A DNA stretch of 64,000 nucleotides from Dictyophora rubrovolvata (taxonomy: Eukaryota; Basidiomycota; Agaricomycetes; Phallales; Phallaceae). The notes beneath the pieces are model-generated. The model saw only the letters and a program-made list of their open reading frames with translations. It had not been told where the DNA came from and made no database searches. Every line of letters begins with the position of its first letter. Position 1 is the stretch's first letter. Shown here in pieces: positions 1-64,000 of this stretch. The DNA lies in assembly GCA_029959195.1 (NCBI GenBank), contig CP114125.1, positions 1,488,001 to 1,552,000 of the forward strand, given 5' to 3'. The position numbers and the translations under genes were made by a program.

Positions 1-1
1 T

Positions 2-447
2 CAGACACCCCATATCGACGGATTTCACTCGCATAACGATCACAACTTCGCCGATGTGGCCGCTAGTACTACTAGTGCTGTCATGGACAATGACAGGCAA
101 TTACAACACCGCAATTCTCCAGTGCATCGAGAGGTAAATCTAGGTGTTAGTGTAGAACAGCCTGGTGTTGATACGTCCCCTCGGGAGACAATGGAAATGC
201 CGTCTGCCTCCCCTTTGAACCCAATAGCAGTCCCAGCTTTGTTAACTGTGAGTAAAGTTTATATGAGATACTGACCCCGCATTTCACACGTTACTTTAAA
301 TTAATGATCTTTAAGGTCTTCAACGAAGAAAGATATGCAGATAGCGGAGTTCGTTTGGGTAGGCAGCAGACACTGTCGTATGGAGCGTTATCGTTGGCTT
401 CTACTATGTCTAAAGATGGGTTACCTCCTATGTATACTTCTCGTTGA
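2..447 (+). CDS. Membrane-protein family copy A, C-terminal end only (cut by window start)
   Basis: The reading frame is open from base 2 and is followed by a GT-AG intron (about 248-315) and a 44-codon last exon ending at TGA 445-447. That exon reads YADSGVRLGRQ...SKDGLPPMYTSR, the tail shared by nine other genes in this window. The helix and ectodomain would lie upstream, outside the window. The visible cytoplasmic part is polar and of low complexity, as in its paralogues. PPMY fits the PPxY consensus for WW-domain binding. Membership in the family is clear from the tail; function is unknown. Confidence 0.7.
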
Positions 448-1055
448 CGTTGGTATACGTATGTTGGTGAAGTCACAGTAGTGTTGTCTCTTCTGTATGA
501 GAATATTGTTCTTTCTTACAAAAAGAAGCCCTATATTATAATCCAGTCGTAGCAAGAGCTTATCGCAATAATACATACGGTTTTCAATGAAAAGATAACA
601 AAGCGAATGGGAGAACATGATTTATCACTCCTAGCCAGTGTGACAACAGGTTTTCGGGGATCAGACTCATGAATGGGAGTAAACGGGAGCGGGTCGCAAA
701 GGATAATCCACGAAAGTTGAACTTCATTACTAGTAGATTATCTGTATATTTTCTAACAGCACAGCTTGAGGACACGGACTACCAAATTAAGACATCGTAT
801 GTTACATGACAAGTCTTAACCTGCGTTTCGCCATCATCCATTGAGTGGCATTGACATGAACGATATATGCCTTCAAAATTAAAAGCTGTCTAGCAAGTTG
901 AAACAAGGAACACACAACAAGGATCGGGCATAATTAAATCAGATATCTTCTTCTACAGTTGAGATATCCTTCCCTGACATCCCATCCGGAGCCCCCTGTA
1001 GTACCCCCTAACCTGACTAACGTCTTTTGCCACTAACAACCATCTCGAGCGCACC
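448..1055. other. Intergenic, no supported gene
   Basis: Only short unconvincing reading frames occur on either strand. The last 100 bases are pyrimidine-rich and lead into the ATG at 1056, which has a favourable context (gcaccATGG), so this is probably the promoter and 5' UTR of the next gene. Confidence 0.4.
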
Positions 1056-1429
1056 ATGGAAATCAAAAGAACCACCGTAGAAGAATTTCTCGAATTCTTC
1101 AGATATCAGCCTAGAAATCCAAGGCGGAAATCACCTGTAAAACGTATCTATCATGTGGTATGTCCAATTTTTTCGTGTTCTTTCGACTGTATTTTGACCG
1201 TTGTCAATGTGTATCTTAGGATCCATCCCTCGAAGATTCGAATGGCAATTCAGATGCCCTAGAATCGTATGCAGCCTTATCTCCCCTAGAGGTAGAAAGG
1301 CTCATAAATGAATGGAGCGAATATAGCAAAAGCCAAGTATGTGCCTTCGAATTTGCCTCAATTGACCAAATTACCCACCTTCCTCAGGCGGCAATATTGT
1401 GGGGAACTGAACTTATCTTCAACTTGTGA
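1056..1429 (+). CDS. Small three-exon hypothetical protein (about 86 aa)
   Basis: I do not recognise this protein. Three exons join in phase: 1056-1157, 1220-1336 and 1388-1429, separated by introns of 62 and 51 nt, both starting GTATGT and ending in pyrimidine-AG. The protein starts MEIKRTTVEEFLEFFRYQ, has a basic patch (NPRRKSPVKR), then an acidic helix-prone stretch, and ends AAILWGTELIFNL. The clean phases and good start context support a real gene, but the short length and lack of a known motif leave doubt. It could also be the remnant of a larger gene. Confidence 0.4.
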
Positions 1430-2326
1430 ATTATTTAAGGTATATTCCATACGGGATGCTCATATAATAACATTTTCGAATGTTGTTATCTTGCTTAGAC
1501 GATTTGTTCAGATGTCTCACCTCCTAACCTGTGGCACGCTCGATATGAGGGACTTAGGGTTGAGAACGATGATCTTTGACATCTGATATTCTTATTTACT
1601 TATATAATATTACCATAGAATTGCCAATCAATATACGGAACACGGCAAGGCAAGCAGTAGATTCGAATTCAGCGCATTCCCTTTTCTCGGACTGATGTCC
1701 GGTATATTGAATTTGCAAAAACAAATACACATGCTGTGGAGCGAATTCCCAATCACTAAAATCTGTCATCATCGAGCCATAATCATAAAATCCCCCGCAT
1801 CGACTTCTTTATCAATTACCGCATCCTCACCCATAGTCGCTTCACCCGTAATCTCTGCCCGGCGCCCGCTAGATTAAACACTGGTGCAGTCGCGCATTTT
1901 CCCTAATCAGATCTTCTTAAAATCATATAGCTCTTCCCGAGCCGGCGGTTTCACCAGCTTACCATTGTCTCGTACAGTTTTCATTCTACGTCCTTTTCTA
2001 TGTTCCCCGTTCCTCGTTTAAAAACTATTCTCAAAAATATATAAGTACCTAAAACACCGGATAAAGAGTACAGAGAACCCCGCTTTAGAGTCTTGTGTGA
2101 GAGCTCTCGTTCTTAAGAGTTCCTGAGCAATCCACTTTTACTCCTCTTTACTTCCTTGCCCGCTGCTGTCCGGGCCATCTCTCCAATTCCTTACTCTTCA
2201 CGACAAACCCCTTCTCGAAAATTCCCTTTCTCTTGCAAGCTCCTGCGCGCCCTCTTCAATGCCCGCGTTTATTACGATTGGATGACCCTATCTAGTTTAG
2301 AACTGATCCTCACTCTGATTTTTGCC
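1430..2326. other. Intergenic, no supported gene
   Basis: No frame with convincing coding character on either strand. It lies between the 3' ends of a plus-strand and a minus-strand gene, so it should hold both terminators. Confidence 0.35.
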
Positions 2327-3344
2327 TTAAATCGCCACCCAAACATCCTCTATTAGTCGCATGCACTCCTCAGTTACATCTTTCCATTCACAGATGCTGT
2401 CTTCCTCATTGCCACAAGTTAGGGTTAAGCCTTTGTGATTCAAGTTAGATTGAGCTGATTCTTCAACTTCTCGGGCATGCTGGAAAGTCGGAATGATTTC
2501 CAGCTTATCTCCAGCCCATTCTCCACGATGAATTGGACCTTTGTAACGCATCGATATAAAATCACTAGTAGACCAACAAATTTTTGCGAGAACGATGTGT
2601 CCGAGAGTGAGAGGAGGGTTTGGTTGGCATTCATATCCTTCAAAAAGCTGCTCCAGACCCTCATCTCTAACATACAGTTTTTTCGACAGGTTCCGAAGGA
2701 CAAAGCAATCACTCATGCGGTACTCCCTACAAATATAATTCAAGATTTTCGTTTCTGAGGGGTTCAATGTACTGAAACGTCTAGCAAACCGAGGCTGAAG
2801 GCACTGGGTATTGCGGCTGCGGTCGGGCCAATCATACCTCAAAAGATACGAGTCGTGTTCCTTCTTGGGTATACCAGGTGGCCAGTCATTCTCTTCTTGA
2901 AAGTCACCCGCGCAGATAACTCGAGTATCCGCCCAGGTATTCTTAGCGATGAGATTATCCCGGATGAGAGTAATATGGCGTTTGCCAATTTCCCAGAAAC
3001 GACGACACGTCAAGGATAAAAGCACGCTGTCTGTTAGATCATCATTGCAGTCAAAAATCATATCCAGGATTTCGGTTGGAAATTCATCGAGTGTAATGGA
3101 CTTGCTCGTTTCAAGGTTTCTACTAGGATCAAAAGTTTGAAAATCAAAGAGAGAAAAAATCTGCATACCGGTCAATCTTAACTTCCTCACGCGGAAGAAC
3201 ACATGTCTCGATATATTTGATCATTGAATTGCTATCCGCAAGCCGAGTCAGTAACGTCTCCAACTGACGAGCTGGGTCCGGTCTGAAGAAGAATTCATCC
3301 AGAGTTTTTCCTGCCCGTATTTCGATTTGTTCGCGCCTATCCAT
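2327..3344 (-). CDS. F-box domain protein (323 aa)
   Basis: Two exons (3344-3169 and 3122-2327) join exactly in phase across a 46-nt intron (GTATGC...CCTAG), giving 323 codons. Around residues 65-105 lies an F-box: LDEFPTEILDMIFD, then LSLTCRRFWEIGKRHI. In F-box proteins this segment binds Skp1 and recruits substrates to an SCF ubiquitin ligase. The remainder has no repeats I recognise (no LRR, no WD40), as in the large agaricomycete F-box families of unknown target. I start at 3344 (MDRREQ); in-frame ATGs further up to 3428 are possible. The next gene is divergent, sharing the 3345-3834 interval. Confidence 0.8.
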
Positions 3345-3834
3345 GTTGAATCTAGATCGTTCGTGAGTTAGTTTAGTCATTCTCAAAAGTGGCGTTTCTC
3401 TCACTAACAAATCCCAGTATTGGCCCATGTGATAGATAGGGATTGGAGTGTGGCTATTTATGAGATTTCAGTATGGGGAGTCCAAGTAAGCAAAGGATGT
3501 CGCCGAGCTTCTGCAATGTCCATCATCAACCAATCATCCACGATCCACTGTCCGAGTACACTGACAGATGTCCACGGTCCCGGATTGGTCCCGGAAGATG
3601 CCAAGCGGTATTTCGTCAATTTGTCATCCTCTTTATGTAATACACACGCGTGATTGGTTTTGTCACACGGGCGCCTGGTAACGTGCATGCCGCTGTGTTC
3701 TCTCGTTTCTCGCTCCTGTCCGTTAGCATCCACTAAAAACGGCACAAAAATTATACACTTTATTCTCCTAACGAAACAACATTCGAAGAATACATCATTG
3801 AACACGAAGTGGCCGGTGCACCAAAATAACCGAC
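3345..3834. promoter_or_regulatory. Divergent promoter interval between F-box and RUS1 genes
   Basis: This 490-nt gap separates two divergently transcribed genes and must hold both promoters. A 139-codon minus-strand frame crosses it but shows no domain and seems to be chance. No clear TATA box was seen. Confidence 0.4.
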
Positions 3835-5576
3835 ATGGACCCATACCCTGATACGAAGAAAACATCGACGGCGACATCTGCTCGCAATATCCAAATCGTA
3901 CCCGTCAATGTAAAAAGGCGAATTTAAAATATCATTATATCAGAACTCATCCATTCTTTCTGCTCAAGGACCTAGATATCACTACTAAAAAAACCGGTGT
4001 CCGTTTCGGCGTCGATAATGTCAGCGTGTACCAAATGCTCAAGGACGTTTTCATGCCTGCAGGATATCCTCACTCCGTTAGTCCTGGTAACGTATGTTTT
4101 CTTTTGAAATAGGAGATCTAATGCTTATGCTATCAAAAAGATTATTTGAAGTATGATTGCGCCGGCCGCAGTACTCCGACAGCTTTTCTGATTGTTTGAC
4201 AGCTACCAAACATACGATTCTTTACAAGCTTTTAGTAGTACAATCGCTGGCTTATTTGCCTCCCGAGCCGTTTTAGAAGGTAAATACTTCCCCCTTTAAA
4301 TTTGCAACTCTTGATTCTGTTGTTAGGCTTTGGTTTCAGCGACGCAAAATTATTTGCAACTACCGCCCTCTTCATAAATATAGTTCAAGACGCTGCCAGT
4401 CGTTTGTCAAGCAAGTATCAACCTTCAGATCTCCATACAATACCATCACTAATCCGAAATATCCAGCCATCCTCTTCGCCTGGCGAATAGGCACAGCCCT
4501 CGAGCCCGAATCCAAGAAATACCGTCTCCTCGCGGACATATTCAATGACACCGCCATGATCCTCGACTGTCTCTCTCCGCATCTTCCCTCAAAATCTATT
4601 CGTCTGCTTATGATCTGCCTCGGGGCGGGTTTCAGAGCTCTATGTGGCGTTGCAGCTGGTGGTGCTAAAGCCGCTCTGAGTGTTCATTTTGCGAGGGCTA
4701 ATAACGTGGGCGATTTGAATGCTAAAGATTCTAGCCAGGAGACTGTTATTGGGCTTCTTGGCACACTTGTGAGCATTTCTTCACCTGCTCAATCCGAAAT
4801 GCAGTGGCAACACTCATCATTTCATCTAGGCTGGATCAGTCGTCATCGGAGGAGTCACAACCCCAACAACAACGTGGATCTCCCTCCTCACCTTGATCGC
4901 CATCCACCTATTAATGAACTACTTAGCCGTCAGATCAGTGATAATGCGCACCCTAAACCGTCAACGCTTAACACTTGCATACTCTACGTTCCGCAGCTCA
5001 GCACCACACAACCAGGTCCAAACTCCAGCTCAAATCGCAAAACGAGAATACATATTTGCTCGTGATGGGAGACTGTATGACTACAGTGGTACGATGCCGA
5101 CGGGTACGTTGTTGGGTCACTGCAAGTTCGAGAACTTCGTATCGGCGGGACAACTCGGGCTCTCGTCTCAGCTTGGTGCTACATCACTCCTCGATATAGT
5201 CTCGGACGAGAAGTATATCCCAAGTTTTAGTAGTAGCCGTGATGGAAGTTCGCGAATCCGGATTTACCTACGCGAAGATGCTACTTCCCGAGATACCCTC
5301 AAAGCATGGATACACGCTATCGAACTAGTCCATTTAGCACGAGACAAAAGGAAAGATAGAAGCAAGGTACCCTCTTTTTCCGATGGCGACATACTCGATA
5401 TGATTAATGAAACGCGCCAAACCATTTTACGGACTCATCCAAGTTTTTGCGAGGAGCTGAAGAGGCAAGGATGGGATTTAGAGACGGGCTCTCTGCTCAC
5501 AAGTGAAATAGCTCGGTTTAGGATTACTAATGACGGTAATGACGCGTCTAAAAAGGAGACCAAAAAAGATATTTGA
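3835..5576 (+). CDS. RUS1 / DUF647 family membrane protein
   Basis: Family landmarks appear in order: VFMPAGYPHSVSPG (about 4044), YQTYDSLQAFSSTIAGLFA and SRAVLEG (about 4204-4280), ILFAWRIGTALEPESKKYR, LLADIFNDTAMILD, FRALCGVAAGGAKAAL, DLNAKDSSQETVIGLLG, then after a clean phase-0 intron (4769-4829) AGSVVIGGVTTPTTTW and a hydrophobic stretch ending MRTLNRQR. A hydrophilic C-terminal region follows to the TGA. RUS proteins are membrane proteins named for plant root-UVB sensitivity; their fungal role is not established. The 5' end is not resolved: the ATG at 3835 does not join the conserved frame by an obvious splice, and one junction near 4090-4203 has mismatched phases with the donors I can see. 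It may be complete with unusual introns or slightly damaged at the 5' end. Confidence 0.75.
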
Positions 5577-5666
5577 AAGAAACAAGAAAAGTTGTATAAT
5601 GTGCACATGTATCAAGACTTAGCATCACAATGTAAAAACCCCCTTTTAGCACTTTGTTTGTTTTAA

Positions 5667-8107
5667 CTAAAAAGACATGACAATCCTCCTAATGATTCCA
5701 ACCAAGAACAATATGAATCGCAAAACCAAATTCCACCACCAGTTCGTCAGGAATGACCCAGCCTTGAGGAGGTTGTCAGATTGAGCGTAGTCTAGGCTCG
5801 AGGTTTGTCGCGACGTCGATGCTGTTTTCTTGGACCAAGTGGGGTTAATACCCAAATCTGATAAAATCATTTCGCTCGTTATTTTTGCACCTGCTAAGCA
5901 AATTGGAACCCTGGGGGGACATGTAAGCGTAGTTAAACTGATGAACTACTGTCATCTTTACGCACACTGTTCCTGGATGTGTAGATGCCCCGACGAAAAA
6001 TAGACTTTTGAGTGAGGGGTGACGAATCGGGGGTCGGACTGTAGTTTGTTGGAAATGGACTTGAGAGTTATAATCATTGTGTCACTTACAACACATCACG
6101 TTGAGAAAGTCATGAGATAGGCCTAGTATAGCTCCACGATTAAGATTGAACTTTTCCTGCCCTATCGTCATGTTAGTCGTTAGTCGTTAGAGGTAATCAT
6201 AGAATCGAAGATGATATTACATACACGTCTCCGGCGTATTAATCAACTCAAAAGCAATCCACGTCCTAAAATCCTTGAACCCAAATTGTTTCTCAAGTGT
6301 ATCAATAACGACATCTCTTGCGCATTCGACTAACTTTTGTAGTAGCGGCGATTCGATCTCATCGCCTTTAGCCAACTTCAGAGCGCCAATGGGTACCAGA
6401 ACAATAACAGCACCCTTTCCTTCGGGAGCAGCAGTAGGATCGATCCGACTAGGCACGTTGACATAAAAACTCGGATCGTGGGGTAACGTATGATTCTTAA
6501 AAATATCTTCGAAAGATTCCAGATATTTATCCGCCAAAAAGGTATTATGTACCCCGAATTCTGGGACCACGCGATCCATGCCCCAGTAAAAGCTGATACA
6601 GGAGCATGAGGCGTTACGCGCGTTCAATGTAGTTTTTGTCGGAGTGAGAAAGCCCGAGACGTAGGGTGTCCACGAGCTGGGCAGGACTGAGAAAAGGTTG
6701 TCCGAAAGTGTTGGAGGATTGTCGGGAAGGAGGTGGTTGTACGAGTAGATGAGGTCGGAGTTGAGAACGACTATATCTGCTTCGATTTGTTCTCCTGAGG
6801 TAAGTTTTACGCCTGTTACTCGTTGACCGTCGCTTGAGACTAAAACTTTGTCTACGGGTGTTGACAGGTGGTATTGTGCGCCGTATCGCTCTGGTATTTT
6901 AATTAGAGCGTCGAGGATCTGTGAAAATACTCAATCAAATGTTTAAGGAAAGGGTGTAGAATTGACTAACCTTGTAATAACCGCCTTTCGGGTACCATAT
7001 TCCTTCGGTTAATTCGGTATACTGAAGCAATGAATATAAACCCGGAGCATCATATGGGCTATCAAAGAATCGCCTATTCAGAACGGCGTTCATTGAAGAA
7101 AGTTTGTTTTTCATCTCATCTGTGATTGAAGATATTAATGACGAAGAATTAAAGGAGATGAAGGATGAGGTCTCACCCCCATATACATGGACTTTATAAA
7201 TTGATCAATGGGGATGCATGATTATAAACTGCACTTGTGATGAGGTCTATTCCAATAAAGACGTACTGCAAATGCAAATGTACGCCAAAGACGTTCTGTT
7301 TCAAAATAACGGGAGACTCTCGAATACTAGTATACGACATGAGAATGTGAGAGAGAAGGTAAACATCTCCTACCATTGATCCAAATACATGGAGGATGAG
7401 AGAATCAGAAAAAAAGTGAGGTAGAAGGATGGACCAGAGGTTTGGAAAATTTCTGTTCAAGACCTCGTTGACAGAGAACTCGTAGTTCCTGTGACTTTCC
7501 TGAAGAAACCCAAGGAATCTAGGGTGATACGTCGTCTCAGCTCTTTCGCACTTTTGCTACAGACAAAGAACAACCAAAATCACCTTTGGTATCCAGAACA
7601 ACCCTCCCATTTTTCCATCTCGTCTTTCATCAAACTGTGGTCTGTATTCAACGTAACAAACTGGCGATCGCAAAAGTATACTCTATAATTCGGATCACAT
7701 TTGAGTAGTTCGATTCCTTCTTCTTTTATCGTAGTCCCTAAATCGTGAAATGTTGCGAAGAAGAATTTTGGAAGGAGGAGAAGAGAGGGTCCTTGACCGA
7801 ATCTCCAGAAGAATCGTAATCAGTGCTGAATGTTATGCAGTGCCACTGGCATGCGCATCCCGAGTGCGATTCTCAACGAACGTAATTGTTGTGGTGGATT
7901 AGTGAACAGTGGCCACCATGAAACGAATTCTTTTCCAGAATAATTACTTCTACACTTGATTTTGCGAGACGGGCAGCCTGAGAAGCAAAAGCAAAAGTTG
8001 TCAGAGGATCAATTTAGGGTAGTGACAGGAGATAAACTCATCGTGGCAATTCCGCCTGCTCCTGCTCCGACTATGACTGCCCGAGGTTTGCGAGGTTTAG
8101 AATACAT
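5667..8107 (-). CDS. Phytoene desaturase-like carotenoid enzyme, 5' half apparently damaged
   Basis: This FAD-dependent desaturase would introduce double bonds into phytoene in carotenoid synthesis. The N-terminal Rossmann motif VIVGAGAGGIAT follows the ATG at 8107. Next come GGHCSLIHH, GQGPSLLLLP, YSRVSRYFETERLWRTFAFA, DAPGLYSLLQYTELTEGIWY, SCSCISFYWGMDRVVPEFG, NLNRGAILGLSHDF, LFFVGASTHPGTGVPICLAG and a hydrophobic C-terminal anchor (LRFILFLVGIIRRIVM). The 3' half splices cleanly. In the 5' half the first intron has ATGAGT where GTGAGT is expected, the segment between SLIHH and GQGPS (about 7805-7890) cannot be joined in frame, and the exon before SPYDAPG does not phase with its donor. It is either a decaying gene or one with unusual introns. 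Neighbours are not carotenoid genes. Confidence 0.75.
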
Positions 8108-9584
8108 TCGAGTTCCAATAGTTGCAGTGGTGGCAGCAGTTTGAGCAATAAAGGGATAAATGTAGTTCCAGGTTAAACGATTCTTCCGATTCCATTTTTG
8201 TAGAATATAAATTAATTATTGACCGAGATTTGGAGAGAACGTCGTATACCGGATGCAGTAACATAATATATTACGCAGTCCGTAGTAGCTTGGTAGCCTG
8301 ATTTAACGGGGCGCCTATTTTGAGCTCCGGTCGGCCTTTCAAGTAGACAGGTGTTTCTTCGGACTTCCTTGTCGTCAAAGCCGTTGCATGCGCCAGGGTG
8401 ACTTTAAAGTACCAGTCATGCATCATGTTTCCGGCATTCTGCTCATGAAATAAACGGACCAAGTCTACAATTTAATCATCTAAAAGAGTGTTAACGCCTT
8501 TCAACTAGCGTTATCCAGGTCTAAGAGTCGCGAATACGCACGGCTAGAGACTTTGACTCTAAATTGTTCATCCAGCCAATGATGAAGACCTGCGGAAATT
8601 GGACGCTGAGTTGGATATTATGGATAAAATAGAGCCCTAGCACTATTACATGCAAGGGAACCAGTCCAGGCTGGTATAGGTGCCATTTATGATTTGATAT
8701 GTAGTCGGATTTTGTCATCAAGTCGTGATTTCTGCCACTGGATCCTACGTAAAAAATGCTCCCGGAGAGGACGGTGGTAAGAGCACTTCGACCCTCCAAA
8801 TCTCGCCGTTACAATTCATAACTCTTTTTTTGTCGGTCATGTTCTTTGTGGTTCTTTTCTAGCGAAGTGCTGAGCGCTGGATGTCTGGACCCCCGGATTG
8901 AGAGCCTGGGATACTACTGCCGGAAAAGTCTGACGGTTGCTCGGAAACAAATCAGGACGACATTGCAGCTTCTTAGACACATAATACAATGCGTCAGCGC
9001 AGCCTATGGGGAGGTGCATCTTAATTAGCCTTATCAAATTGAATCTTCTGAAGGAAAAAGTCACGTTGTAGCGTGCGCCACAGATAAGTTATAGCCTAAC
9101 GGAATTCTTGACGATGTTTCACATCATCCATGGCACTTCTGTGTGATATTATAGGATGTACGTTCAGGGACAATCGGAAGCGTCCATGAGGATCCTAGAC
9201 AGATTGGCCAAGCCCACAAAAAGGGAAAGAAGTTCCTCTCCAATCATGGACATGCACGGGCGACCGTAATGCACTAGAATGTACTTCTCCTCGGGAAGAC
9301 ATTATTAATTCCGCCTTGTGAAAGGCATATTGAGGCCTCTTAAATGAAATTAGCAATATGGACAACCTCGGGGCTTAGAAAGACTTAGAAGCAACCTGCG
9401 CAACGTCCGGAATTCATACTGTGTTGGTATGATGAGGCTCGCTCTATATTAGGCCAGACATACCTACATATCTGCAGGTTACACTATGAACGAACTTTGC
9501 TTCGCATGGAGGACGTGTTATGCGGCATCTGCGGGTCCATTTGGCAACGTTATGCATTATCCGGGCGATTGTCCACCCGGCGCC
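8108..9584. other. Intergenic, no supported gene
   Basis: About 1.5 kb with only short scattered frames on both strands. Nothing matches a gene or mobile-element protein that I recognise. The right end marks the start of the duplicated block. Confidence 0.35.
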
Positions 9585-10517
9585 CAGTCATATCTCGTGC
9601 GGTACCGATGATTTCTATAAATAAAATTCAGCCGCATCTTTTTGCACTCGGGGAAAACCAGTTTGAACGATCGATGCAGCTCCTAAGCGACAGGTGCCGC
9701 TAAGGATGGCTAGGTTGAAAGGTAGAATCCTCTATCCTGGACGACCGGGAATCAATCCATCCCCGGGTTTGACGTAACAAGATAACTCCAGGAAGAACCG
9801 GAAAACTACGAGGGTATGATATATTTAGAGACGGTAATTACAGATGTGCCAGCAGATGTGCCAGCAGAAGTGCCCGTTTAATTATCGACCCTTGCAGCGC
9901 AAACGATGGACACTGATCAAAAAATGCGATACAACAACAGAGAAGATCCGTTTTTTTTGTGAGAACTTGAAGGCATTTTCGGCCGGGAGGTTCATTTCTT
10001 ATCACAAATTTGACTCGACGACATGGTAGCCCTGGCACTTTGGCATTGCCGATAAGCGGAAAGATTAATTCGGTTTGGTTTGGACAACGAGACTTATACG
10101 ATTTACATAACACTTTCTCTTTGTTGTTTAAAGGGGCATTGCCTCATGGTATTCGAATTAACTTAAGGCCATGCGTTCCATTTCAAAAACTGATGGTACC
10201 TACAGCCTTGCGGACAACTGCTTTCTGTTAAGTTAAAAACCCGTCCCGGGTATCATTATAAAAGTGCGGTATAATTTAGAAAGATAAAAAATGACGGCGA
10301 TTAAACACATAGACATCTTGCCAATATTGGGAAACACTTTCAACAGTGACAGCAAATTCAACGCAAGTGAATGAGAGAAAAGAAAAAAGACTATACCAGA
10401 AATTTCAGGTTTCTGTTGGACTATTTAGCCAATTGAGCATATTTGCCAACTTGTCCTTCTTCCTGCAAAGACTCCGCTCTTTAAACATTCTACCTGAAAA
10501 CATCTATATTGGGCGAC
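9585..10517. other. Non-coding left flank of duplication copy 1
   Basis: This part is conserved in copy 2 (13022-13965), for example AACGATCGATGCAGCTCCTA and ATCAATCCATCCCCGGG, but frames differ between copies, so conservation reflects shared origin rather than an evident protein. It should include the 3' end of the kinase-like gene. Confidence 0.4.
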
Positions 10518-11793
10518 TTACCAAGCAGATATCCTTTTTCTTCTCATCCGACTTTGTTGTTGAGATTTAGTACCTGATATATGATCTATCACTAACCCGT
10601 TCAGCTTTCCGCAACTCAATGTTTCCGCAAGGTGTTTGAGTTCCCCCAGTGCTTCCGAAGCAGATGGTCGTAGCTGCGGATCCTCCTGAGTGAGATAAGT
10701 AATGAAAGGCTGCATGAATTCGAGTCCATCATATCTCTATCGAGATCCTATTTGACGTATTTTTTAGTGAGGATGAAAATCTTTCACTTACATCGCAAGT
10801 ACGTTTAATAGCCATACCCACTTGGAATACATCCACCTTGAATGGATCATAGGGCACCGTCCACGACGCCTCCGGAACGTTCTTTTCTTGTCCAAGTTTT
10901 CCAACCAACCAATGACGTTCTTCAAAGCTGCGAAATCGGTATGAAAGTTCGAAATCGATCCAGTAATACTTGATAGGCCCCACGGCCTTTCTGGATTTAC
11001 TGATGATTCGGGTTACTCCGTCAGCGTGGCGGAAGTCTTGACAATAATGAAATCCCTTGGGTATAACTTTTGTAGCGTCCATGAGGAAATTAAGAAAGCA
11101 GGCATCTCTGCTCGGCGAAGGAGTTAGCTATTACAAGCTACGGTTTTTTTCCGCGACCCATACCTATGAACTATGTTGTGTTCGTGTATGAGCTCCAATC
11201 CCTGCATGCAACAACTATCAGTCCCGAACGACTAAAATCAAACCATCCTACTACCTCCAGCATTTGTTGAAACGCTTCAATGCACTCAATTTTACGTTCA
11301 AAAGGCGGATGGCAGAAGGATAAGAGCAAAGGCATGACAATAAAAGCGAAAATATCATTATGAGGCATTGGGATGACGTCTAGGATTGGAACACAATGAT
11401 TTCTAGGATCTGATTGTAAGACTGTTGATGAGAAATAGAGGCCTATCGGTAGTTCTTCTATATCGACATGAACAAGCTTGAGCGTGACTTTGACACCGTC
11501 CGAAATTCGCACTGCATCCAGAACAGGCTTATGCTATAAGAATTGGCGAAACTCATTATATATCTTGTTTTTATTTTACAAAATATACGTACATCTTTAA
11601 GATGACCATCTTCACATTCTGACACGGATTTCCCGTTCGTCAACCAAGAGCCTTGCCAACCGGGTTTGTATCGAGGCCTAAGCTGATACCCGCGTTGAAG
11701 TAAGAAATAATAACTGTCCCTCCAAACCAATTCCGAGGCACCCAAATCGAATTGGAAACGCTTTTGATAATGTGAAGGCACGGGATAGTCCAT
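10518..11793 (-). CDS. Protein kinase-like protein, copy 1 (DFG motif changed to DFE)
   Basis: Five exons splice in phase into about 350 residues. The N-terminus MDYPVPSHYQ leads to GVKVTLK (candidate ATP-binding Lys, about residue 85). The catalytic loop HRDACFLN is formed across an intron near 11120-11170. Then comes WIDFELSYRF, where the paralogue has WIDFGLS. The C-lobe has VDVFQVGMAIKRTCD and the last exon MQPFITYLTQEDPQLRPSA, ending RMRRKRISAW. HRD and N are kept, but the DFG glycine is Glu here, so catalysis is doubtful. I start at 11793 by match with copy 2. It is head-to-head with the plus-strand gene at 12098. Role and substrates are unknown. Confidence 0.75.
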
Positions 11794-12097
11794 TTTACTC
11801 TGGGTCGACCTGCGGGGTTTACGCAAGGTTTACGTAAAAGCATCGAAACTTTTGAGAATTATTAATTTTGCAGTTACATAATATAGTCGCGGTATTCCTT
11901 TTTCGTAACCACTTAAATAATTTGCATTTGAAGCAATGATGAGTCCATCCAACCTTCCAAAAAATCCATTTCCGAGGAATTTTTCTGGATTTATAACTGA
12001 TGCCGCTCTATAAAAAGACGAAGAGTTTTACTATACGACTACAGGCTCATTCTTACCCTTCTCTTTTTTTCTTCTGCAACTCCCTGAAAATTCCAAT
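11794..12097. promoter_or_regulatory. Divergent promoter, duplication copy 1
   Basis: This 304-nt interval separates the kinase-like gene (minus) from the plus-strand gene and is partly conserved in copy 2, including ACATAATAT and the TATA element near the plus-strand ATG. Confidence 0.45.
12009..12016 (+). promoter_or_regulatory. TATA box (TATAAAAA)
   Basis: TATAAAAA lies 82 nt upstream of the ATG at 12098, and the equivalent TATAAAAG precedes the copy 2 gene by a similar distance. Conservation between diverged copies supports a core promoter. Confidence 0.5.
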
Positions 12098-12903
12098 ATG
12101 GGTTCAGACAGTCGCACCACTGACAACGACGTACTTAAATACCAAGCAGCGCTGAAAAGCGTCAATGATGCTATTGACTCAATAATCACCTTGCGAAATG
12201 GGAACTTGGATAAACCGGAACTCTGGGGAGTAGTAGACACGGCTTTGGACCAGTTAGCAAAGTAAGAACTTGCGTTTTTAATTGAATTGAGTGCTCGCTC
12301 GTTTAACCATCACTAGGATTGAGAGGGACTTGACAAAAGCGCTCAATGAACATAAACCATTATTAAACGACTCTTCTCTCAAACGATTAGCAAGAAAGGT
12401 ACTGGAAAAATTGACTTCATCCAAAAAGAAGTCCGGAGTATCTACAGAGGATGCGACAAAATAGGAGCAAAAAATACTAGCCAGGTTTGATGTAAGTTTG
12501 CCTCCATTTATTGTGTAGCGACCTAACAAGTCCACGGCAAATAAACGTTTCCAGCTAGAATCCGACAGAATAATGCACACATCAGGCATCTCACCAACAC
12601 CAGTCTTCTGTTCCTACGTCGTGCGTTATCTATGCTTTTTGACTTCACCTCTGCTGTAGAATTTATTGTCGTTTCACTTATTTAGGTATTGGACTGCGGG
12701 TCCCTCTGCGTATGTATTTTTTGGAGATATATACAAGATTACATCTCAGCTATTTTTCAGCCCCATGACACATAATACACAATCTAACACATACTTAGGC
12801 TCTCGTGGTAACCACAATTATCAACCGTACATACTACTCCTGCCACCCTTCCACAAGAACAGGAAACTGACGAAACACGATAGTTCATCAGCTAATCGCA
12901 TTC
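12098..12903 (+). pseudogene. Copy 1 of the PY-motif gene, interrupted and 3'-truncated
   Basis: Exon 1 (MGSDSRTTDNDVLKYQ to ALDQLA) splices to IERDLTKALNEHKP. The frame then meets TAG at about 12462-12464, where copy 2 keeps a sense codon (Gln). Further homologous exons follow in the same order, with the conserved YLGSRGNHNYQPY exon at 12770-12900. Sequence identity to copy 2 then ends at the duplication boundary. The Ser/Gly/Tyr-rich C-terminal half and the PPPPY motif are missing. A short protein could still be made from the first two exons (about 105 residues). Confidence 0.6.
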
Positions 12904-13021
12904 CAGATCGGCTAACCTCCTCCAGAGCACAAACCCAGATCACTGATGCAGGACAATAAAACAATAGACAACACGAAAAGTGACGAGGGCAATAGTCCAA
13001 CAACGCAGTCCAATCACAGTC

Positions 13022-13965
13022 CCAGTCATATCTAGTGCGGTACCGATGATTTCTATGAATAAAAATTCAGCGGCATCTTTTTGGTGGGGAAACTGAAACC
13101 AGCTTGAACGATCGATGCAGCTCCTAAGCGACAGCTGCCGCTAAAGATAGCTAGGCTAGGTAGGATCCTTTATCCTGGACGGCCGGGAATCAATCCATCC
13201 CCGGGTTTGACATACATGACAAGATAACTCCAGGAAGAACCGGAAAACTACGGTATTTACCGAGGTGCCAGCGGACCGCTGTTTCCCTCATGAAACAAAC
13301 AGAAGTGCCCGCCCAATTATCGAGCCTTCAATGCTCATCAAAAATACGTGAAGAAGTTTGGTCAATAACAAAGAAGGTCCGTTTCCCCCCAGTATGTATG
13401 AGAACTTGAAGGCGTTTCTGGCCAGGAGGTTCATTCCATTGATTCGACGGATGGTATTAGGCTTGGCACTTTGGCATTGCCGATAAACGGAAAGATTGGA
13501 CAACGAGATTTGCACGACTTACGTAACATTGTCTCTTGGTTGTTTAAAGGGGCAATTGCCTCTTCATGGTATTCGAATTAACCTGATTCAGAAAGTTGGG
13601 TTAACTTAAGGCCATGCGCTTTATTTCAAAAATTGATGGTACCTACCGCCTCGCGGACCATTGCCTTCTGTTAAGTTAAGAATATGTGAGAAGTTTTATG
13701 AAAGTGCGATAGTATGAATAGACAAAGAATGATGGGGATTAAATACATAGTCATTTCTCCAATTGGGAAACGCTTTCAGCACAGCAAAGTAGGGAGCATA
13801 TTCAACGGCGAACGGAAGCGGATGAGATAAAAGATGAAACAAACTACACCAGAGGTTCTTGTGTTTTACTATTTAGCCAATTGAGCATATTTGCCAAATT
13901 GCGCTTCTTCCTGTAAAGATACCGTTAGCTAAACTTTCTGCCTGAAAACATCTGCATTGAGATAC
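13022..13965. other. Non-coding left flank of duplication copy 2
   Basis: Homologous to 9585-10517, with different frames. No gene is supported. Confidence 0.35.
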
Positions 13966-15235
13966 TTACCAAGCAGATATCTTTTTCCTTCTCATCCGGT
14001 TTCGTACTTGCGATTGAGTACCTACTATGTGGTGTATCACCACCCCGTTCAGCTTTCCATGGTTCAATGTCTCCTTGAGTCGTTTGAGTTCTCCTAGGGC
14101 TTCTAAAGCAGTTGGTCGTAGCGACGGGTCTTCCTGAGTGAGATAGGTAATGAAAGGTTGCATGAAATCAAGTCCATCATATTCCTATCAAAATCTCAGT
14201 GAACTTAATTTCGTGAAAATAAAGGTCTCTCGCCTACATCGCAAGCGCGTTTAATAGCCATACCTACTTGGAATATATCCACCTTGAATGGATCATATGG
14301 CACCGTCAACGACAACTCTGGAATGTTCTTTTCTTGTCCAAGTTTTCCAACCAACCAATGACGTTCTTCAAAGCTGCGAAATCGGTATGAAAGTCCGAAA
14401 TCAATCCAGTAATACTTGATAGGTCCCACGGCCTTCCGGGATTTATTGACGATCTCAGTTACCCCGTCAGCGTGGTAAAAGTACTGGCAGAAATGAAATC
14501 CCTTCGGTATGATTTTTGTAGCATCCATGAGGAAATTAAGAAAACAAGCATCTCTGCTCGGCGAAGAAGTTAGCAATCACCACCTACAGTTTTTTCTCGC
14601 GGCTCATACCTATGTGCTATGTTATGTTCGTGTATGAACTCTAATCCCTGCATGCAGTAATTATGAGTCAAAAATAGATAAGCTCAGGCTACATGAAGGT
14701 GGTACCTCGAGCATTTGATGAAACGCTTCCATACATTCAATTTTCCGTTCGAAAGGTGGATGATAGAAAGGTAGCAGAAGAGGCATAACAATGAAAGCAA
14801 AAGTGTCATTATGAGACATTGGAATAACATCTAGTATTGGAACACAATGGTTTCTAAAGTCTGAACGTAGGGATGTTGACGATAAATAGAGGCCTATCGG
14901 TATTTCTTCTCTATCGGTATGAACAAGCTTGAGCGCGACTTTAACGCCGTCCGAACTTCGCACTGCATCCAAAACAGGTTTATGCTATGAACAATCAGGA
15001 AAACACATTATACATGTACATAAAAAATACGTACATCTTTCAGACGACCATCTTCACATTGCGCTACTGACTTTCCGTTCGTCAACCAAGAGCCTTGCCA
15101 ACCAGGTTTGTATCGGGGTCTTAGCTGATACCCGCGTTGTAGTAGAAAGTGATAATGATCCCTCCAGACCAATTCTGAAGCATCGAGATCAAATTGAAAA
15201 CGCTCTCGATAATGTCGAGGAACGGGGTAGTCCAT
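13966..15235 (-). CDS. Protein kinase-like protein, copy 2 (all key motifs present)
   Basis: This is the paralogue of 10518-11793 with the same five-exon structure. GVKVALK supplies the ATP-binding Lys, HRDACFLN the catalytic loop with Asp and Asn, and WIDFGLSYRF an intact DFG. The C-lobe reads VDIFQVGMAIKRACD, and the last exon MQPFITYLTQEDPSLRPTA ends MRRKKISAW. The fold is short and lacks an obvious glycine-rich loop, as in agaricomycete-expanded kinase-like families of unknown substrate. Start at 15235 (MDYPVP); an in-frame ATG at 15319 would add 28 residues. It shares a divergent promoter with the PY-motif gene at 15696. Confidence 0.8.
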
Positions 15236-15695
15236 TTTACTTCGGTCAGAAGTTTGTTTTGTTGAACTTGAAAAACGCGCTGCGCTGCTTACGTAACGAG
15301 CGCCGCTCAGGAGCGGCAAATCCCTTGCGGCAGAGGCCAGCAGATGTCACAATACGAAATTGGGTTATTTTTTTTCATAAAAAAACAAATAAACAAATAT
15401 AACTTCCGAGCCGGAACCTAGAATCTACAAGAGTGCAAGGGGAAAAGCACTAAAACTTTTTGAATTATTAATTTTGAGGTTACATAATATGAGATTCCTT
15501 TTTCATATAAACACTTTTAATTTGCTTTGGAGCTGTGGTAAGTCCAATGATCCTTCCTTCCTAAAAAATCTATATCCGAGGAATCTTCCCCACCTGACGA
15601 ATGCCACTTTATAAAAGGACGAAGGATATCACTATGAGATTACTGACTCATACTCATTCTTCACTTCTTCCCTCTGACCCTCAGAAAATTCTAAT
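15236..15695. promoter_or_regulatory. Divergent promoter, duplication copy 2
   Basis: 460 nt between head-to-head genes, homologous in part to 11794-12097 and about 150 nt longer. The extra sequence lies on the kinase side. Confidence 0.4.
15610..15617 (+). promoter_or_regulatory. TATA box (TATAAAAG)
   Basis: TATAAAAG lies 79 nt upstream of the ATG at 15696, matching the position of the element in copy 1. Confidence 0.5.
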
Positions 15696-17210
15696 ATGAG
15701 TTCAAATGCGGCTGACCGTCAACACACTGTGGAACAATATGAAAGGACTTTGAGGAGAATTAGTCAGGCTATTAACGCAATAAACATCATACGGTACGAG
15801 AACATGGACAAACCGGAGCTCGAGGGAATAGCAAACCCGGCTTTGAACCAGTTAACACAGTTAGATCTTGTGTTCTGTTTTGAAAAAAATAGTCCTTGCA
15901 TGTCTAACCATCCACTAGGCTCGAGAGAGAGGTGGTAAATGCTCTTACCAGACACCAAGAATCGCTAAACACTTCTTCGAGTCTCAAACGATTGGCAAGA
16001 CAGGTACTCACACAATTGTCGTCATTTAAAAAGCGGTCCGGGTTATCTCCAGCCAGTGCGTCCCGACAAGAACAAGACATAATATCCCGGTTTAATGTGA
16101 GCTTGCCTCTAGTAGCTGTAGCAACCTGACAATTTCACGGAAAATGTTTCCAGCTACAATCAGAAGAAGTAATGCGTGTATATCGATCTCATGAACAGCA
16201 ATCCTCTGTTCCTATATTGTGCGTCCGGTGCTTTTCGACTTCGTCTCTGCTGAAGAATTTATCGCTGTATCACGTATTTTAGGAATCGGGCTCCAAGCTC
16301 CTCTGCGTACGTATTTTTCAGATATATATGCGAGATTACATCTCATTTCTGTTTCAGCACCATGACGCATAATGCACAACCTAACGCATACTTAGGCTCC
16401 CGTGGTAACCACAATGATCAGCCGTACGTACCACTAGTACTCCTGCCACATTTCCACAAGAACAGGAAACTGACAAAACATGATAGTTCATCAGCTAATC
16501 GCATTTATGAAGGATCGTCAGGCCTTACTACTTCTAGGTGAGCAATAAAGACCCTCGTGTTCAAAACAGCCGCCCAATTGCCACACGGTGATGTAGAAAT
16601 TCCCGAGGCTACGTTTACAGGAGTTCCGCTCAACAGAACTATCATAACTCTCAGATGAGAGTACAAGACTTCTATCAGGGCCAGTCGATAACCCATGATC
16701 CTCCCCCTCCGTACTACTCTATGAGCGGCTCGCAAAGGTATTATAATAAGAGTGACAACAATGCGACATTTCATACCAATGTTTCTATGTAGGGATCAAT
16801 CGGGGAGCGTCAATTCTTCTCGAAGGGATCAGAATTCTGGTTATGGAAGTGTCCATTCGGACGAAGCCACCCGAGGCAGCCACAGATCTATCCGCTCAGG
16901 CGTAACTTACGATTCACGAAATGCCGAAGCCAGTACCAGTCGAGGTGCACGGGTGTCTTCTGTTGGCTCTGGTTTCAGTGTAAGTGATGAGGGCTATAGC
17001 AATGAGGCAACCCACGGTTCAATGGACGAGTGAGCTCATATTCAGTTGAGTATCTTTTTCAATATTTCAAACACGACTTTTAGATACCAAGGTCCAAGTC
17101 GCCAAGTTCGACGTGGAGAATATCCTCCTGGCACTGCCGCCAGTGGCAGCTCTTCCCAGTCTAATTATTATTATAGCTCTGGCTATCCTGTGCGTGACGA
17201 AAGCTATTAG
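15696..17210 (+). CDS. Unknown PY-motif protein with Ser/Gly/Tyr-rich tail
   Basis: About eight exons join in phase into roughly 370 residues. The N-terminal part is helical and polar (AINAINIIRYENMDKPELEG, SSLKRLARQVLTQLSSFKK). A conserved exon follows (YLGSRGNHNDQPYVPL), then SITHDPPPPYYSMSGSQ, a long low-complexity region (SSRRDQNSGYGSVHSDE) and a Tyr-rich end (SNYYYSSGYPVRDESY). PPPPY contains a PPxY motif of the type bound by WW domains. No enzymatic domain or signal peptide is seen. The junction at 16735-16793 uses a 55-nt intron that hides an in-frame TAG, and the junctions either side also phase. I do not recognise the family; it is paired with the kinase-like gene in both duplicated blocks. 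Confidence 0.6.
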
Positions 17211-17814
17211 TGACGAATCTTTTTCTGGGCTACAAACACACCACCGCTCCATTTTTTCCTGAATTTTGAAATCCAATTGATCGCCTTGAATATCTGCATA
17301 CACGTAGACAGACGTATCATCGCTTGTATCGGCAAATTAGCTTTGAAATATATCTTACTGTAACAAACATCAAAATGTCAACGCGTTTATCAAAAGCTGT
17401 AACAGGATTGCATAGATTGGTTCCTAATAGTCAATAATTTATCAATATAGGCGAACTTGAGCTGGGCCGACATTATTATTGATCGCTAAAATTGGACAAT
17501 GCCTTAGTTTGACATAAAATAAATTTAACACTGGACGACATTTACAAAAGCTCCAAGAAAAAACCGACACGCCTCACACAAACTATCACTTGCCGTATAT
17601 TATGAAGTCTGACTCTACCAAGTGAGGCGGGCTTAGACGGCCAGACTAACATATTAATGTGTACGGTGAAAATTATATCTACCACCCGTGGGTTTTGTTT
17701 GTTGCATAATTAAAATATGTGGTATTAAACATTTAGGTATTATAGATCACATTACACTGCCGCATGACAGAAATACATGGTACAATAGTAGCCCACTCTG
17801 CAGCTCATAAAATT
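17211..17814. other. Intergenic between two converging genes, nothing seen
   Basis: AT-rich with no supported frame; it should contain the 3' ends of the genes on either side. Confidence 0.35.
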
Positions 17815-18225
17815 TTAAAGAGGAATGTTTTCAACTTTTCGTTTATCAAGACAATTGGGCCAATCCTTCAAGGAGCTATGATAGACAAGTAAATGCTTAT
17901 TCTTGGCCTTTTCGTCATTTCCATAGAACTTCCTTCCACGCGTTTTGAAATATTTGCAATCCTCCAGTTCACAGACAAACACTTCCTTCGTCAAGGCATG
18001 TTGGTACCCAAGATTCCCTCCTCTTTCGATTTTCTCCTCAACCCCGTGCACAGTACTCTGATGGTGCTTGAGGTGCTGTTTTCCGGGTGAAGCGTGACTA
18101 CACACTCCAGACTTGGAGTCCACGGGGAATAGGCATTGCCACACATTCATGCCGACTTTGCGGCTGTAATTTGGAATTTCTTCAGGTGGCGCAGTTTTGG
18201 AGCGGGATGATGGTGTTTTAGGCAT
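17815..18225 (-). CDS. Putative zinc-finger-like protein, divergent member (136 aa)
   Basis: A single frame from ATG 18225 encodes 136 residues related to the two longer proteins at 45526 and 49475. It has VWQCLF for their VWKCLF, CSHASPGKQHLKHHQSTVH for the first Cys/His cluster, and FVCELEDCKYFK followed by KNKHLLVYH for the second (their YECEVSSCAF...ARHIREYH). Two C-x4-C/H-x-H-like clusters suggest C2H2-type zinc binding, so nucleic-acid binding is plausible but unproven. The N-terminal 25 residues are basic and Ser/Pro-rich. It lacks the 100-residue leader of its paralogues, so upstream exons may have been missed or lost. Confidence 0.55.
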   Translation of the reverse strand: MPKTPSSRSKTAPPEEIPNYSRKVGMNVWQCLFPVDSKSGVCSHASPGKQHLKHHQSTVHGVEEKIERGGNLGYQHALTKEVFVCELEDCKYFKTRGRKFYGNDEKAKNKHLLVYHSSLKDWPNCLDKRKVENIPL

Positions 18226-18895
18226 TTTGAATGAAGGTTGGGAATAGAAGAATTAAGAGTGATTTGTTTTTGGTGAATTGCAGACGTTGCTCGCAGAGCT
18301 TGGGGTGAGATTTGAATGTGTGGGATCAGGATTGACAAGTCAATTGGCTTTTATACGTTGAACTGATGCCAGGACGTTGGAGCTAGAATTGTCCGACATC
18401 TAAATGCCCAATGGACACGTAGTAGGTACAAGATGGGACCGGCGTGGCTGAGTGGAAATGTCCAATGTTCTAGTGAAGGCTTTGCACTTGCCCGCTGCTG
18501 GATCCAGAAAGAAGAAAAAGAAAGGTTTGACGCGTATGTGAGCCGATGTTTGTTGTCTAAGCCACGAACTTCAAATCAGGCAAAGTGCACGACATGCGAG
18601 AAGTTAGGGGTTTAGCAGGATAGACAAACTTATAATCCGGCAGCAATTTCTGATAGAACGTTAGAAATTTCTGTTCAAGCACGAGCACGTTAATGAGACA
18701 GAGCCGCCCAAACTACGGGATAATCCAACCGAGGAGTTCGAAAGGAATGGACGGGGCCGACATAGTAAGGCCACAGCGCGAACGAAGGTACTGACACACC
18801 CATATGTGTCCTGTGACAGAAGAGTCGACCTTGTCAATGACAATGACAACTTTCTATGAACTTGAGCTGGCGAAGCACACACCAATCTCGTAGCC
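18226..18895. other. Intergenic, no supported gene
   Basis: Short frames only. One stretch near 18437 (GGCGTGGCTGAGTGG) resembles the 5' end of a tRNA but does not continue as one. Confidence 0.35.
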
Positions 18896-19159
18896 ATGGT
18901 ATCTCCCAGCAAGCAAACAGATGGAAAAACCCAAGACTACAATAGCGAAATTAGGATCAACCAAAGCTACGAGATCATCTTAGGACGGGGATATCATTTT
19001 GATCTAGACGCAAATCAGAAACGAAAAGCCAATAAGTGAGGCCAGTGAGGTGGCACCTGGAGGCACTAGTTTTGTTGCAAGTATTGCAGTGACGCGCGTG
19101 CTTCGGCACAAGCCCGTCTCGAGTCGGAGTGTGAAGGGTCCAGGGTCGGCCGAACCTAG
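18896..19159 (+). CDS. Possible small two-exon hypothetical protein (69 aa)
   Basis: ATG 18896 opens MVSPSKQTDGKTQDYNSE. A 54-nt intron (19036-19089, GTGAGG...TTGCAG) joins in phase to DARASAQARLESECEGSRV, ending TAG 19157-19159. Both splice sites are canonical and the total is an exact codon multiple. There is no domain, signal peptide or homologue that I recognise, and such a short two-exon model can arise by chance. Confidence 0.3.
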
Positions 19160-19898
19160 TTGCAGCTCGAGCCGCGGAAAAATAACCATTGCAACTCTCA
19201 GGAACATTTGCTGTATCTACAAAGAATTTTTTATCATACATAACTTTCTTGTGATCTTCATTTTACACTGTGACCCCTTTTCAAAGACTCCCTCTTTTTC
19301 CTTCTGGAGCGCTTCAGGCTCGTTCCCTTTCACTTAAAGTGCTTCAAGACACTGTATCATTTATCAGCGCACTATACTCTTTGAGCTCAGGCAATCAAAG
19401 GTGCGTTGGGCTTCATCTCTTGATGATCTATGCTACAACGATCATAGTACAAAATTAATAGGAAAGATGCCCTGAAACCTCTGTCCAGGTCACGAGCTGG
19501 ATGAAGGCGGACTTCGTAACAACAGTCAGAAATAGAATTAAACTCAATCTCGATTGCGTAGAACACTAAACTACCTCTTTTATTGATGATACCACCATCA
19601 CCCCCAAGGCCTGAGGCACATGAGCTCTTCTGGGTGCTGGACGACATGATAAACTTCGTAACAACCCGCCGTTAACAGTCCGCTCCGCACAACACCCTCA
19701 TTTTGTTTATTCCACCTCTTCCCAGTGAGAGTCTCTAATTGACTCTTTCTCTTCCAACTTCCACATTCGGTCATAAGCCTCTCAAAACACAAATATTCGG
19801 CTGAGCCCACGCGCTTTATTCAACCAAACGACGATCCTCCTTTGGAACATTCAGATCCCGGACCAGCATTCGGCATCGTTTCATTACAGGGCGAAAGA
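19160..19898. other. Intergenic with decayed N-terminal trace of copy B
   Basis: No independent gene is seen. Just upstream of copy B, bases 19808-19835 translate to PTRFIQPNDD, similar to the PTRFIQVTNDN start of copies D and E but without an ATG. The ectodomain of copy B has therefore been lost or moved. Confidence 0.4.
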
Positions 19899-20991
19899 AT
19901 GTCTGCGATACCCTTTGAGCCAAATTCCGTTCCAAATTGTCCAATTCAATTCGTCACTGAGACATTCACTTCCACACTCACTTCCACACTCGCTGCGACA
20001 CACACTTTGACACACACTTTGACACATACGGACATTACAACAGCACCGGTTCCCGGTACGCCTGATATGTTTCTTTTCATGTCAACTACTGATATTGCTG
20101 CTACTTCGATAGTCCCTATTCCAACAACAAAATCTCTTCATCCTCGAGATCTGTTAATTGGCGTCGCTATCGGGGCTGGCCCCTTCTTCATCTCAATGGT
20201 AATTTTCCTATTCAGTCGACGCTTCAAGCGCGTTTCAAAGAGAAAAGGACTATTAGCGTCTAAGGAGCAATACAATACCGCTCGTCTGCAGAGGGATCCT
20301 TCCGTTGAAACCGCCTCTTTACGTGATGATGATGGGCTGGCAGCAGTCAGTCCATTAGGTTACTCAGAAAATAAACGGAGTCGGACTAGTCAGCAAATCT
20401 CGAGCCTTACCAAACCTTATACAAGGCTGACTGTAACTGATTCTCCCGAGACCTTATCAAGCTCCCCGCCGCGATCGTCTTCTCCGACTGTGACTCAGAT
20501 CCAGATACCGACTCTCCCAATTACGGTTTTCCAAGACGACAGCGAAGAAGACCAAACTGAAACCCCCCAAGAGTCTTTCCGAATGTCTTTCCGAATCGCT
20601 CGCAACAGTTTCGTGACCCCAACTCATGCTACCAGTTCAAGTTATCGCCAGCATGCTGTTCGGCCATTACCCTGCCTTCCGATTTCGAGACAAGAGATGA
20701 ACCCAGAGCGCATTAGTGCATGTTCTGAAATGGTGGAGATGCTGACTCCATTACCGTTTGCAAGTTCCAGCACAGCATCTGTGAGTAGAGATTTTTTCTG
20801 AGTAATCCGATCGAACGAAGCATTGTACTGTCGTATTAAATCTTCAGACGACTAGCGCCAAAACCCATACAGATAGTGGGATCCGTCTTGGTAGACAGGC
20901 GTTATCATATGATGAACCGAAATTCGGTACGAATTCCGAGCGGTCTTTAGAGTCGAAGAATATACCACCTCCCACATACACTCGTAATTAG
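19899..20991 (+). CDS. Membrane-protein family copy B (ectodomain lost)
   Basis: From the first ATG (19899, MSAIPFEPNS) the protein has a Thr-rich stalk with TSTLTSTLAATHTLTHTLTH. One helix follows (DLLIGVAIGAGPFFISMVIF), then the basic stop-transfer SRRFKRVSKRK and a Ser/Pro-rich cytoplasmic region. A GT-AG intron (from about 20781) leads to the tail exon HTDSGIRLGRQALSYDE...PPPTYTRN, stop at 20989-20991. Total about 350 residues. There is no signal peptide and neither of the galactose-binding-like modules of copy D, so topology and function are uncertain. The PPTY motif is kept. Confidence 0.65.
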
Positions 20992-21227
20992 TCGAGTACT
21001 GTTCTCGAATTCGAGAAATGGGTCTTAAATTCTTGAAACAACTGTTGTTCCACCGCCCCCCACACCTCCCATTCCACTGACTTACTCTCCTCAGCAGTTG
21101 CGCCGACTTTTCGTATACAACAGACGGACAACTTGTAGTTCTCTGATCATAATATATATCAAATTTTGGCTACTCTTTCGCGGTGAAGGTTATCAATGGT
21201 TCGCTGGTTTCCGCTCGGCCTGACTTA

Positions 21228-21629
21228 CAGCTGTTCCGGTTATGTAAGGCGGATGCGGCCAGTCATGTGATTTTGGGCCGTTCGCAAAGATGTTCCCATA
21301 TCTCGACAACCACTGCGAGTTAAGAGTTAATACTTTAGATGTTATTTTCTCTATATATTAGCTACCATTTGCCAACTTAGAGGTAACTTAATAATGAGCT
21401 GAAATTATTTTGAGAATTACACCTACTTAAGAGCCAAAATAATGAACTCGGACATCTTTTTCTTTTATGACAGTTTATATATATATAATTATGCTATTAT
21501 ATTAGTACTTACAAATCTTCAAAGTTTGAAGCCTTAACTTGCAACGGTTGTCGAGATATGGGGACATCTTTGCGAACGGCCCAAAATCACATGACTGGCC
21601 GCATCCGCCTTACATAACCGGAACAGCTG
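21228..21629. mobile_element. 402-bp MITE with about 85-100-bp terminal inverted repeats (TA target site)
   Basis: The left end CAGCTGTTCCGGTTATGTAA and the right end, its reverse complement, are followed inward by near-perfect inverted repeats: only one mismatch in the first 84 bases, then weaker pairing to about 100. The element is flanked by TA on both sides (21226-21227 and 21630-21631), the target duplication of Tc1/mariner-type transposons. The interior is AT-rich and has no coding frame. High arm identity suggests a recent insertion or maintained symmetry. It is non-autonomous and would depend on a transposase elsewhere. Confidence 0.85.
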
Positions 21630-21881
21630 TAATAGGCTACACTAGCATTTCAAATTTCAAATCTAAGGCGAATCAGACTTGACTTCACCCCAGGTCGAAG
21701 CTCTCGAAACTGAGTAAGGGTACACACAAGAGAGTATTAGTAGGTCATCTAAGATGAATTTTATTGGTACATATTATTTCTGAACATCCATAAGGAAAAA
21801 ATTCTTTTCAGAAAAAGCAACACCACTAGTTCAATGCATACATTTAAGTAAGAGCATATCCAGATATCTTCTCCCTATGGA

Positions 21882-22790
21882 TTAATGAGGAGTATATGTG
21901 GGCGGCAGCCCTTCTTTTGAACTTAATGAGAACCGAGTCTGATATGATAACGTCTCCCCTGAACCCAAACGGACACCACTATCCATTTGCGTTTCCCCGG
22001 TGATTATCTGACGATCATTCATCGACATGATCAGCCGTCTATGATTTAACCAAAGCTTGGACTCTACTCACTGAAGCTGTTATCGAGCTCATTTCCATAA
22101 CTTCCGTGTCAGCATCAACAGCCCCGACTTCCGAATCCACCGCATCTCGTTGGAGAATTTGATGTTCATCGTCCACATGTAGATGATTCAGAAGACTCGA
22201 ATTAGAAGTGCCATTAGACATTACTATTTGGCTCGTACTGTATAAGCTGATTGTCATTGGATACTTGAATAAAACGAGTGGAACTTGTCGACATTTGTGA
22301 GAAACAAACGAGGACAGTAGGTTATAAGCAAGATTGCCAGTGGCCGTTGAAGAATAAGCTGGTAGAACTTGAACAGAAATGTTCGTCGGAACCATCCTTG
22401 TTCACATAATGCGGCGTTCTACGCTGTTGACAGTTGGGCTGGGCGGATAAAGGGTTGAGAAGTTCGAAGAAAAGTAAAGCACCCGTCCCGAAAACATGCA
22501 AGTGATTTATAATACAATCCCCCGTGCACAAACGGTATAAATAAATAGGTGAGTGAAAGAGTTCATATGATCCAGAGGATAGCAGCGAAGGGGATCACCG
22601 TATGTACGACAGGGAGAGCTTACACGGAGTTATTTTGAACTGTGGGTTGGCATTGATACGTCCACCAACTCTGATTGGCTGTTGGGAATGTAAAGTATCA
22701 AAATGAGAAGAAAGGACGTTCGTGCTCGGTATTTCATTGTCCACTTTGCAGCGTACAAAATCGGATCCAAACGCAGCGTCAAAAAGGGTC
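21882..22790 (-). pseudogene. Membrane-protein family copy C, degenerate
   Basis: Traces of the family lie in order on the minus strand. RCKVDNEIPSTN (about 22730-22790) matches the CKVDDNT stretch of copy D. Further on is DTEVMEMSSITAS (about 22070-22110), and after a splice comes the tail exon MDSGVRLGSGETLSYQ...LPPTYTPH with stop at 21882-21884. No transmembrane helix and no continuous ectodomain frame survive. The tail itself is open and keeps PPTY. Confidence 0.6.
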
Positions 22791-23873
22791 AAAACTATTG
22801 TGGAAAGTACTAATACAAAATGCGAAAATAAGATTTATCTTTGATAAGAAGCTGAACCCTTACCCTTCCGTCTGGAAGCAGTCGTGCCGTTGTATTGTAT
22901 TTCCAAAAGATGAGACACAGGAACTTCTATTTTCCTGGCGATTTGAAAGATATAGCTCGTGCTCAAATTGGAAGAGAGTGGACTACGTAATTGAGTGGAT
23001 ATTATTGCCAGCTGCTAAGAAACCTGTGGTGGCCGGTTCAACATCCAGCTCAGGTGGTCGGCTCATCTTTTGATAGTTTATCATTTGATGTTGTTGTTGA
23101 TGTTGGTATACTCCTAGAATTGAGCTTAGAAAACATCACAACCGAAATAAGTATCTAACCAAGATTCAGGCTTACATGAGGTAGTTTACTAACTCCTTAC
23201 TTCAGTGCAAATTCGCGCTTCGATGCATGGTTTTCTCTTCCTAGAGTCGCTGTCTTAGTTGCAACAAGAGCTGTCATTCAAAGGAACGTAACTTGTCGAG
23301 GCTCTGAAGTACGCGGAAAAGCCGCAGTGCGGAGCTTGATATGTGTGACTGCGTGACTTAACGTGGCATACTAGTTCCTTTCACGAAAACCGGGGTTCTC
23401 AGAATTCAGACCGTTCGGCTTTTTTTTCGTGCTGTGTACCCTTTTACGGTTGGATTCTGGCAACGTTGTGGCATTGGGAATATGGTTTACCAACAACATC
23501 GCCGGCGCTGAAGAATCCTGTGGGCCCGCGTTGGCAGGATCTTGAGCTTGACCAAGCTCAAGTCCAGAACTGAGGCCGTACGTTCAGTACCTTGACTGAA
23601 GCCGCAAAACGACTCATTTGAGGCTTTGCAGGGTCCTTTCAGCGGCACCTCGATAACTGCGGTCACTCCAGTCCTCCACATCGACTTACGAGTAGGTGGA
23701 CGGTGTTCATGTCCTGGTGAGATTTGAAGGTTGGCGCTTTCAAAGGCCGGTGTTGGAATATATTGCATAAGACTTACATTTCATTAGGAATTCAGTCGTA
23801 CTACTTACATTCAGGAACAGTTAAGCACTGTTTAATAAAAGCTTTTCAAAACCATTCTAATAACAGTACCAGC
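22791..23873. other. Intergenic, no supported gene
   Basis: A few frames of 60-130 codons on both strands show no domain and no conserved partner elsewhere in the window. Confidence 0.35.
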
Positions 23874-25850
23874 TTAATCACGAGAATAGGCGGGGGGTAG
23901 TCTGTCTTTAGACCTCCAGGAAATCTCAGAATCCGTCTCATCATATAATAATTGCCTATGCAAACGAATTCCACTGTCTGCATGTCTCTCATCATTACCC
24001 TGAGAAATTAGAGCCAATATCTTAATGCAGTTACCGTAGATCCATGAAAACTCTATACGTACCGGGATAGCGTTCAAACTCAAAGGGAGAGAAGTTATCC
24101 TCTCTGTCATATCAACAGCCGCACCGACTGAGATCGCCTCTTGCATCGGAATCAGAGGATTAGATCTACCAATGCGCTCTAGAGAACCTAGATTGGCAGC
24201 ATCATCTAGAATAGGGTTAACACGTTCAGCCTGAAAAACTCTTCGGGGATTTTCAGCCATCTGTTCTTCCTCGATTGCAGTTGGAGAGCTCGAAATTCTA
24301 AACGCAGTTGAAATCGCATTGCGGGATCTATTGACTGGCGAGTCTATTTGTCTTTCGATACAGCCGGCTGGAGATAGCTTTGCAGAAGCTGTGCTACTGC
24401 CTAGGACTGGCAGATTGCTTTGGCTCTGTCCATGGATATTTGACGAGTCTGATGTGTCTTCCTGTATAATTCGCCATTGGTAAGGTGATATGTTGAACGC
24501 CCCCTTGAGCTTCTTTGCTCGTTTGACAGAAAATAGTTCGGGTCGCCGGCGTCTTAACAGAAAAACGGCGATTATCACGGAAAAACAACTACCGAGGCCC
24601 ACAATGATGCCGATTAGTAGTGTATTCGATTTGCTAGATGATTTGGCTGGAGCAGATTGGGTATGTAAAGGCGGGGTTGCAGGAGTGGATTTAGATGGCA
24701 CGGTAGTGGAAAGAGAAGTTGCAGAAGAATATTGAGAAGACATTCCTATATCCTGAGGAAGAGAAGTAGAGGATGGAGAACGCAAAGAAGTGGGTTGAGA
24801 AAATGCAGCGGGGGTGGTTTGGGAAGACATGGTATCGGAAACCCCGGTGATATCTGGGAATGGTTGAGTAGGCGCGATATTACTAATGTTTTGTACGACT
24901 ACGAAAGAAAGGCCAAGGGCAGTTTGTGGACCATCCCCCAAGTACGTTGCTGTGAGTTTATGCGGACCTTGGGGAAGAGTCTCAGTCTGAAATAAAACTT
25001 GATTGAGTAGGGTAGACGCAGATCCATCTTTATCGGGGCCCGAAAGAGCGAATTGCTTAGGGGCCCCTCCGTCGACAGAATATTCGGCTGAGGATGGATT
25101 GGATGGCAATAAAGTTGAATAAGCCCCGAACCAAGTCAGTTGTTCGCCTAATTGGGTTTAAATAAATCCTCAATATCAATAGAACAAACGCAATCAGATC
25201 TACATACCAATAAAAGGTATTGTCATACCCTGGCCTCGACCGTTTGCAAGTCGAGTCGAGCCAGTATCAGTTTCGACGGCAAAACCACCCAGATAAGTTA
25301 CAGACGGATCAGTTGCTTCAATACGAATTGACGCACTTGTTGGCAAATCTGGCTGACTGTTTGGCGAAGGAGCGTATAGAATGTAGTCAAAGTAAATTGA
25401 AGAACCGGCTTCGGAGTTGGGAATGTCAAATGTAAGTGTGTGTTCGCCATCTGGTAAGCTTCCGCTATCGCAAATAGCCCAGTTGTTTTGGGCAGACTGC
25501 GGTATGTTAAGGTTTATTGTATTGTCGTCCACTTTGCAGTTTGCAGCGGGGCTCTGTTCAGATTGGGTGGTAGTTGAAAGAGGTAGATATGTTACCATCA
25601 CTATTATTTCGACCCCTGTGAAGTTGATATATGAAGGCAAGATCTGTCTTTTGTGAATTAAGAAGTATTTACCATCGAAGCTAAAAGAAATGTTGCCGCT
25701 GCCGCTTTGAATCAGAAAGGGAGATACAGGATCTCCCATGTTTCCGACTTGAAACATCTCGCTCGTGCTTGGTATACTTCGCCATACATTATTTGGCTCA
25801 TAATTGATAAGAGAATTGTCGTTTGTTACCTGTATAAAACGAGTTGTCAT
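23874..25850 (-). CDS. Membrane-protein family copy D, most complete member
   Basis: The start is MTTRFIQVTNDNSL at 25850. Module 1 contains ISFSFDG, then after an intron VEIIVMVTYL, CKVDDNT, NNWAICDSGSLPDGEHTLTF and IYFDYILYAP. A second intron leads to module 2: GEQLTWFGAYS, AEYSVDGG, LFQTETLPQGPHKLTATYLG and LGLSFVVVQN. Both modules resemble the galactose-binding-like ectodomains common in fungal single-pass proteins. A Ser/Thr stalk follows, then the helix TLLIGIIVGLGSCFSVIIAV and RRRRP. The cytoplasmic region ends with the spliced tail exon HADSGIRLHRQLLYDE...DRLPPAYSRD. All visible splice phases work. No N-terminal signal peptide is evident, so delivery to the surface is unclear. PPAY is a candidate WW-domain ligand. 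Confidence 0.8.
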
Positions 25851-26797
25851 TTATGTCGCTAATGAGTGTGGAATATAGATATGAAGAAAGACTGAGGGAA
25901 GAAAGAGCCACGTAGATTTAATTCGAGAGCATCAAAGGAGGAGTTGACTCAATTGCTTCGTTGTTGAGTTGCCATAAGCGGAGTGTTGACAGTTGCCATC
26001 AGTTTTTAATATCACTGCTCAGCGAAGGCGAACTAATTCAAGGCAGGGCACCAGTAACTATGTCAATGCATTGATTATTTCATCGAATGCTAATATCGAC
26101 GAGGTGTTCGTCATTTAGTCCAGGACTTTCCTTTTCAACTTGAGGACTGAGGTCACCAGAGTTCAGAATAAACACCCAGATTGAATTTCATGTGCTGCTA
26201 GACATTATATAATGAAACCGAATAATTGATCATTGACAGACCTATAGACCAGCCCACGTCCTGCTGCCTGCGTCGTTCTGAACGATGAGCTGACGTGGTC
26301 ACATGTCACACATGTCACAGTTATTTTTTCACGCTTCTCCATACCCGAGTCTCGAATATCAGTAGCTGTGAGGGCTGTTGTTTTAATGTGTTTAATGCGG
26401 TCAATGCTGCTATTAAGATTCCTAGCGAAGATGACACGACGTTATTCGGAACTCATCCTATGTGTCCAGCCTTGGCCCTTCAAGCTGTGTTTCGCGCGTT
26501 TTTCATCTCTGGGCATGCGCAAAAGTACGTTTCCGCCTTCAAGATGACATTAGTGTTCGTATAATATGCTGGGTATGAAATGCGATCGATGTGATCTATA
26601 ACACTGCAAGCGACTGGACAAGTGTCCGAGTTCAGAGTGATCATGACTTTCAATCTAACCTTTAACTATTTCCACGTAGTAAGCCGCGATATCTTATCAA
26701 GCCGCTACACGCTACATTTTTTTACTATGTCAAATGACATGAAATCAATTTCCTGTTAATCCAAAACATCCAAAATACTTCCATCCCAAAAGTCTGG
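25851..26797. other. Intergenic, no supported gene
   Basis: Contains the presumed promoter of copy D at its left end and the 3' end of copy E at its right. Nothing else is recognised. Confidence 0.35.
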
Positions 26798-28562
26798 TCA
26801 ATAGTGAGTGTACAGAGGTGGTAGTCTGTCTTTCGATCGCAAGGACCACTCTGAGTTTGTCTCATTATACAATAATGTTTCCCTATTCAGGCGGACACCA
26901 CTATCTGCATGTCTTTCTTCAGGCCTCTGAAAAACTCAACCTGTCAATACAGTCCCTTTTCAATCAAAATCTCCACTTACGGCTGTGGGGCTCGATCTCG
27001 AAAACGGTGCCGCCAGTGCCGATGTTTCTAACATTTCAGCAGCTGCGCGAGTGGATCCTGAGTCTGCTAAATGCGGCGCTGGAACAAAAGTATTGACTAA
27101 TGGTCGATTATGCTTATTAAGACTTAAATTGGCAGCATCGTTCGGGAAACGACTGTCGTGAACAGCTAGAGGAAACGGTGGAGGGTTATTGTGAGTTAAT
27201 ATTACGTCTTCTCCTCCAAAATTTGCAACAGGAAGGCTTGGAATTTGAAATGGAGTTATGGCATAAGAGTTAAATAACGCTTCCGTAGAGCCAGCTGAAG
27301 TTTCCGTCGCAAAAACCGGGCTGTGATGCTGGGTTGGCAGACTATTTCTGTCGTGGACACTGAAAGAGTCTGGCATGACCGTCGATATAGTTCGCATGGC
27401 CCGCCCTCGGTTGGATGATATATCGAACCGCTCTTCAGGTTTTCTTTTTTCTAAGCGGCGCCCCCTCCATCGTCTGAAAAGGAAAAGGATGACTATGAGA
27501 AGAAAAATCCCAACGCCGGAAGCGATGCCAATTATCATGTCCCGATCGTTGCGTGACCCTGCTGAAGTAATTTTAAGAGGCGTAGTAGTGGGAACTTCTG
27601 CCATAGTACTGTTGGGTATCGGACTGGGTGCGGTATTGCTAAAGTTCTGTACCATTACGAAAGAAAGACCGAGGGGTAGTATTTCTCCACCAAGATATGT
27701 CGCTGTGACCTGGTGAGGACCTAGTGGAAGAACCTCAGTTTGGAAGTAAGGCTGATTGAGTAAAGCAGGGAAGTTAGAAGGGATTGCAGCTTCAAGAAGA
27801 AATTCCGTAGGGGTCCCTGCATCGATGGAGTATTCGACTGGGGAAGATGAGGCTGGAGGGTGGGCCAGGTAGGCTCCATACCAAGTCAGTTGTTGGCCTG
27901 ATCGAATCTAAGACATTCATAAAATTGAAAAAAAAAAAACTTGACTAGACCTACCGACAAATGATACTGTCGCGGATGCTCCATAAGCGTTCATGAACCG
28001 AGTCAAGCCCGTGTCATTTTGAAGCATGAACCCTCCGGAATAGGTTATAGATGGGTCAGATGCTTCGATGCGAGTTGATACGTCGGTCAGGTCGAGCATT
28101 TTGGTTGGGCAGGGAGCATATAAAATATAATCAAAGAAGATCTCAGGTAAGTCAATGTTGACTGTGAGTGTGTGTTCGCCATCTGTCAAGTTCCCACCAT
28201 TGCAGACAGGCCAGTTGTTCTGTGGGGATTGTGGAAAATTCGTGACCAAAAATTGATTGTCTACTCTGCAGCTCATAAAGCTGGGATCATGTGATTCCTA
28301 CCAAAAAGTGAAAGTGCGACATGTGAGAACGGATTTGGTTTTCAGACAAACCGAGAATGTGTTTACCCTCAAAAGTGAAGGAAATGGCGTCGTTCATCAT
28401 GCCGCCATTGAATGTTTTCAAAAAGGAAGACACAGGCGCCCCCATATTTCCATGTTGAAAGATAGGTTCGGTTTTTGACATGCCCGTCCATGAGTTATTA
28501 GACGCATATTTCACCAGAGAGTTGTCGTTGGTTACTTGAATAAAGCGAGTTGGACCATCCAT
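26798..28562 (-). CDS. Membrane-protein family copy E (module 1 possibly disrupted)
   Basis: MDGPTRFIQVTNDNSLVKY at 28562 matches copy D. Module 1 continues to ISFTFEG, then SCRVDNQF, NNWPVCNGGNLTDGEHTLTV and FFDYILYAP. Module 2 follows with LTWYGAYLA, VEYSIDAGTP, YFQTEVLPLGPHQVTATYLG and LGLSFVMVQN, then the helix DMIIGIASGVGIFLLIVILF, RRWRGRR and a cytoplasmic region. The tail exon HADSGVRLNRETLLYNE...DRLPPLYTHY stops at 26798. The first two exons do not join in frame with the splice sites I can see (about 28270-28375): the segment equal to VMVSYILADDL of copy G is deleted. The protein may start further in, or the gene may be slightly broken. Confidence 0.7.
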
Positions 28563-29932
28563 ACTTCCGCGTTGCCGATGGAGGCTTTATATGCATGGGG
28601 TGTGAGAGAAATAGTAGTATCACATCATTATTTGTTGTGGACAAAATTGAGCTGAGATAAGTGAATTGCTGTTCGTTGTTATGACAACTGTGAGTAAAAG
28701 GAGAAAAGGGCAGTAAGATCAGGGAATCGATGGGATACAATTGCCGAGTTGAATGAGCAAACACATGGAATCTGTTTTGCAAAGTTGTTAGCTAATTAGA
28801 TACGCTAAATATGAATAAGCGCCAAACCTGTTAACAAGAACTTTCTGCGAGTGAGCTATGTAGCGTACTCACACATGGGCTCGACATCCTCTTTACTTTG
28901 CAGTTCCTCAATGTGACTGTTGTCCAGTTCATATAACGCGATTGATCTGCTTCGTGTACAGCGCGTTCTGAGGTTGGAACTATTGGCAGGACGTCCAGTG
29001 GTGGTTGTGGCTAGCCCTCGACCATTTTTCGTACGTTATTAAGCTCGGGAAGTCCTGAGCTGGAAACTCGTCAGCGCGGCTAACGCCGAGAGACTCGGTC
29101 GCTAACGGGAAATTGGATCCTGTCTCGTCTCGTTCCTTGTCATGTGTTTGTAGTAGGTTAGAGGGAACGCGGAACAAGACCGCTGGGTGGGCGGGCTCCT
29201 TACTCGGCGGATTCGACATCTCTCAGAGTGACACGAAGCTACATATATTACCCCGGACGTACGTGTAATTACAGTACAATAACTGTAATAATGAGGATCT
29301 GGATGGGACGGTGGGGAGCGAAATTTGAACGACGGGATGGACTGGTGGTGAAGGCCGTATCATTTGTTCAAGCGCGATGATGGCGAGAGCAAAGGGCACG
29401 ATGACTTGGGCGCCCGCGAGCTCGGTTGATGCCGTGCCGGCACCTGCCTACTATGTAGTGACCGTTACTACATAGTAACCACAACCATCAATGGAAAAAT
29501 TTATCCTCTGTATTTGCACAAAAACGTTCTCATAATACGCAACTTTCTTGCTTACAGTACCTGTTCAAATTCCTTACGAAGCGATTCGAGAAGCCATACG
29601 GAACCGGAAACCTTTGACGAGCTCGAGATGAACGACTGACGCGAGACCGAGAAGAGGAGAAGAAAATGGTCTGAACGCTAATTATCAGCACATAAAAAAG
29701 CAAGACGGATGGTCGGCAAAGGAGGCGGAACAAGAAATGAAACGGACTCAGACGATACAACCACGCTATTGAGAAGAGGAAGAAAGAGGAGACTGCCGGC
29801 AAAGAAGAAAAACAAAGCAAAAATCTCAATACATATGGCTAGGATAGGGTACACACACACTCAATCCAACCTCCCTCTATATTTTCGTGTCAAGCTAAAA
29901 ATCTCCAAAAACCCTTTCATTGCGAAGTCGGA
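28563..29932. other. Intergenic with a strongly purine-skewed tract
   Basis: No supported gene. The plus strand at about 29640-29830 is rich in GA, which creates long chance frames on both strands. A 79-codon minus-strand frame at 28980-29219 (MSNPPSKEPAHPAVLFRVPS) is more GC-rich than its surroundings but has no recognisable domain. Confidence 0.35.
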
Positions 29933-31264
29933 TTAATTGTGAGAATATAGGGGAGGTGGTCTGTCTTTCGATCGCAAGGACCACTCGGAATTTGTCTCAT
30001 CATACAATAGTGTTTCCCTCCCCAGACGAACACCACTATCTGCATGCACCTCTTCAGGTAACTAACAATTCAACGTATCAATAGGGTCCTATTAACTAAA
30101 ATCTCTGCTCACCGTTGTGGAACTCAACCTCGAAAACGGTGTCGATCTTTCTAACCCTTCGGCAGCGGCGTGAGTGGATCCTGAATCTGCTATTTGCGGC
30201 CCTGGAACAAAAGGATTGGGTAATGACCGAATCTGCCGGTCAAGACTTGAATAGGCAGCATCATTCAAGAAACGGCTGTCCTGAACTACCAGAGGAAGCG
30301 GTCGAGGATCATCGTGAGTTGTTTTCTCTTCTTCAAAATTTCCGACAGGAAGGCTTGGAATTTGGAATGGAGTTATTGCATGGGAGTTAAATAACGCTCC
30401 GGTAGAAGTTTCCGTCGCACCAACTATGCCGTGATCCTGGGTTAACAGACTATTTCTACTTTGCCCACTGTCAGAAGAGTTTGGCATGGCCGTCGATACA
30501 ATTCGCATGGCCCGTTCCCGGTTAGATGACACCAACACGTCGTCTTTTGCAAGCACATTACTCGTGTCGCCTGATAAATGACCGCAACGATGACAACGAT
30601 GTTGCTGTCGTCGTTTGAGGAAGAAAAAGAGTCTAGCTGTTAAGAGTGCAAGTGCAAGGGTTCCGCCGACTACTCCACCTACTATTGCCCCTGTGTTTGA
30701 GCTCGAGTGCGAATGCGCCGATGCCCCTGTCATCGAGCTTGAGGGCGACTGCGGTTGAGCCGACCCCCCTGTCATTGAGCTTGAAGGCGAATGCGGTTGA
30801 GCCGACGCCCCTGTTTGAAAGTCGGTGCTGGAGCTGGAACCGAGGTTGGATGGGATACAGGATGTATCAGCGCCCTGATGGACACTGAATGCAGTTTCGG
30901 TAGCAGATGATGTATCATCAAATTCCGAGCTTCCTTGTTCAGCTTCAACCCTGGCAAAACCAGTAACACCATACAACCCCGCTGGAACATTTGCAAACCA
31001 CATTATGCTCATCGGACCTTCCAGTATCTGCTCTGCAGTGCCTTGAATCTTCAACGGGACTGATACGGAAGAGTTGAAACCGGATATTGTGATTGTCAAG
31101 TCAATGGTCGATGTGGTGGAGGGGAGGATAGCACTAAGATCAGATGGGGCGTTGAGGATATCCCAGTTGATGGATACGTTTGTGCAGGTTGTTGCGTCCG
31201 AGATAGGCCCAATTGTCCAATCGAGTGAGAATGAGGAGAGCGTACTAGTAGAGGGTGACGACAT
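29933..31264 (-). CDS. Membrane-protein family copy F with a different ectodomain
   Basis: One long frame from MSSPSTSTLSSFSLDWT (31264) encodes an ectodomain unlike the others: FSLDWTIGPISDATTCTNVS, INWDILNAP, TIDLTITISGF, VPLKIQGTAEQILEGP, then a stalk with repeated SPSSSMTG.SAQPH units. The helix GAIVGGVVGGTLALALLTAR is followed by FFFLKRRQQH. The cytoplasmic region (ITPFQIPSLPVGNFEEE) and the spliced tail HADSGVRLGRETLLYDE...DRPPPLYSHN are very close to copy E. The frame is open across about 390 residues before the tail splice. A Ser/Thr-rich stretch continues upstream of the ATG, so the true start could be in another exon. It appears chimeric: new outside, shared inside. Confidence 0.75.
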
Positions 31265-31688
31265 TGGGATGGGTGAAGTGGTGGGTGTCGAAGTAAGGGT
31301 GGAAACAGATATGAAAGAGAGTAGTAGAGTTGAAATGATGGTTGTTGAAGTGGAAACGGACAGTGACAGGGAGTGACAGAGTTGGGGCTTGAGTAGGATG
31401 CCTATTAACAGGACCTGGGAAAAATTTATCCTTTGTTCAATGTTACGCTTTGTATTTGCACAAAAAAATTACATTATGCGCAACTTTCTTGCTCTCAACT
31501 TTCTCTTGAGCCCATTGCTTTCTTACGAGCTCCCTGCTTCCTCGTAGGTTCCTGGACCTGCTGGAGTTCAACATACACAGCGTCACGACCCTCTTACTCA
31601 AGACCTTCCGAAGGTGAGACCACCAACGGGTTCCTCTTTATAAATAGACATACTACGGGAACCAAAATACACATTAGCCAATATTAAG
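31265..31688. other. Short intergenic interval between copies F and G
   Basis: Nothing recognised beyond probable promoter sequence of copy F and 3' sequence of copy G. Confidence 0.3.
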
Positions 31689-33329
31689 TCAACTACGCGT
31701 ATACATGGGAGGTAGTCTTTCTTTGGACTTGACGACTCAGAAATCGTCCCATCATATAATAATGTTCTACTGAGACGAACTCCACTATCTGCATGCCTTT
31801 ATTGAGTCATCTGAGCATGACAATGTGGTCAATTTTACGTTCAACTAAATTCTATACTACTTACTGTCACTGCGTCCTGCCTCGGAGGTAGTGGTGCTAT
31901 ATATAATCGGTATTTCCGACACTTCAGCGGTTGCGTCAACATAACCTGTGTCTGCTTCTTTGGAAAACATCGATATCGTAGGACTAGGAAACGGCCGATT
32001 CAAGCTCCACTGACGAAAACCCAAAATAGCAGCATTCAGGTCACTCGAAATGGGGCCAGCTCTCTGGGGAGTTTCTAGTACTGCCCGTTTATCTGCTTCC
32101 TCGACAACTGCGGCTTGAAGACTCGTAATCTGGTATGGACTCGAGGCTAAGGCATAAGACCCTGCCGGAGAGCCCAACGATTCGGACATTTGAGTAGAGT
32201 CAGCTGAACCTAGCCTGGCGGGAGTTGCGCTGTGGTCCGGGATAGTACTCCAAGTTTGTCTATTGGTGTCCGGTATAACTGCCTGCATCATGGATCGATC
32301 TCGAATAAATGAAGCAGAGATATCAACAGAGGAGTTTCCTTGGGATGGATTTCTAGCAGATAGCTCTCGAGACGTCTTTTTTTGCTTTTCAGCATGCTTT
32401 TTATATCGCCACAAAAAGAAAATGGCGATTGTAACAAAAAGGAAGGTACCAACTCCGACGACAATTTCAGTTGCTATATTCCGATTGTTGCGTGATCTCA
32501 CCGGAACGGTTCGAGATGGTCCAGCAGTAGGGACGTCCGTGGTGCCGGCACTAGTGCCACTAGTGAAAGATATCATGGTACTGGTGAAAACCGTTGTAGA
32601 AGAAATGTCTGCACTACTATTGGAAGCGAGGTTTGTAGTGAATGTCGACGTCTGCACGACAACGACAGATTCAGTTTTAATGACCGGTACCATGGTTGTC
32701 GTTCCAACCTCATTCGTGAGGTGAGTCGAGCTCGCCTCATTTGCCATTACTGTACTTTTAGTGCTTTTTAAAGAGGCGCCAGTACGAGTTGATTCAACTG
32801 TCGCGTTGGGTTGGTTGTTGGGGGCAAGAGGGTTGTTGGAGGCAAGAGTATACAAAAGGTAGTCAAAGAAGATTGAAGAGAGTGGGTACGGATCCGATAT
32901 ATAAACTGTCAGTTTATGCTCTCCATCTCGCAAGTTTTTGAAGTCACAAAGAGGCCAGTTATTTTGAGAAGAAGGTGGTATAGCTCCGGTCACGATATTG
33001 CTGTCCAATTGGCAAGTTACACTGGGATCAGTGAGATCATCGGCAAGTATGTATGACACCATCACCGATATGGAGAGCCCTGGTTAAAGATAGTATGTCA
33101 AAACAAAGAATTTCTTTTCGACGAATATGAGAAAGTTTCTCACCCTCAAAGCTGAAAGAAATTGAGCCGCTATTTATACTTTTCAGGGAGGAAGATAACG
33201 GAGCCCCCATATCCCCGGTTTGAAATATCGCATTTCTTTTGGGACGTCATTCCAAGCACTGACATTCAGGTTATAATTTATAAGAGGATTGTCGTTGGTT
33301 ACTTCGACAGAGGGGACTGGACTTGCCAT
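31689..33329 (-). pseudogene. Membrane-protein family copy G, several disruptions
   Basis: The start MASPVPSVEVTNDNPLINYN (33329) and the next segment AIFQTGDMGAPLSSSLKS lie in different frames, so module 1 has a one-base shift. The next exon is open and long: VMVSYILADDLTDPSVTCQL, NNWPLCDFKNLRDGEHKLTV, FFDYLLYTL, a Thr-rich stalk and the helix ATEIVVGVGTFLFVTIAIFF with LWRYKKHAEK. Module 2 is absent. In the tail exon an in-frame TAA precedes HADSGVRLSRTLLYDG, and one A is missing from the SKS codons, so the PPMY motif is out of frame. A shorter membrane protein could still be expressed, but without the tail. Confidence 0.65.
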
Positions 33330-36075
33330 GTCTGCCCAAGGCTTACGGGTACGAGAGCGAGAGAAAGACTGAGAGTTGTAGCATAAACGACGCAGTTGAG
33401 CTGATATATGTATAAACGGTCGTCATGGTGGATCACGTTGTCGAATAACCAACTCAAGTCCCCGGCGGTCATAATAATGACAATATAAGTCTCCGTCTGG
33501 CTATAGTGAGTTCTCCCTGGGACGCTACATTACTTGACCGTATTGATTCTTGTATCCGACGTTGGTAATGTACTAGTAAAGGGCAGGAAGATAACGCAAG
33601 AAGATCAGCCCTATCCAACTTTATATTTTATGTTCCATGGATACGACGTCGACCTGGTCGAAATTATTGGATCTAATGTGAAAAAATTGAGAAAGAAGTC
33701 ATCGGGTGAAAGCTCAGCTTGGAACTCTTTCCCCGTTGTCTGCTTCATTTGCTGAGGTTTCAACCTTTGGACCATCTCGATTCTCGACGATGAAGAAGAT
33801 GAATAAGTTACTTATTGACGCAGTGCGTCCAACCATCTTACGCAGACTCAACAAGCTAAACTACTTGAAAATGTTGATGTATGTTTAGCTTTCCAAAAAG
33901 CGGAGATCTGCTCGACTTCGCCATGATGCTGCCTTAAAAAAAGTTGCATGGGTCCCACATGATATACATGAGAAGCGAGCACTATATTTCATATGCTGAC
34001 TTAAAGTTTATAAGCCTCAACGATAAGAACAATGTTAGGCTCACGTACCGCAAAACTTCCTTGACATTGTAACCAAAAACACCTAAGCACGGCCATCGCG
34101 GAAACATCTGCTATCATGATCCATCCTACTAACCACAATCTGTGCTTGACTCGCCGAGACGCAAGGAAAAAAGGCTTCGGAAATTCTTAACCTCTTCATT
34201 AATCCGTTCAATACATACATGCGCTTTTAGACAACAGATGAACATCAAGGTCTCTGCTTTGCCAATGAGTGTCAATGAGATCAAAAGTCGCACGTCCACC
34301 GACTCCAAAGTCCTGACACCAAACATTGTCCATCCAAACCACCACCATCGCTCTCTAAGTCAAGCCCCACCCAAAATGATATATCCTCAACCAGATAGAT
34401 ATCATACTCTGAACTGGTACCAGGCACTAACGTCACACTGGACTCGCCAATGCAAAGTAGCGTAAAGAAGACTCACGCCGCGTAAGATAACGCGGCTGAA
34501 ATCTACATCCAGAAGATGACCGTCATATGCACCGAGTCCAATCAGCACAATTATGATGATGACAACAACATCCGGGAAGTTAAATAATGGCAATCGCTGC
34601 ACTGCGTGGAATACACGGAATCAATAGGGTGTGTTGGTTTTGATCCAGTGCTCAACGCTTGCAGGGCTTAACCATAGAGTGTAACCACGACTCGCAGTTC
34701 GCAGTTGTTCGTCATCCCCGTTGACACAAAACAAGAAGATCTAGAAGACAGGGTTTTATACGAATGGCGGAGAAGAGGAAGATAAGGGAATATTTCAAAG
34801 AGGTTGCGTTATTGGCTGATAAGTTATGTGAAAAACATGTCTCGCAGAAGACAAATATTCGAGAATCGTTATGGAGTGTGCGTGAACAACCAGGGCGGGC
34901 TGAGGGCTTTCAACGATAAATCAACAATTTGGTAATCTGCGCCATCATTGGGCGAGCTGTTAACAATGCTCACCGCTAAATTAATTTAGAAATCATTTTG
35001 GGAACCCAAAGGCCACGTCTCTCATTACCATTCTCTGTCTCGTGTATGTTTTTTGTCCATTATCATTGGATGCTCGATTCCGTCGTATTGTTGGAACCCA
35101 TCACCGGCAAGAACATTGATGGTATTGGTAGGCAAATAAAAGTACATGCCATTCCTTCTGCATAATACATCATCCTCTCAGACTGCGTCCCAAGACAGCC
35201 TATGGTGATGGTACATCGACGATAGTAACTGATAGCAAGCGCAGTTGGAGCCGAGCGCTGGGCGCTAATTATACCCCGAAAAGAACTCCGCTCCTACAGT
35301 TCGGAAGACCGACGCGGCTACCCGCCGCCTCGTATTGAAAATAAAATCTCTCTCCCCTCCATGAGGCCAAGTTACTTTCCTAGTGTCGACCACGTGCACG
35401 GCGCACCGGTACCCGTAAGTATCGGATGCAAGGTATCCTGTGGGCAGTTGAAAGCTTGACGGTTCCACGCGGAATGAGAGAGCATTCTCGAACAAAAAGA
35501 CCCCAAAAACTTTGGGAGCAATTCGAAAAATGGAGAGTCTATTACGAAGCTTAACGGAAGGATAGGCGAAATGTGAAATACCCAGCGATGGAACTGCGAA
35601 AGAACTGCATATTGAGCTAGATCTGTGAATGCAACGCAGAACGCTCAGGTTCACGGGCTTTGATAGAAGGTGTTGACAGGTTTGATGTCTTATTTATATC
35701 CAACGTATCCCATTAGTCAATAATCCTGCACAACAGGTTCCTAATGTTTGCTTATTCGTTAATTACAATTCGAATCCAAAGGGCTAAGTGGCACTTGGTC
35801 GATAGTTAACTCAGTAACTATGCATACCTCATCTCCAACCAGATCACCATGTGATGTCTCTATCCTGACGGATGCCTCCAATCCGACAACTGTCTTTTCC
35901 CACTTGCAGATACGGATATCGATACCTATTAGAGTCCTCAAAAATGCAAAACCTGAACTGGTTTTTTAACGCTGATCTGGGTGGGAAAGAGTGAATTGTC
36001 ATCTATTCCCGTTATTCGTTTAAAACAAATCAATTGCGAGTAGCTCTTTTAACTACAATAGTGTTGAAAAAAGTA
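33330..36075. other. Gene-poor interval of 2.7 kb
   Basis: No gene is firmly supported. A 129-codon minus-strand frame at 35265-35654 (ends AASVFRTVGAEFFSGYN) is the longest and might be part of a gene, but I see no domain or splice partners. The rest has only short frames. Confidence 0.35.
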
Positions 36076-39000
36076 TCACATACTACCGATGTCATTTCTG
36101 CACTCTGTCCACCTGGTACCATGTACGAAGTTGTCGAAGTTGAGTTTTGTAATATTGCGGTATGGCACATGCACCGCACATGGAGACCAAAAGCCCATTC
36201 TCCTCTCTCGTGGAATCCAAACTAGAAGCTCATTTTTTAAGCCCCAAACCCAACCATCATCTTTATTGGGCTTTGCAAAGGCCGGAAACGAAGCCTTTTT
36301 CCAAGCCGTCAGTGCATAATCCGGCACCTCGGTCCTGCTGGTCGAGCTTATCATGGCTTGTAAGCGAACCAGATGGAATATAAGTGAAAGCATACGCACC
36401 ATCCACCTTGGGGACTATCAACGAGTTGAGTGTCGTTGCGATGAGTCTCCGAGTCGTACAAAGTAGACATCATCTCATATGTATTCATGTCCCAGACTGC
36501 GACAGATCTATCATGACCGGTGAAGACAAGACGCCCATTACTCAAATGTAAGCCAAATATATCCTTTTGAAACCCGAATGGTAGCTTGACGATCATTTTT
36601 CCGGACTGGATGTCCCAGACAGAGACCGAGTCCAAGGAAGCAGTTTCTGAGTCGTCGACGCCAGTTGAATTTGAAGCTATGATGATTTGTTTTGAATCAT
36701 TGGAAAATCCTAGCTCAATCAATGGAGGAGAACCTAAAGAGGAGGATGGAATGTTTAATGGCATTCCAGTATCCGTGTCCAGTAGTTTCAAGGCTCTGCC
36801 ATCGTCATCTATTCCTGCAAGATATTTCCCGTTCGGGGAGAGCGGCGACACTGAATCATCCATACGCAGCACCCACTTCACCCTTCTCCCCGTTGATATA
36901 TCTATAATCTCGGCACTTTGGTCTTGAATACATATAATACGTGTCTCATCGGGTGAGAAGGCAACCACGTATGGGTATGACTCCAATTTAAAGGGGCCTC
37001 CTATTATGCGGCCTCCTTCAAACTGTCGAACCTCGATTTGATTATCATCGTAAGCAACGATGAAGCTGATACTATTTGCAGAGACACAAAGCTTCTCCAC
37101 CCGGCCTGAAATTGCGTACGGACCACCAATTAAGCCGCGGGTGGATATGTTCCATATTTTAATGCTCCCCCCACCGCCGAGACTACCATCATCGGTATCA
37201 ATGTCTGCAGAGACGAGATATTTGCTAGAAGAGGTGAGCGCGGTGACTGAATGGGTGGATTCGTCCACGGTGATCTCGCCTTTCGCTGTTTTGTCCCAGA
37301 GACAGAGTCCACGACTTGTAACATATGCTACGTGTACAACGTCCGAGTCAGGTTCCTTCAAGTTGTCAGGATAGACTGTGATCATTGGTCTCTGGTGTGC
37401 TAGCTCGGCTTCGAAAAGAACGGTATTCGGTGTTGTAATGTCCAAAATTTGAAGGTAATTCTGTGAATCAACCTGATACACAAGGATAAGATACGTATCC
37501 CTCAGCCAAAGTTCCAGCACGATGCCATTATCTACGTCGGCATGCAATCCCGACTGGACAGACGTATCCCATTGTCGAACGTGTGTGGAACCGTCCCATG
37601 TACCCAACGCGATTGATTTGGAGTCAGGTGAAAATGACAGACAATAAATGGCATGATCCATAGTAGATCGACTGATTAGTTCTCCTGTCGACACGTTCCA
37701 AATGAAATACATGCGCCAGGAAGAGGAAAGGATATATTGGTTGTCAGGGGAAAATGCTATGAACATGACTTTGGTAGGCTCGTGTTGGATCTCGGTAACC
37801 TTTGTGCCTGTCCGCACATCCCAGATTTCTAAGAAGGTGCGACGGGAGGAGCCAAAAACTCGTACAAATGCAGCGTAGCTGTCATTGAGCGCCACTGGAC
37901 CATCGACTTGCGCCTTTAACACCCGTTTGAGTGGTTGCTTCGTGTTCCATACGCACACCTGGTTGTGCATCGCATAGGCGAAGAACTCCCCGTTGGGTGA
38001 GAATGTAGGACTATAAATCCAGGTGATGGACTGTCTGCCTTCAAACTGTTTAATAATTAACCTATTTTTCCGATCATATAAGAGTGCCTCGTTTTCCATG
38101 CACAAGGCTAGAAAGCGCCCGTCTGGAGAGATACTGAATGAGTGGCGCCAGTCACCAATTATCTCTGCGTATGACTCGATACGCGTTTCATTTGTCTTAG
38201 TATTCAGTACCAGCAGATCTCCGTTATAGAAGCAGCAATAAGCCAATTCACCGTCGGAAGAAAACACAATGGAGCGGATCGTATTAGAACGACCGTCGTC
38301 ATAGGCATGAACTAGCTCCCCTGTTGTATAATCCCACATCCAAAATTCACCATAATAGGAACCTGTTGCGATATATTTGCCTTTCGGATGAAAGGCGAGC
38401 GAGGTGGGATGTCCTTTGGTGTGTTTCCGCATAATACCAATTTCGGGAGAAGAGCCTGAGTGGACAGGGATGAATAGGCCAATGTCAAATGTGAAAAGCC
38501 TAGGATATGCTGCAAGGTATGTTTTGGAGACAAACGAATTGCGAGGAGTAAAAGGAAGGGCGGAGAGATAGAGATGTGGCGTGCTATCCGTCATCACATC
38601 TTCAAAGTCGTATCCAAAATGGCATGCATCCATTGCATCCGCGGCCAAGTCCCCCAAGTTGTCCGCATCCTGAAACTCACTAGTCAGCCATTATCCTTAA
38701 AAAGAGCAGAGAATACTGACGGTGCACCAGTTCTTCATTATTCGCATTGCCGAGCAACCTTGATCAACTGTACCCAACAGACTGAGCACTTCAAACCAGT
38801 AAAGTAAATTACGATCCATGAAGGATCGAATTTCTCGAACAAGCTCCTCTCCACAATGCGAGTGGTGAAGATGAATAGCCCAATAATCACATGAATAGCG
38901 CAAGTGCCAAGGAACGGCTTCCCTTACACGCAAATCAAAACGAGGCACATCTCGATTGAACCGGTGTGACGTCTCGAGTTGGCATATATTAAAGCGGAGC

Positions 39001-41613
39001 ATTCTATTCATCAATCGCAGGCAGGATATCGCCATGATACTTTGATCTGATGTGTCAACGTAGTATGGATGGTTTTTAGCAGCGAAGAAATCAAATAAGG
39101 AGGTGTGGAGAGGTCGCACGGGAGTAAATGAATCGTGAGCGCCAGCAAAGAGAGAGCCGAAGGGACTGAGTATGGACCTGATATCTCCAATATCTGGTAA
39201 GATATTTTGTAACGCATTTATCGAAAATGGTTCCCGTGCCGCCATAATCGCACCTACGACAGTTTTAAAGTCTTTTATGAAGTCAGCGTCTTTGGATTCC
39301 GACTGTCTGGAGATGATTTCGTGGTATAGCCCATATAATGATGACGACGAGTCCGAAACGCAAGTCTTCCACTTTTTCTGTACGAGTTGCGAACGTGCGA
39401 TGGTGGGATCGATGAATTCACAGGCGGTGCGTGCCCACTGAAAAAGACCCTCGGCGCGCTTGGCTAGTATATCGCACCAATATCCGTCTATCTTATCCAA
39501 GATTGACGATATCGGGGCAAGAAAGCGTGAAATATAGGTCTGTATATCGGAATGTGTCTCTTCCGAATTATTGTCCCCCATCCGCATACATAGAACACCG
39601 GTATCTTGGCAATGAAGCTCGATATCTTGTTCTGGACGAGAGGTAACGATGATGCGATAATTCTTCGGAAGCTCCGAGCATCTGTTGAAAAGTAGTTGCA
39701 AAATTTCTTTGCGTTCTCCACGATCTCCGCTCTCGTCCAACGCGTCTACAACGATAACTATTGATCCGATAGTTGGTACATTCCGTGAAGGCCTGAAAAT
39801 AAGTTCCTCAAATTGTATTTGAGGATCCTTCGACTTCCTATCTGCAGCCTTTTTAATGGCTTTCACCAGTTCTTTCTGCCACATGGTATCTCCATCAGCT
39901 AAATCCCTAGCCATAGTACTGAACAGATACTTTCGCCGGTCTTTGTAGCTCCTGTTGAAGCAGAACATAGACCCAAGTCGATTTTGCTCTCGAAAAAGTC
40001 CAGCGATGGTATGCGCAACCGCCGACTTTCCTGCGCCCGCCTGTCCGCTGAGAACAAGGATCTGTGGCGACGTGTTGCTGTTGACCCATTCCAGTATTTT
40101 ATTGATCAACGTTTGACGAGTCCCCGGGAAGCATCGTTTCCCGGGAATGAACCCAGCATCGGAATCATAAGGCATTCCTTCAAGCAGGGCTACATCATCT
40201 TGTGTAATGATAACGTAAATGACCAAGGAATAAAAAAGTAACGGGGATGAACCATACTTAGATCACTAATTCCCTCAGATACACGAAGTGTTACAATACC
40301 CGTTTCGAGATTGACGGAATCTGTCATAACTTGCTTAAGGTGATCGAACTTGTGGTTGAATCTTTGTATCTTGTTATCCATAGCGACTCCTTTCACCATA
40401 TTTTCAACTAAGGCTTGTAAATCAGCTACGATCATACAATCACACAAGTCGAGAAAAACCCAACCTATACTATTCTCGGCGCTGTACGCTCTTATAAAAT
40501 ACGCGCATTCAATGGTTTGCTGGACCAGCACAGAGAGCGTCTTGGATTGAGTCGTAGTAAGTTTGGGTAACCGCTTCGCATCCGTAACATAATCGTAAAT
40601 GTCTTTCATCTTTCCACATAAGTGCTTGACCTTGTCGTCACGATTCTTCTGCAATATAATGACCTGCAAGAATCACAACTTTAACTCGTATCGAGCTCAA
40701 CAAAGGTGTGTATTTATCTTTTACCTTCGGAATAGCAGACAGAATACCCCATGCTATCTTCGCGTATGGACTTATCTAAAAAAAACTCTTTGGCAAGAAC
40801 GGCAAAACTACACTCCTCGCAGACATACCTCGGAAACATTATCCATTACTTTCATGAACACTTGAAATTGGAGGAGAAACGACGACCAGGTATTATCTTC
40901 ATCGTAGAATTGCACTGCAGAGGTGATGAAATTGGCGGCCCCAGCTGGAACCCCCAGGTCCGGAAGATGCGCTGACGCCCCTGATGCCTCGCCCACCAAC
41001 TCCGAAACTACGTCGGATGATATTTCAAAGTTGAATGTTAAATAGCATTTTCCGGCGATGGCCAATTTACACGATCCTTGAAACGATATTCAATAAGGAA
41101 CAAAAATGAAAACTTGACTAACCAGAATCATTCTGTATCTTGAGTAGGTCGGTAACTAGTTGTTTGGAAGAGCCAATTGTTTTCGAGATAAGTTGAGTCC
41201 GTCGGATGGCAGTAAAGGTAATCCGAGAGTCGTTCATAATATTGCCAGGGCTGAATTTAAATGTGAGATGTTATGAAAAAGACTACGATCTCAGACCCAC
41301 AAAGTGAAAGACTCGTTCCAGACGACACACTGGTCGCCGTTTGCACCCGACTTTTTAGCTTTGCTTTTTGTGCTCGACTTCGTTTCATTTCCATACTCGA
41401 TTGTGATCTGAAATCTAGTACCGCCCCCCCATGAGGACGGGGGAGGATTAACCAAGCAGAGATCTTTACAGAGGCGTGAGATGTGTGAAATTCTTAGATG
41501 AAATTTGAATTACCATATATTCTTACACCTTTCCTATATGAAATGGGCAAAAATAACTACAATTAGCGCCGTTGAGCTACTGCACTCAGTAGTATTACTT
41601 ACACGGAAAGCAT
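36076..41613 (-). CDS. NLR-type STAND protein: C2 - NACHT - WD40
   Basis: About seven or eight exons give roughly 1,600 residues. The N-terminal exons encode a C2-like segment (ITIEYGNETKSS, QCVVWNESFTLW, then NDSRITFTAIRRTQLISK and KLAIAGKCYLTFNFEI). A helical linker follows (40190-40669). The NACHT domain has PGTRQTLINKILEWVN, Walker A GQAGAGKSAVAHTIA and Walker B IVIVVDALDESGDR, then IIVTSRPEQDIE. From about 38650 a WD40 propeller runs to the end with many FSPDG/FSPN and VWDI/IWDV repeats. A spliced last exon carries the closing blade (VWGLKNELLVWIPRERR, ITKLNFDNFVHG). Fungal NACHT-WD40 proteins act in non-self recognition and cell death in studied cases (HET-E type); that role here is inference. 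Start 41613 is tentative. All key nucleotide-binding residues are present. Confidence 0.88.
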
Positions 41614-42344
41614 GATAACGACTTGGGAAGAAAGATGGTTGAGATATGTCTGAGGCTGAATTTTAAATTCTCTTGTATGCCTGTCACCTCACGCTTATTT
41701 GTGTTTGTATATATGTATGTGTTCAAAAAAATCTAGACCAATAAAACGGCGCCGAGCTTACAGTGTCCAATGGGCTGCGTCATGACGCCCTTGCATGCCT
41801 TTCCCTACAACTTTGGCCGAGCCTTGTTAACTTATCATTCACGCATCAAATATCCCCGTAACCTCAGAACATGCATTATAACACTGTGCTCAATGTGTCG
41901 ATTTTATCATTGTCCTAAGAATCAAGAGACCCAAGCGCTTACATCAGTTGGTAATGTAAATACTCCTAGAATTATCAACACTAACATATTGCCATGTATA
42001 ATGCACCCGATGCGATAATTCAAGAGTGATTTTGCTAACGCAATTTAAGACTACGTATCAATATGGGAAACCAGTTCAATCCGAAACGAAGGAGTTCATA
42101 GCTTAGGAACCTATTTCCGATGCGATAACACCATCCAGTCGGCTATATAAATGGACAAGGCTTCGTCGGGTTTCGTCAGGAGTTCAAAGCTGAAATGCTA
42201 TCAAGTGGAAGAAGATAATCACGTTACTTGGACGAATAGCTCGGAAAGCATCATCAAAAAGATGACACCATTAGTAATCAATCATTAGCAAGTCCGTCGT
42301 CTAATACCACAACCCGATGACGGTTCTAAGGCACAAGAGGGAAG
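41614..42344. other. Upstream region of the NLR gene, nothing else seen
   Basis: Probably contains the NLR promoter. Only short frames otherwise. Confidence 0.35.
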
Positions 42345-42579
42345 TCAACAACCGAAACTCAGGGTCAAACTTTGAATGGGGTGGGGCGGTCTGACAACTT
42401 CGTCGGAACAAGGACGAGAACTTAGATTCTGGCGTATGGTGTTCTGAAACTCTTAGTTAGGGTCTGGGGGGAGACAGGAAGATGTTTCAAACAGGAGGAA
42501 CGGCTTCACTTACATCATGAACCTTAACATCACCGTTGCTGTCGCGAACACAGGTTAAGAGCACGACAGGCGCATCCAT
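42345..42579 (-). CDS. Possible small two-exon hypothetical protein
   Basis: ATG 42579 opens MDAPVVLLTCVRDSNGDVKV. A GTAAGT donor after VHD and a TTTCAG acceptor remove about 70 nt. The frame resumes as NTIRQNLSSRPCSDEVV and stops at TGA 42345-42347. Splice sites are canonical and in phase, but the product is only about 54 residues with no recognised feature. Confidence 0.25.
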
Positions 42580-43809
42580 TCTGGTTTAGTTCTCGTTAAA
42601 GTTTTTTCACCCGCCACAGGAGGAGGACCAAACTCGGATATGAAAACGCGCTCTACTTCAGAATGGGAAACTTGAGGTGCATCGTCATATATTTGCTATG
42701 ACGGATTTTAGGAACGGTGCGGGCAAGGTAGGAAACTGTTGGCTGCTGCCAGAGCTTGACCTTGAAAAAAAAGCAACAGTACTAAGTAGGCAAAATTAGC
42801 TTGGAGAGAATCGTGTTTGAAGCTAACCAGTTTAAATGTAGAGCTCTCCATTTCCGACAAGTAGCTTGTAAAGCCTCTTTGCCACTCTTTCATGCAAGTC
42901 CATGATCTTTGAAGCTTGTCCAGGCTGGAAGTTTACCTTATAGTCGGCAGCTACTACCGCTCCCTGAAGTTGTTCAACGATCAGATATAAAGAAACAATT
43001 GAAGAGAAGAGTTAGACAATTACAGTGTGCAGTGTGCGTAAATCTTCCAATAACTGAAGCATTGAAATACTTGTCAAGGACGTAAATCCAGCACGACACG
43101 TGAAAACGCAGCCCGTGCTCCTGAACCAATTCAACCAAATATGGCTTTTTCGTCAAGCAGGGATATTAGGGACAGTTATTATACGTTATTCGCGGGTATC
43201 CGGAATCGAGTACAAAACGCCGCAACTGAAGAAAGCCATGATAAGCGTTGTAAGATAATTTTCAGTCTTCAAGACGTGATGACAAAACTTTGTCGGCTGA
43301 TCAGCGTTGTTTACCTAATTGGGTGTGACTAAGACAATGTCACGGTTTGCTCCCAGCTCGCCGCTCAACAACAACGCAGCATCGGGGATATGCGACAGTC
43401 AGTTACTTTATCGTTTCGGGGGTGGTGGGATGCATGGAAGGCGAGCTGATGTCTGTAATTATGAATATATGTGATCTGGAATATGTCATTTTTGGTGAAG
43501 TCGTAGATGTGCGTCGTCAACGTGACTTTCGATACACTAACAAACGATATCTTTGCAGAATGATGCCCTTCCAAGTCGATCCATAGTTGAAATTCCGGTC
43601 GATAATTATCTCAGCAACTATGTATATATCATCTCGGTTCCCTGATCTCTCTCTTATGGTCCATTAAACTTCATAACAACGGACGACGACGGTCTGCATT
43701 TCCGGTGCAACTGCACCCACATCAAATCACAGTCCTACTATTTTTTCTTCGAGGAACATCTTTCTTTCACATCCCAAAAGCCTTCATCGATGCGAAATTA
43801 TGGATGCTC
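42580..43809. other. Intergenic, no supported gene
   Basis: Several minus-strand frames of 60 codons lie here (for example LRFHVSCWIYVLDKYF near 43100), but they do not assemble into a gene that I can support. Confidence 0.3.
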
Positions 43810-45105
43810 TTTATCCAAGTAACCAACGACGAGCCCCCTTGTTAAATACGAGTCTGATGACCTCATGGGATAGCAGACCAAAACTAAGCGCCTATTTGGG
43901 GGAGTGATGAAAAATGACACGGTTTTGACTCAGTTCGTAAACGGTGGAGGAGTATCTATGACAGTATCATTTGTCGGTATGTCTAGTTTTGTTTTTCTAC
44001 CTCACCAATGATAGACTTAAACCCGATCAGGTCAACAACTGATTCCACGCGGAACCCACAGCCACTTTCTTCACCTCTAGCTGCATACTCTATCGATACA
44101 GGACCCAATTTCATTCTTGATACAATTTAGATCCCTCTAAACTGCTCTGTTTTCCTTGGCCATCCTTATTTTCGAACTGAGATTTTTCTACAACTTGAAG
44201 GTCCTCACCAGGTCGCGCGTACGCATATGTGGGTAATGGAGAAACACCCATTAATCTCCCTCTCATAGTCGTACAGAACTTCAGCAATATCACGCCTAGT
44301 ACCCTCACTGCTAGTTCCATGGTAGATGTCGTCCCTTCTGATGTAGGTGCTATCACTTTCGAGCCGGATGACCCCCCCTCACTTTAATAACCCTGCAGGT
44401 GTTCGGCTCCATACAACCAAATCACCGTGTCTTTTCCAGTACCGCAACTGTCGTTTCCAGCTTCAGTGCGACATTTATATGCAGACCGTATCGACGACTG
44501 TGACGTCACGGTCATGCCAGACTGCGAGTCTCCCAATGACTGTCTTGATGATGTCCTTTTAATCCGAAACCGCGGCACGGTTTTCACGACACGATGCCGT
44601 CTTTAGCTGACTCTGCCGAAACGTTACTCGACTCTTACACCGTACCTTCAATTCAAATTCCAAGCCTTCCCGTTGCAGATCTTGAAGAAGCCGGAATCTC
44701 AACCCGCGCTGAGAATCCTCGACGGTTTTCTCAAACAGCTCGCGACAGTTGTATCCCGAATGATGCTGCCAATTCGACTTTCCGCCAGCGCGGTCGGCCG
44801 TTACCCACTCCTCCGGTTCCAGCGACGTAACTAGGAGACTCGGGACCTGTTTACGCAGCTGCTGAAGTATCGGAGATGTCGACTGCCAGTGCATCGCCTT
44901 TGAATTTAATAGCGGTGAGTGGTGATTTCAGGATTGATTGAAAAGGGACTTTATTGACATATTGAATTTTCATTAGCTGCCTGAAGAGAGGCATGCAGAC
45001 AGTGGCGTTCGTTTGGGCAGACGAACAATATCGTATGATGAGACGAATTCAGAGTGGTCTTTACGGTCAAAGGACAAACTACCTCCTCTGTACACCCATA
45101 ATTGA
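43810..45105 (+). pseudogene. Membrane-protein family copy H, degenerate, helix lost
   Basis: Recognisable pieces run in order on the plus strand: FIQVTND (about 43810), NDTVLTQFVNGGGVSMTVSF (about 43915-43975), YSIDTGPN (about 44088), SADSAE-like and VPSIQIPSLPVADLEEAGIS with RAENPRRFSQTARD (about 44600-44760). The tail exon HADSGVRLGRRTISYDE...DKLPPLYTHN stops at 45103-45105. The pieces are in different frames, and the region that should encode the transmembrane helix (about 44350-44560) is gone. The tail is perfectly kept, including PPLY. Confidence 0.65.
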
Positions 45106-45418
45106 TCTGATATTATTACCGAAGCAAATATCAAGCCCTTTTACGAACTATAAAATTACGAAATTTGCACCAAGACGAATCTAAAAATCAATACGAAATA
45201 AAGCAGAGATGTCCAGCATTTCCTTGAAGGTCGGTTTATCGCTCTTCGGAGCGTAACTGAAAGTGGCACACCTTGCGATTCAAAGACAGTGAGAGGCTCG
45301 TTCGTCCCATACATGATTGGACACAGATGTTGTCCCTAACTGTCCACTGGTATCCGCCCAGCCGTATGGACACATCTCTGTCAGAGGACAAACTTCCCCT
45401 TGATCAAGTTAGTTCTTG

Positions 45419-45426
45419 TATATATA
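45419..45426 (+). promoter_or_regulatory. TATA box (TATATATA)
   Basis: CTTGTATATATAGTCC lies about 107 nt upstream of the ATG at 45526 and is conserved at the equivalent place in unit 2. Confidence 0.55.
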
Positions 45427-45525
45427 GTCCTTCGGGACCGTGTTTTCATCCAACAGTCCCCTCATCCTTCTTGCATTCCAAGCTCATTAACAGATCTACA
45501 CCAGTGTCAATATCAATATTCTACA

Positions 45526-46444
45526 ATGCGCCACATCAATGTCAATGTCAACATCAACTTTGAAAACCGCGACACTACCGACGAAACTTATGCTGACCTC
45601 GATCCAACTTTACGTCCCGCCGCGACCCAGTCTCCTAACCAAATGGTATAACCTAATCCGATTCCTCTGAATCTTACTCATACGTGGGTGGTTTATTGAC
45701 GCGTATTTTAGAGTGAAATGCCTGAGCCGATATATGATCATGCATCAAATATTATGTGGATGCCTTTTAAAATGGAGGATATGAAACCAATAGAAATTTC
45801 CATTGATAATGTGCCCCAGGGCCCGATGTTCCGTAAGACCGGATCCTCCTTCGCTCGTGCAAGCCACTGATATGGCATTTATAGCTGATCAACTTGAAGA
45901 CCAGCCATCTGGTCATGGATCTACTACTTGCGCCGCGAATGACTGGGGTGTTAATATTGATCCCAGTTTGCAACGGATGCAAAATAACCATCAACTTAAC
46001 ACCGTCAACGCGGCCACGTCGTGCGCCATTACCCCATCCTCCTCCCCACTTAAATCAAGCCCATCAAAGAAACAATCTTGCACCGAGAAAGATTTCACAC
46101 ATATTCCTGGGCTCTGCAAACAAACATCCCCCAAAGTTTGGAAATGTCTCTTTAGGGACCCACGTTCAAAAAGCACCCGGACTTCTCACTGCGGCAACGT
46201 TCTGCGAGGAACACGCGATCTAAATCGACATATCGGCGTTCACGCCAAAACTGAGGAGCGCCTCATCGAGCTCGGAAAACTTTCCGCTGAGGAGGCCGTG
46301 GCAATTCCCAACCAGGTTCTGATGGAATACGAGTGCGAGGTTTCCAGTTGCGCGTTTTTGAGGAAGAATGGGACACCCTTTCGACATGTTGGCTATCGGG
46401 TGGATGCTCAAAAGGCTAGGCATATCCGAGAGTATCATTCGTAG
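45526..46444 (+). CDS. Putative zinc-finger-like protein, copy 1
   Basis: Three exons (45526-45645, 45712-45832, 45885-46444) join in phase into 266 residues. The leader has MRHINVNVNINF, TYADLDPTLRP, MPFKMEDMKP and DNVPQGPMF, then a Ser/Pro-rich basic stretch (SSSPLKSSPSKKQS). The C-terminal half has two Cys/His clusters. The first is KVWKCLFRDP, TSHCGNVLRGTRDLNRHIGVH; the second is YECEVSSCAFLRKNG with ARHIREYHS. The C..C..H..H spacing suggests C2H2-type zinc binding, though it matches no classical finger exactly. A nuclear DNA-binding role is plausible, not shown. It lies just upstream of membrane gene I, as its copy lies upstream of gene J. Confidence 0.7.
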
Positions 46445-47028
46445 CCTTGCAGCGAAGAACAATGTCAATGGGAAGACAATGGGAAGAGGTCTAGAGAAGT
46501 GAAAGTGGTTATTTTAATGAAATCGTGTTCAAAATATTGGTGCAGAAAAGTATACCTTAGATTTGTAAAAAGAAACCGCTTGTAATGACATTTGAACAAA
46601 GTGTTCGTTTATAAGTATAGCAATGTGCATTGTGGATGTGGACTTATCGATCACAAAGAAAGGGAAGCACCCATGTGTGTCCATGCCACGTCGGAGCCTA
46701 AAATAAGCGCCGGTACAGTACAGAACGCCTTTTTCGCCTGTGCAACTGCAACGATGTGGATCGCGCAATGAGTCGAACGTCGACCTTATCAATATCCAAT
46801 ATTCAACGTTTAACATTGACACCGACTTTTGAATCCTTATATTACTGCACGATGCTAAACGACAAACTGCGAAATCCAGATCTATCTTAAACGGTAAATC
46901 TCATGCATCTCCACTTGCAGTTTCGCCCACATTCGATTGCTCAACCACGCATTGAGTAGATTATGACGACGGTCACTGAATGAGCGAACAATCAGGCAAT
47001 CAAAATATCGAGGGCATCATTGTTGAGG
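46445..47028. other. Intergenic between zinc-finger-like gene and membrane gene I
   Basis: Homologous in part to the region after 50364. No gene is supported. Confidence 0.35.
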
Positions 47029-48722
47029 ATGGGAAATCGATTCAGACAAGTCAACGTCTCTTCAAATTTCGGACGTATTCGAGACCCACTGGCGCTTAGC
47101 CAATTGGTGACAGTAGCATTCTGGCTGAGCATTATACTATCATTTGGTTTCGACCATCACCGTCGCCATATGTCCATCATCTATCCTAGCTATAATACGC
47201 ATGACATCCTCATGGTCCATAGGCCCCTTCCTCATAGTGCACACTCTATTGAGACAGAGCCTCCCACTATTAATTTGTTCCTGATACAGTTGAGATCCAG
47301 TCGAACTACTCTGTTTTCCTTAATTAACATTGTTTTTTTTCGAACTGAGGTTTTCCCCCCCCAAGGTTACAGCGACATATTTGAGAAAATACCACCTTCG
47401 TTGGTCATACAGAACTTGAGCAATATCGCGCCTGGATCAAAATCGCTACTGAACAGCACCTTTCCTGCTATGTCTATGTCTATATCGATGGCAGGTGTCC
47501 TCACTCCTATGGTAGACGTCGTCACTTTTCAGGAGGACAACTCTTTTCCTTTGTCTCTAGGCCCTGTCATTTTCACACCGTCAGCGCCCTCTCCCCCCAT
47601 CGTGCCGCCAGGTAACCCTGGTGCCCCACCGCCGAATGAAACCTCTTGTTCAAGTGACCCTGGCCCATCTTCTTCCTTCCTATCGCCTGCCAGTGGTGAC
47701 CCCTCTACTAGTACCCCACCGCCGAATGAAACCTCTTTTTCACCAAGTGTTGCTCCTTCGACACCACCAGTCACTACCACACTCATGACTACCGTCACCA
47801 AGTCGACACCTACACTTACACCTACATCTACACTCACGTCTAATGACGTCATTGTTACAATACTCTCGCCGATTGATGCCCCCACTTCCACTGCGTCAAA
47901 ATCGCGCTTGAAAGATCATCGGAATATCATGATGTTAATTGGCATAGTAGTCGGCATCGTAGGGTTTCTTCTCGGAGGCGTTCTTTTCCTTTTTAGACGA
48001 CGTAAAAAGCGCGGCTCGAAGAAAAACAAGTCCGAACAGCATTCCGAGTCCGATCGAGAACGATCGACACCAGACAATATTATGTCGGACGAGTCTTCCA
48101 ATGTCCGTCATAATGGTGACCTTGGGCAGAGCAGACTTGTACACAATCGGATGTTAATAACCCCATTCCACATTCCAAGCCTTCTTCAAGTTCAACCTGG
48201 GCCTCAGGCTGAAGGAGAAGAAGACAAAATCTTAAGTCGCGCTGAGAACTTCCCTCGACGGCTTTCTCAGGCTGTTGTTGTTCTGAACGATGGCTATATC
48301 CACAGTCAGATTCAGAATGACGGTCCCGCTGCCAATTCAGGTTCTCACCAGCACACTGGTCCGAATCGACTGCTGCCCGATCCTCCGGCTCGAGTGCCAC
48401 AACTATTACTAGTAGGAGATTCAGAATCCGTCACTCACGCAGCTGTTCAAGTATTTTCGGGAATGTTGACTGTGCCACCTTCGCCGCCGAGTTGGAGACC
48501 GAACTCCACAACGGTGCCAGTGAGTAGATAGTTCCCCCAACTAGGTTGACAGAAACCGCATTGACATTGCTGAATTTTTATTGTACATAGCTACCTGACG
48601 AAACGTTCCATGCAGATAGTGGTGTTCGTCTGGGTAGGGAAACTTTACAATATGATGGTGGGACAAGTTCGGAGTGGTCTTTACAGTCGAAGGACAGACT
48701 ACCACCCTTGTATACCCCATAA
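47029..48722 (+). CDS. Membrane-protein family copy I
   Basis: Exon 1 (47029-48519) is open for 497 codons from MGNRFRQVNVSSN, and a clean splice leads to the tail exon 48591-48722. The first 140 residues are a shortened, altered remnant of the ectodomain (HSIETEPPTINLF, VFFRTEVFPPQG and LVIQNLSNIAPG match module 2 of copies D and E). A long Pro/Ser/Thr stalk follows with two PPPNETS repeats, then the helix IMMLIGIVVGIVGFLLGGVL and FLFRRRKKRGSKK. The tail HADSGVRLGRETLQYDG...DRLPPLYTP keeps PPLY. An extra hydrophobic stretch near the N-terminus (LVTVAFWLSIILSF) may act as a signal anchor. The frame is intact, so this copy is probably expressible. Confidence 0.75.
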
Positions 48723-49474
48723 ATTAATCCGATATTGCCGTGCGCGTGGAGGCACATTGTGTTCGGAATTTTTTGCTTGACATTGACAGGCAAACCAGTT
48801 TTAGCCGTGTAACTCAGAAATTTACTCTTTGCTGTTTGTGCTATGGCTCACTGGCACGTCGCATTTACATACTGTAGTTAAAATTTTCAACAGCGTGCCT
48901 ACAATACAGGGGTGGTAATCTATTTTCCGAATATAATTTTGTTGAAAGGGCCACGACAGCTTGTGATCCCAGGGCGACGAACCAGCAGCCTGCAACCACG
49001 CGGTTTAGGACATTACACATTCAAAATGATTGAATACCAATGACCTCAGGCTCCGTCAATGCCAACGCATAATATACAGCTAACGAATGAATTGGAAGGC
49101 TCTCCTTCTCCTCTAAAAAAAGCCATGGGATCGATTATCAAACCCTCCCAGCAGAACAGTCTATCGTAAGGTGTGCCACTTTCAACTACGCTCCGGAGAA
49201 CAATATATCGATAAACCGACATAGCTGAGAGGCTTGTTCGTCCCATAGATAAATGGACACAGATATTGTCCCAGCTGTCCACTGTGATGTCCACCCGGCC
49301 GTATGGACACATCTCTGTCAGAGGACAAACGTCCCTCTGATCAAGTTACCCCGGTCTCGTTCTTGTATATATAGTCCGTCAGGACCACTTTTTTTCATCC
49401 AACCGTCACTCATCCTTCTTGCATTCCAAAGCTCATTAACAGACTTACACCGGTATCAATATCAATATCCTACA
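48723..49474. other. Intergenic between duplication units
   Basis: Contains the unit boundary and, on its right, the TATA-bearing promoter of the second zinc-finger-like gene. No gene is supported. Confidence 0.35.
49366..49373 (+). promoter_or_regulatory. TATA box (TATATATA)
   Basis: CTTGTATATATAGTCC lies about 109 nt upstream of the ATG at 49475, matching unit 1. Confidence 0.55.
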
Positions 49475-50364
49475 ATGCGCCACATCAACTACGACACTCC
49501 CGAGGACACTTACGCTGACCTCGATCCAACCTTACGTCCCGTCGCGACCAATTCGACCCAGCCTCCTAATCAAATGGTATAATCCTAGTCTGATTTCTTT
49601 TACACATACATACATTGATGGTTTATTGACGCGTATTTTAGAGCGAAATGCCTCCACCAATTTTTGACCCCGCGTCAAGAATTGTCTGGATGCCGTTTAA
49701 AATGGAGGATGTGAACCCAGCAGATATAACCTTGGATAATACCCCCCAAGGCCCGATGTTCCGTAAGACACGTCTGAATCTTACTTTTTGACAAGCCACT
49801 GATATGTCATTTATAGCTGATCAAGATCAGCCATCAAGTCATGAATCTACCGCTCCGGACGCGAATAATTGGGGTGTTAACATTGACCCCAGTTTGCAAC
49901 GGATCAAGAATCAAATTAACACCGTAAACGCGACCACGTCGCGCGCCATTACCCCATCCTCCTCCCCACTTAAATCAAGCCCGTCAAAGAAACAGTCTTA
50001 CACCGAGAAAGATTTCACACATATTCCTGGGCTCTGCAAACAAACATCCCCCAAAGTTTGGAAATGTCTCTTTAGGGACCCACGTTCCAAAAACACCCGG
50101 GCTTCTCATTGCGGGATGGTTCTGCGAGGAACACGCGATCTGAATCGACATATAGGCGTTCATGCTAGAACGGAGGAACGCCTTGTTGAGCTCGGAAAGC
50201 TTTTGGCCGAGGAGGTGGTGGCAATTCCCAATCAGGTCCTTATGGAATACGAGTGCGAGGAGGCTGATTGTGGATATTTGAAGGAGAATGGGGAACCATA
50301 TCGCTATGTTGCCTATCGGGTGGATGCTCAAAAGGCTAGACATCTCCGAGAGTATCATTCGTAG
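49475..50364 (+). CDS. Putative zinc-finger-like protein, copy 2
   Basis: Three exons (49475-49576, 49642-49762, 49817-50364) give 256 residues and share intron positions with copy 1. The leader is MRHINYDTPEDTYADLDPTL; the Cys/His clusters are KVWKCLFRDP, SHCGMVLRGTRDLNRHIGVH and YECEEADCGYLKENG with ARHLREYHS. All Cys and His positions of copy 1 are kept, while several surrounding residues differ (SCAF against DCGY), which suggests constraint on the metal-binding residues. Role unknown. Confidence 0.7.
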
Positions 50365-51429
50365 TCTTACAGCGAAGAACAATGGGAGGAAGTCTAGAGA
50401 AGTGAGAGCGTTTATTTATTGAAATCATGTAAGAATATCGGCGCAAAAAAATATACCTTAGAATTGTAAAAAGAAACTTCATTTGAACAAAGTGTTCGTT
50501 TATATACATAGCAATGTGGATGTGGACTTATCGATCGCAGTGAAAGGGAAGCACCCATACGTGTCCATGCCACGTCGGAGTTTGAAGTGAGCGCCTGTAG
50601 AGCCCACCGCGTTTTTCACCTGTATATGAGGTGCAATGTTGTAGAAGATTATGATATGATGGGACAACTTCAATGTGGTCCTTACGGTCTAAAGATAAAC
50701 TACCTGGTCAAAAATGGTCCTTGTGGCCCTGCTGTTGGTGCTCTCCACGTCTATCCCCGATTTTTTCCGCTCAACCTTCATTAATTCATTGCTGATTTGG
50801 TCAACGTTGGCTCCGTATTTGCGCCGTCGTTTGCGTCGGTAATGGTTCGTGGTTGTAGTAGATGAGATTGGCAAGACAAAGTTTTGTGTTGGAATATCTC
50901 TAAGGCTGGAGGCATGCCGTTCTTCAACGTGTGCCAACTAGGAGATATTTCGCCTGTAGCCTGGGATTTGTCTTTCTCGATTTTCCTATTTATGAATCGT
51001 TAACGTCCGGTGCGCAGTTTGAATATGGTACCCACCTGTTTCTGCAACCTGCGGCCGCGGCCCTTAACGATAGTCTTGAACCAGACTGCTCGATGGACAA
51101 CCCGCTCCCTATACATATGCATGTCCATAATGCATCTTGAAATATTGCATGCACTAATGCATTTACTATGCATAGCCCACACGATATGGAGTCCTGTTGG
51201 CTATCTATACCATGGGTCCTATGTAAACCACTCAGATTTCGCCGTCTGTCCTATCATTTAATTTTGACTACCATCATGATCATGACACCCCCAATGACTG
51301 ACTCGCCAATATGGAGTTTACACTGCATCATATACCCTTTCCTAGCCCCACCGTGGAAAAAGTGGTCACTGAGTGGAGTAGTATTCAGTGGTGGTTTTTT
51401 CCATAGTGCCCTTCTCACGTCTAGCCCCC
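50365..51429. other. Intergenic, one relic tail inside
   Basis: Apart from the relic tail at 50635-50710, there is no supported gene. The right end has traces homologous to the start of copy I. Confidence 0.35.
50635..50710 (+). pseudogene. Relic tail exon of the membrane-protein family
   Basis: The bases TATGATATGATGGGACAACT, then GTGGTCCTTACGGTCTAAAG and ATAAACTACCTGG, match the YDETNSEWSLRSKDKLP segment of the family tail. No helix or ectodomain is nearby upstream, and the PPxY codons are not intact. It is an orphan trace of an eleventh copy. Confidence 0.5.
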
Positions 51430-52833
51430 CCCGCAGACTCTATTGAGACATCGCCTCCCATGCCATTCCTCCTTCAAGATACAGCTGAGATCCCGTCGAA
51501 CTACTCTGTTTTCCTCAACCCAATTTTTTTCTCGAACTGAGATTCTTCCACAACTTGAAGGTCCTGATCAGGTCACAGCCTGAGGAATGGAGTAACGGAG
51601 AAAAATCCATTACTACTCTCTCTTTCATAGTCATACAGAACTTTCAGCAATATCACTCCTTCAATAATCCCATGGCAGATGTCTCCATTAATTCCAGCCT
51701 TCAGCATGTATGTAGGTGTTATCGCTTTTGAGCCGGATGACCTCTCCCTCACTTTGATAATCCTACTACAGTCAACGACTGTTATCACCACTGCGATAAC
51801 GTTAACGTCTGTCTTTACCACACCTGTTATATCGTCAGAGACCTTCGTTGTGATATCATCTGTTTTTATATCGTCAATAACCTCTACGATACCGCCCCCG
51901 TCCAGTGGTGTCACCTTAACTCCGACAGTGGTTGCCGTCCCCGCCCCTATGCCAAGATCAAGCAGCGACCGGGAAATCATAATTGGGATTGCAATAGCAA
52001 TCGGAGTGGGAGTTTTTCTTCTCACAGGCGTGGTTTTTATTATTTTCAGACGATTCCGCAAAAAGCAGCGTCTCGGTTTGAAAGAAAAAAAGCGACCTGA
52101 TGTATCATCCGATCGAGAGTGAGCCATACAAACCATGGTCATCCCAAACTACGAGTCTTCAAATGTCATTCGTCATGATAATAATGATGATCATGATGAT
52201 GGCGTTTTGATCCAGAACTACGACACAGTTTTGACGATGATACCGTCTTCAGCTGACTCTGCCGAAATGTTAATTGACACTCACACCAACGTGCCTCCGA
52301 TTCCAAGCCTTCCTGTTGCAGAGTTCGAGGAAGTTAAAGTTGAAGACAAAATCTCAATTCACACTGAGAACTTCCCTCGACGGCTTTCTCGGCCGGAAGC
52401 TAGCTATAATATCCCGAATGATGGTGCGAACTTGAATTCGACTTTCCGCCAGCACAGTCCTCGGAGTCGGCGATTGCCCAATCCTCCTCCGGTTCCAACG
52501 ACGCAACTATTAGAAGATTCGGGATCCGTCGTTCACGCAGCAGCAGTAGCTGTTGAAGTGTTGTCAGGGATGTCAACTGCGTCACCTTCGAGTTGGAGAC
52601 CAAACTCCACAACGGTGAGTAGATACTCCAAGTAAACTGACAAGAACCGCATCAACATGCTGAATTTTTTATTATTATTACGTTAGCTGCCTGCCGAGAG
52701 ATGGCATGCAGATAGTGGCGTTCGTTTGGGTAGGGGAACTTTATCGTATGATAATGATGATGATGATGGGACAAATTCAGAATGGTCTTTACGGTCGAAG
52801 GACAGACTACCACCCGTGTATACGCATAATTAA
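51430..52833 (+). pseudogene. Membrane-protein family copy J, interrupted after the helix
   Basis: Traces of ectodomain module 2 (SFIVIQNF near 51626) are frameshifted. From ATG 51679 (MSPLIPAFSMYV) the frame is open through a Thr/Ile-rich stalk, the helix EIIIGIAIAIGVGVFLLTGV and FIIFRRFRKKQR. TGA at 52120-52122 then stands where relatives have CGA (RERAM). Beyond it the same frame stays open for about 165 codons (PSSADSAEMLIDTH, PPIPSLPVAEF), and the spliced tail HADSGVRLGRGTLSYDN...DRLPPVYTHN stops at 52831-52833. Expressed from 51679, the product would be an anchor without its cytoplasmic region. A GAT repeat adds extra Asp residues to the tail. Confidence 0.65.
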
Positions 52834-53663
52834 TGCCATATTGCTGTGGAAGAACATTGTGTTTTTGAATGTCCTTTGCTTAACGAGGCGAATCGGATCC
52901 GCACGGCCATTTATGTAAACAGGAAATCGGATAATTTATACTTTGTATCTAGAAACACTTCCCATAATACCCCTGTTGAAGACGCCGGCGTGCCCCTCTG
53001 CAAAGTCGCGCGCTATCTCGAAATCGACACTTCTATTTGGTTGACGAACTCGACCATTTAAAAACCTAACGTCGACAAGAAATCGGTCCAAATTCAAATT
53101 CCCTTTATCCTCAACGTTTTCTTATTAGCAGCTTAGAGCTACAATACTCGATCGTGTCCATGGCGATAATATTGCCAGTAAACGATCTATACTGAGAAAG
53201 AGGACTCCTGTCAGTGGACCGTCTCTGACTCAAAAGTTCGGTTGGATGACGAGATTACCATTTAACTCATCGCCCTAGCTTTGGCCATCGTCAGGACCCC
53301 GAACTGAACATAAAACCATGTCCCCAGCATGTCCATAACATTCCTGATTGTCCGCAAAACATTCACTGGCAGCTTCATTGTCCACAGCCATTGTAATTTT
53401 GGTCCTAGCGCCCCTCTACCAAGTAAGCGCGCGAGGACCACGCGTTATGCATTATGATTTGCTGCCGCTTGCCCACAGGTTGCGCCAAAACTGAGGGACC
53501 ACACTTCAAGGGGACATGAGGGCACAAGGGGATGTCAATAAATAACTAACATAATTTGGGTGTTTTTGGGATTTTTTTGACATCACAAAATTCGTCTTTT
53601 GCTTGGTTACACACACACACCACTATACAACATCGCCGTGCGCTGCTGACTGCTGACTATAAC
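52834..53663. other. Intergenic, promoter side of the RING gene
   Basis: No supported gene. A CA run (ACACACACACAC) lies about 50 nt before the RING-gene ATG. Confidence 0.35.
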
Positions 53664-55929
53664 ATGCCCTTTTCCTCACTCAAACGGAAATTTTTCGCTA
53701 CATTTCATTTTGGATCGCCGACGAGTACGAGCAACAATTCGAAAGCGGAAGCGGAAGCAGAGGGTAGTACTCCCTCCAAAAAGCTCAAACGGCGTGAAGA
53801 ATGCGACTCGGGTGCCGAAATGCACCAATATCAAACTGAAGGCGATGATGATAATGACGATTGCATGGATGAAGATGATGTTGAAGAGGAGGAAGAAGTG
53901 TACCGTGAGCTTACGAAGAAGAGTAAAGGAAAGGAGAGGGAGAGGGAGCTGGAGGCAGAGTTGAGAGAGGTGCGTGAGACGTATGCGCGCTTATATCAGG
54001 TTAGCAGGCTCTTCCCGCTGTTCGTCGACCACCACCTTCTCTTCTTACATTGAATCTAGGAAGCAAAACGGAAATCTGAAGCACTCGAACGGGTTAATGA
54101 GAGTGTCCAGTGTGTCATTTGTCGGGATATTATTCGCAATCCACAAGTGTACGTTTTCTTTTTTAACTCATAGTACAGCTTCTTTTTTCTTTCTCAGTCT
54201 CATTTACATTTCTGAAGTTTGACGGAATGCGGACACTCGTGCTGTTATAAATGTTTACGAGGATGGTGGACTCAACGACGCAGAGATCATCTTTTGGCAC
54301 CTGACGAACGGTCAATCTCGACGGATGCTGAATCTGATAGCGACGATGACGACGACGATGATACACCCACACCAGCACCAGCACCGACAGCAGGCCCATC
54401 CCACCCTATGCCTCCTCCACCACCTCCACCACCTCCACCACCTCCACCCGTGCGACACCGCTTCCGCCCGGTCATCCACTACTACAAACGCTGCCCCGAA
54501 TGTCAAACCATCATAATCCGTCGTCCAGTCCCCGACTTCCGCCTCCGCCACATCATAGACGCATCCCGCCTCGCCCCGCTCTCCTCCGAATTCCAATCCG
54601 CCCGCGACAAGAGATGGAGCAGCAAGCGAGAGGACATGTGGCGGGGCGATTTTTCCGCCAGCTGGGTTTGAAGACGAGGTTGAGGAGTGGTATGATGAGC
54701 CTGGGGAGATTGTTGAGGATCTTGGGGGTCTTGCGTTTGATATGTTTGGTGGTGTGGAGGAAGAGGTTGATCCGATTTTGGAGCATTGGGCGAGGGCGCA
54801 GGCCAGAGAACGGGAGAGGGCACGGGAAGAGGAGAGAGCGAGGAGGGAGGCAGAGGACGCTGAGTTCGACGAACGTGTTCGTAGACTCGTTGGAGCGTTT
54901 GGAAGGGAGTTTAGACGGCGACCTGCGCCTGCGCTTGAGCCTGAGCCTGAGCCTGAGCCCGAGCACAATGTCGTTATTCCTCCTCCCGAATTCCGACTCG
55001 GGTCACAGTCACCTCCTCCAATAGATCCTCCTCCTCTCGTATTCATCAATTCATCTCAGTCTCAACCAGAAGCAGGCCCTTCTAACACCGCCCAGCAACC
55101 ACCCACGCCTGGTCCCGCCCAGCCTCTCATGTCACCTATCAAACTCGGTTCTCAACCAGCTGATCAAGCTCAAGCTCAAAGTTCAGGGCAGGCACAGTCA
55201 TCGTCATCGTCATCGTCATCGTCATCATCCTCTCAAACTCAAACTCACCCTCCACAACCTCATCCCCATCCAACCTCATCAGAACATTCACCACACACAC
55301 CTCCAGAACAAACGACAACAATCCTTCAAACTCTTCAAACCCTCCGCCATCAACTCAACGAACAACGAGAAGAAAAAGAAGACGAAGAAGGAGAGGAAGA
55401 GGAAGAAGAGACTGATTTTACACTTGTCCAAGCAATGTTACACGGTGAATCAACACACGCCCAACAAACTCAAACTCAAACACCGGTGCAAAACCTTGAT
55501 CAAGATCAGGTCGAACAATACCCGGTCTATTTCGAAGATCTCAATCTCCCCGACATCGACACCGACATCGACATCGACGTGAACCCCTCAAACGCACCTC
55601 AACCTGACCCTCAGCCTGATCCTCAACTCCAACCTGCACCTCAACCTGACCCTCAACCCCAACCTCAACCTGCACCACAACCTCAACTCCAAAACCCCTC
55701 CCCGCGCACCCGAAGAGTCACATTCAACGACCTCATAATTATTCGCCGACAGCGCAACGATGGTAATACACCCGACGAAAACGAGAATGAGGAATCCGAA
55801 GATGAAGATCCCGAAGAAAGACTCGCGAGATTGGTTAGAGAGGGTGAACTTGCCAGTTTAGAGGAGAACGACTCGCCGGAGGAGGAGAATGCGGGTGATG
55901 GTGAGATGGTGCTTGGTCAACCTTGTTGA
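53664..55929 (+). CDS. RING-finger protein with a long insert in the ring (frame slip inside)
   Basis: Exons 53664-53999 and 54060-54148 and an exon from 54218 join in phase. An acidic N-terminus and a coiled-coil-like KGKERERELEAELREVRETY precede the RING: CVICRDI, LTECGHSCCYKCL, then CPEC. These fit the C3HC4 ligands of an E3 ubiquitin ligase. Between ligands 6 and 7 lie about 79 residues with seven Asp in a row and 13 Pro (54411-54449). After REDMWRG the frame shifts: the expected continuation IFPPAGFEDEVEEWYDEPGE and the 395-codon open stretch to 55929 are in another frame, as if one G near 54643 were extra. The downstream half is charged and Gln/Pro-rich. It is either a sequencing slip or a recent loss. 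Confidence 0.75.
54411..54449 (+). repeat. Proline codon repeat (13 Pro)
   Basis: CCT/CCA triplets encode 13 consecutive Pro inside the RING insert. Confidence 0.85.
55198..55230 (+). repeat. TCATCG microsatellite (poly-Ser codons)
   Basis: Alternating TCA and TCG triplets encode a Ser run in the C-terminal region of the RING gene. Confidence 0.85.
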
Positions 55930-56998
55930 TAATTGAAAAATGTTTACATATTTTATTTCTCATTCTTAATTTTATCTGAATCTTTTTGCGTTAAGTATAT
56001 CATTATTCCTTTTTTTAATTCCTTGTGCCAGTGTAGTTTAATATCATGTATCGTTTATTCAAATCATGTATCCTTAGCTAGATATTACAATCTCCTTGTT
56101 TCATCATCATCCACTTTAAACGAATTCATCTTTTTTCGAACTAACACCCAAAGATCAATGTATATATATAACCGACACTCTAACATGTTGGGTACTAGTG
56201 CATCGAATCCTCTCTCGCTTCGACGTTCCAACTAAATTGATAGTAGCTCTAAACTCGCCGAAAAGAATTCATATCTCATCGATCTCATCCGTCAATTTGT
56301 CAAGTCAGTCGACACTGATTATGTAACCGACGGGTTTAGTGGGCCCTGAACTTTCAATTTGAATCAGACGGTCGACCTCAGAATCAGTAGTGCCGAACGA
56401 CAAGTATTAGTGATGTTCATTACCGTTAATATGAAAGGACCTCCACGTGGAATACCAGTAATTACTCGAAATGAAGAAAAAAAGGACGTCTGCACGTGCG
56501 GCGCGAACGACTCGGGCCTTGGCAAGGAGGCTGAACTTGATTCAATGACGACAACTGATGTTCTCATATTCCTAATGACCCTGACTTTAATTTGCAGTAA
56601 GCATTACGGAATGGCAACTTGAACTTCATATATAAAAGAACACGATTCTAACTCCGGTATTTATTAATACATTGAGAAGAAGACACAATTCATCGTATCA
56701 TCATAAGCGACTGTACGTTTGGCACCGTTGGTATTGGTATCTTTGCCCAGCGAATTTACGTATTCGGTTATTTAAAAAGGCCCTCACGGTATTCAACTTT
56801 TCGCATAATCTCTCTCTCGTTGGCGTCACAATCGTACCAAATCTGCAATCTGGCACGACGTAAAATTTTTTATATGTTCTAAAGGTCGCCGCAACAAACC
56901 GGAGCAATAGTAGAAAAAAAAAATGACCCAGGAAGTTTTTTTAAACCTCAGTAATAAATACCCCCTTAGACTGATAAATCACTACTGCACTGCACACC
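55930..56998. other. Intergenic, no supported gene
   Basis: AT-rich with short frames only. The right end should hold the P450 promoter. Confidence 0.35.
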
Positions 56999-59229
56999 AT
57001 GATTCAGACGAAGCTTGAGGCTACAATAGCTTGTATCCTTCTATCATACATCATATATCGGTATTGTTTCCATATCAATGTTCCTAAAGGTGCGTTTCTC
57101 CTCCGAGAGGCTTTCAATCGAGAGCATACTCTGATGTAGTTTAGGTCTTAAACTTCCACCGGGCCCCCCGCGTCGGTTTTTAATTGGGAACTTGAAAGAT
57201 ATCCCCTTGGAAAAAGAATGGGAGACGTTCCATTCATGGAAAAAAGCCTATGGTGATTCAGAGCCCCTCTTTCTATTCAAGTTCCTTTTGCCTATAGTGC
57301 TTGTATTTCAGGCGACCTTGTCTACCTCAACATATTTGGAAAATCTCTTTTACTCGTCAACTCAAATGAACTTGCATCCGAGTTATTTGAGTCTCGTGGC
57401 GCCCTGTATTCAGATCGATTTCAATCTACCATGATATGCGATTTGTATGAACCTATCAATCAGGTCTATTTAGTATTTCTGACCTTACATTATGATATAT
57501 GACAGAGGAGGATTTGACTGGAGCCTCGCTCTGAGGCACCCTGATGAAATCTGGAAGCAACATCGAACGATTCTTCAACGGCTCCTTAACAAAACATCTA
57601 TGGTACAATACCAAGCCACATTGGAGAATTGTTCAAAGTATCGCAAGCTTTTAATACCTATTATACCGATTCAAAGGGTTTGATGTGCTTTTATTTAATA
57701 GGACTTTTGTGTCTCTTCTCTTCCGTAGACCTGCACAGTTTTTTGATCATTCGAGACATATCCTTGGTGCGATGATAATGGAAGTACGACCAGGTTCAAT
57801 TCTTCTCTAAAAACTTAATCCTTCTTACTTTTTTTGTCAGGTCACGTATGGGATACAAACCCAACTAGAGAACGATCCTTATATTGTAGACGCAGAAAAG
57901 GCTTTACAAGTGTTTGGAGATGTTTCCAAACCTGGGGCTTATCTCGTTGACAGCCTGCCATTCCGTTTGTTAACCCTCTTCTCAATTTTTGGACACGCTG
58001 ATAAAGATGATAATTAACTGTTCATAATAAATAGTGAGATATATTCCAGAATGGTTTCCTGGCACGGCGTTCAAACAAAAGGCGAAGGTGATGAGGTTAT
58101 ATTTCAACGCCGCTAGGGATAAGCCATTCGCTGCCGTCAAAGCGAATATAGTTCGTGTTATTTTAATCTGTCTCCGAGTCCACTATTATTATGTGTAATT
58201 CTATTTTTAATATGTCGTAGAAAGCTGGCGTCGCGCCTCCCGGGCCTTCCATAATATCAAACTTCTTGCAGGGAATGCAGCTTGATAATAACTCAACTGA
58301 CTCGGATACGACTCATAACTCTGAAAAAGAAGCTATCAAAGCAGTTTCAGCTGTCATTTATCTCGCAGGAATCGATACGGTCAATATTTCTAACAAAAAT
58401 CGTTGTCTTAAACACTAAATGACTCATTTTTTCAGACTGAAGTGGCGGTACAAGTTTTCTTTATGGCTATGGTTCTATACCCAGATGTTCAAAAAGCAGC
58501 TCAAGCAGAATTGGATCGAGTCGTCGGTTCGAACAACTCCTTTCCTACTTTCAAAGATCGGTTTAATCTTCCTTATGTGAATGCACTATGTAAAGAAGTT
58601 TTGAGATGGCATTCTATCACTCCCATAGGCTTCCCGCACATGCTCAAGCAAGATGACGTTATTGGTGATTATTTTGTGCCTAAAGGGACGCTGGTCATGG
58701 GAAACACATGGTACTTTTGTGTTGCAGCCAATCCTAATTCCAATCAATAATAATATCACTTCTCAGGTCTTTATCTCATTCAGAATCACTATTTGGCTCT
58801 AACGTCGATATTTTTAATCCCGAAAGATTCTTGAATAAAGGTATCAAAGATCCCGAAGTGGCTTTTGGATACGGAAGAAGGTATGTATCATAAAAAAACA
58901 TTTTTTTTCTCAAACTCACATTGTTAATAGAGTCTGTCCTGGACGTAATTTAGCAGACAACATGCTATTCATCATCGTTGCCTCAGTGTTGTACACTTTC
59001 GATATCACACCGAATCCTACAAGCATTCCGAGTCCAGATGACTTCTTACCGGGGCTGATCTCGTAAGAAAAAAAAAAAAAACATACAAAAAAAACCCGAA
59101 AGATTTGCTGATATGAGTTTTTTTTTTATTACTACTAGACGGGCCAAACCGTTTTTGTGTAATATTACGCCGAGAACGCCTGCAATAACGTCTCTTTTGG
59201 AACAATTATCAAATCTATCAAATATTTAA
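56999..59229 (+). CDS. Cytochrome P450 monooxygenase
   Basis: About eleven exons with introns of about 50-65 nt. An N-terminal anchor (TIACILLSYIIYRYCF) is followed by the hinge GLKLPPGPPRR. The I-helix is YLAGIDTTEVAVQVFF, the K-helix ExxR is KEVLRW, the PERF region is FNPERFLNKG, and the haem loop is FGYGRRVCPGRNLAD with the Cys ligand. These indicate a haem-thiolate enzyme of the ER that oxidises small molecules; the layout resembles the large agaricomycete CYP sets, but I cannot assign the subfamily or substrate. One junction near 57665-57730 does not phase with the sites I can see, so the model there is uncertain. All catalytic motifs are intact. The laccase next door is convergent. Confidence 0.85.
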
Positions 59230-59551
59230 CTCAGTAGTATACGCACTTTGTTCTCAATATATATTTTGTCCACGGAACGCGCATATAGAAGGGTCTAGGC
59301 ATTGTAGTATCCCGTAATGTCATTGTCGAGGCTGTGTGCCTCAAGATGAAGCGGCGTCTGTCTCGGAATTCTCCTCGTTTTTGCCTCCGCGCCGTATAGT
59401 TCTCGGCTATATGTTCACTTAGGTCACTAATAAAGAAGTGCACTTGATAATCTTTATATCAGTGATTGATTCTTATATTACATTCGAACAACGCATCGAG
59501 ACAAGACACTTAAAAAATCAATAGATTATTACCCTTCTTCTACGAATAAAC

Positions 59552-62183
59552 CTATTTCTCAGACTCAGGAAGATTATCGTAAATTGTGCAAAGCTCTTCC
59601 CATGCTGGATCAGGACGAACAGACTGTGGACCACTGCGTATGTCTGTTGGGTCTTCAGCGAACACAGCTGCCAGACCAGCCTCTGCAAACAGAAAATCAA
59701 TAATGATGCGCTCTTCTAATCTAATTGAATGAAATCAATTCGTACCCAAGTGCCAATCGATATGACAATGGAGGAACCAGGGTCCTGGATTATCCGTACG
59801 GAAACGGATTCGCATGGGGGCGTTGGGTGTACCCCCACTGGCAACTGTATCACGGCGAGGAGGGTTTACATAGTTGGGAGCACCGCCCGAAGCGGATTGG
59901 ATAACTGAGAAAGCATGACCACTAAAATAGATATATCAGAGAAAAGAGTCTTAGATGAAGCACAGGGATAAGTAAGCCATACTGCAAGTGGAAGGGATGT
60001 CCTGCTGGACCAATGAAAGCGACTTCGACGGTAGCATTGTAAGGCAGAGTCAAAGTATGTTCGTTCATACCGAACGTTTCACTGAGTGAGATTATGAATA
60101 ATTAGAATGAACACGTTTTAAAACTAAAGCACGGAAACGACTGAAACCCTACTTTTGATGGGTAAGAATATTCAGAAGAGTCGGCAGTGAGGGTGGTTGA
60201 TATTGAATATCGTTAATAACCTAAAAGGAAAACATATATTAGTACCAAAGACTCAGTAAATTAGACATGTTCTCTCAGAAACTTACCCAGACGTCGCCGT
60301 TCGACGTATTGGAACGAAAAGTGAAGTTGAAAAGATAATCAGGAGGCGTGTCGCCACCTGGTGCGCCAGGGTCGAATACGGGCTAAACCAATATGAGTGC
60401 CAAACGATAGGGGCACGTTTGATAATTGTCGATAAACGCACAATTAACCCGGTTTCTTTGAATTGAACTGGTCCCGAAGCAAATACTTGAGAGCTAGTCG
60501 GTTCGCCCGAAGAAGCACCAGCATAGTGGAGAACGGCAAACATATCTGAGCCATTGACTAATAATGCAAATCCCCCGTGAGCGAAATTGAACGGGGAGGT
60601 TAATTGGACTTGGCCAACTTACAACCGGGATTGGTTTTTGAGGTAGGAGACCCACCAATAGTTTGTTGAGCGCTGAACCCTGAAAAGAAGACATTTGCAG
60701 TTCTGTCACATATTCGAGTTTCTGATAAAAGAATTCTTACAATAGTTGTCGATAGATTGGTTTGCAGTTATCTGTCCTTGTTGTCAAAATATGTCACGAC
60801 ACAGACGTATCTATCGATACTTACAACAACGCTGTACCGCTGAGCTGGGAAAATTGGTAGGGAATCTACAACATAAGGATGGACAGGGATTCCTGTGGCA
60901 ACATAAAATTTAATGAACTGTAAAGCCGATGTAGTATCGAGGTACAGACCATCTGCTTCAATTACCGTCATGCGATGATTCTGTATTGAAACATTAAAGA
61001 CACCTGGATATCCACTCAGAATCCCTGTCAAATATAACCGAAGGGATTGTTCATGCTTACCTTCAGCGGAAACAGAAACAAGTCTCAAACGATACCGTTG
61101 GCCTTGGTCAACATTGATTCTTGTCCGCGGTACGAGCGATCCGTTGAAACGACCCGCTCCATTGATCAACCCTGAATCGGGTACAGGCTTGGGACCACCA
61201 GCAAACCATACATCTAAAATCGTAGATCGAATAACTGTATGATTGTGTTGTTGTTAGATCAGGTCCACTCACCCTCTAAGTTCAAAGCCGTATCATGGTA
61301 CCAATCTGACAACGTTATGACCCTGCAAAATTAGAATTAAAATCAAAATCGGAACGATTAAGCACAAAAGTCATACGTGGATGCATCGTCAACATCATAT
61401 AGATCTATATTAGGGTCATCGGGATCGTCTGAAACACACCAATAAGGAAATTGGTAAGGCGTTGAACAGAACTCACAAATTACTAGGGGACCTCTGATGC
61501 CGTCAACATATTGAGTGCTCAAATGACTGTGGTACCTATTTATTTGGTTATGATTAGAGAAAATACTGTAGTAAGAAACTACAAACCAATATGTGCCCGA
61601 CTGTTCTCCCGGGTCGATGAAATACGTGTACGAGTGACTGGTCACAGTCTGAGCTCAGTCGTTTTCCGAGTCATTGAATGGGACTATCCACTTACTTGGG
61701 GGAAATGGGACATTGAGTCACGAACGATGGTCCATCATTCCTAAAAAAAGTCACTGAGGGAAACAGGATTAAACACCGTGGTTGACTTACTCTGCATTGC
61801 GATGTTGGAACTGGAACAAACAATTTCAGTACTACTGAGCGAGGGGAATAGACTGTGCGACATACAATACCATGCCAATGCTGAATAAGATATGAGTTTA
61901 TGTTTAAAAGAGAACTTCGACAAAAACTTACAATGCTACTGCTTAAACGCATGGTCGGGTCAGTCAACTGATTGTCGACCGTAACATAAGCTGTATCTCC
62001 CTTGTTGAAGGAAAGTAGGGGGCCAGGATACTGATCGTTGACCAGTGCGGCACTTCGCGTAATGTTATCGGGGGCAATATCGCGATTAGCCAACGTCCAT
62101 TGGTGTGTGGCGACATCTGCTTCACTCAAGCCAGCAAGGCCCAGGAGAGCAAAAGGCAACAGCTTGAAAAACCTGAGGCGCAT
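59552..62183 (-). CDS. Laccase (multicopper oxidase), secreted
   Basis: More than ten exons. A signal peptide ([20 protein letters not shown]) starts at 62183. All four copper signatures are present: HWHGIFQ (about 61860), [12 protein letters not shown] (about 61530), HPFHLHGH (split by an intron near 59990) and HCHIDWH...EAGLAAVF (about 59680-59770). The axial position ten residues after the conserved Cys is Leu. It oxidises phenols and related compounds while reducing oxygen to water. Asn-x-Ser/Thr sites are visible (NITRS, FNGS). The region between domains 2 and 3 ([14 protein letters not shown], about 60610-60690) differs from the usual basidiomycete laccase sequence, but splices in phase. 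End at TAG 59552-59554. Confidence 0.92.
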
Positions 62184-64000
62184 TCTTCATGCAGCTCACA
62201 TATTTGGCTTGAATGGTGCTCTCTAAATAGACTTTCGATTAATCAAATCAATAAATTTCTCTCCTAACCGGCACGGGTCACTTGATTGGACCGAGTCAGC
62301 TGGTGGCATGAATGAATGAGCAGAGCATAGCGCCTTGGTGGACAAAGTCAACGAGCTTAACCCGAGTGAATTGATGATCAGATTTTAGCGTAGAGCAAGG
62401 GTTCGGGTTTGACTGCACGCCGGACAACTTTGAGTTGTGGGTATACTATTCACATGTGCAGCGCCAAGTGAACAAATCTGGCTCATTTATGCAAAACATT
62501 GACGTACTGAATCGAGATTATCAGCCTGGCTTTGAATGCGACGCCGCTTTTGCAGTGGATAAAAGAGGCTCCGGGCTTTTTCCCCCCGTTTGTATTTGGT
62601 GCGCCTATGGCCACACGGGTTGCGCGACCAGCCGAAATTTATTATAATAAGTAGCATCGGCAGATACCGCACCCAACAGCACCCTCCGCTATACTCATTA
62701 ATATCAATAAGATGTCTTCACTGTGGTACCCAAGTAGAATTAAAAGTTTCGGTGTTCCTGACTTTGATGTACCACAAACTCTAGCTGGATTCTGTTGAAG
62801 ACTCGGATAGACAGCGCCACTAAGTGCGAGCGCCTGTGTAGTTAGTCTTTTAGCTTAGTCACTCGCTCGCCTAAAGGTTCAAGCTTGTCAAGGCTTCGCC
62901 TTGAACTCTTTAGCTATATTCCGTTGCTCGTAATATAACCTATATTACTCTAGCTGTTGTTAGATTCCATCAAGACGCTAATTCCCAACTCGTTCTCCTG
63001 CAGAATCTCATTCAATAACCATATCATTCCGGTGCAGGACGACACCTGGTGATGAAAATGACCCCCTACATCCTAGCAACTCTGTCTTTAATTTCCCGTC
63101 CTTCTGTTTTGCCTACCCACCTACCTCTACCTCGGGCCCCCGTACTAGATCCAAATACGAGAACAGACCAAACACCCGTTCGAGTCTAAAACTATCTATT
63201 GTAGATGTTCAGCCTTGGCGGAAAGTGCTAGAACATGGCTGCAGACTCATGAGCTTGGACGATTGCACGTTGGAGTTACATTGTGGGGCATAGGTTATTA
63301 AACAGTGCGACAGTTCAGAAATGGCTATTATGCATACTTCTTTCTGTATTTGCGATGAATAATATGTATGGCTATCGATCTATAAGTGGCTATTTATAGG
63401 AAATAGTAAAACCAGGACGAGCTGGACGTGAAGGCAGTTACGAAATCGGAAATCGTGATTCGTTACGTTGTGGAACGGAATCGGCAGTGTGAATGTATCT
63501 ATCATACGGGACCGAGAACGGCTGCGACCTACAATATAGCTACACCACCTAATACCCATTGGTGAGATCGATGTTGAAGGTGTCGACCACGATATGACAA
63601 GCTCAAACTAATAGGAACTCGAAACCGACGATGACCCCGAATTCAGCGAATACATACGATGATAAATAGAACAGCTTTACCTTGTCGCTGCGGGGCCCAC
63701 TGCTTCAATGACATCTTGTGCAAAATTAAAATGATCTGAAAATTTGATGACTTCTTGGGTTTTTGTTGGACAACTTTGCATGGAATTCTGGCGCCGTGCG
63801 GTTTGTGAAGCCCGTTTTAAGTTATGTTATATTAATGCCAAGAAACCCTTGGAGGATTATAACATGCTGAATGTGTGCGCGTGTTGGACATTTAATTGGC
63901 TGAATGTGTACGCATGTCAATGAGCTATGGGTAGCGGTGACACGTCCGAACCTTTACTTTCCTAACACTGATAACGATGTTTGACCGTATTCTATACGAA
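62184..64000. other. Right end of the window, no supported gene
   Basis: The first 150 bases probably contain the laccase promoter. A possible solo LTR lies at about 62793-63040. Beyond that, only short frames are seen. Confidence 0.35.
62793..63040. mobile_element. Possible solo LTR of a retrotransposon (old, incomplete)
   Basis: The segment begins TGTTGAAGACTCGGATAGAC, has direct short repeats (AAGGTTCAAGCTTGTCAAGG with GCTTCGCCTTGAACTC), and ends before a stretch that could be a primer-binding region (CACCTGGTGATG). No coding part and no partner LTR are in the window. This is a fossil call by appearance only. Confidence 0.25.

What the first reader, a model, noticed from the sequence alone, without database searches (positions are those of the whole stretch)
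2..52833. Array of about ten paralogous single-pass membrane proteins sharing one tail exon
Copies A-J (2-447, 19899-20991, 21882-22790, 23874-25850, 26798-28562, 29933-31264, 31689-33329, 43810-45105, 47029-48722, 51430-52833) plus a relic at 50635. Complete members pair a two-module galactose-binding-like ectodomain with one helix and a spliced tail HADSGVRLGR...SKDRLPPxYT. Roughly half are damaged or rearranged. Such birth-and-death evolution at one locus is typical of recognition or adhesion genes. I know of no described system with this layout, but that is from memory, not a search.
Basis: partly seen in the sequence, partly recalled or inferred. Interest (0 to 1): 0.75.

Follow-up and report, generated by a model that had tools for sequence, protein, structure and literature searches.

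The report
Mushroom receptor-gene cluster with constant tail
A fungal chromosome segment carries a run of duplicate genes for membrane proteins, many of them broken, that keep one short inner tail with a likely docking site for the cell's protein-recycling machinery, while their outer parts decay or are replaced.

Summary
The array is real: 10 copies (A-J) plus a relic carry the tail exon (motif: 9 matches, 0.01 expected). But only D is clearly an intact two-module gene (598 aa, 3 introns). E is open only with an awkward 103-nt intron. F is open, but its whole head and TM are unrelated to the other copies: homology to E begins abruptly inside the cytoplasmic region. I is open with a scrambled head, B only as a headless remnant. 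C, G, H and J are broken; A is cut by the window edge. So the shared unit is the cytoplasmic tail, not the ectodomain.

The tail ends in PPxY in 9 of 9 in-frame copies, with synonymous codons varying and x free; tail dN/dS is below body dN/dS in all 25 of 45 pairs that have both values. Best reading: a birth-and-death cluster of fungal surface proteins whose constant tail recruits a Rsp5/Nedd4 ubiquitin ligase while heads are exchangeable. A galactose-binding-like fold was not confirmed. Average module dN/dS shows constraint, not diversification. Recognition or adhesion is untested: no strain, RNA or relative genome was available.

The parts
2..447 (+). copy A: only the cytoplasmic end and the tail exon (from about 322) visible, cut by window start; LPPMYT
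19743..20991 (+). copy B: open frame with a TRFIQ remnant without ATG before it, first ATG at 19899; no modules, TM-like segment, cytoplasmic region, tail PPPTYT
21882..22963 (-). copy C: TRFIQ piece, weak module remnants and an in-frame tail exon (LPPTYT)
23874..25850 (-). copy D: intact gene, 598 aa; introns 25672-25616 (phase 1), 25207-25148 (phase 1), 24062-24000 (phase 0); two modules, S/T-rich stalk, TM from residue 372, tail LPPAYS
26798..28562 (-). copy E: two modules but a stretch of module 1 missing; open only with intron 28366-28264; tail LPPLYT
29933..31264 (-). copy F: chimera, unrelated head and TM (31264-30530) joined to an E-type cytoplasmic region (30529-29933); intron 30112-30062; tail PPPLYS
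31689..33329 (-). copy G: one module, TM-like segment; frame breaks near 33236 and 31732, PPMY out of frame
43810..45105 (+). copy H: decayed body (6 frame shifts, 1 stop), in-frame tail exon LPPLYT
47029..48722 (+). copy I: open 540-aa frame, scrambled module-2 remnant, S/T/P-rich stalk, TM, intron 48520-48590, tail LPPLYT
50631..50705 (+). relic of a tail exon (lacks HADSG and PPxY)
51430..52833 (+). copy J: module-2 remnant with frame shifts, TM-like segment, stop in the juxtamembrane region, tail LPPVYT
45290..46741 (+). flanking unit 1 of the segmental duplication (ORF 45794-46444; no Pfam match)
49226..50623 (+). flanking unit 2, 79.8% identical to unit 1

Best explanation
A local birth-and-death cluster of fungal (probably mushroom-type) single-pass membrane proteins. 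A head of one or two modules sits on a Ser/Thr-rich stalk outside the cell; one helix crosses the membrane; a fast-changing cytoplasmic region ends in a separately spliced, strongly constrained tail of about 40 residues whose C-terminal PPxY motif docks the WW domains of a Rsp5/Nedd4-type ubiquitin ligase. Docking would ubiquitylate the protein itself, or a partner captured by the head, for endocytosis and vacuolar breakdown. Heads decay, shrink or are replaced (F); the tail is kept. Shown: copies, exon structure, lesions, head replacement, tail constraint, PPxY conservation. Inferred: topology, surface location, ligase docking, ligand binding.
For: PPxY in 9 of 9 in-frame tails (A-F, H-J): first Pro by CCA, CCT, CCC and CCG, second by CCC and CCT, Tyr by TAT and TAC, while x is M,T,T,A,L,L,L,L,V. 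Tail dN/dS is lower than that of the rest of the cytoplasmic region in 25 of 25 pairs with both values (45 pairs in all; the other 20 lack a ratio); among D,E,F,H,I,J 0.07-0.31 against 0.35-0.90. F joins E abruptly at 30529/27418, 484 of 634 columns identical, no match before. H's tail exon is closer to J although its body is closer to E/F (codon permutation p=0.0016, post hoc, 6 comparisons run). Basic residues after the TM, S/T-rich stretch before it. PPxY proteins recruit Rsp5 to membranes: PMC10357820 (passages); PMC2171029 (listing only).
Against: A crude hydropathy check shows no signal peptide in D, and the codon before its ATG is TAA, so export of the head is not explained. PPxY function is a motif inference. 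4 of 10 copies are broken and 2 more are headless or doubtful, so the locus could be mostly debris. The body alignment is of a fast-evolving region, and misalignment would inflate its dN; many dS values are saturated. D-E modules show no diversifying selection on average. The HADSG half of the tail is as constrained as PPxY, so PPxY need not be the whole story.
Confidence: 0.5

Rival explanations
1. Recognition array: heads bind glycans or surface molecules of other hyphae, plants or microbes, and the locus is polymorphic between strains.
For: Multi-copy locus with loss, segmental duplication and head replacement; a NACHT-WD40 (NLR-type) gene lies inside it at 36351-40672; galactose-binding-like proteins are numerous in Armillaria (84 and 89 genes) and partly induced in wood-invading mycelium (PMC7827401, section 3.7 read).
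Against: dN/dS of D-E modules 0.21 and 0.27; no strain data; NLR genes are common in Agaricomycetes (72 hits per species over 22 species in PMC4986451, passages), so one nearby may be coincidence; the Armillaria proteins were not shown to be this family.
Confidence: 0.3
2. Mostly dying tandem duplicates of one ordinary membrane protein gene (D), with no function for the array itself.
For: Of 10 copies 4 are broken, 1 headless, 1 doubtful, 1 cut off; only D, F and I are open with a head.
Against: F has a different head with an intact tail; E-F dN/dS in the cytoplasmic region is 0.54 (interval 0.33-0.87, 140 codons); tail constraint across copies.
Confidence: 0.3
3. The tail is conserved for another reason: the HADSGxRL half or a phosphorylation site is the working part, or gene conversion alone keeps tails alike.
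For: D, S, G, R, L of that half are as invariant as PPxY among the 8 tails; signs of tail exchange in H.
Against: Synonymous differences in the tail are many (pS 0.32-0.68 among D,E,F,H,I,J), so conversion alone does not explain the amino acid conservation.
Confidence: 0.25

Closest known systems
Galactose-binding-like domain proteins of Armillaria (PMC7827401, section 3.7 read, other passages seen)
   Different: The text read says nothing of a TM helix, tail, arrays or PPxY in them, and 35-50% of the induced ones are CBM67; homology to the present copies not tested
PPxY membrane adaptors/cargo of yeast Rsp5 (Bsd2: PMC10357820 passages; Sna3: PMC2171029 listing; Ssh4, Ear1, Rcr1/2 recalled)
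   Same: Membrane protein with a cytoplasmic PPxY
   Different: Sequence relation not shown (no Pfam family matched above cutoff here); here multi-copy with exchangeable heads; ligase binding untested
Wsc/Mid2 wall sensors (recalled)
   Same: Single TM with Ser/Thr-rich outer part; weak Pfam Mid2 match to E (15.8 bits, cutoff 23.2)
   Different: Below cutoff; two modules and a PPxY tail here
KIR/paired receptor clusters of mammals (recalled)
   Same: Works-like only: birth-and-death array, heads and tails exchanged
   Different: Not compared by sequence; function here unknown

Membership tests
Galactose-binding-like superfamily (jelly-roll modules) | profile match | tested here: not met
   No Pfam match above cutoff for the D, E and G exons tried or for the spliced D head; best Big_3_5 22 bits, cutoff 35.5. 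Absence of a match does not exclude the fold
Galactose-binding-like superfamily (jelly-roll modules) | beta-sandwich jelly-roll fold | tested here: inconclusive
   D module 1 model pLDDT 45.8, strands predicted; Foldseek best E 0.029 to C2 domains, none <=0.001
Rsp5/Nedd4 PPxY adaptor or cargo | PPxY in a cytoplasmic segment of a membrane protein | tested here: met
   9 of 9 in-frame tails; TM and basic flank; that the segment is cytoplasmic is inferred
Rsp5/Nedd4 PPxY adaptor or cargo | binds WW domains; ubiquitin-dependent sorting | not testable with these tools
   needs a binding assay
Vegetative/somatic incompatibility (recognition) locus | allelic or copy polymorphism between strains | not testable with these tools
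   no genome held for the window; no fungal genome collection among the tools
Mid2-like wall sensor | Pfam Mid2 above cutoff | tested here: not met
   15.8 bits against 23.2 for E, 10.9 for J

The most novel reading that the evidence does not exclude
A fungal surface-receptor locus with a constant-tail, exchangeable-head design: unrelated ectodomains are grafted onto one PPxY tail that couples whatever they bind to ubiquitin-driven uptake, possibly serving non-self recognition next to an NLR gene.
Probability: 0.2. Interest if true: 0.7.

Novelty: new variant of a known kind. Interest (0 to 1): 0.42.

Why it matters
How mushrooms sense neighbours at the cell surface is, to my knowledge, poorly understood. 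If the PPxY tail is the fixed working part and the heads are swappable, one tail probe (PPxY plus HADSGxRL) could find such receptors across fungal genomes whatever their heads, and a pull-down would test the mechanism.

Tried and rejected
Relatives elsewhere: scans of viral contigs and genome contigs (25, 29) and tblastn of phages and plasmids found none; these are not fungal collections, so this says little. PDB by sequence: none for the D head; for the F head only weak matches (best E 0.36, a collagen-binding adhesin). Foldseek on both poor models (63: best E 0.029, C2 domains; 64: best E 0.071, a Ruminococcus carbohydrate-binding module): not used. NCBIfam: nothing relevant (57). Pfam nearest to its cutoff was TM_ErbB1 for the F TM (26.5 against 27.1 bits). 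Paper searches for this family or design: 15 of 62 listed; 15 of 29; 12 of 108; 3 of 3; 12 of 69; 6 of 6; none found; 3 of 3; no listed title or abstract opening describes it; the library is open-licence only and I saw listings, so this is not proof of absence from print. Snowball (PMC10949477, passages) is a seven-TM protein, rejected as a relative. A clean crossover in H by informative sites was not seen (E/F against I/J 25 to 25, E/F against J 54 to 47, intermixed); the codon test was chosen, so p=0.0016 is post hoc. A signal exon upstream of D, E or G was sought by eye without success; F has a hydrophobic open stretch just upstream of its ATG that I could not resolve. My recollection that this head type is widespread in Agaricomycetes, and that the F head resembles a second mushroom family, comes from no call.
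Full report
What is there. The window has the look of a fungal, probably Agaricomycete, chromosome: short introns, a NACHT-WD40 gene, a RUS-type (UVB_sens) gene and multicopper oxidase exons; the assignment is inference, and no genome is held for it. The DNA motif behind HADSG occurs 9 times with up to 2 mismatches (0.01 expected from shuffles); C is the tenth copy with a variant.

State of the copies. D is the only clear two-module gene: 598 residues, introns of 57, 60 and 63 nt, a TM from residue 372, a second marginal hydrophobic stretch inside module 1, and no signal peptide by a crude hydropathy check. Both modules of D are split by a phase-1 intron at the same place, after an F-x-G stretch; the profile comparison aligns these places (P=0.007, but probability only 5.5% with 3 and 2 sequences), which fits an old module duplication. 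E has lost a stretch of module 1 behind its first intron; the frame stays open only if a 103-nt intron with a poor acceptor is used (worked out by hand). G has one module and two clear frame breaks. B has no module and no ATG before TRFIQ, and is open only from an inner ATG as a headless protein. H has 6 frame shifts and a stop; J has 6 frame shifts in and beside the module-2 remnant and a juxtamembrane stop. C is fragments. I is an open frame of 540 residues with a scrambled head. A is cut by the window edge. So of 10 copies, 3 are open with a head (D, F, I), 1 is headless (B), 1 doubtful (E), 4 broken (C, G, H, J), 1 not judged (A).

Head replacement. F is homologous to E only from 30529 (E 27418) onward, 484 of 634 columns identical, and not before. 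The break lies in the cytoplasmic juxtamembrane region, so the F head and its TM are foreign to the array. The F head has no significant relative in the window (best other match E 0.85), in Pfam or in the PDB by sequence (best E 0.36). A 47-nt direct repeat (85%) lies on both sides of F, at 29506-29552 and 31448-31493; whether it marks the event is unknown.

Tail constraint. Of 45 pairs, 25 have a dN/dS for both the tail exon and the rest of the cytoplasmic region, and in all 25 the tail is lower; among D, E, F, H, I and J the values are 0.07-0.31 against 0.35-0.90. The other 20 lack a ratio: A has no comparable body (9 pairs), and B and C pairs are saturated (11). The highest tail value is 0.45 (A-B). 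PPxY is kept in 9 of 9 in-frame tails with synonymous codon changes at both Pro and at Tyr, and a free x; in G it is out of frame. The HADSG half is equally constrained (D, S, G, R, L invariant in the 8 tails aligned; C and G not included).

Exchange and growth. H is closer to E and F in its body but to J in its tail exon by synonymous differences (p 0.0016 and 0.0018; against I 0.016 and 0.013; two further comparisons 0.07 and 0.27). This is post hoc, and site patterns show no clean breakpoint. A 1.4-kb segment (45290-46741 and 49226-50623, 79.8% identical) with a conserved reading frame (81% over 194 residues) begins 185 nt after H and again 504 nt after I, and is followed by I and by the relic, so at least one step was a segmental duplication.

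How it may work. By the positive-inside rule (recalled) the basic stretch after the TM puts the C-terminus in the cytosol, and the Ser/Thr-rich stretch before it fits an outer stalk. PPxY is the known docking motif for WW domains of Rsp5/Nedd4 ligases, which send membrane proteins to the vacuole (PMC10357820, passages; PMC2171029, listing). I therefore favour heads that bind a ligand or partner and a tail that recruits the ligase. The ligand side is unknown. The missing signal peptide is an unsolved point.

Against the recognition reading. D-E module dN/dS is 0.21 (0.08-0.41) and 0.27 (0.09-0.45); D-G module 1 is 0.32 (0.16-0.56). These averages show constraint and cannot exclude a few positively selected sites. 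The heads are less diverged than the cytoplasmic linker (D-E dN 0.38 and 0.37 against 0.69). Polymorphism could not be tested.

Verdict. The fold is not confirmed, the recognition role is open, and the PPxY-ligase mechanism is the most testable reading.

Noticed in passing
36351-40672 (-): NLR-type gene: NPHP3_N/NACHT domain and WD40 repeats, set inside the array between G and H
   Followed up: partly
29506-29552 and 31448-31493: 47-nt direct repeat, 85% identical, on both sides of the chimeric copy F
   Followed up: no
9583-12902 and 13021-16505: Tandem duplicate, 72-77% identical; part of the minus-strand reading (YYWIDFGLSYRF) looks kinase-like to me, but no Pfam match at E 0.01 for the two ORFs of the first copy tried
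   Followed up: partly
21225-21336 and 21632-21521: 112-nt inverted repeat, 93% identical, just downstream of copy B
   Followed up: no
31264-31468 (-): Open hydrophobic stretch without ATG directly upstream of the F start, behind a plausible acceptor: a possible signal or anchor exon (read by eye)
   Followed up: no
60771-62186 (-): Multicopper oxidase exons
   Followed up: no
54216-55929 (+): G+C-rich, repeat-rich open frames (tandem units of 6-30 nt), no Pfam match for the two tried
   Followed up: no
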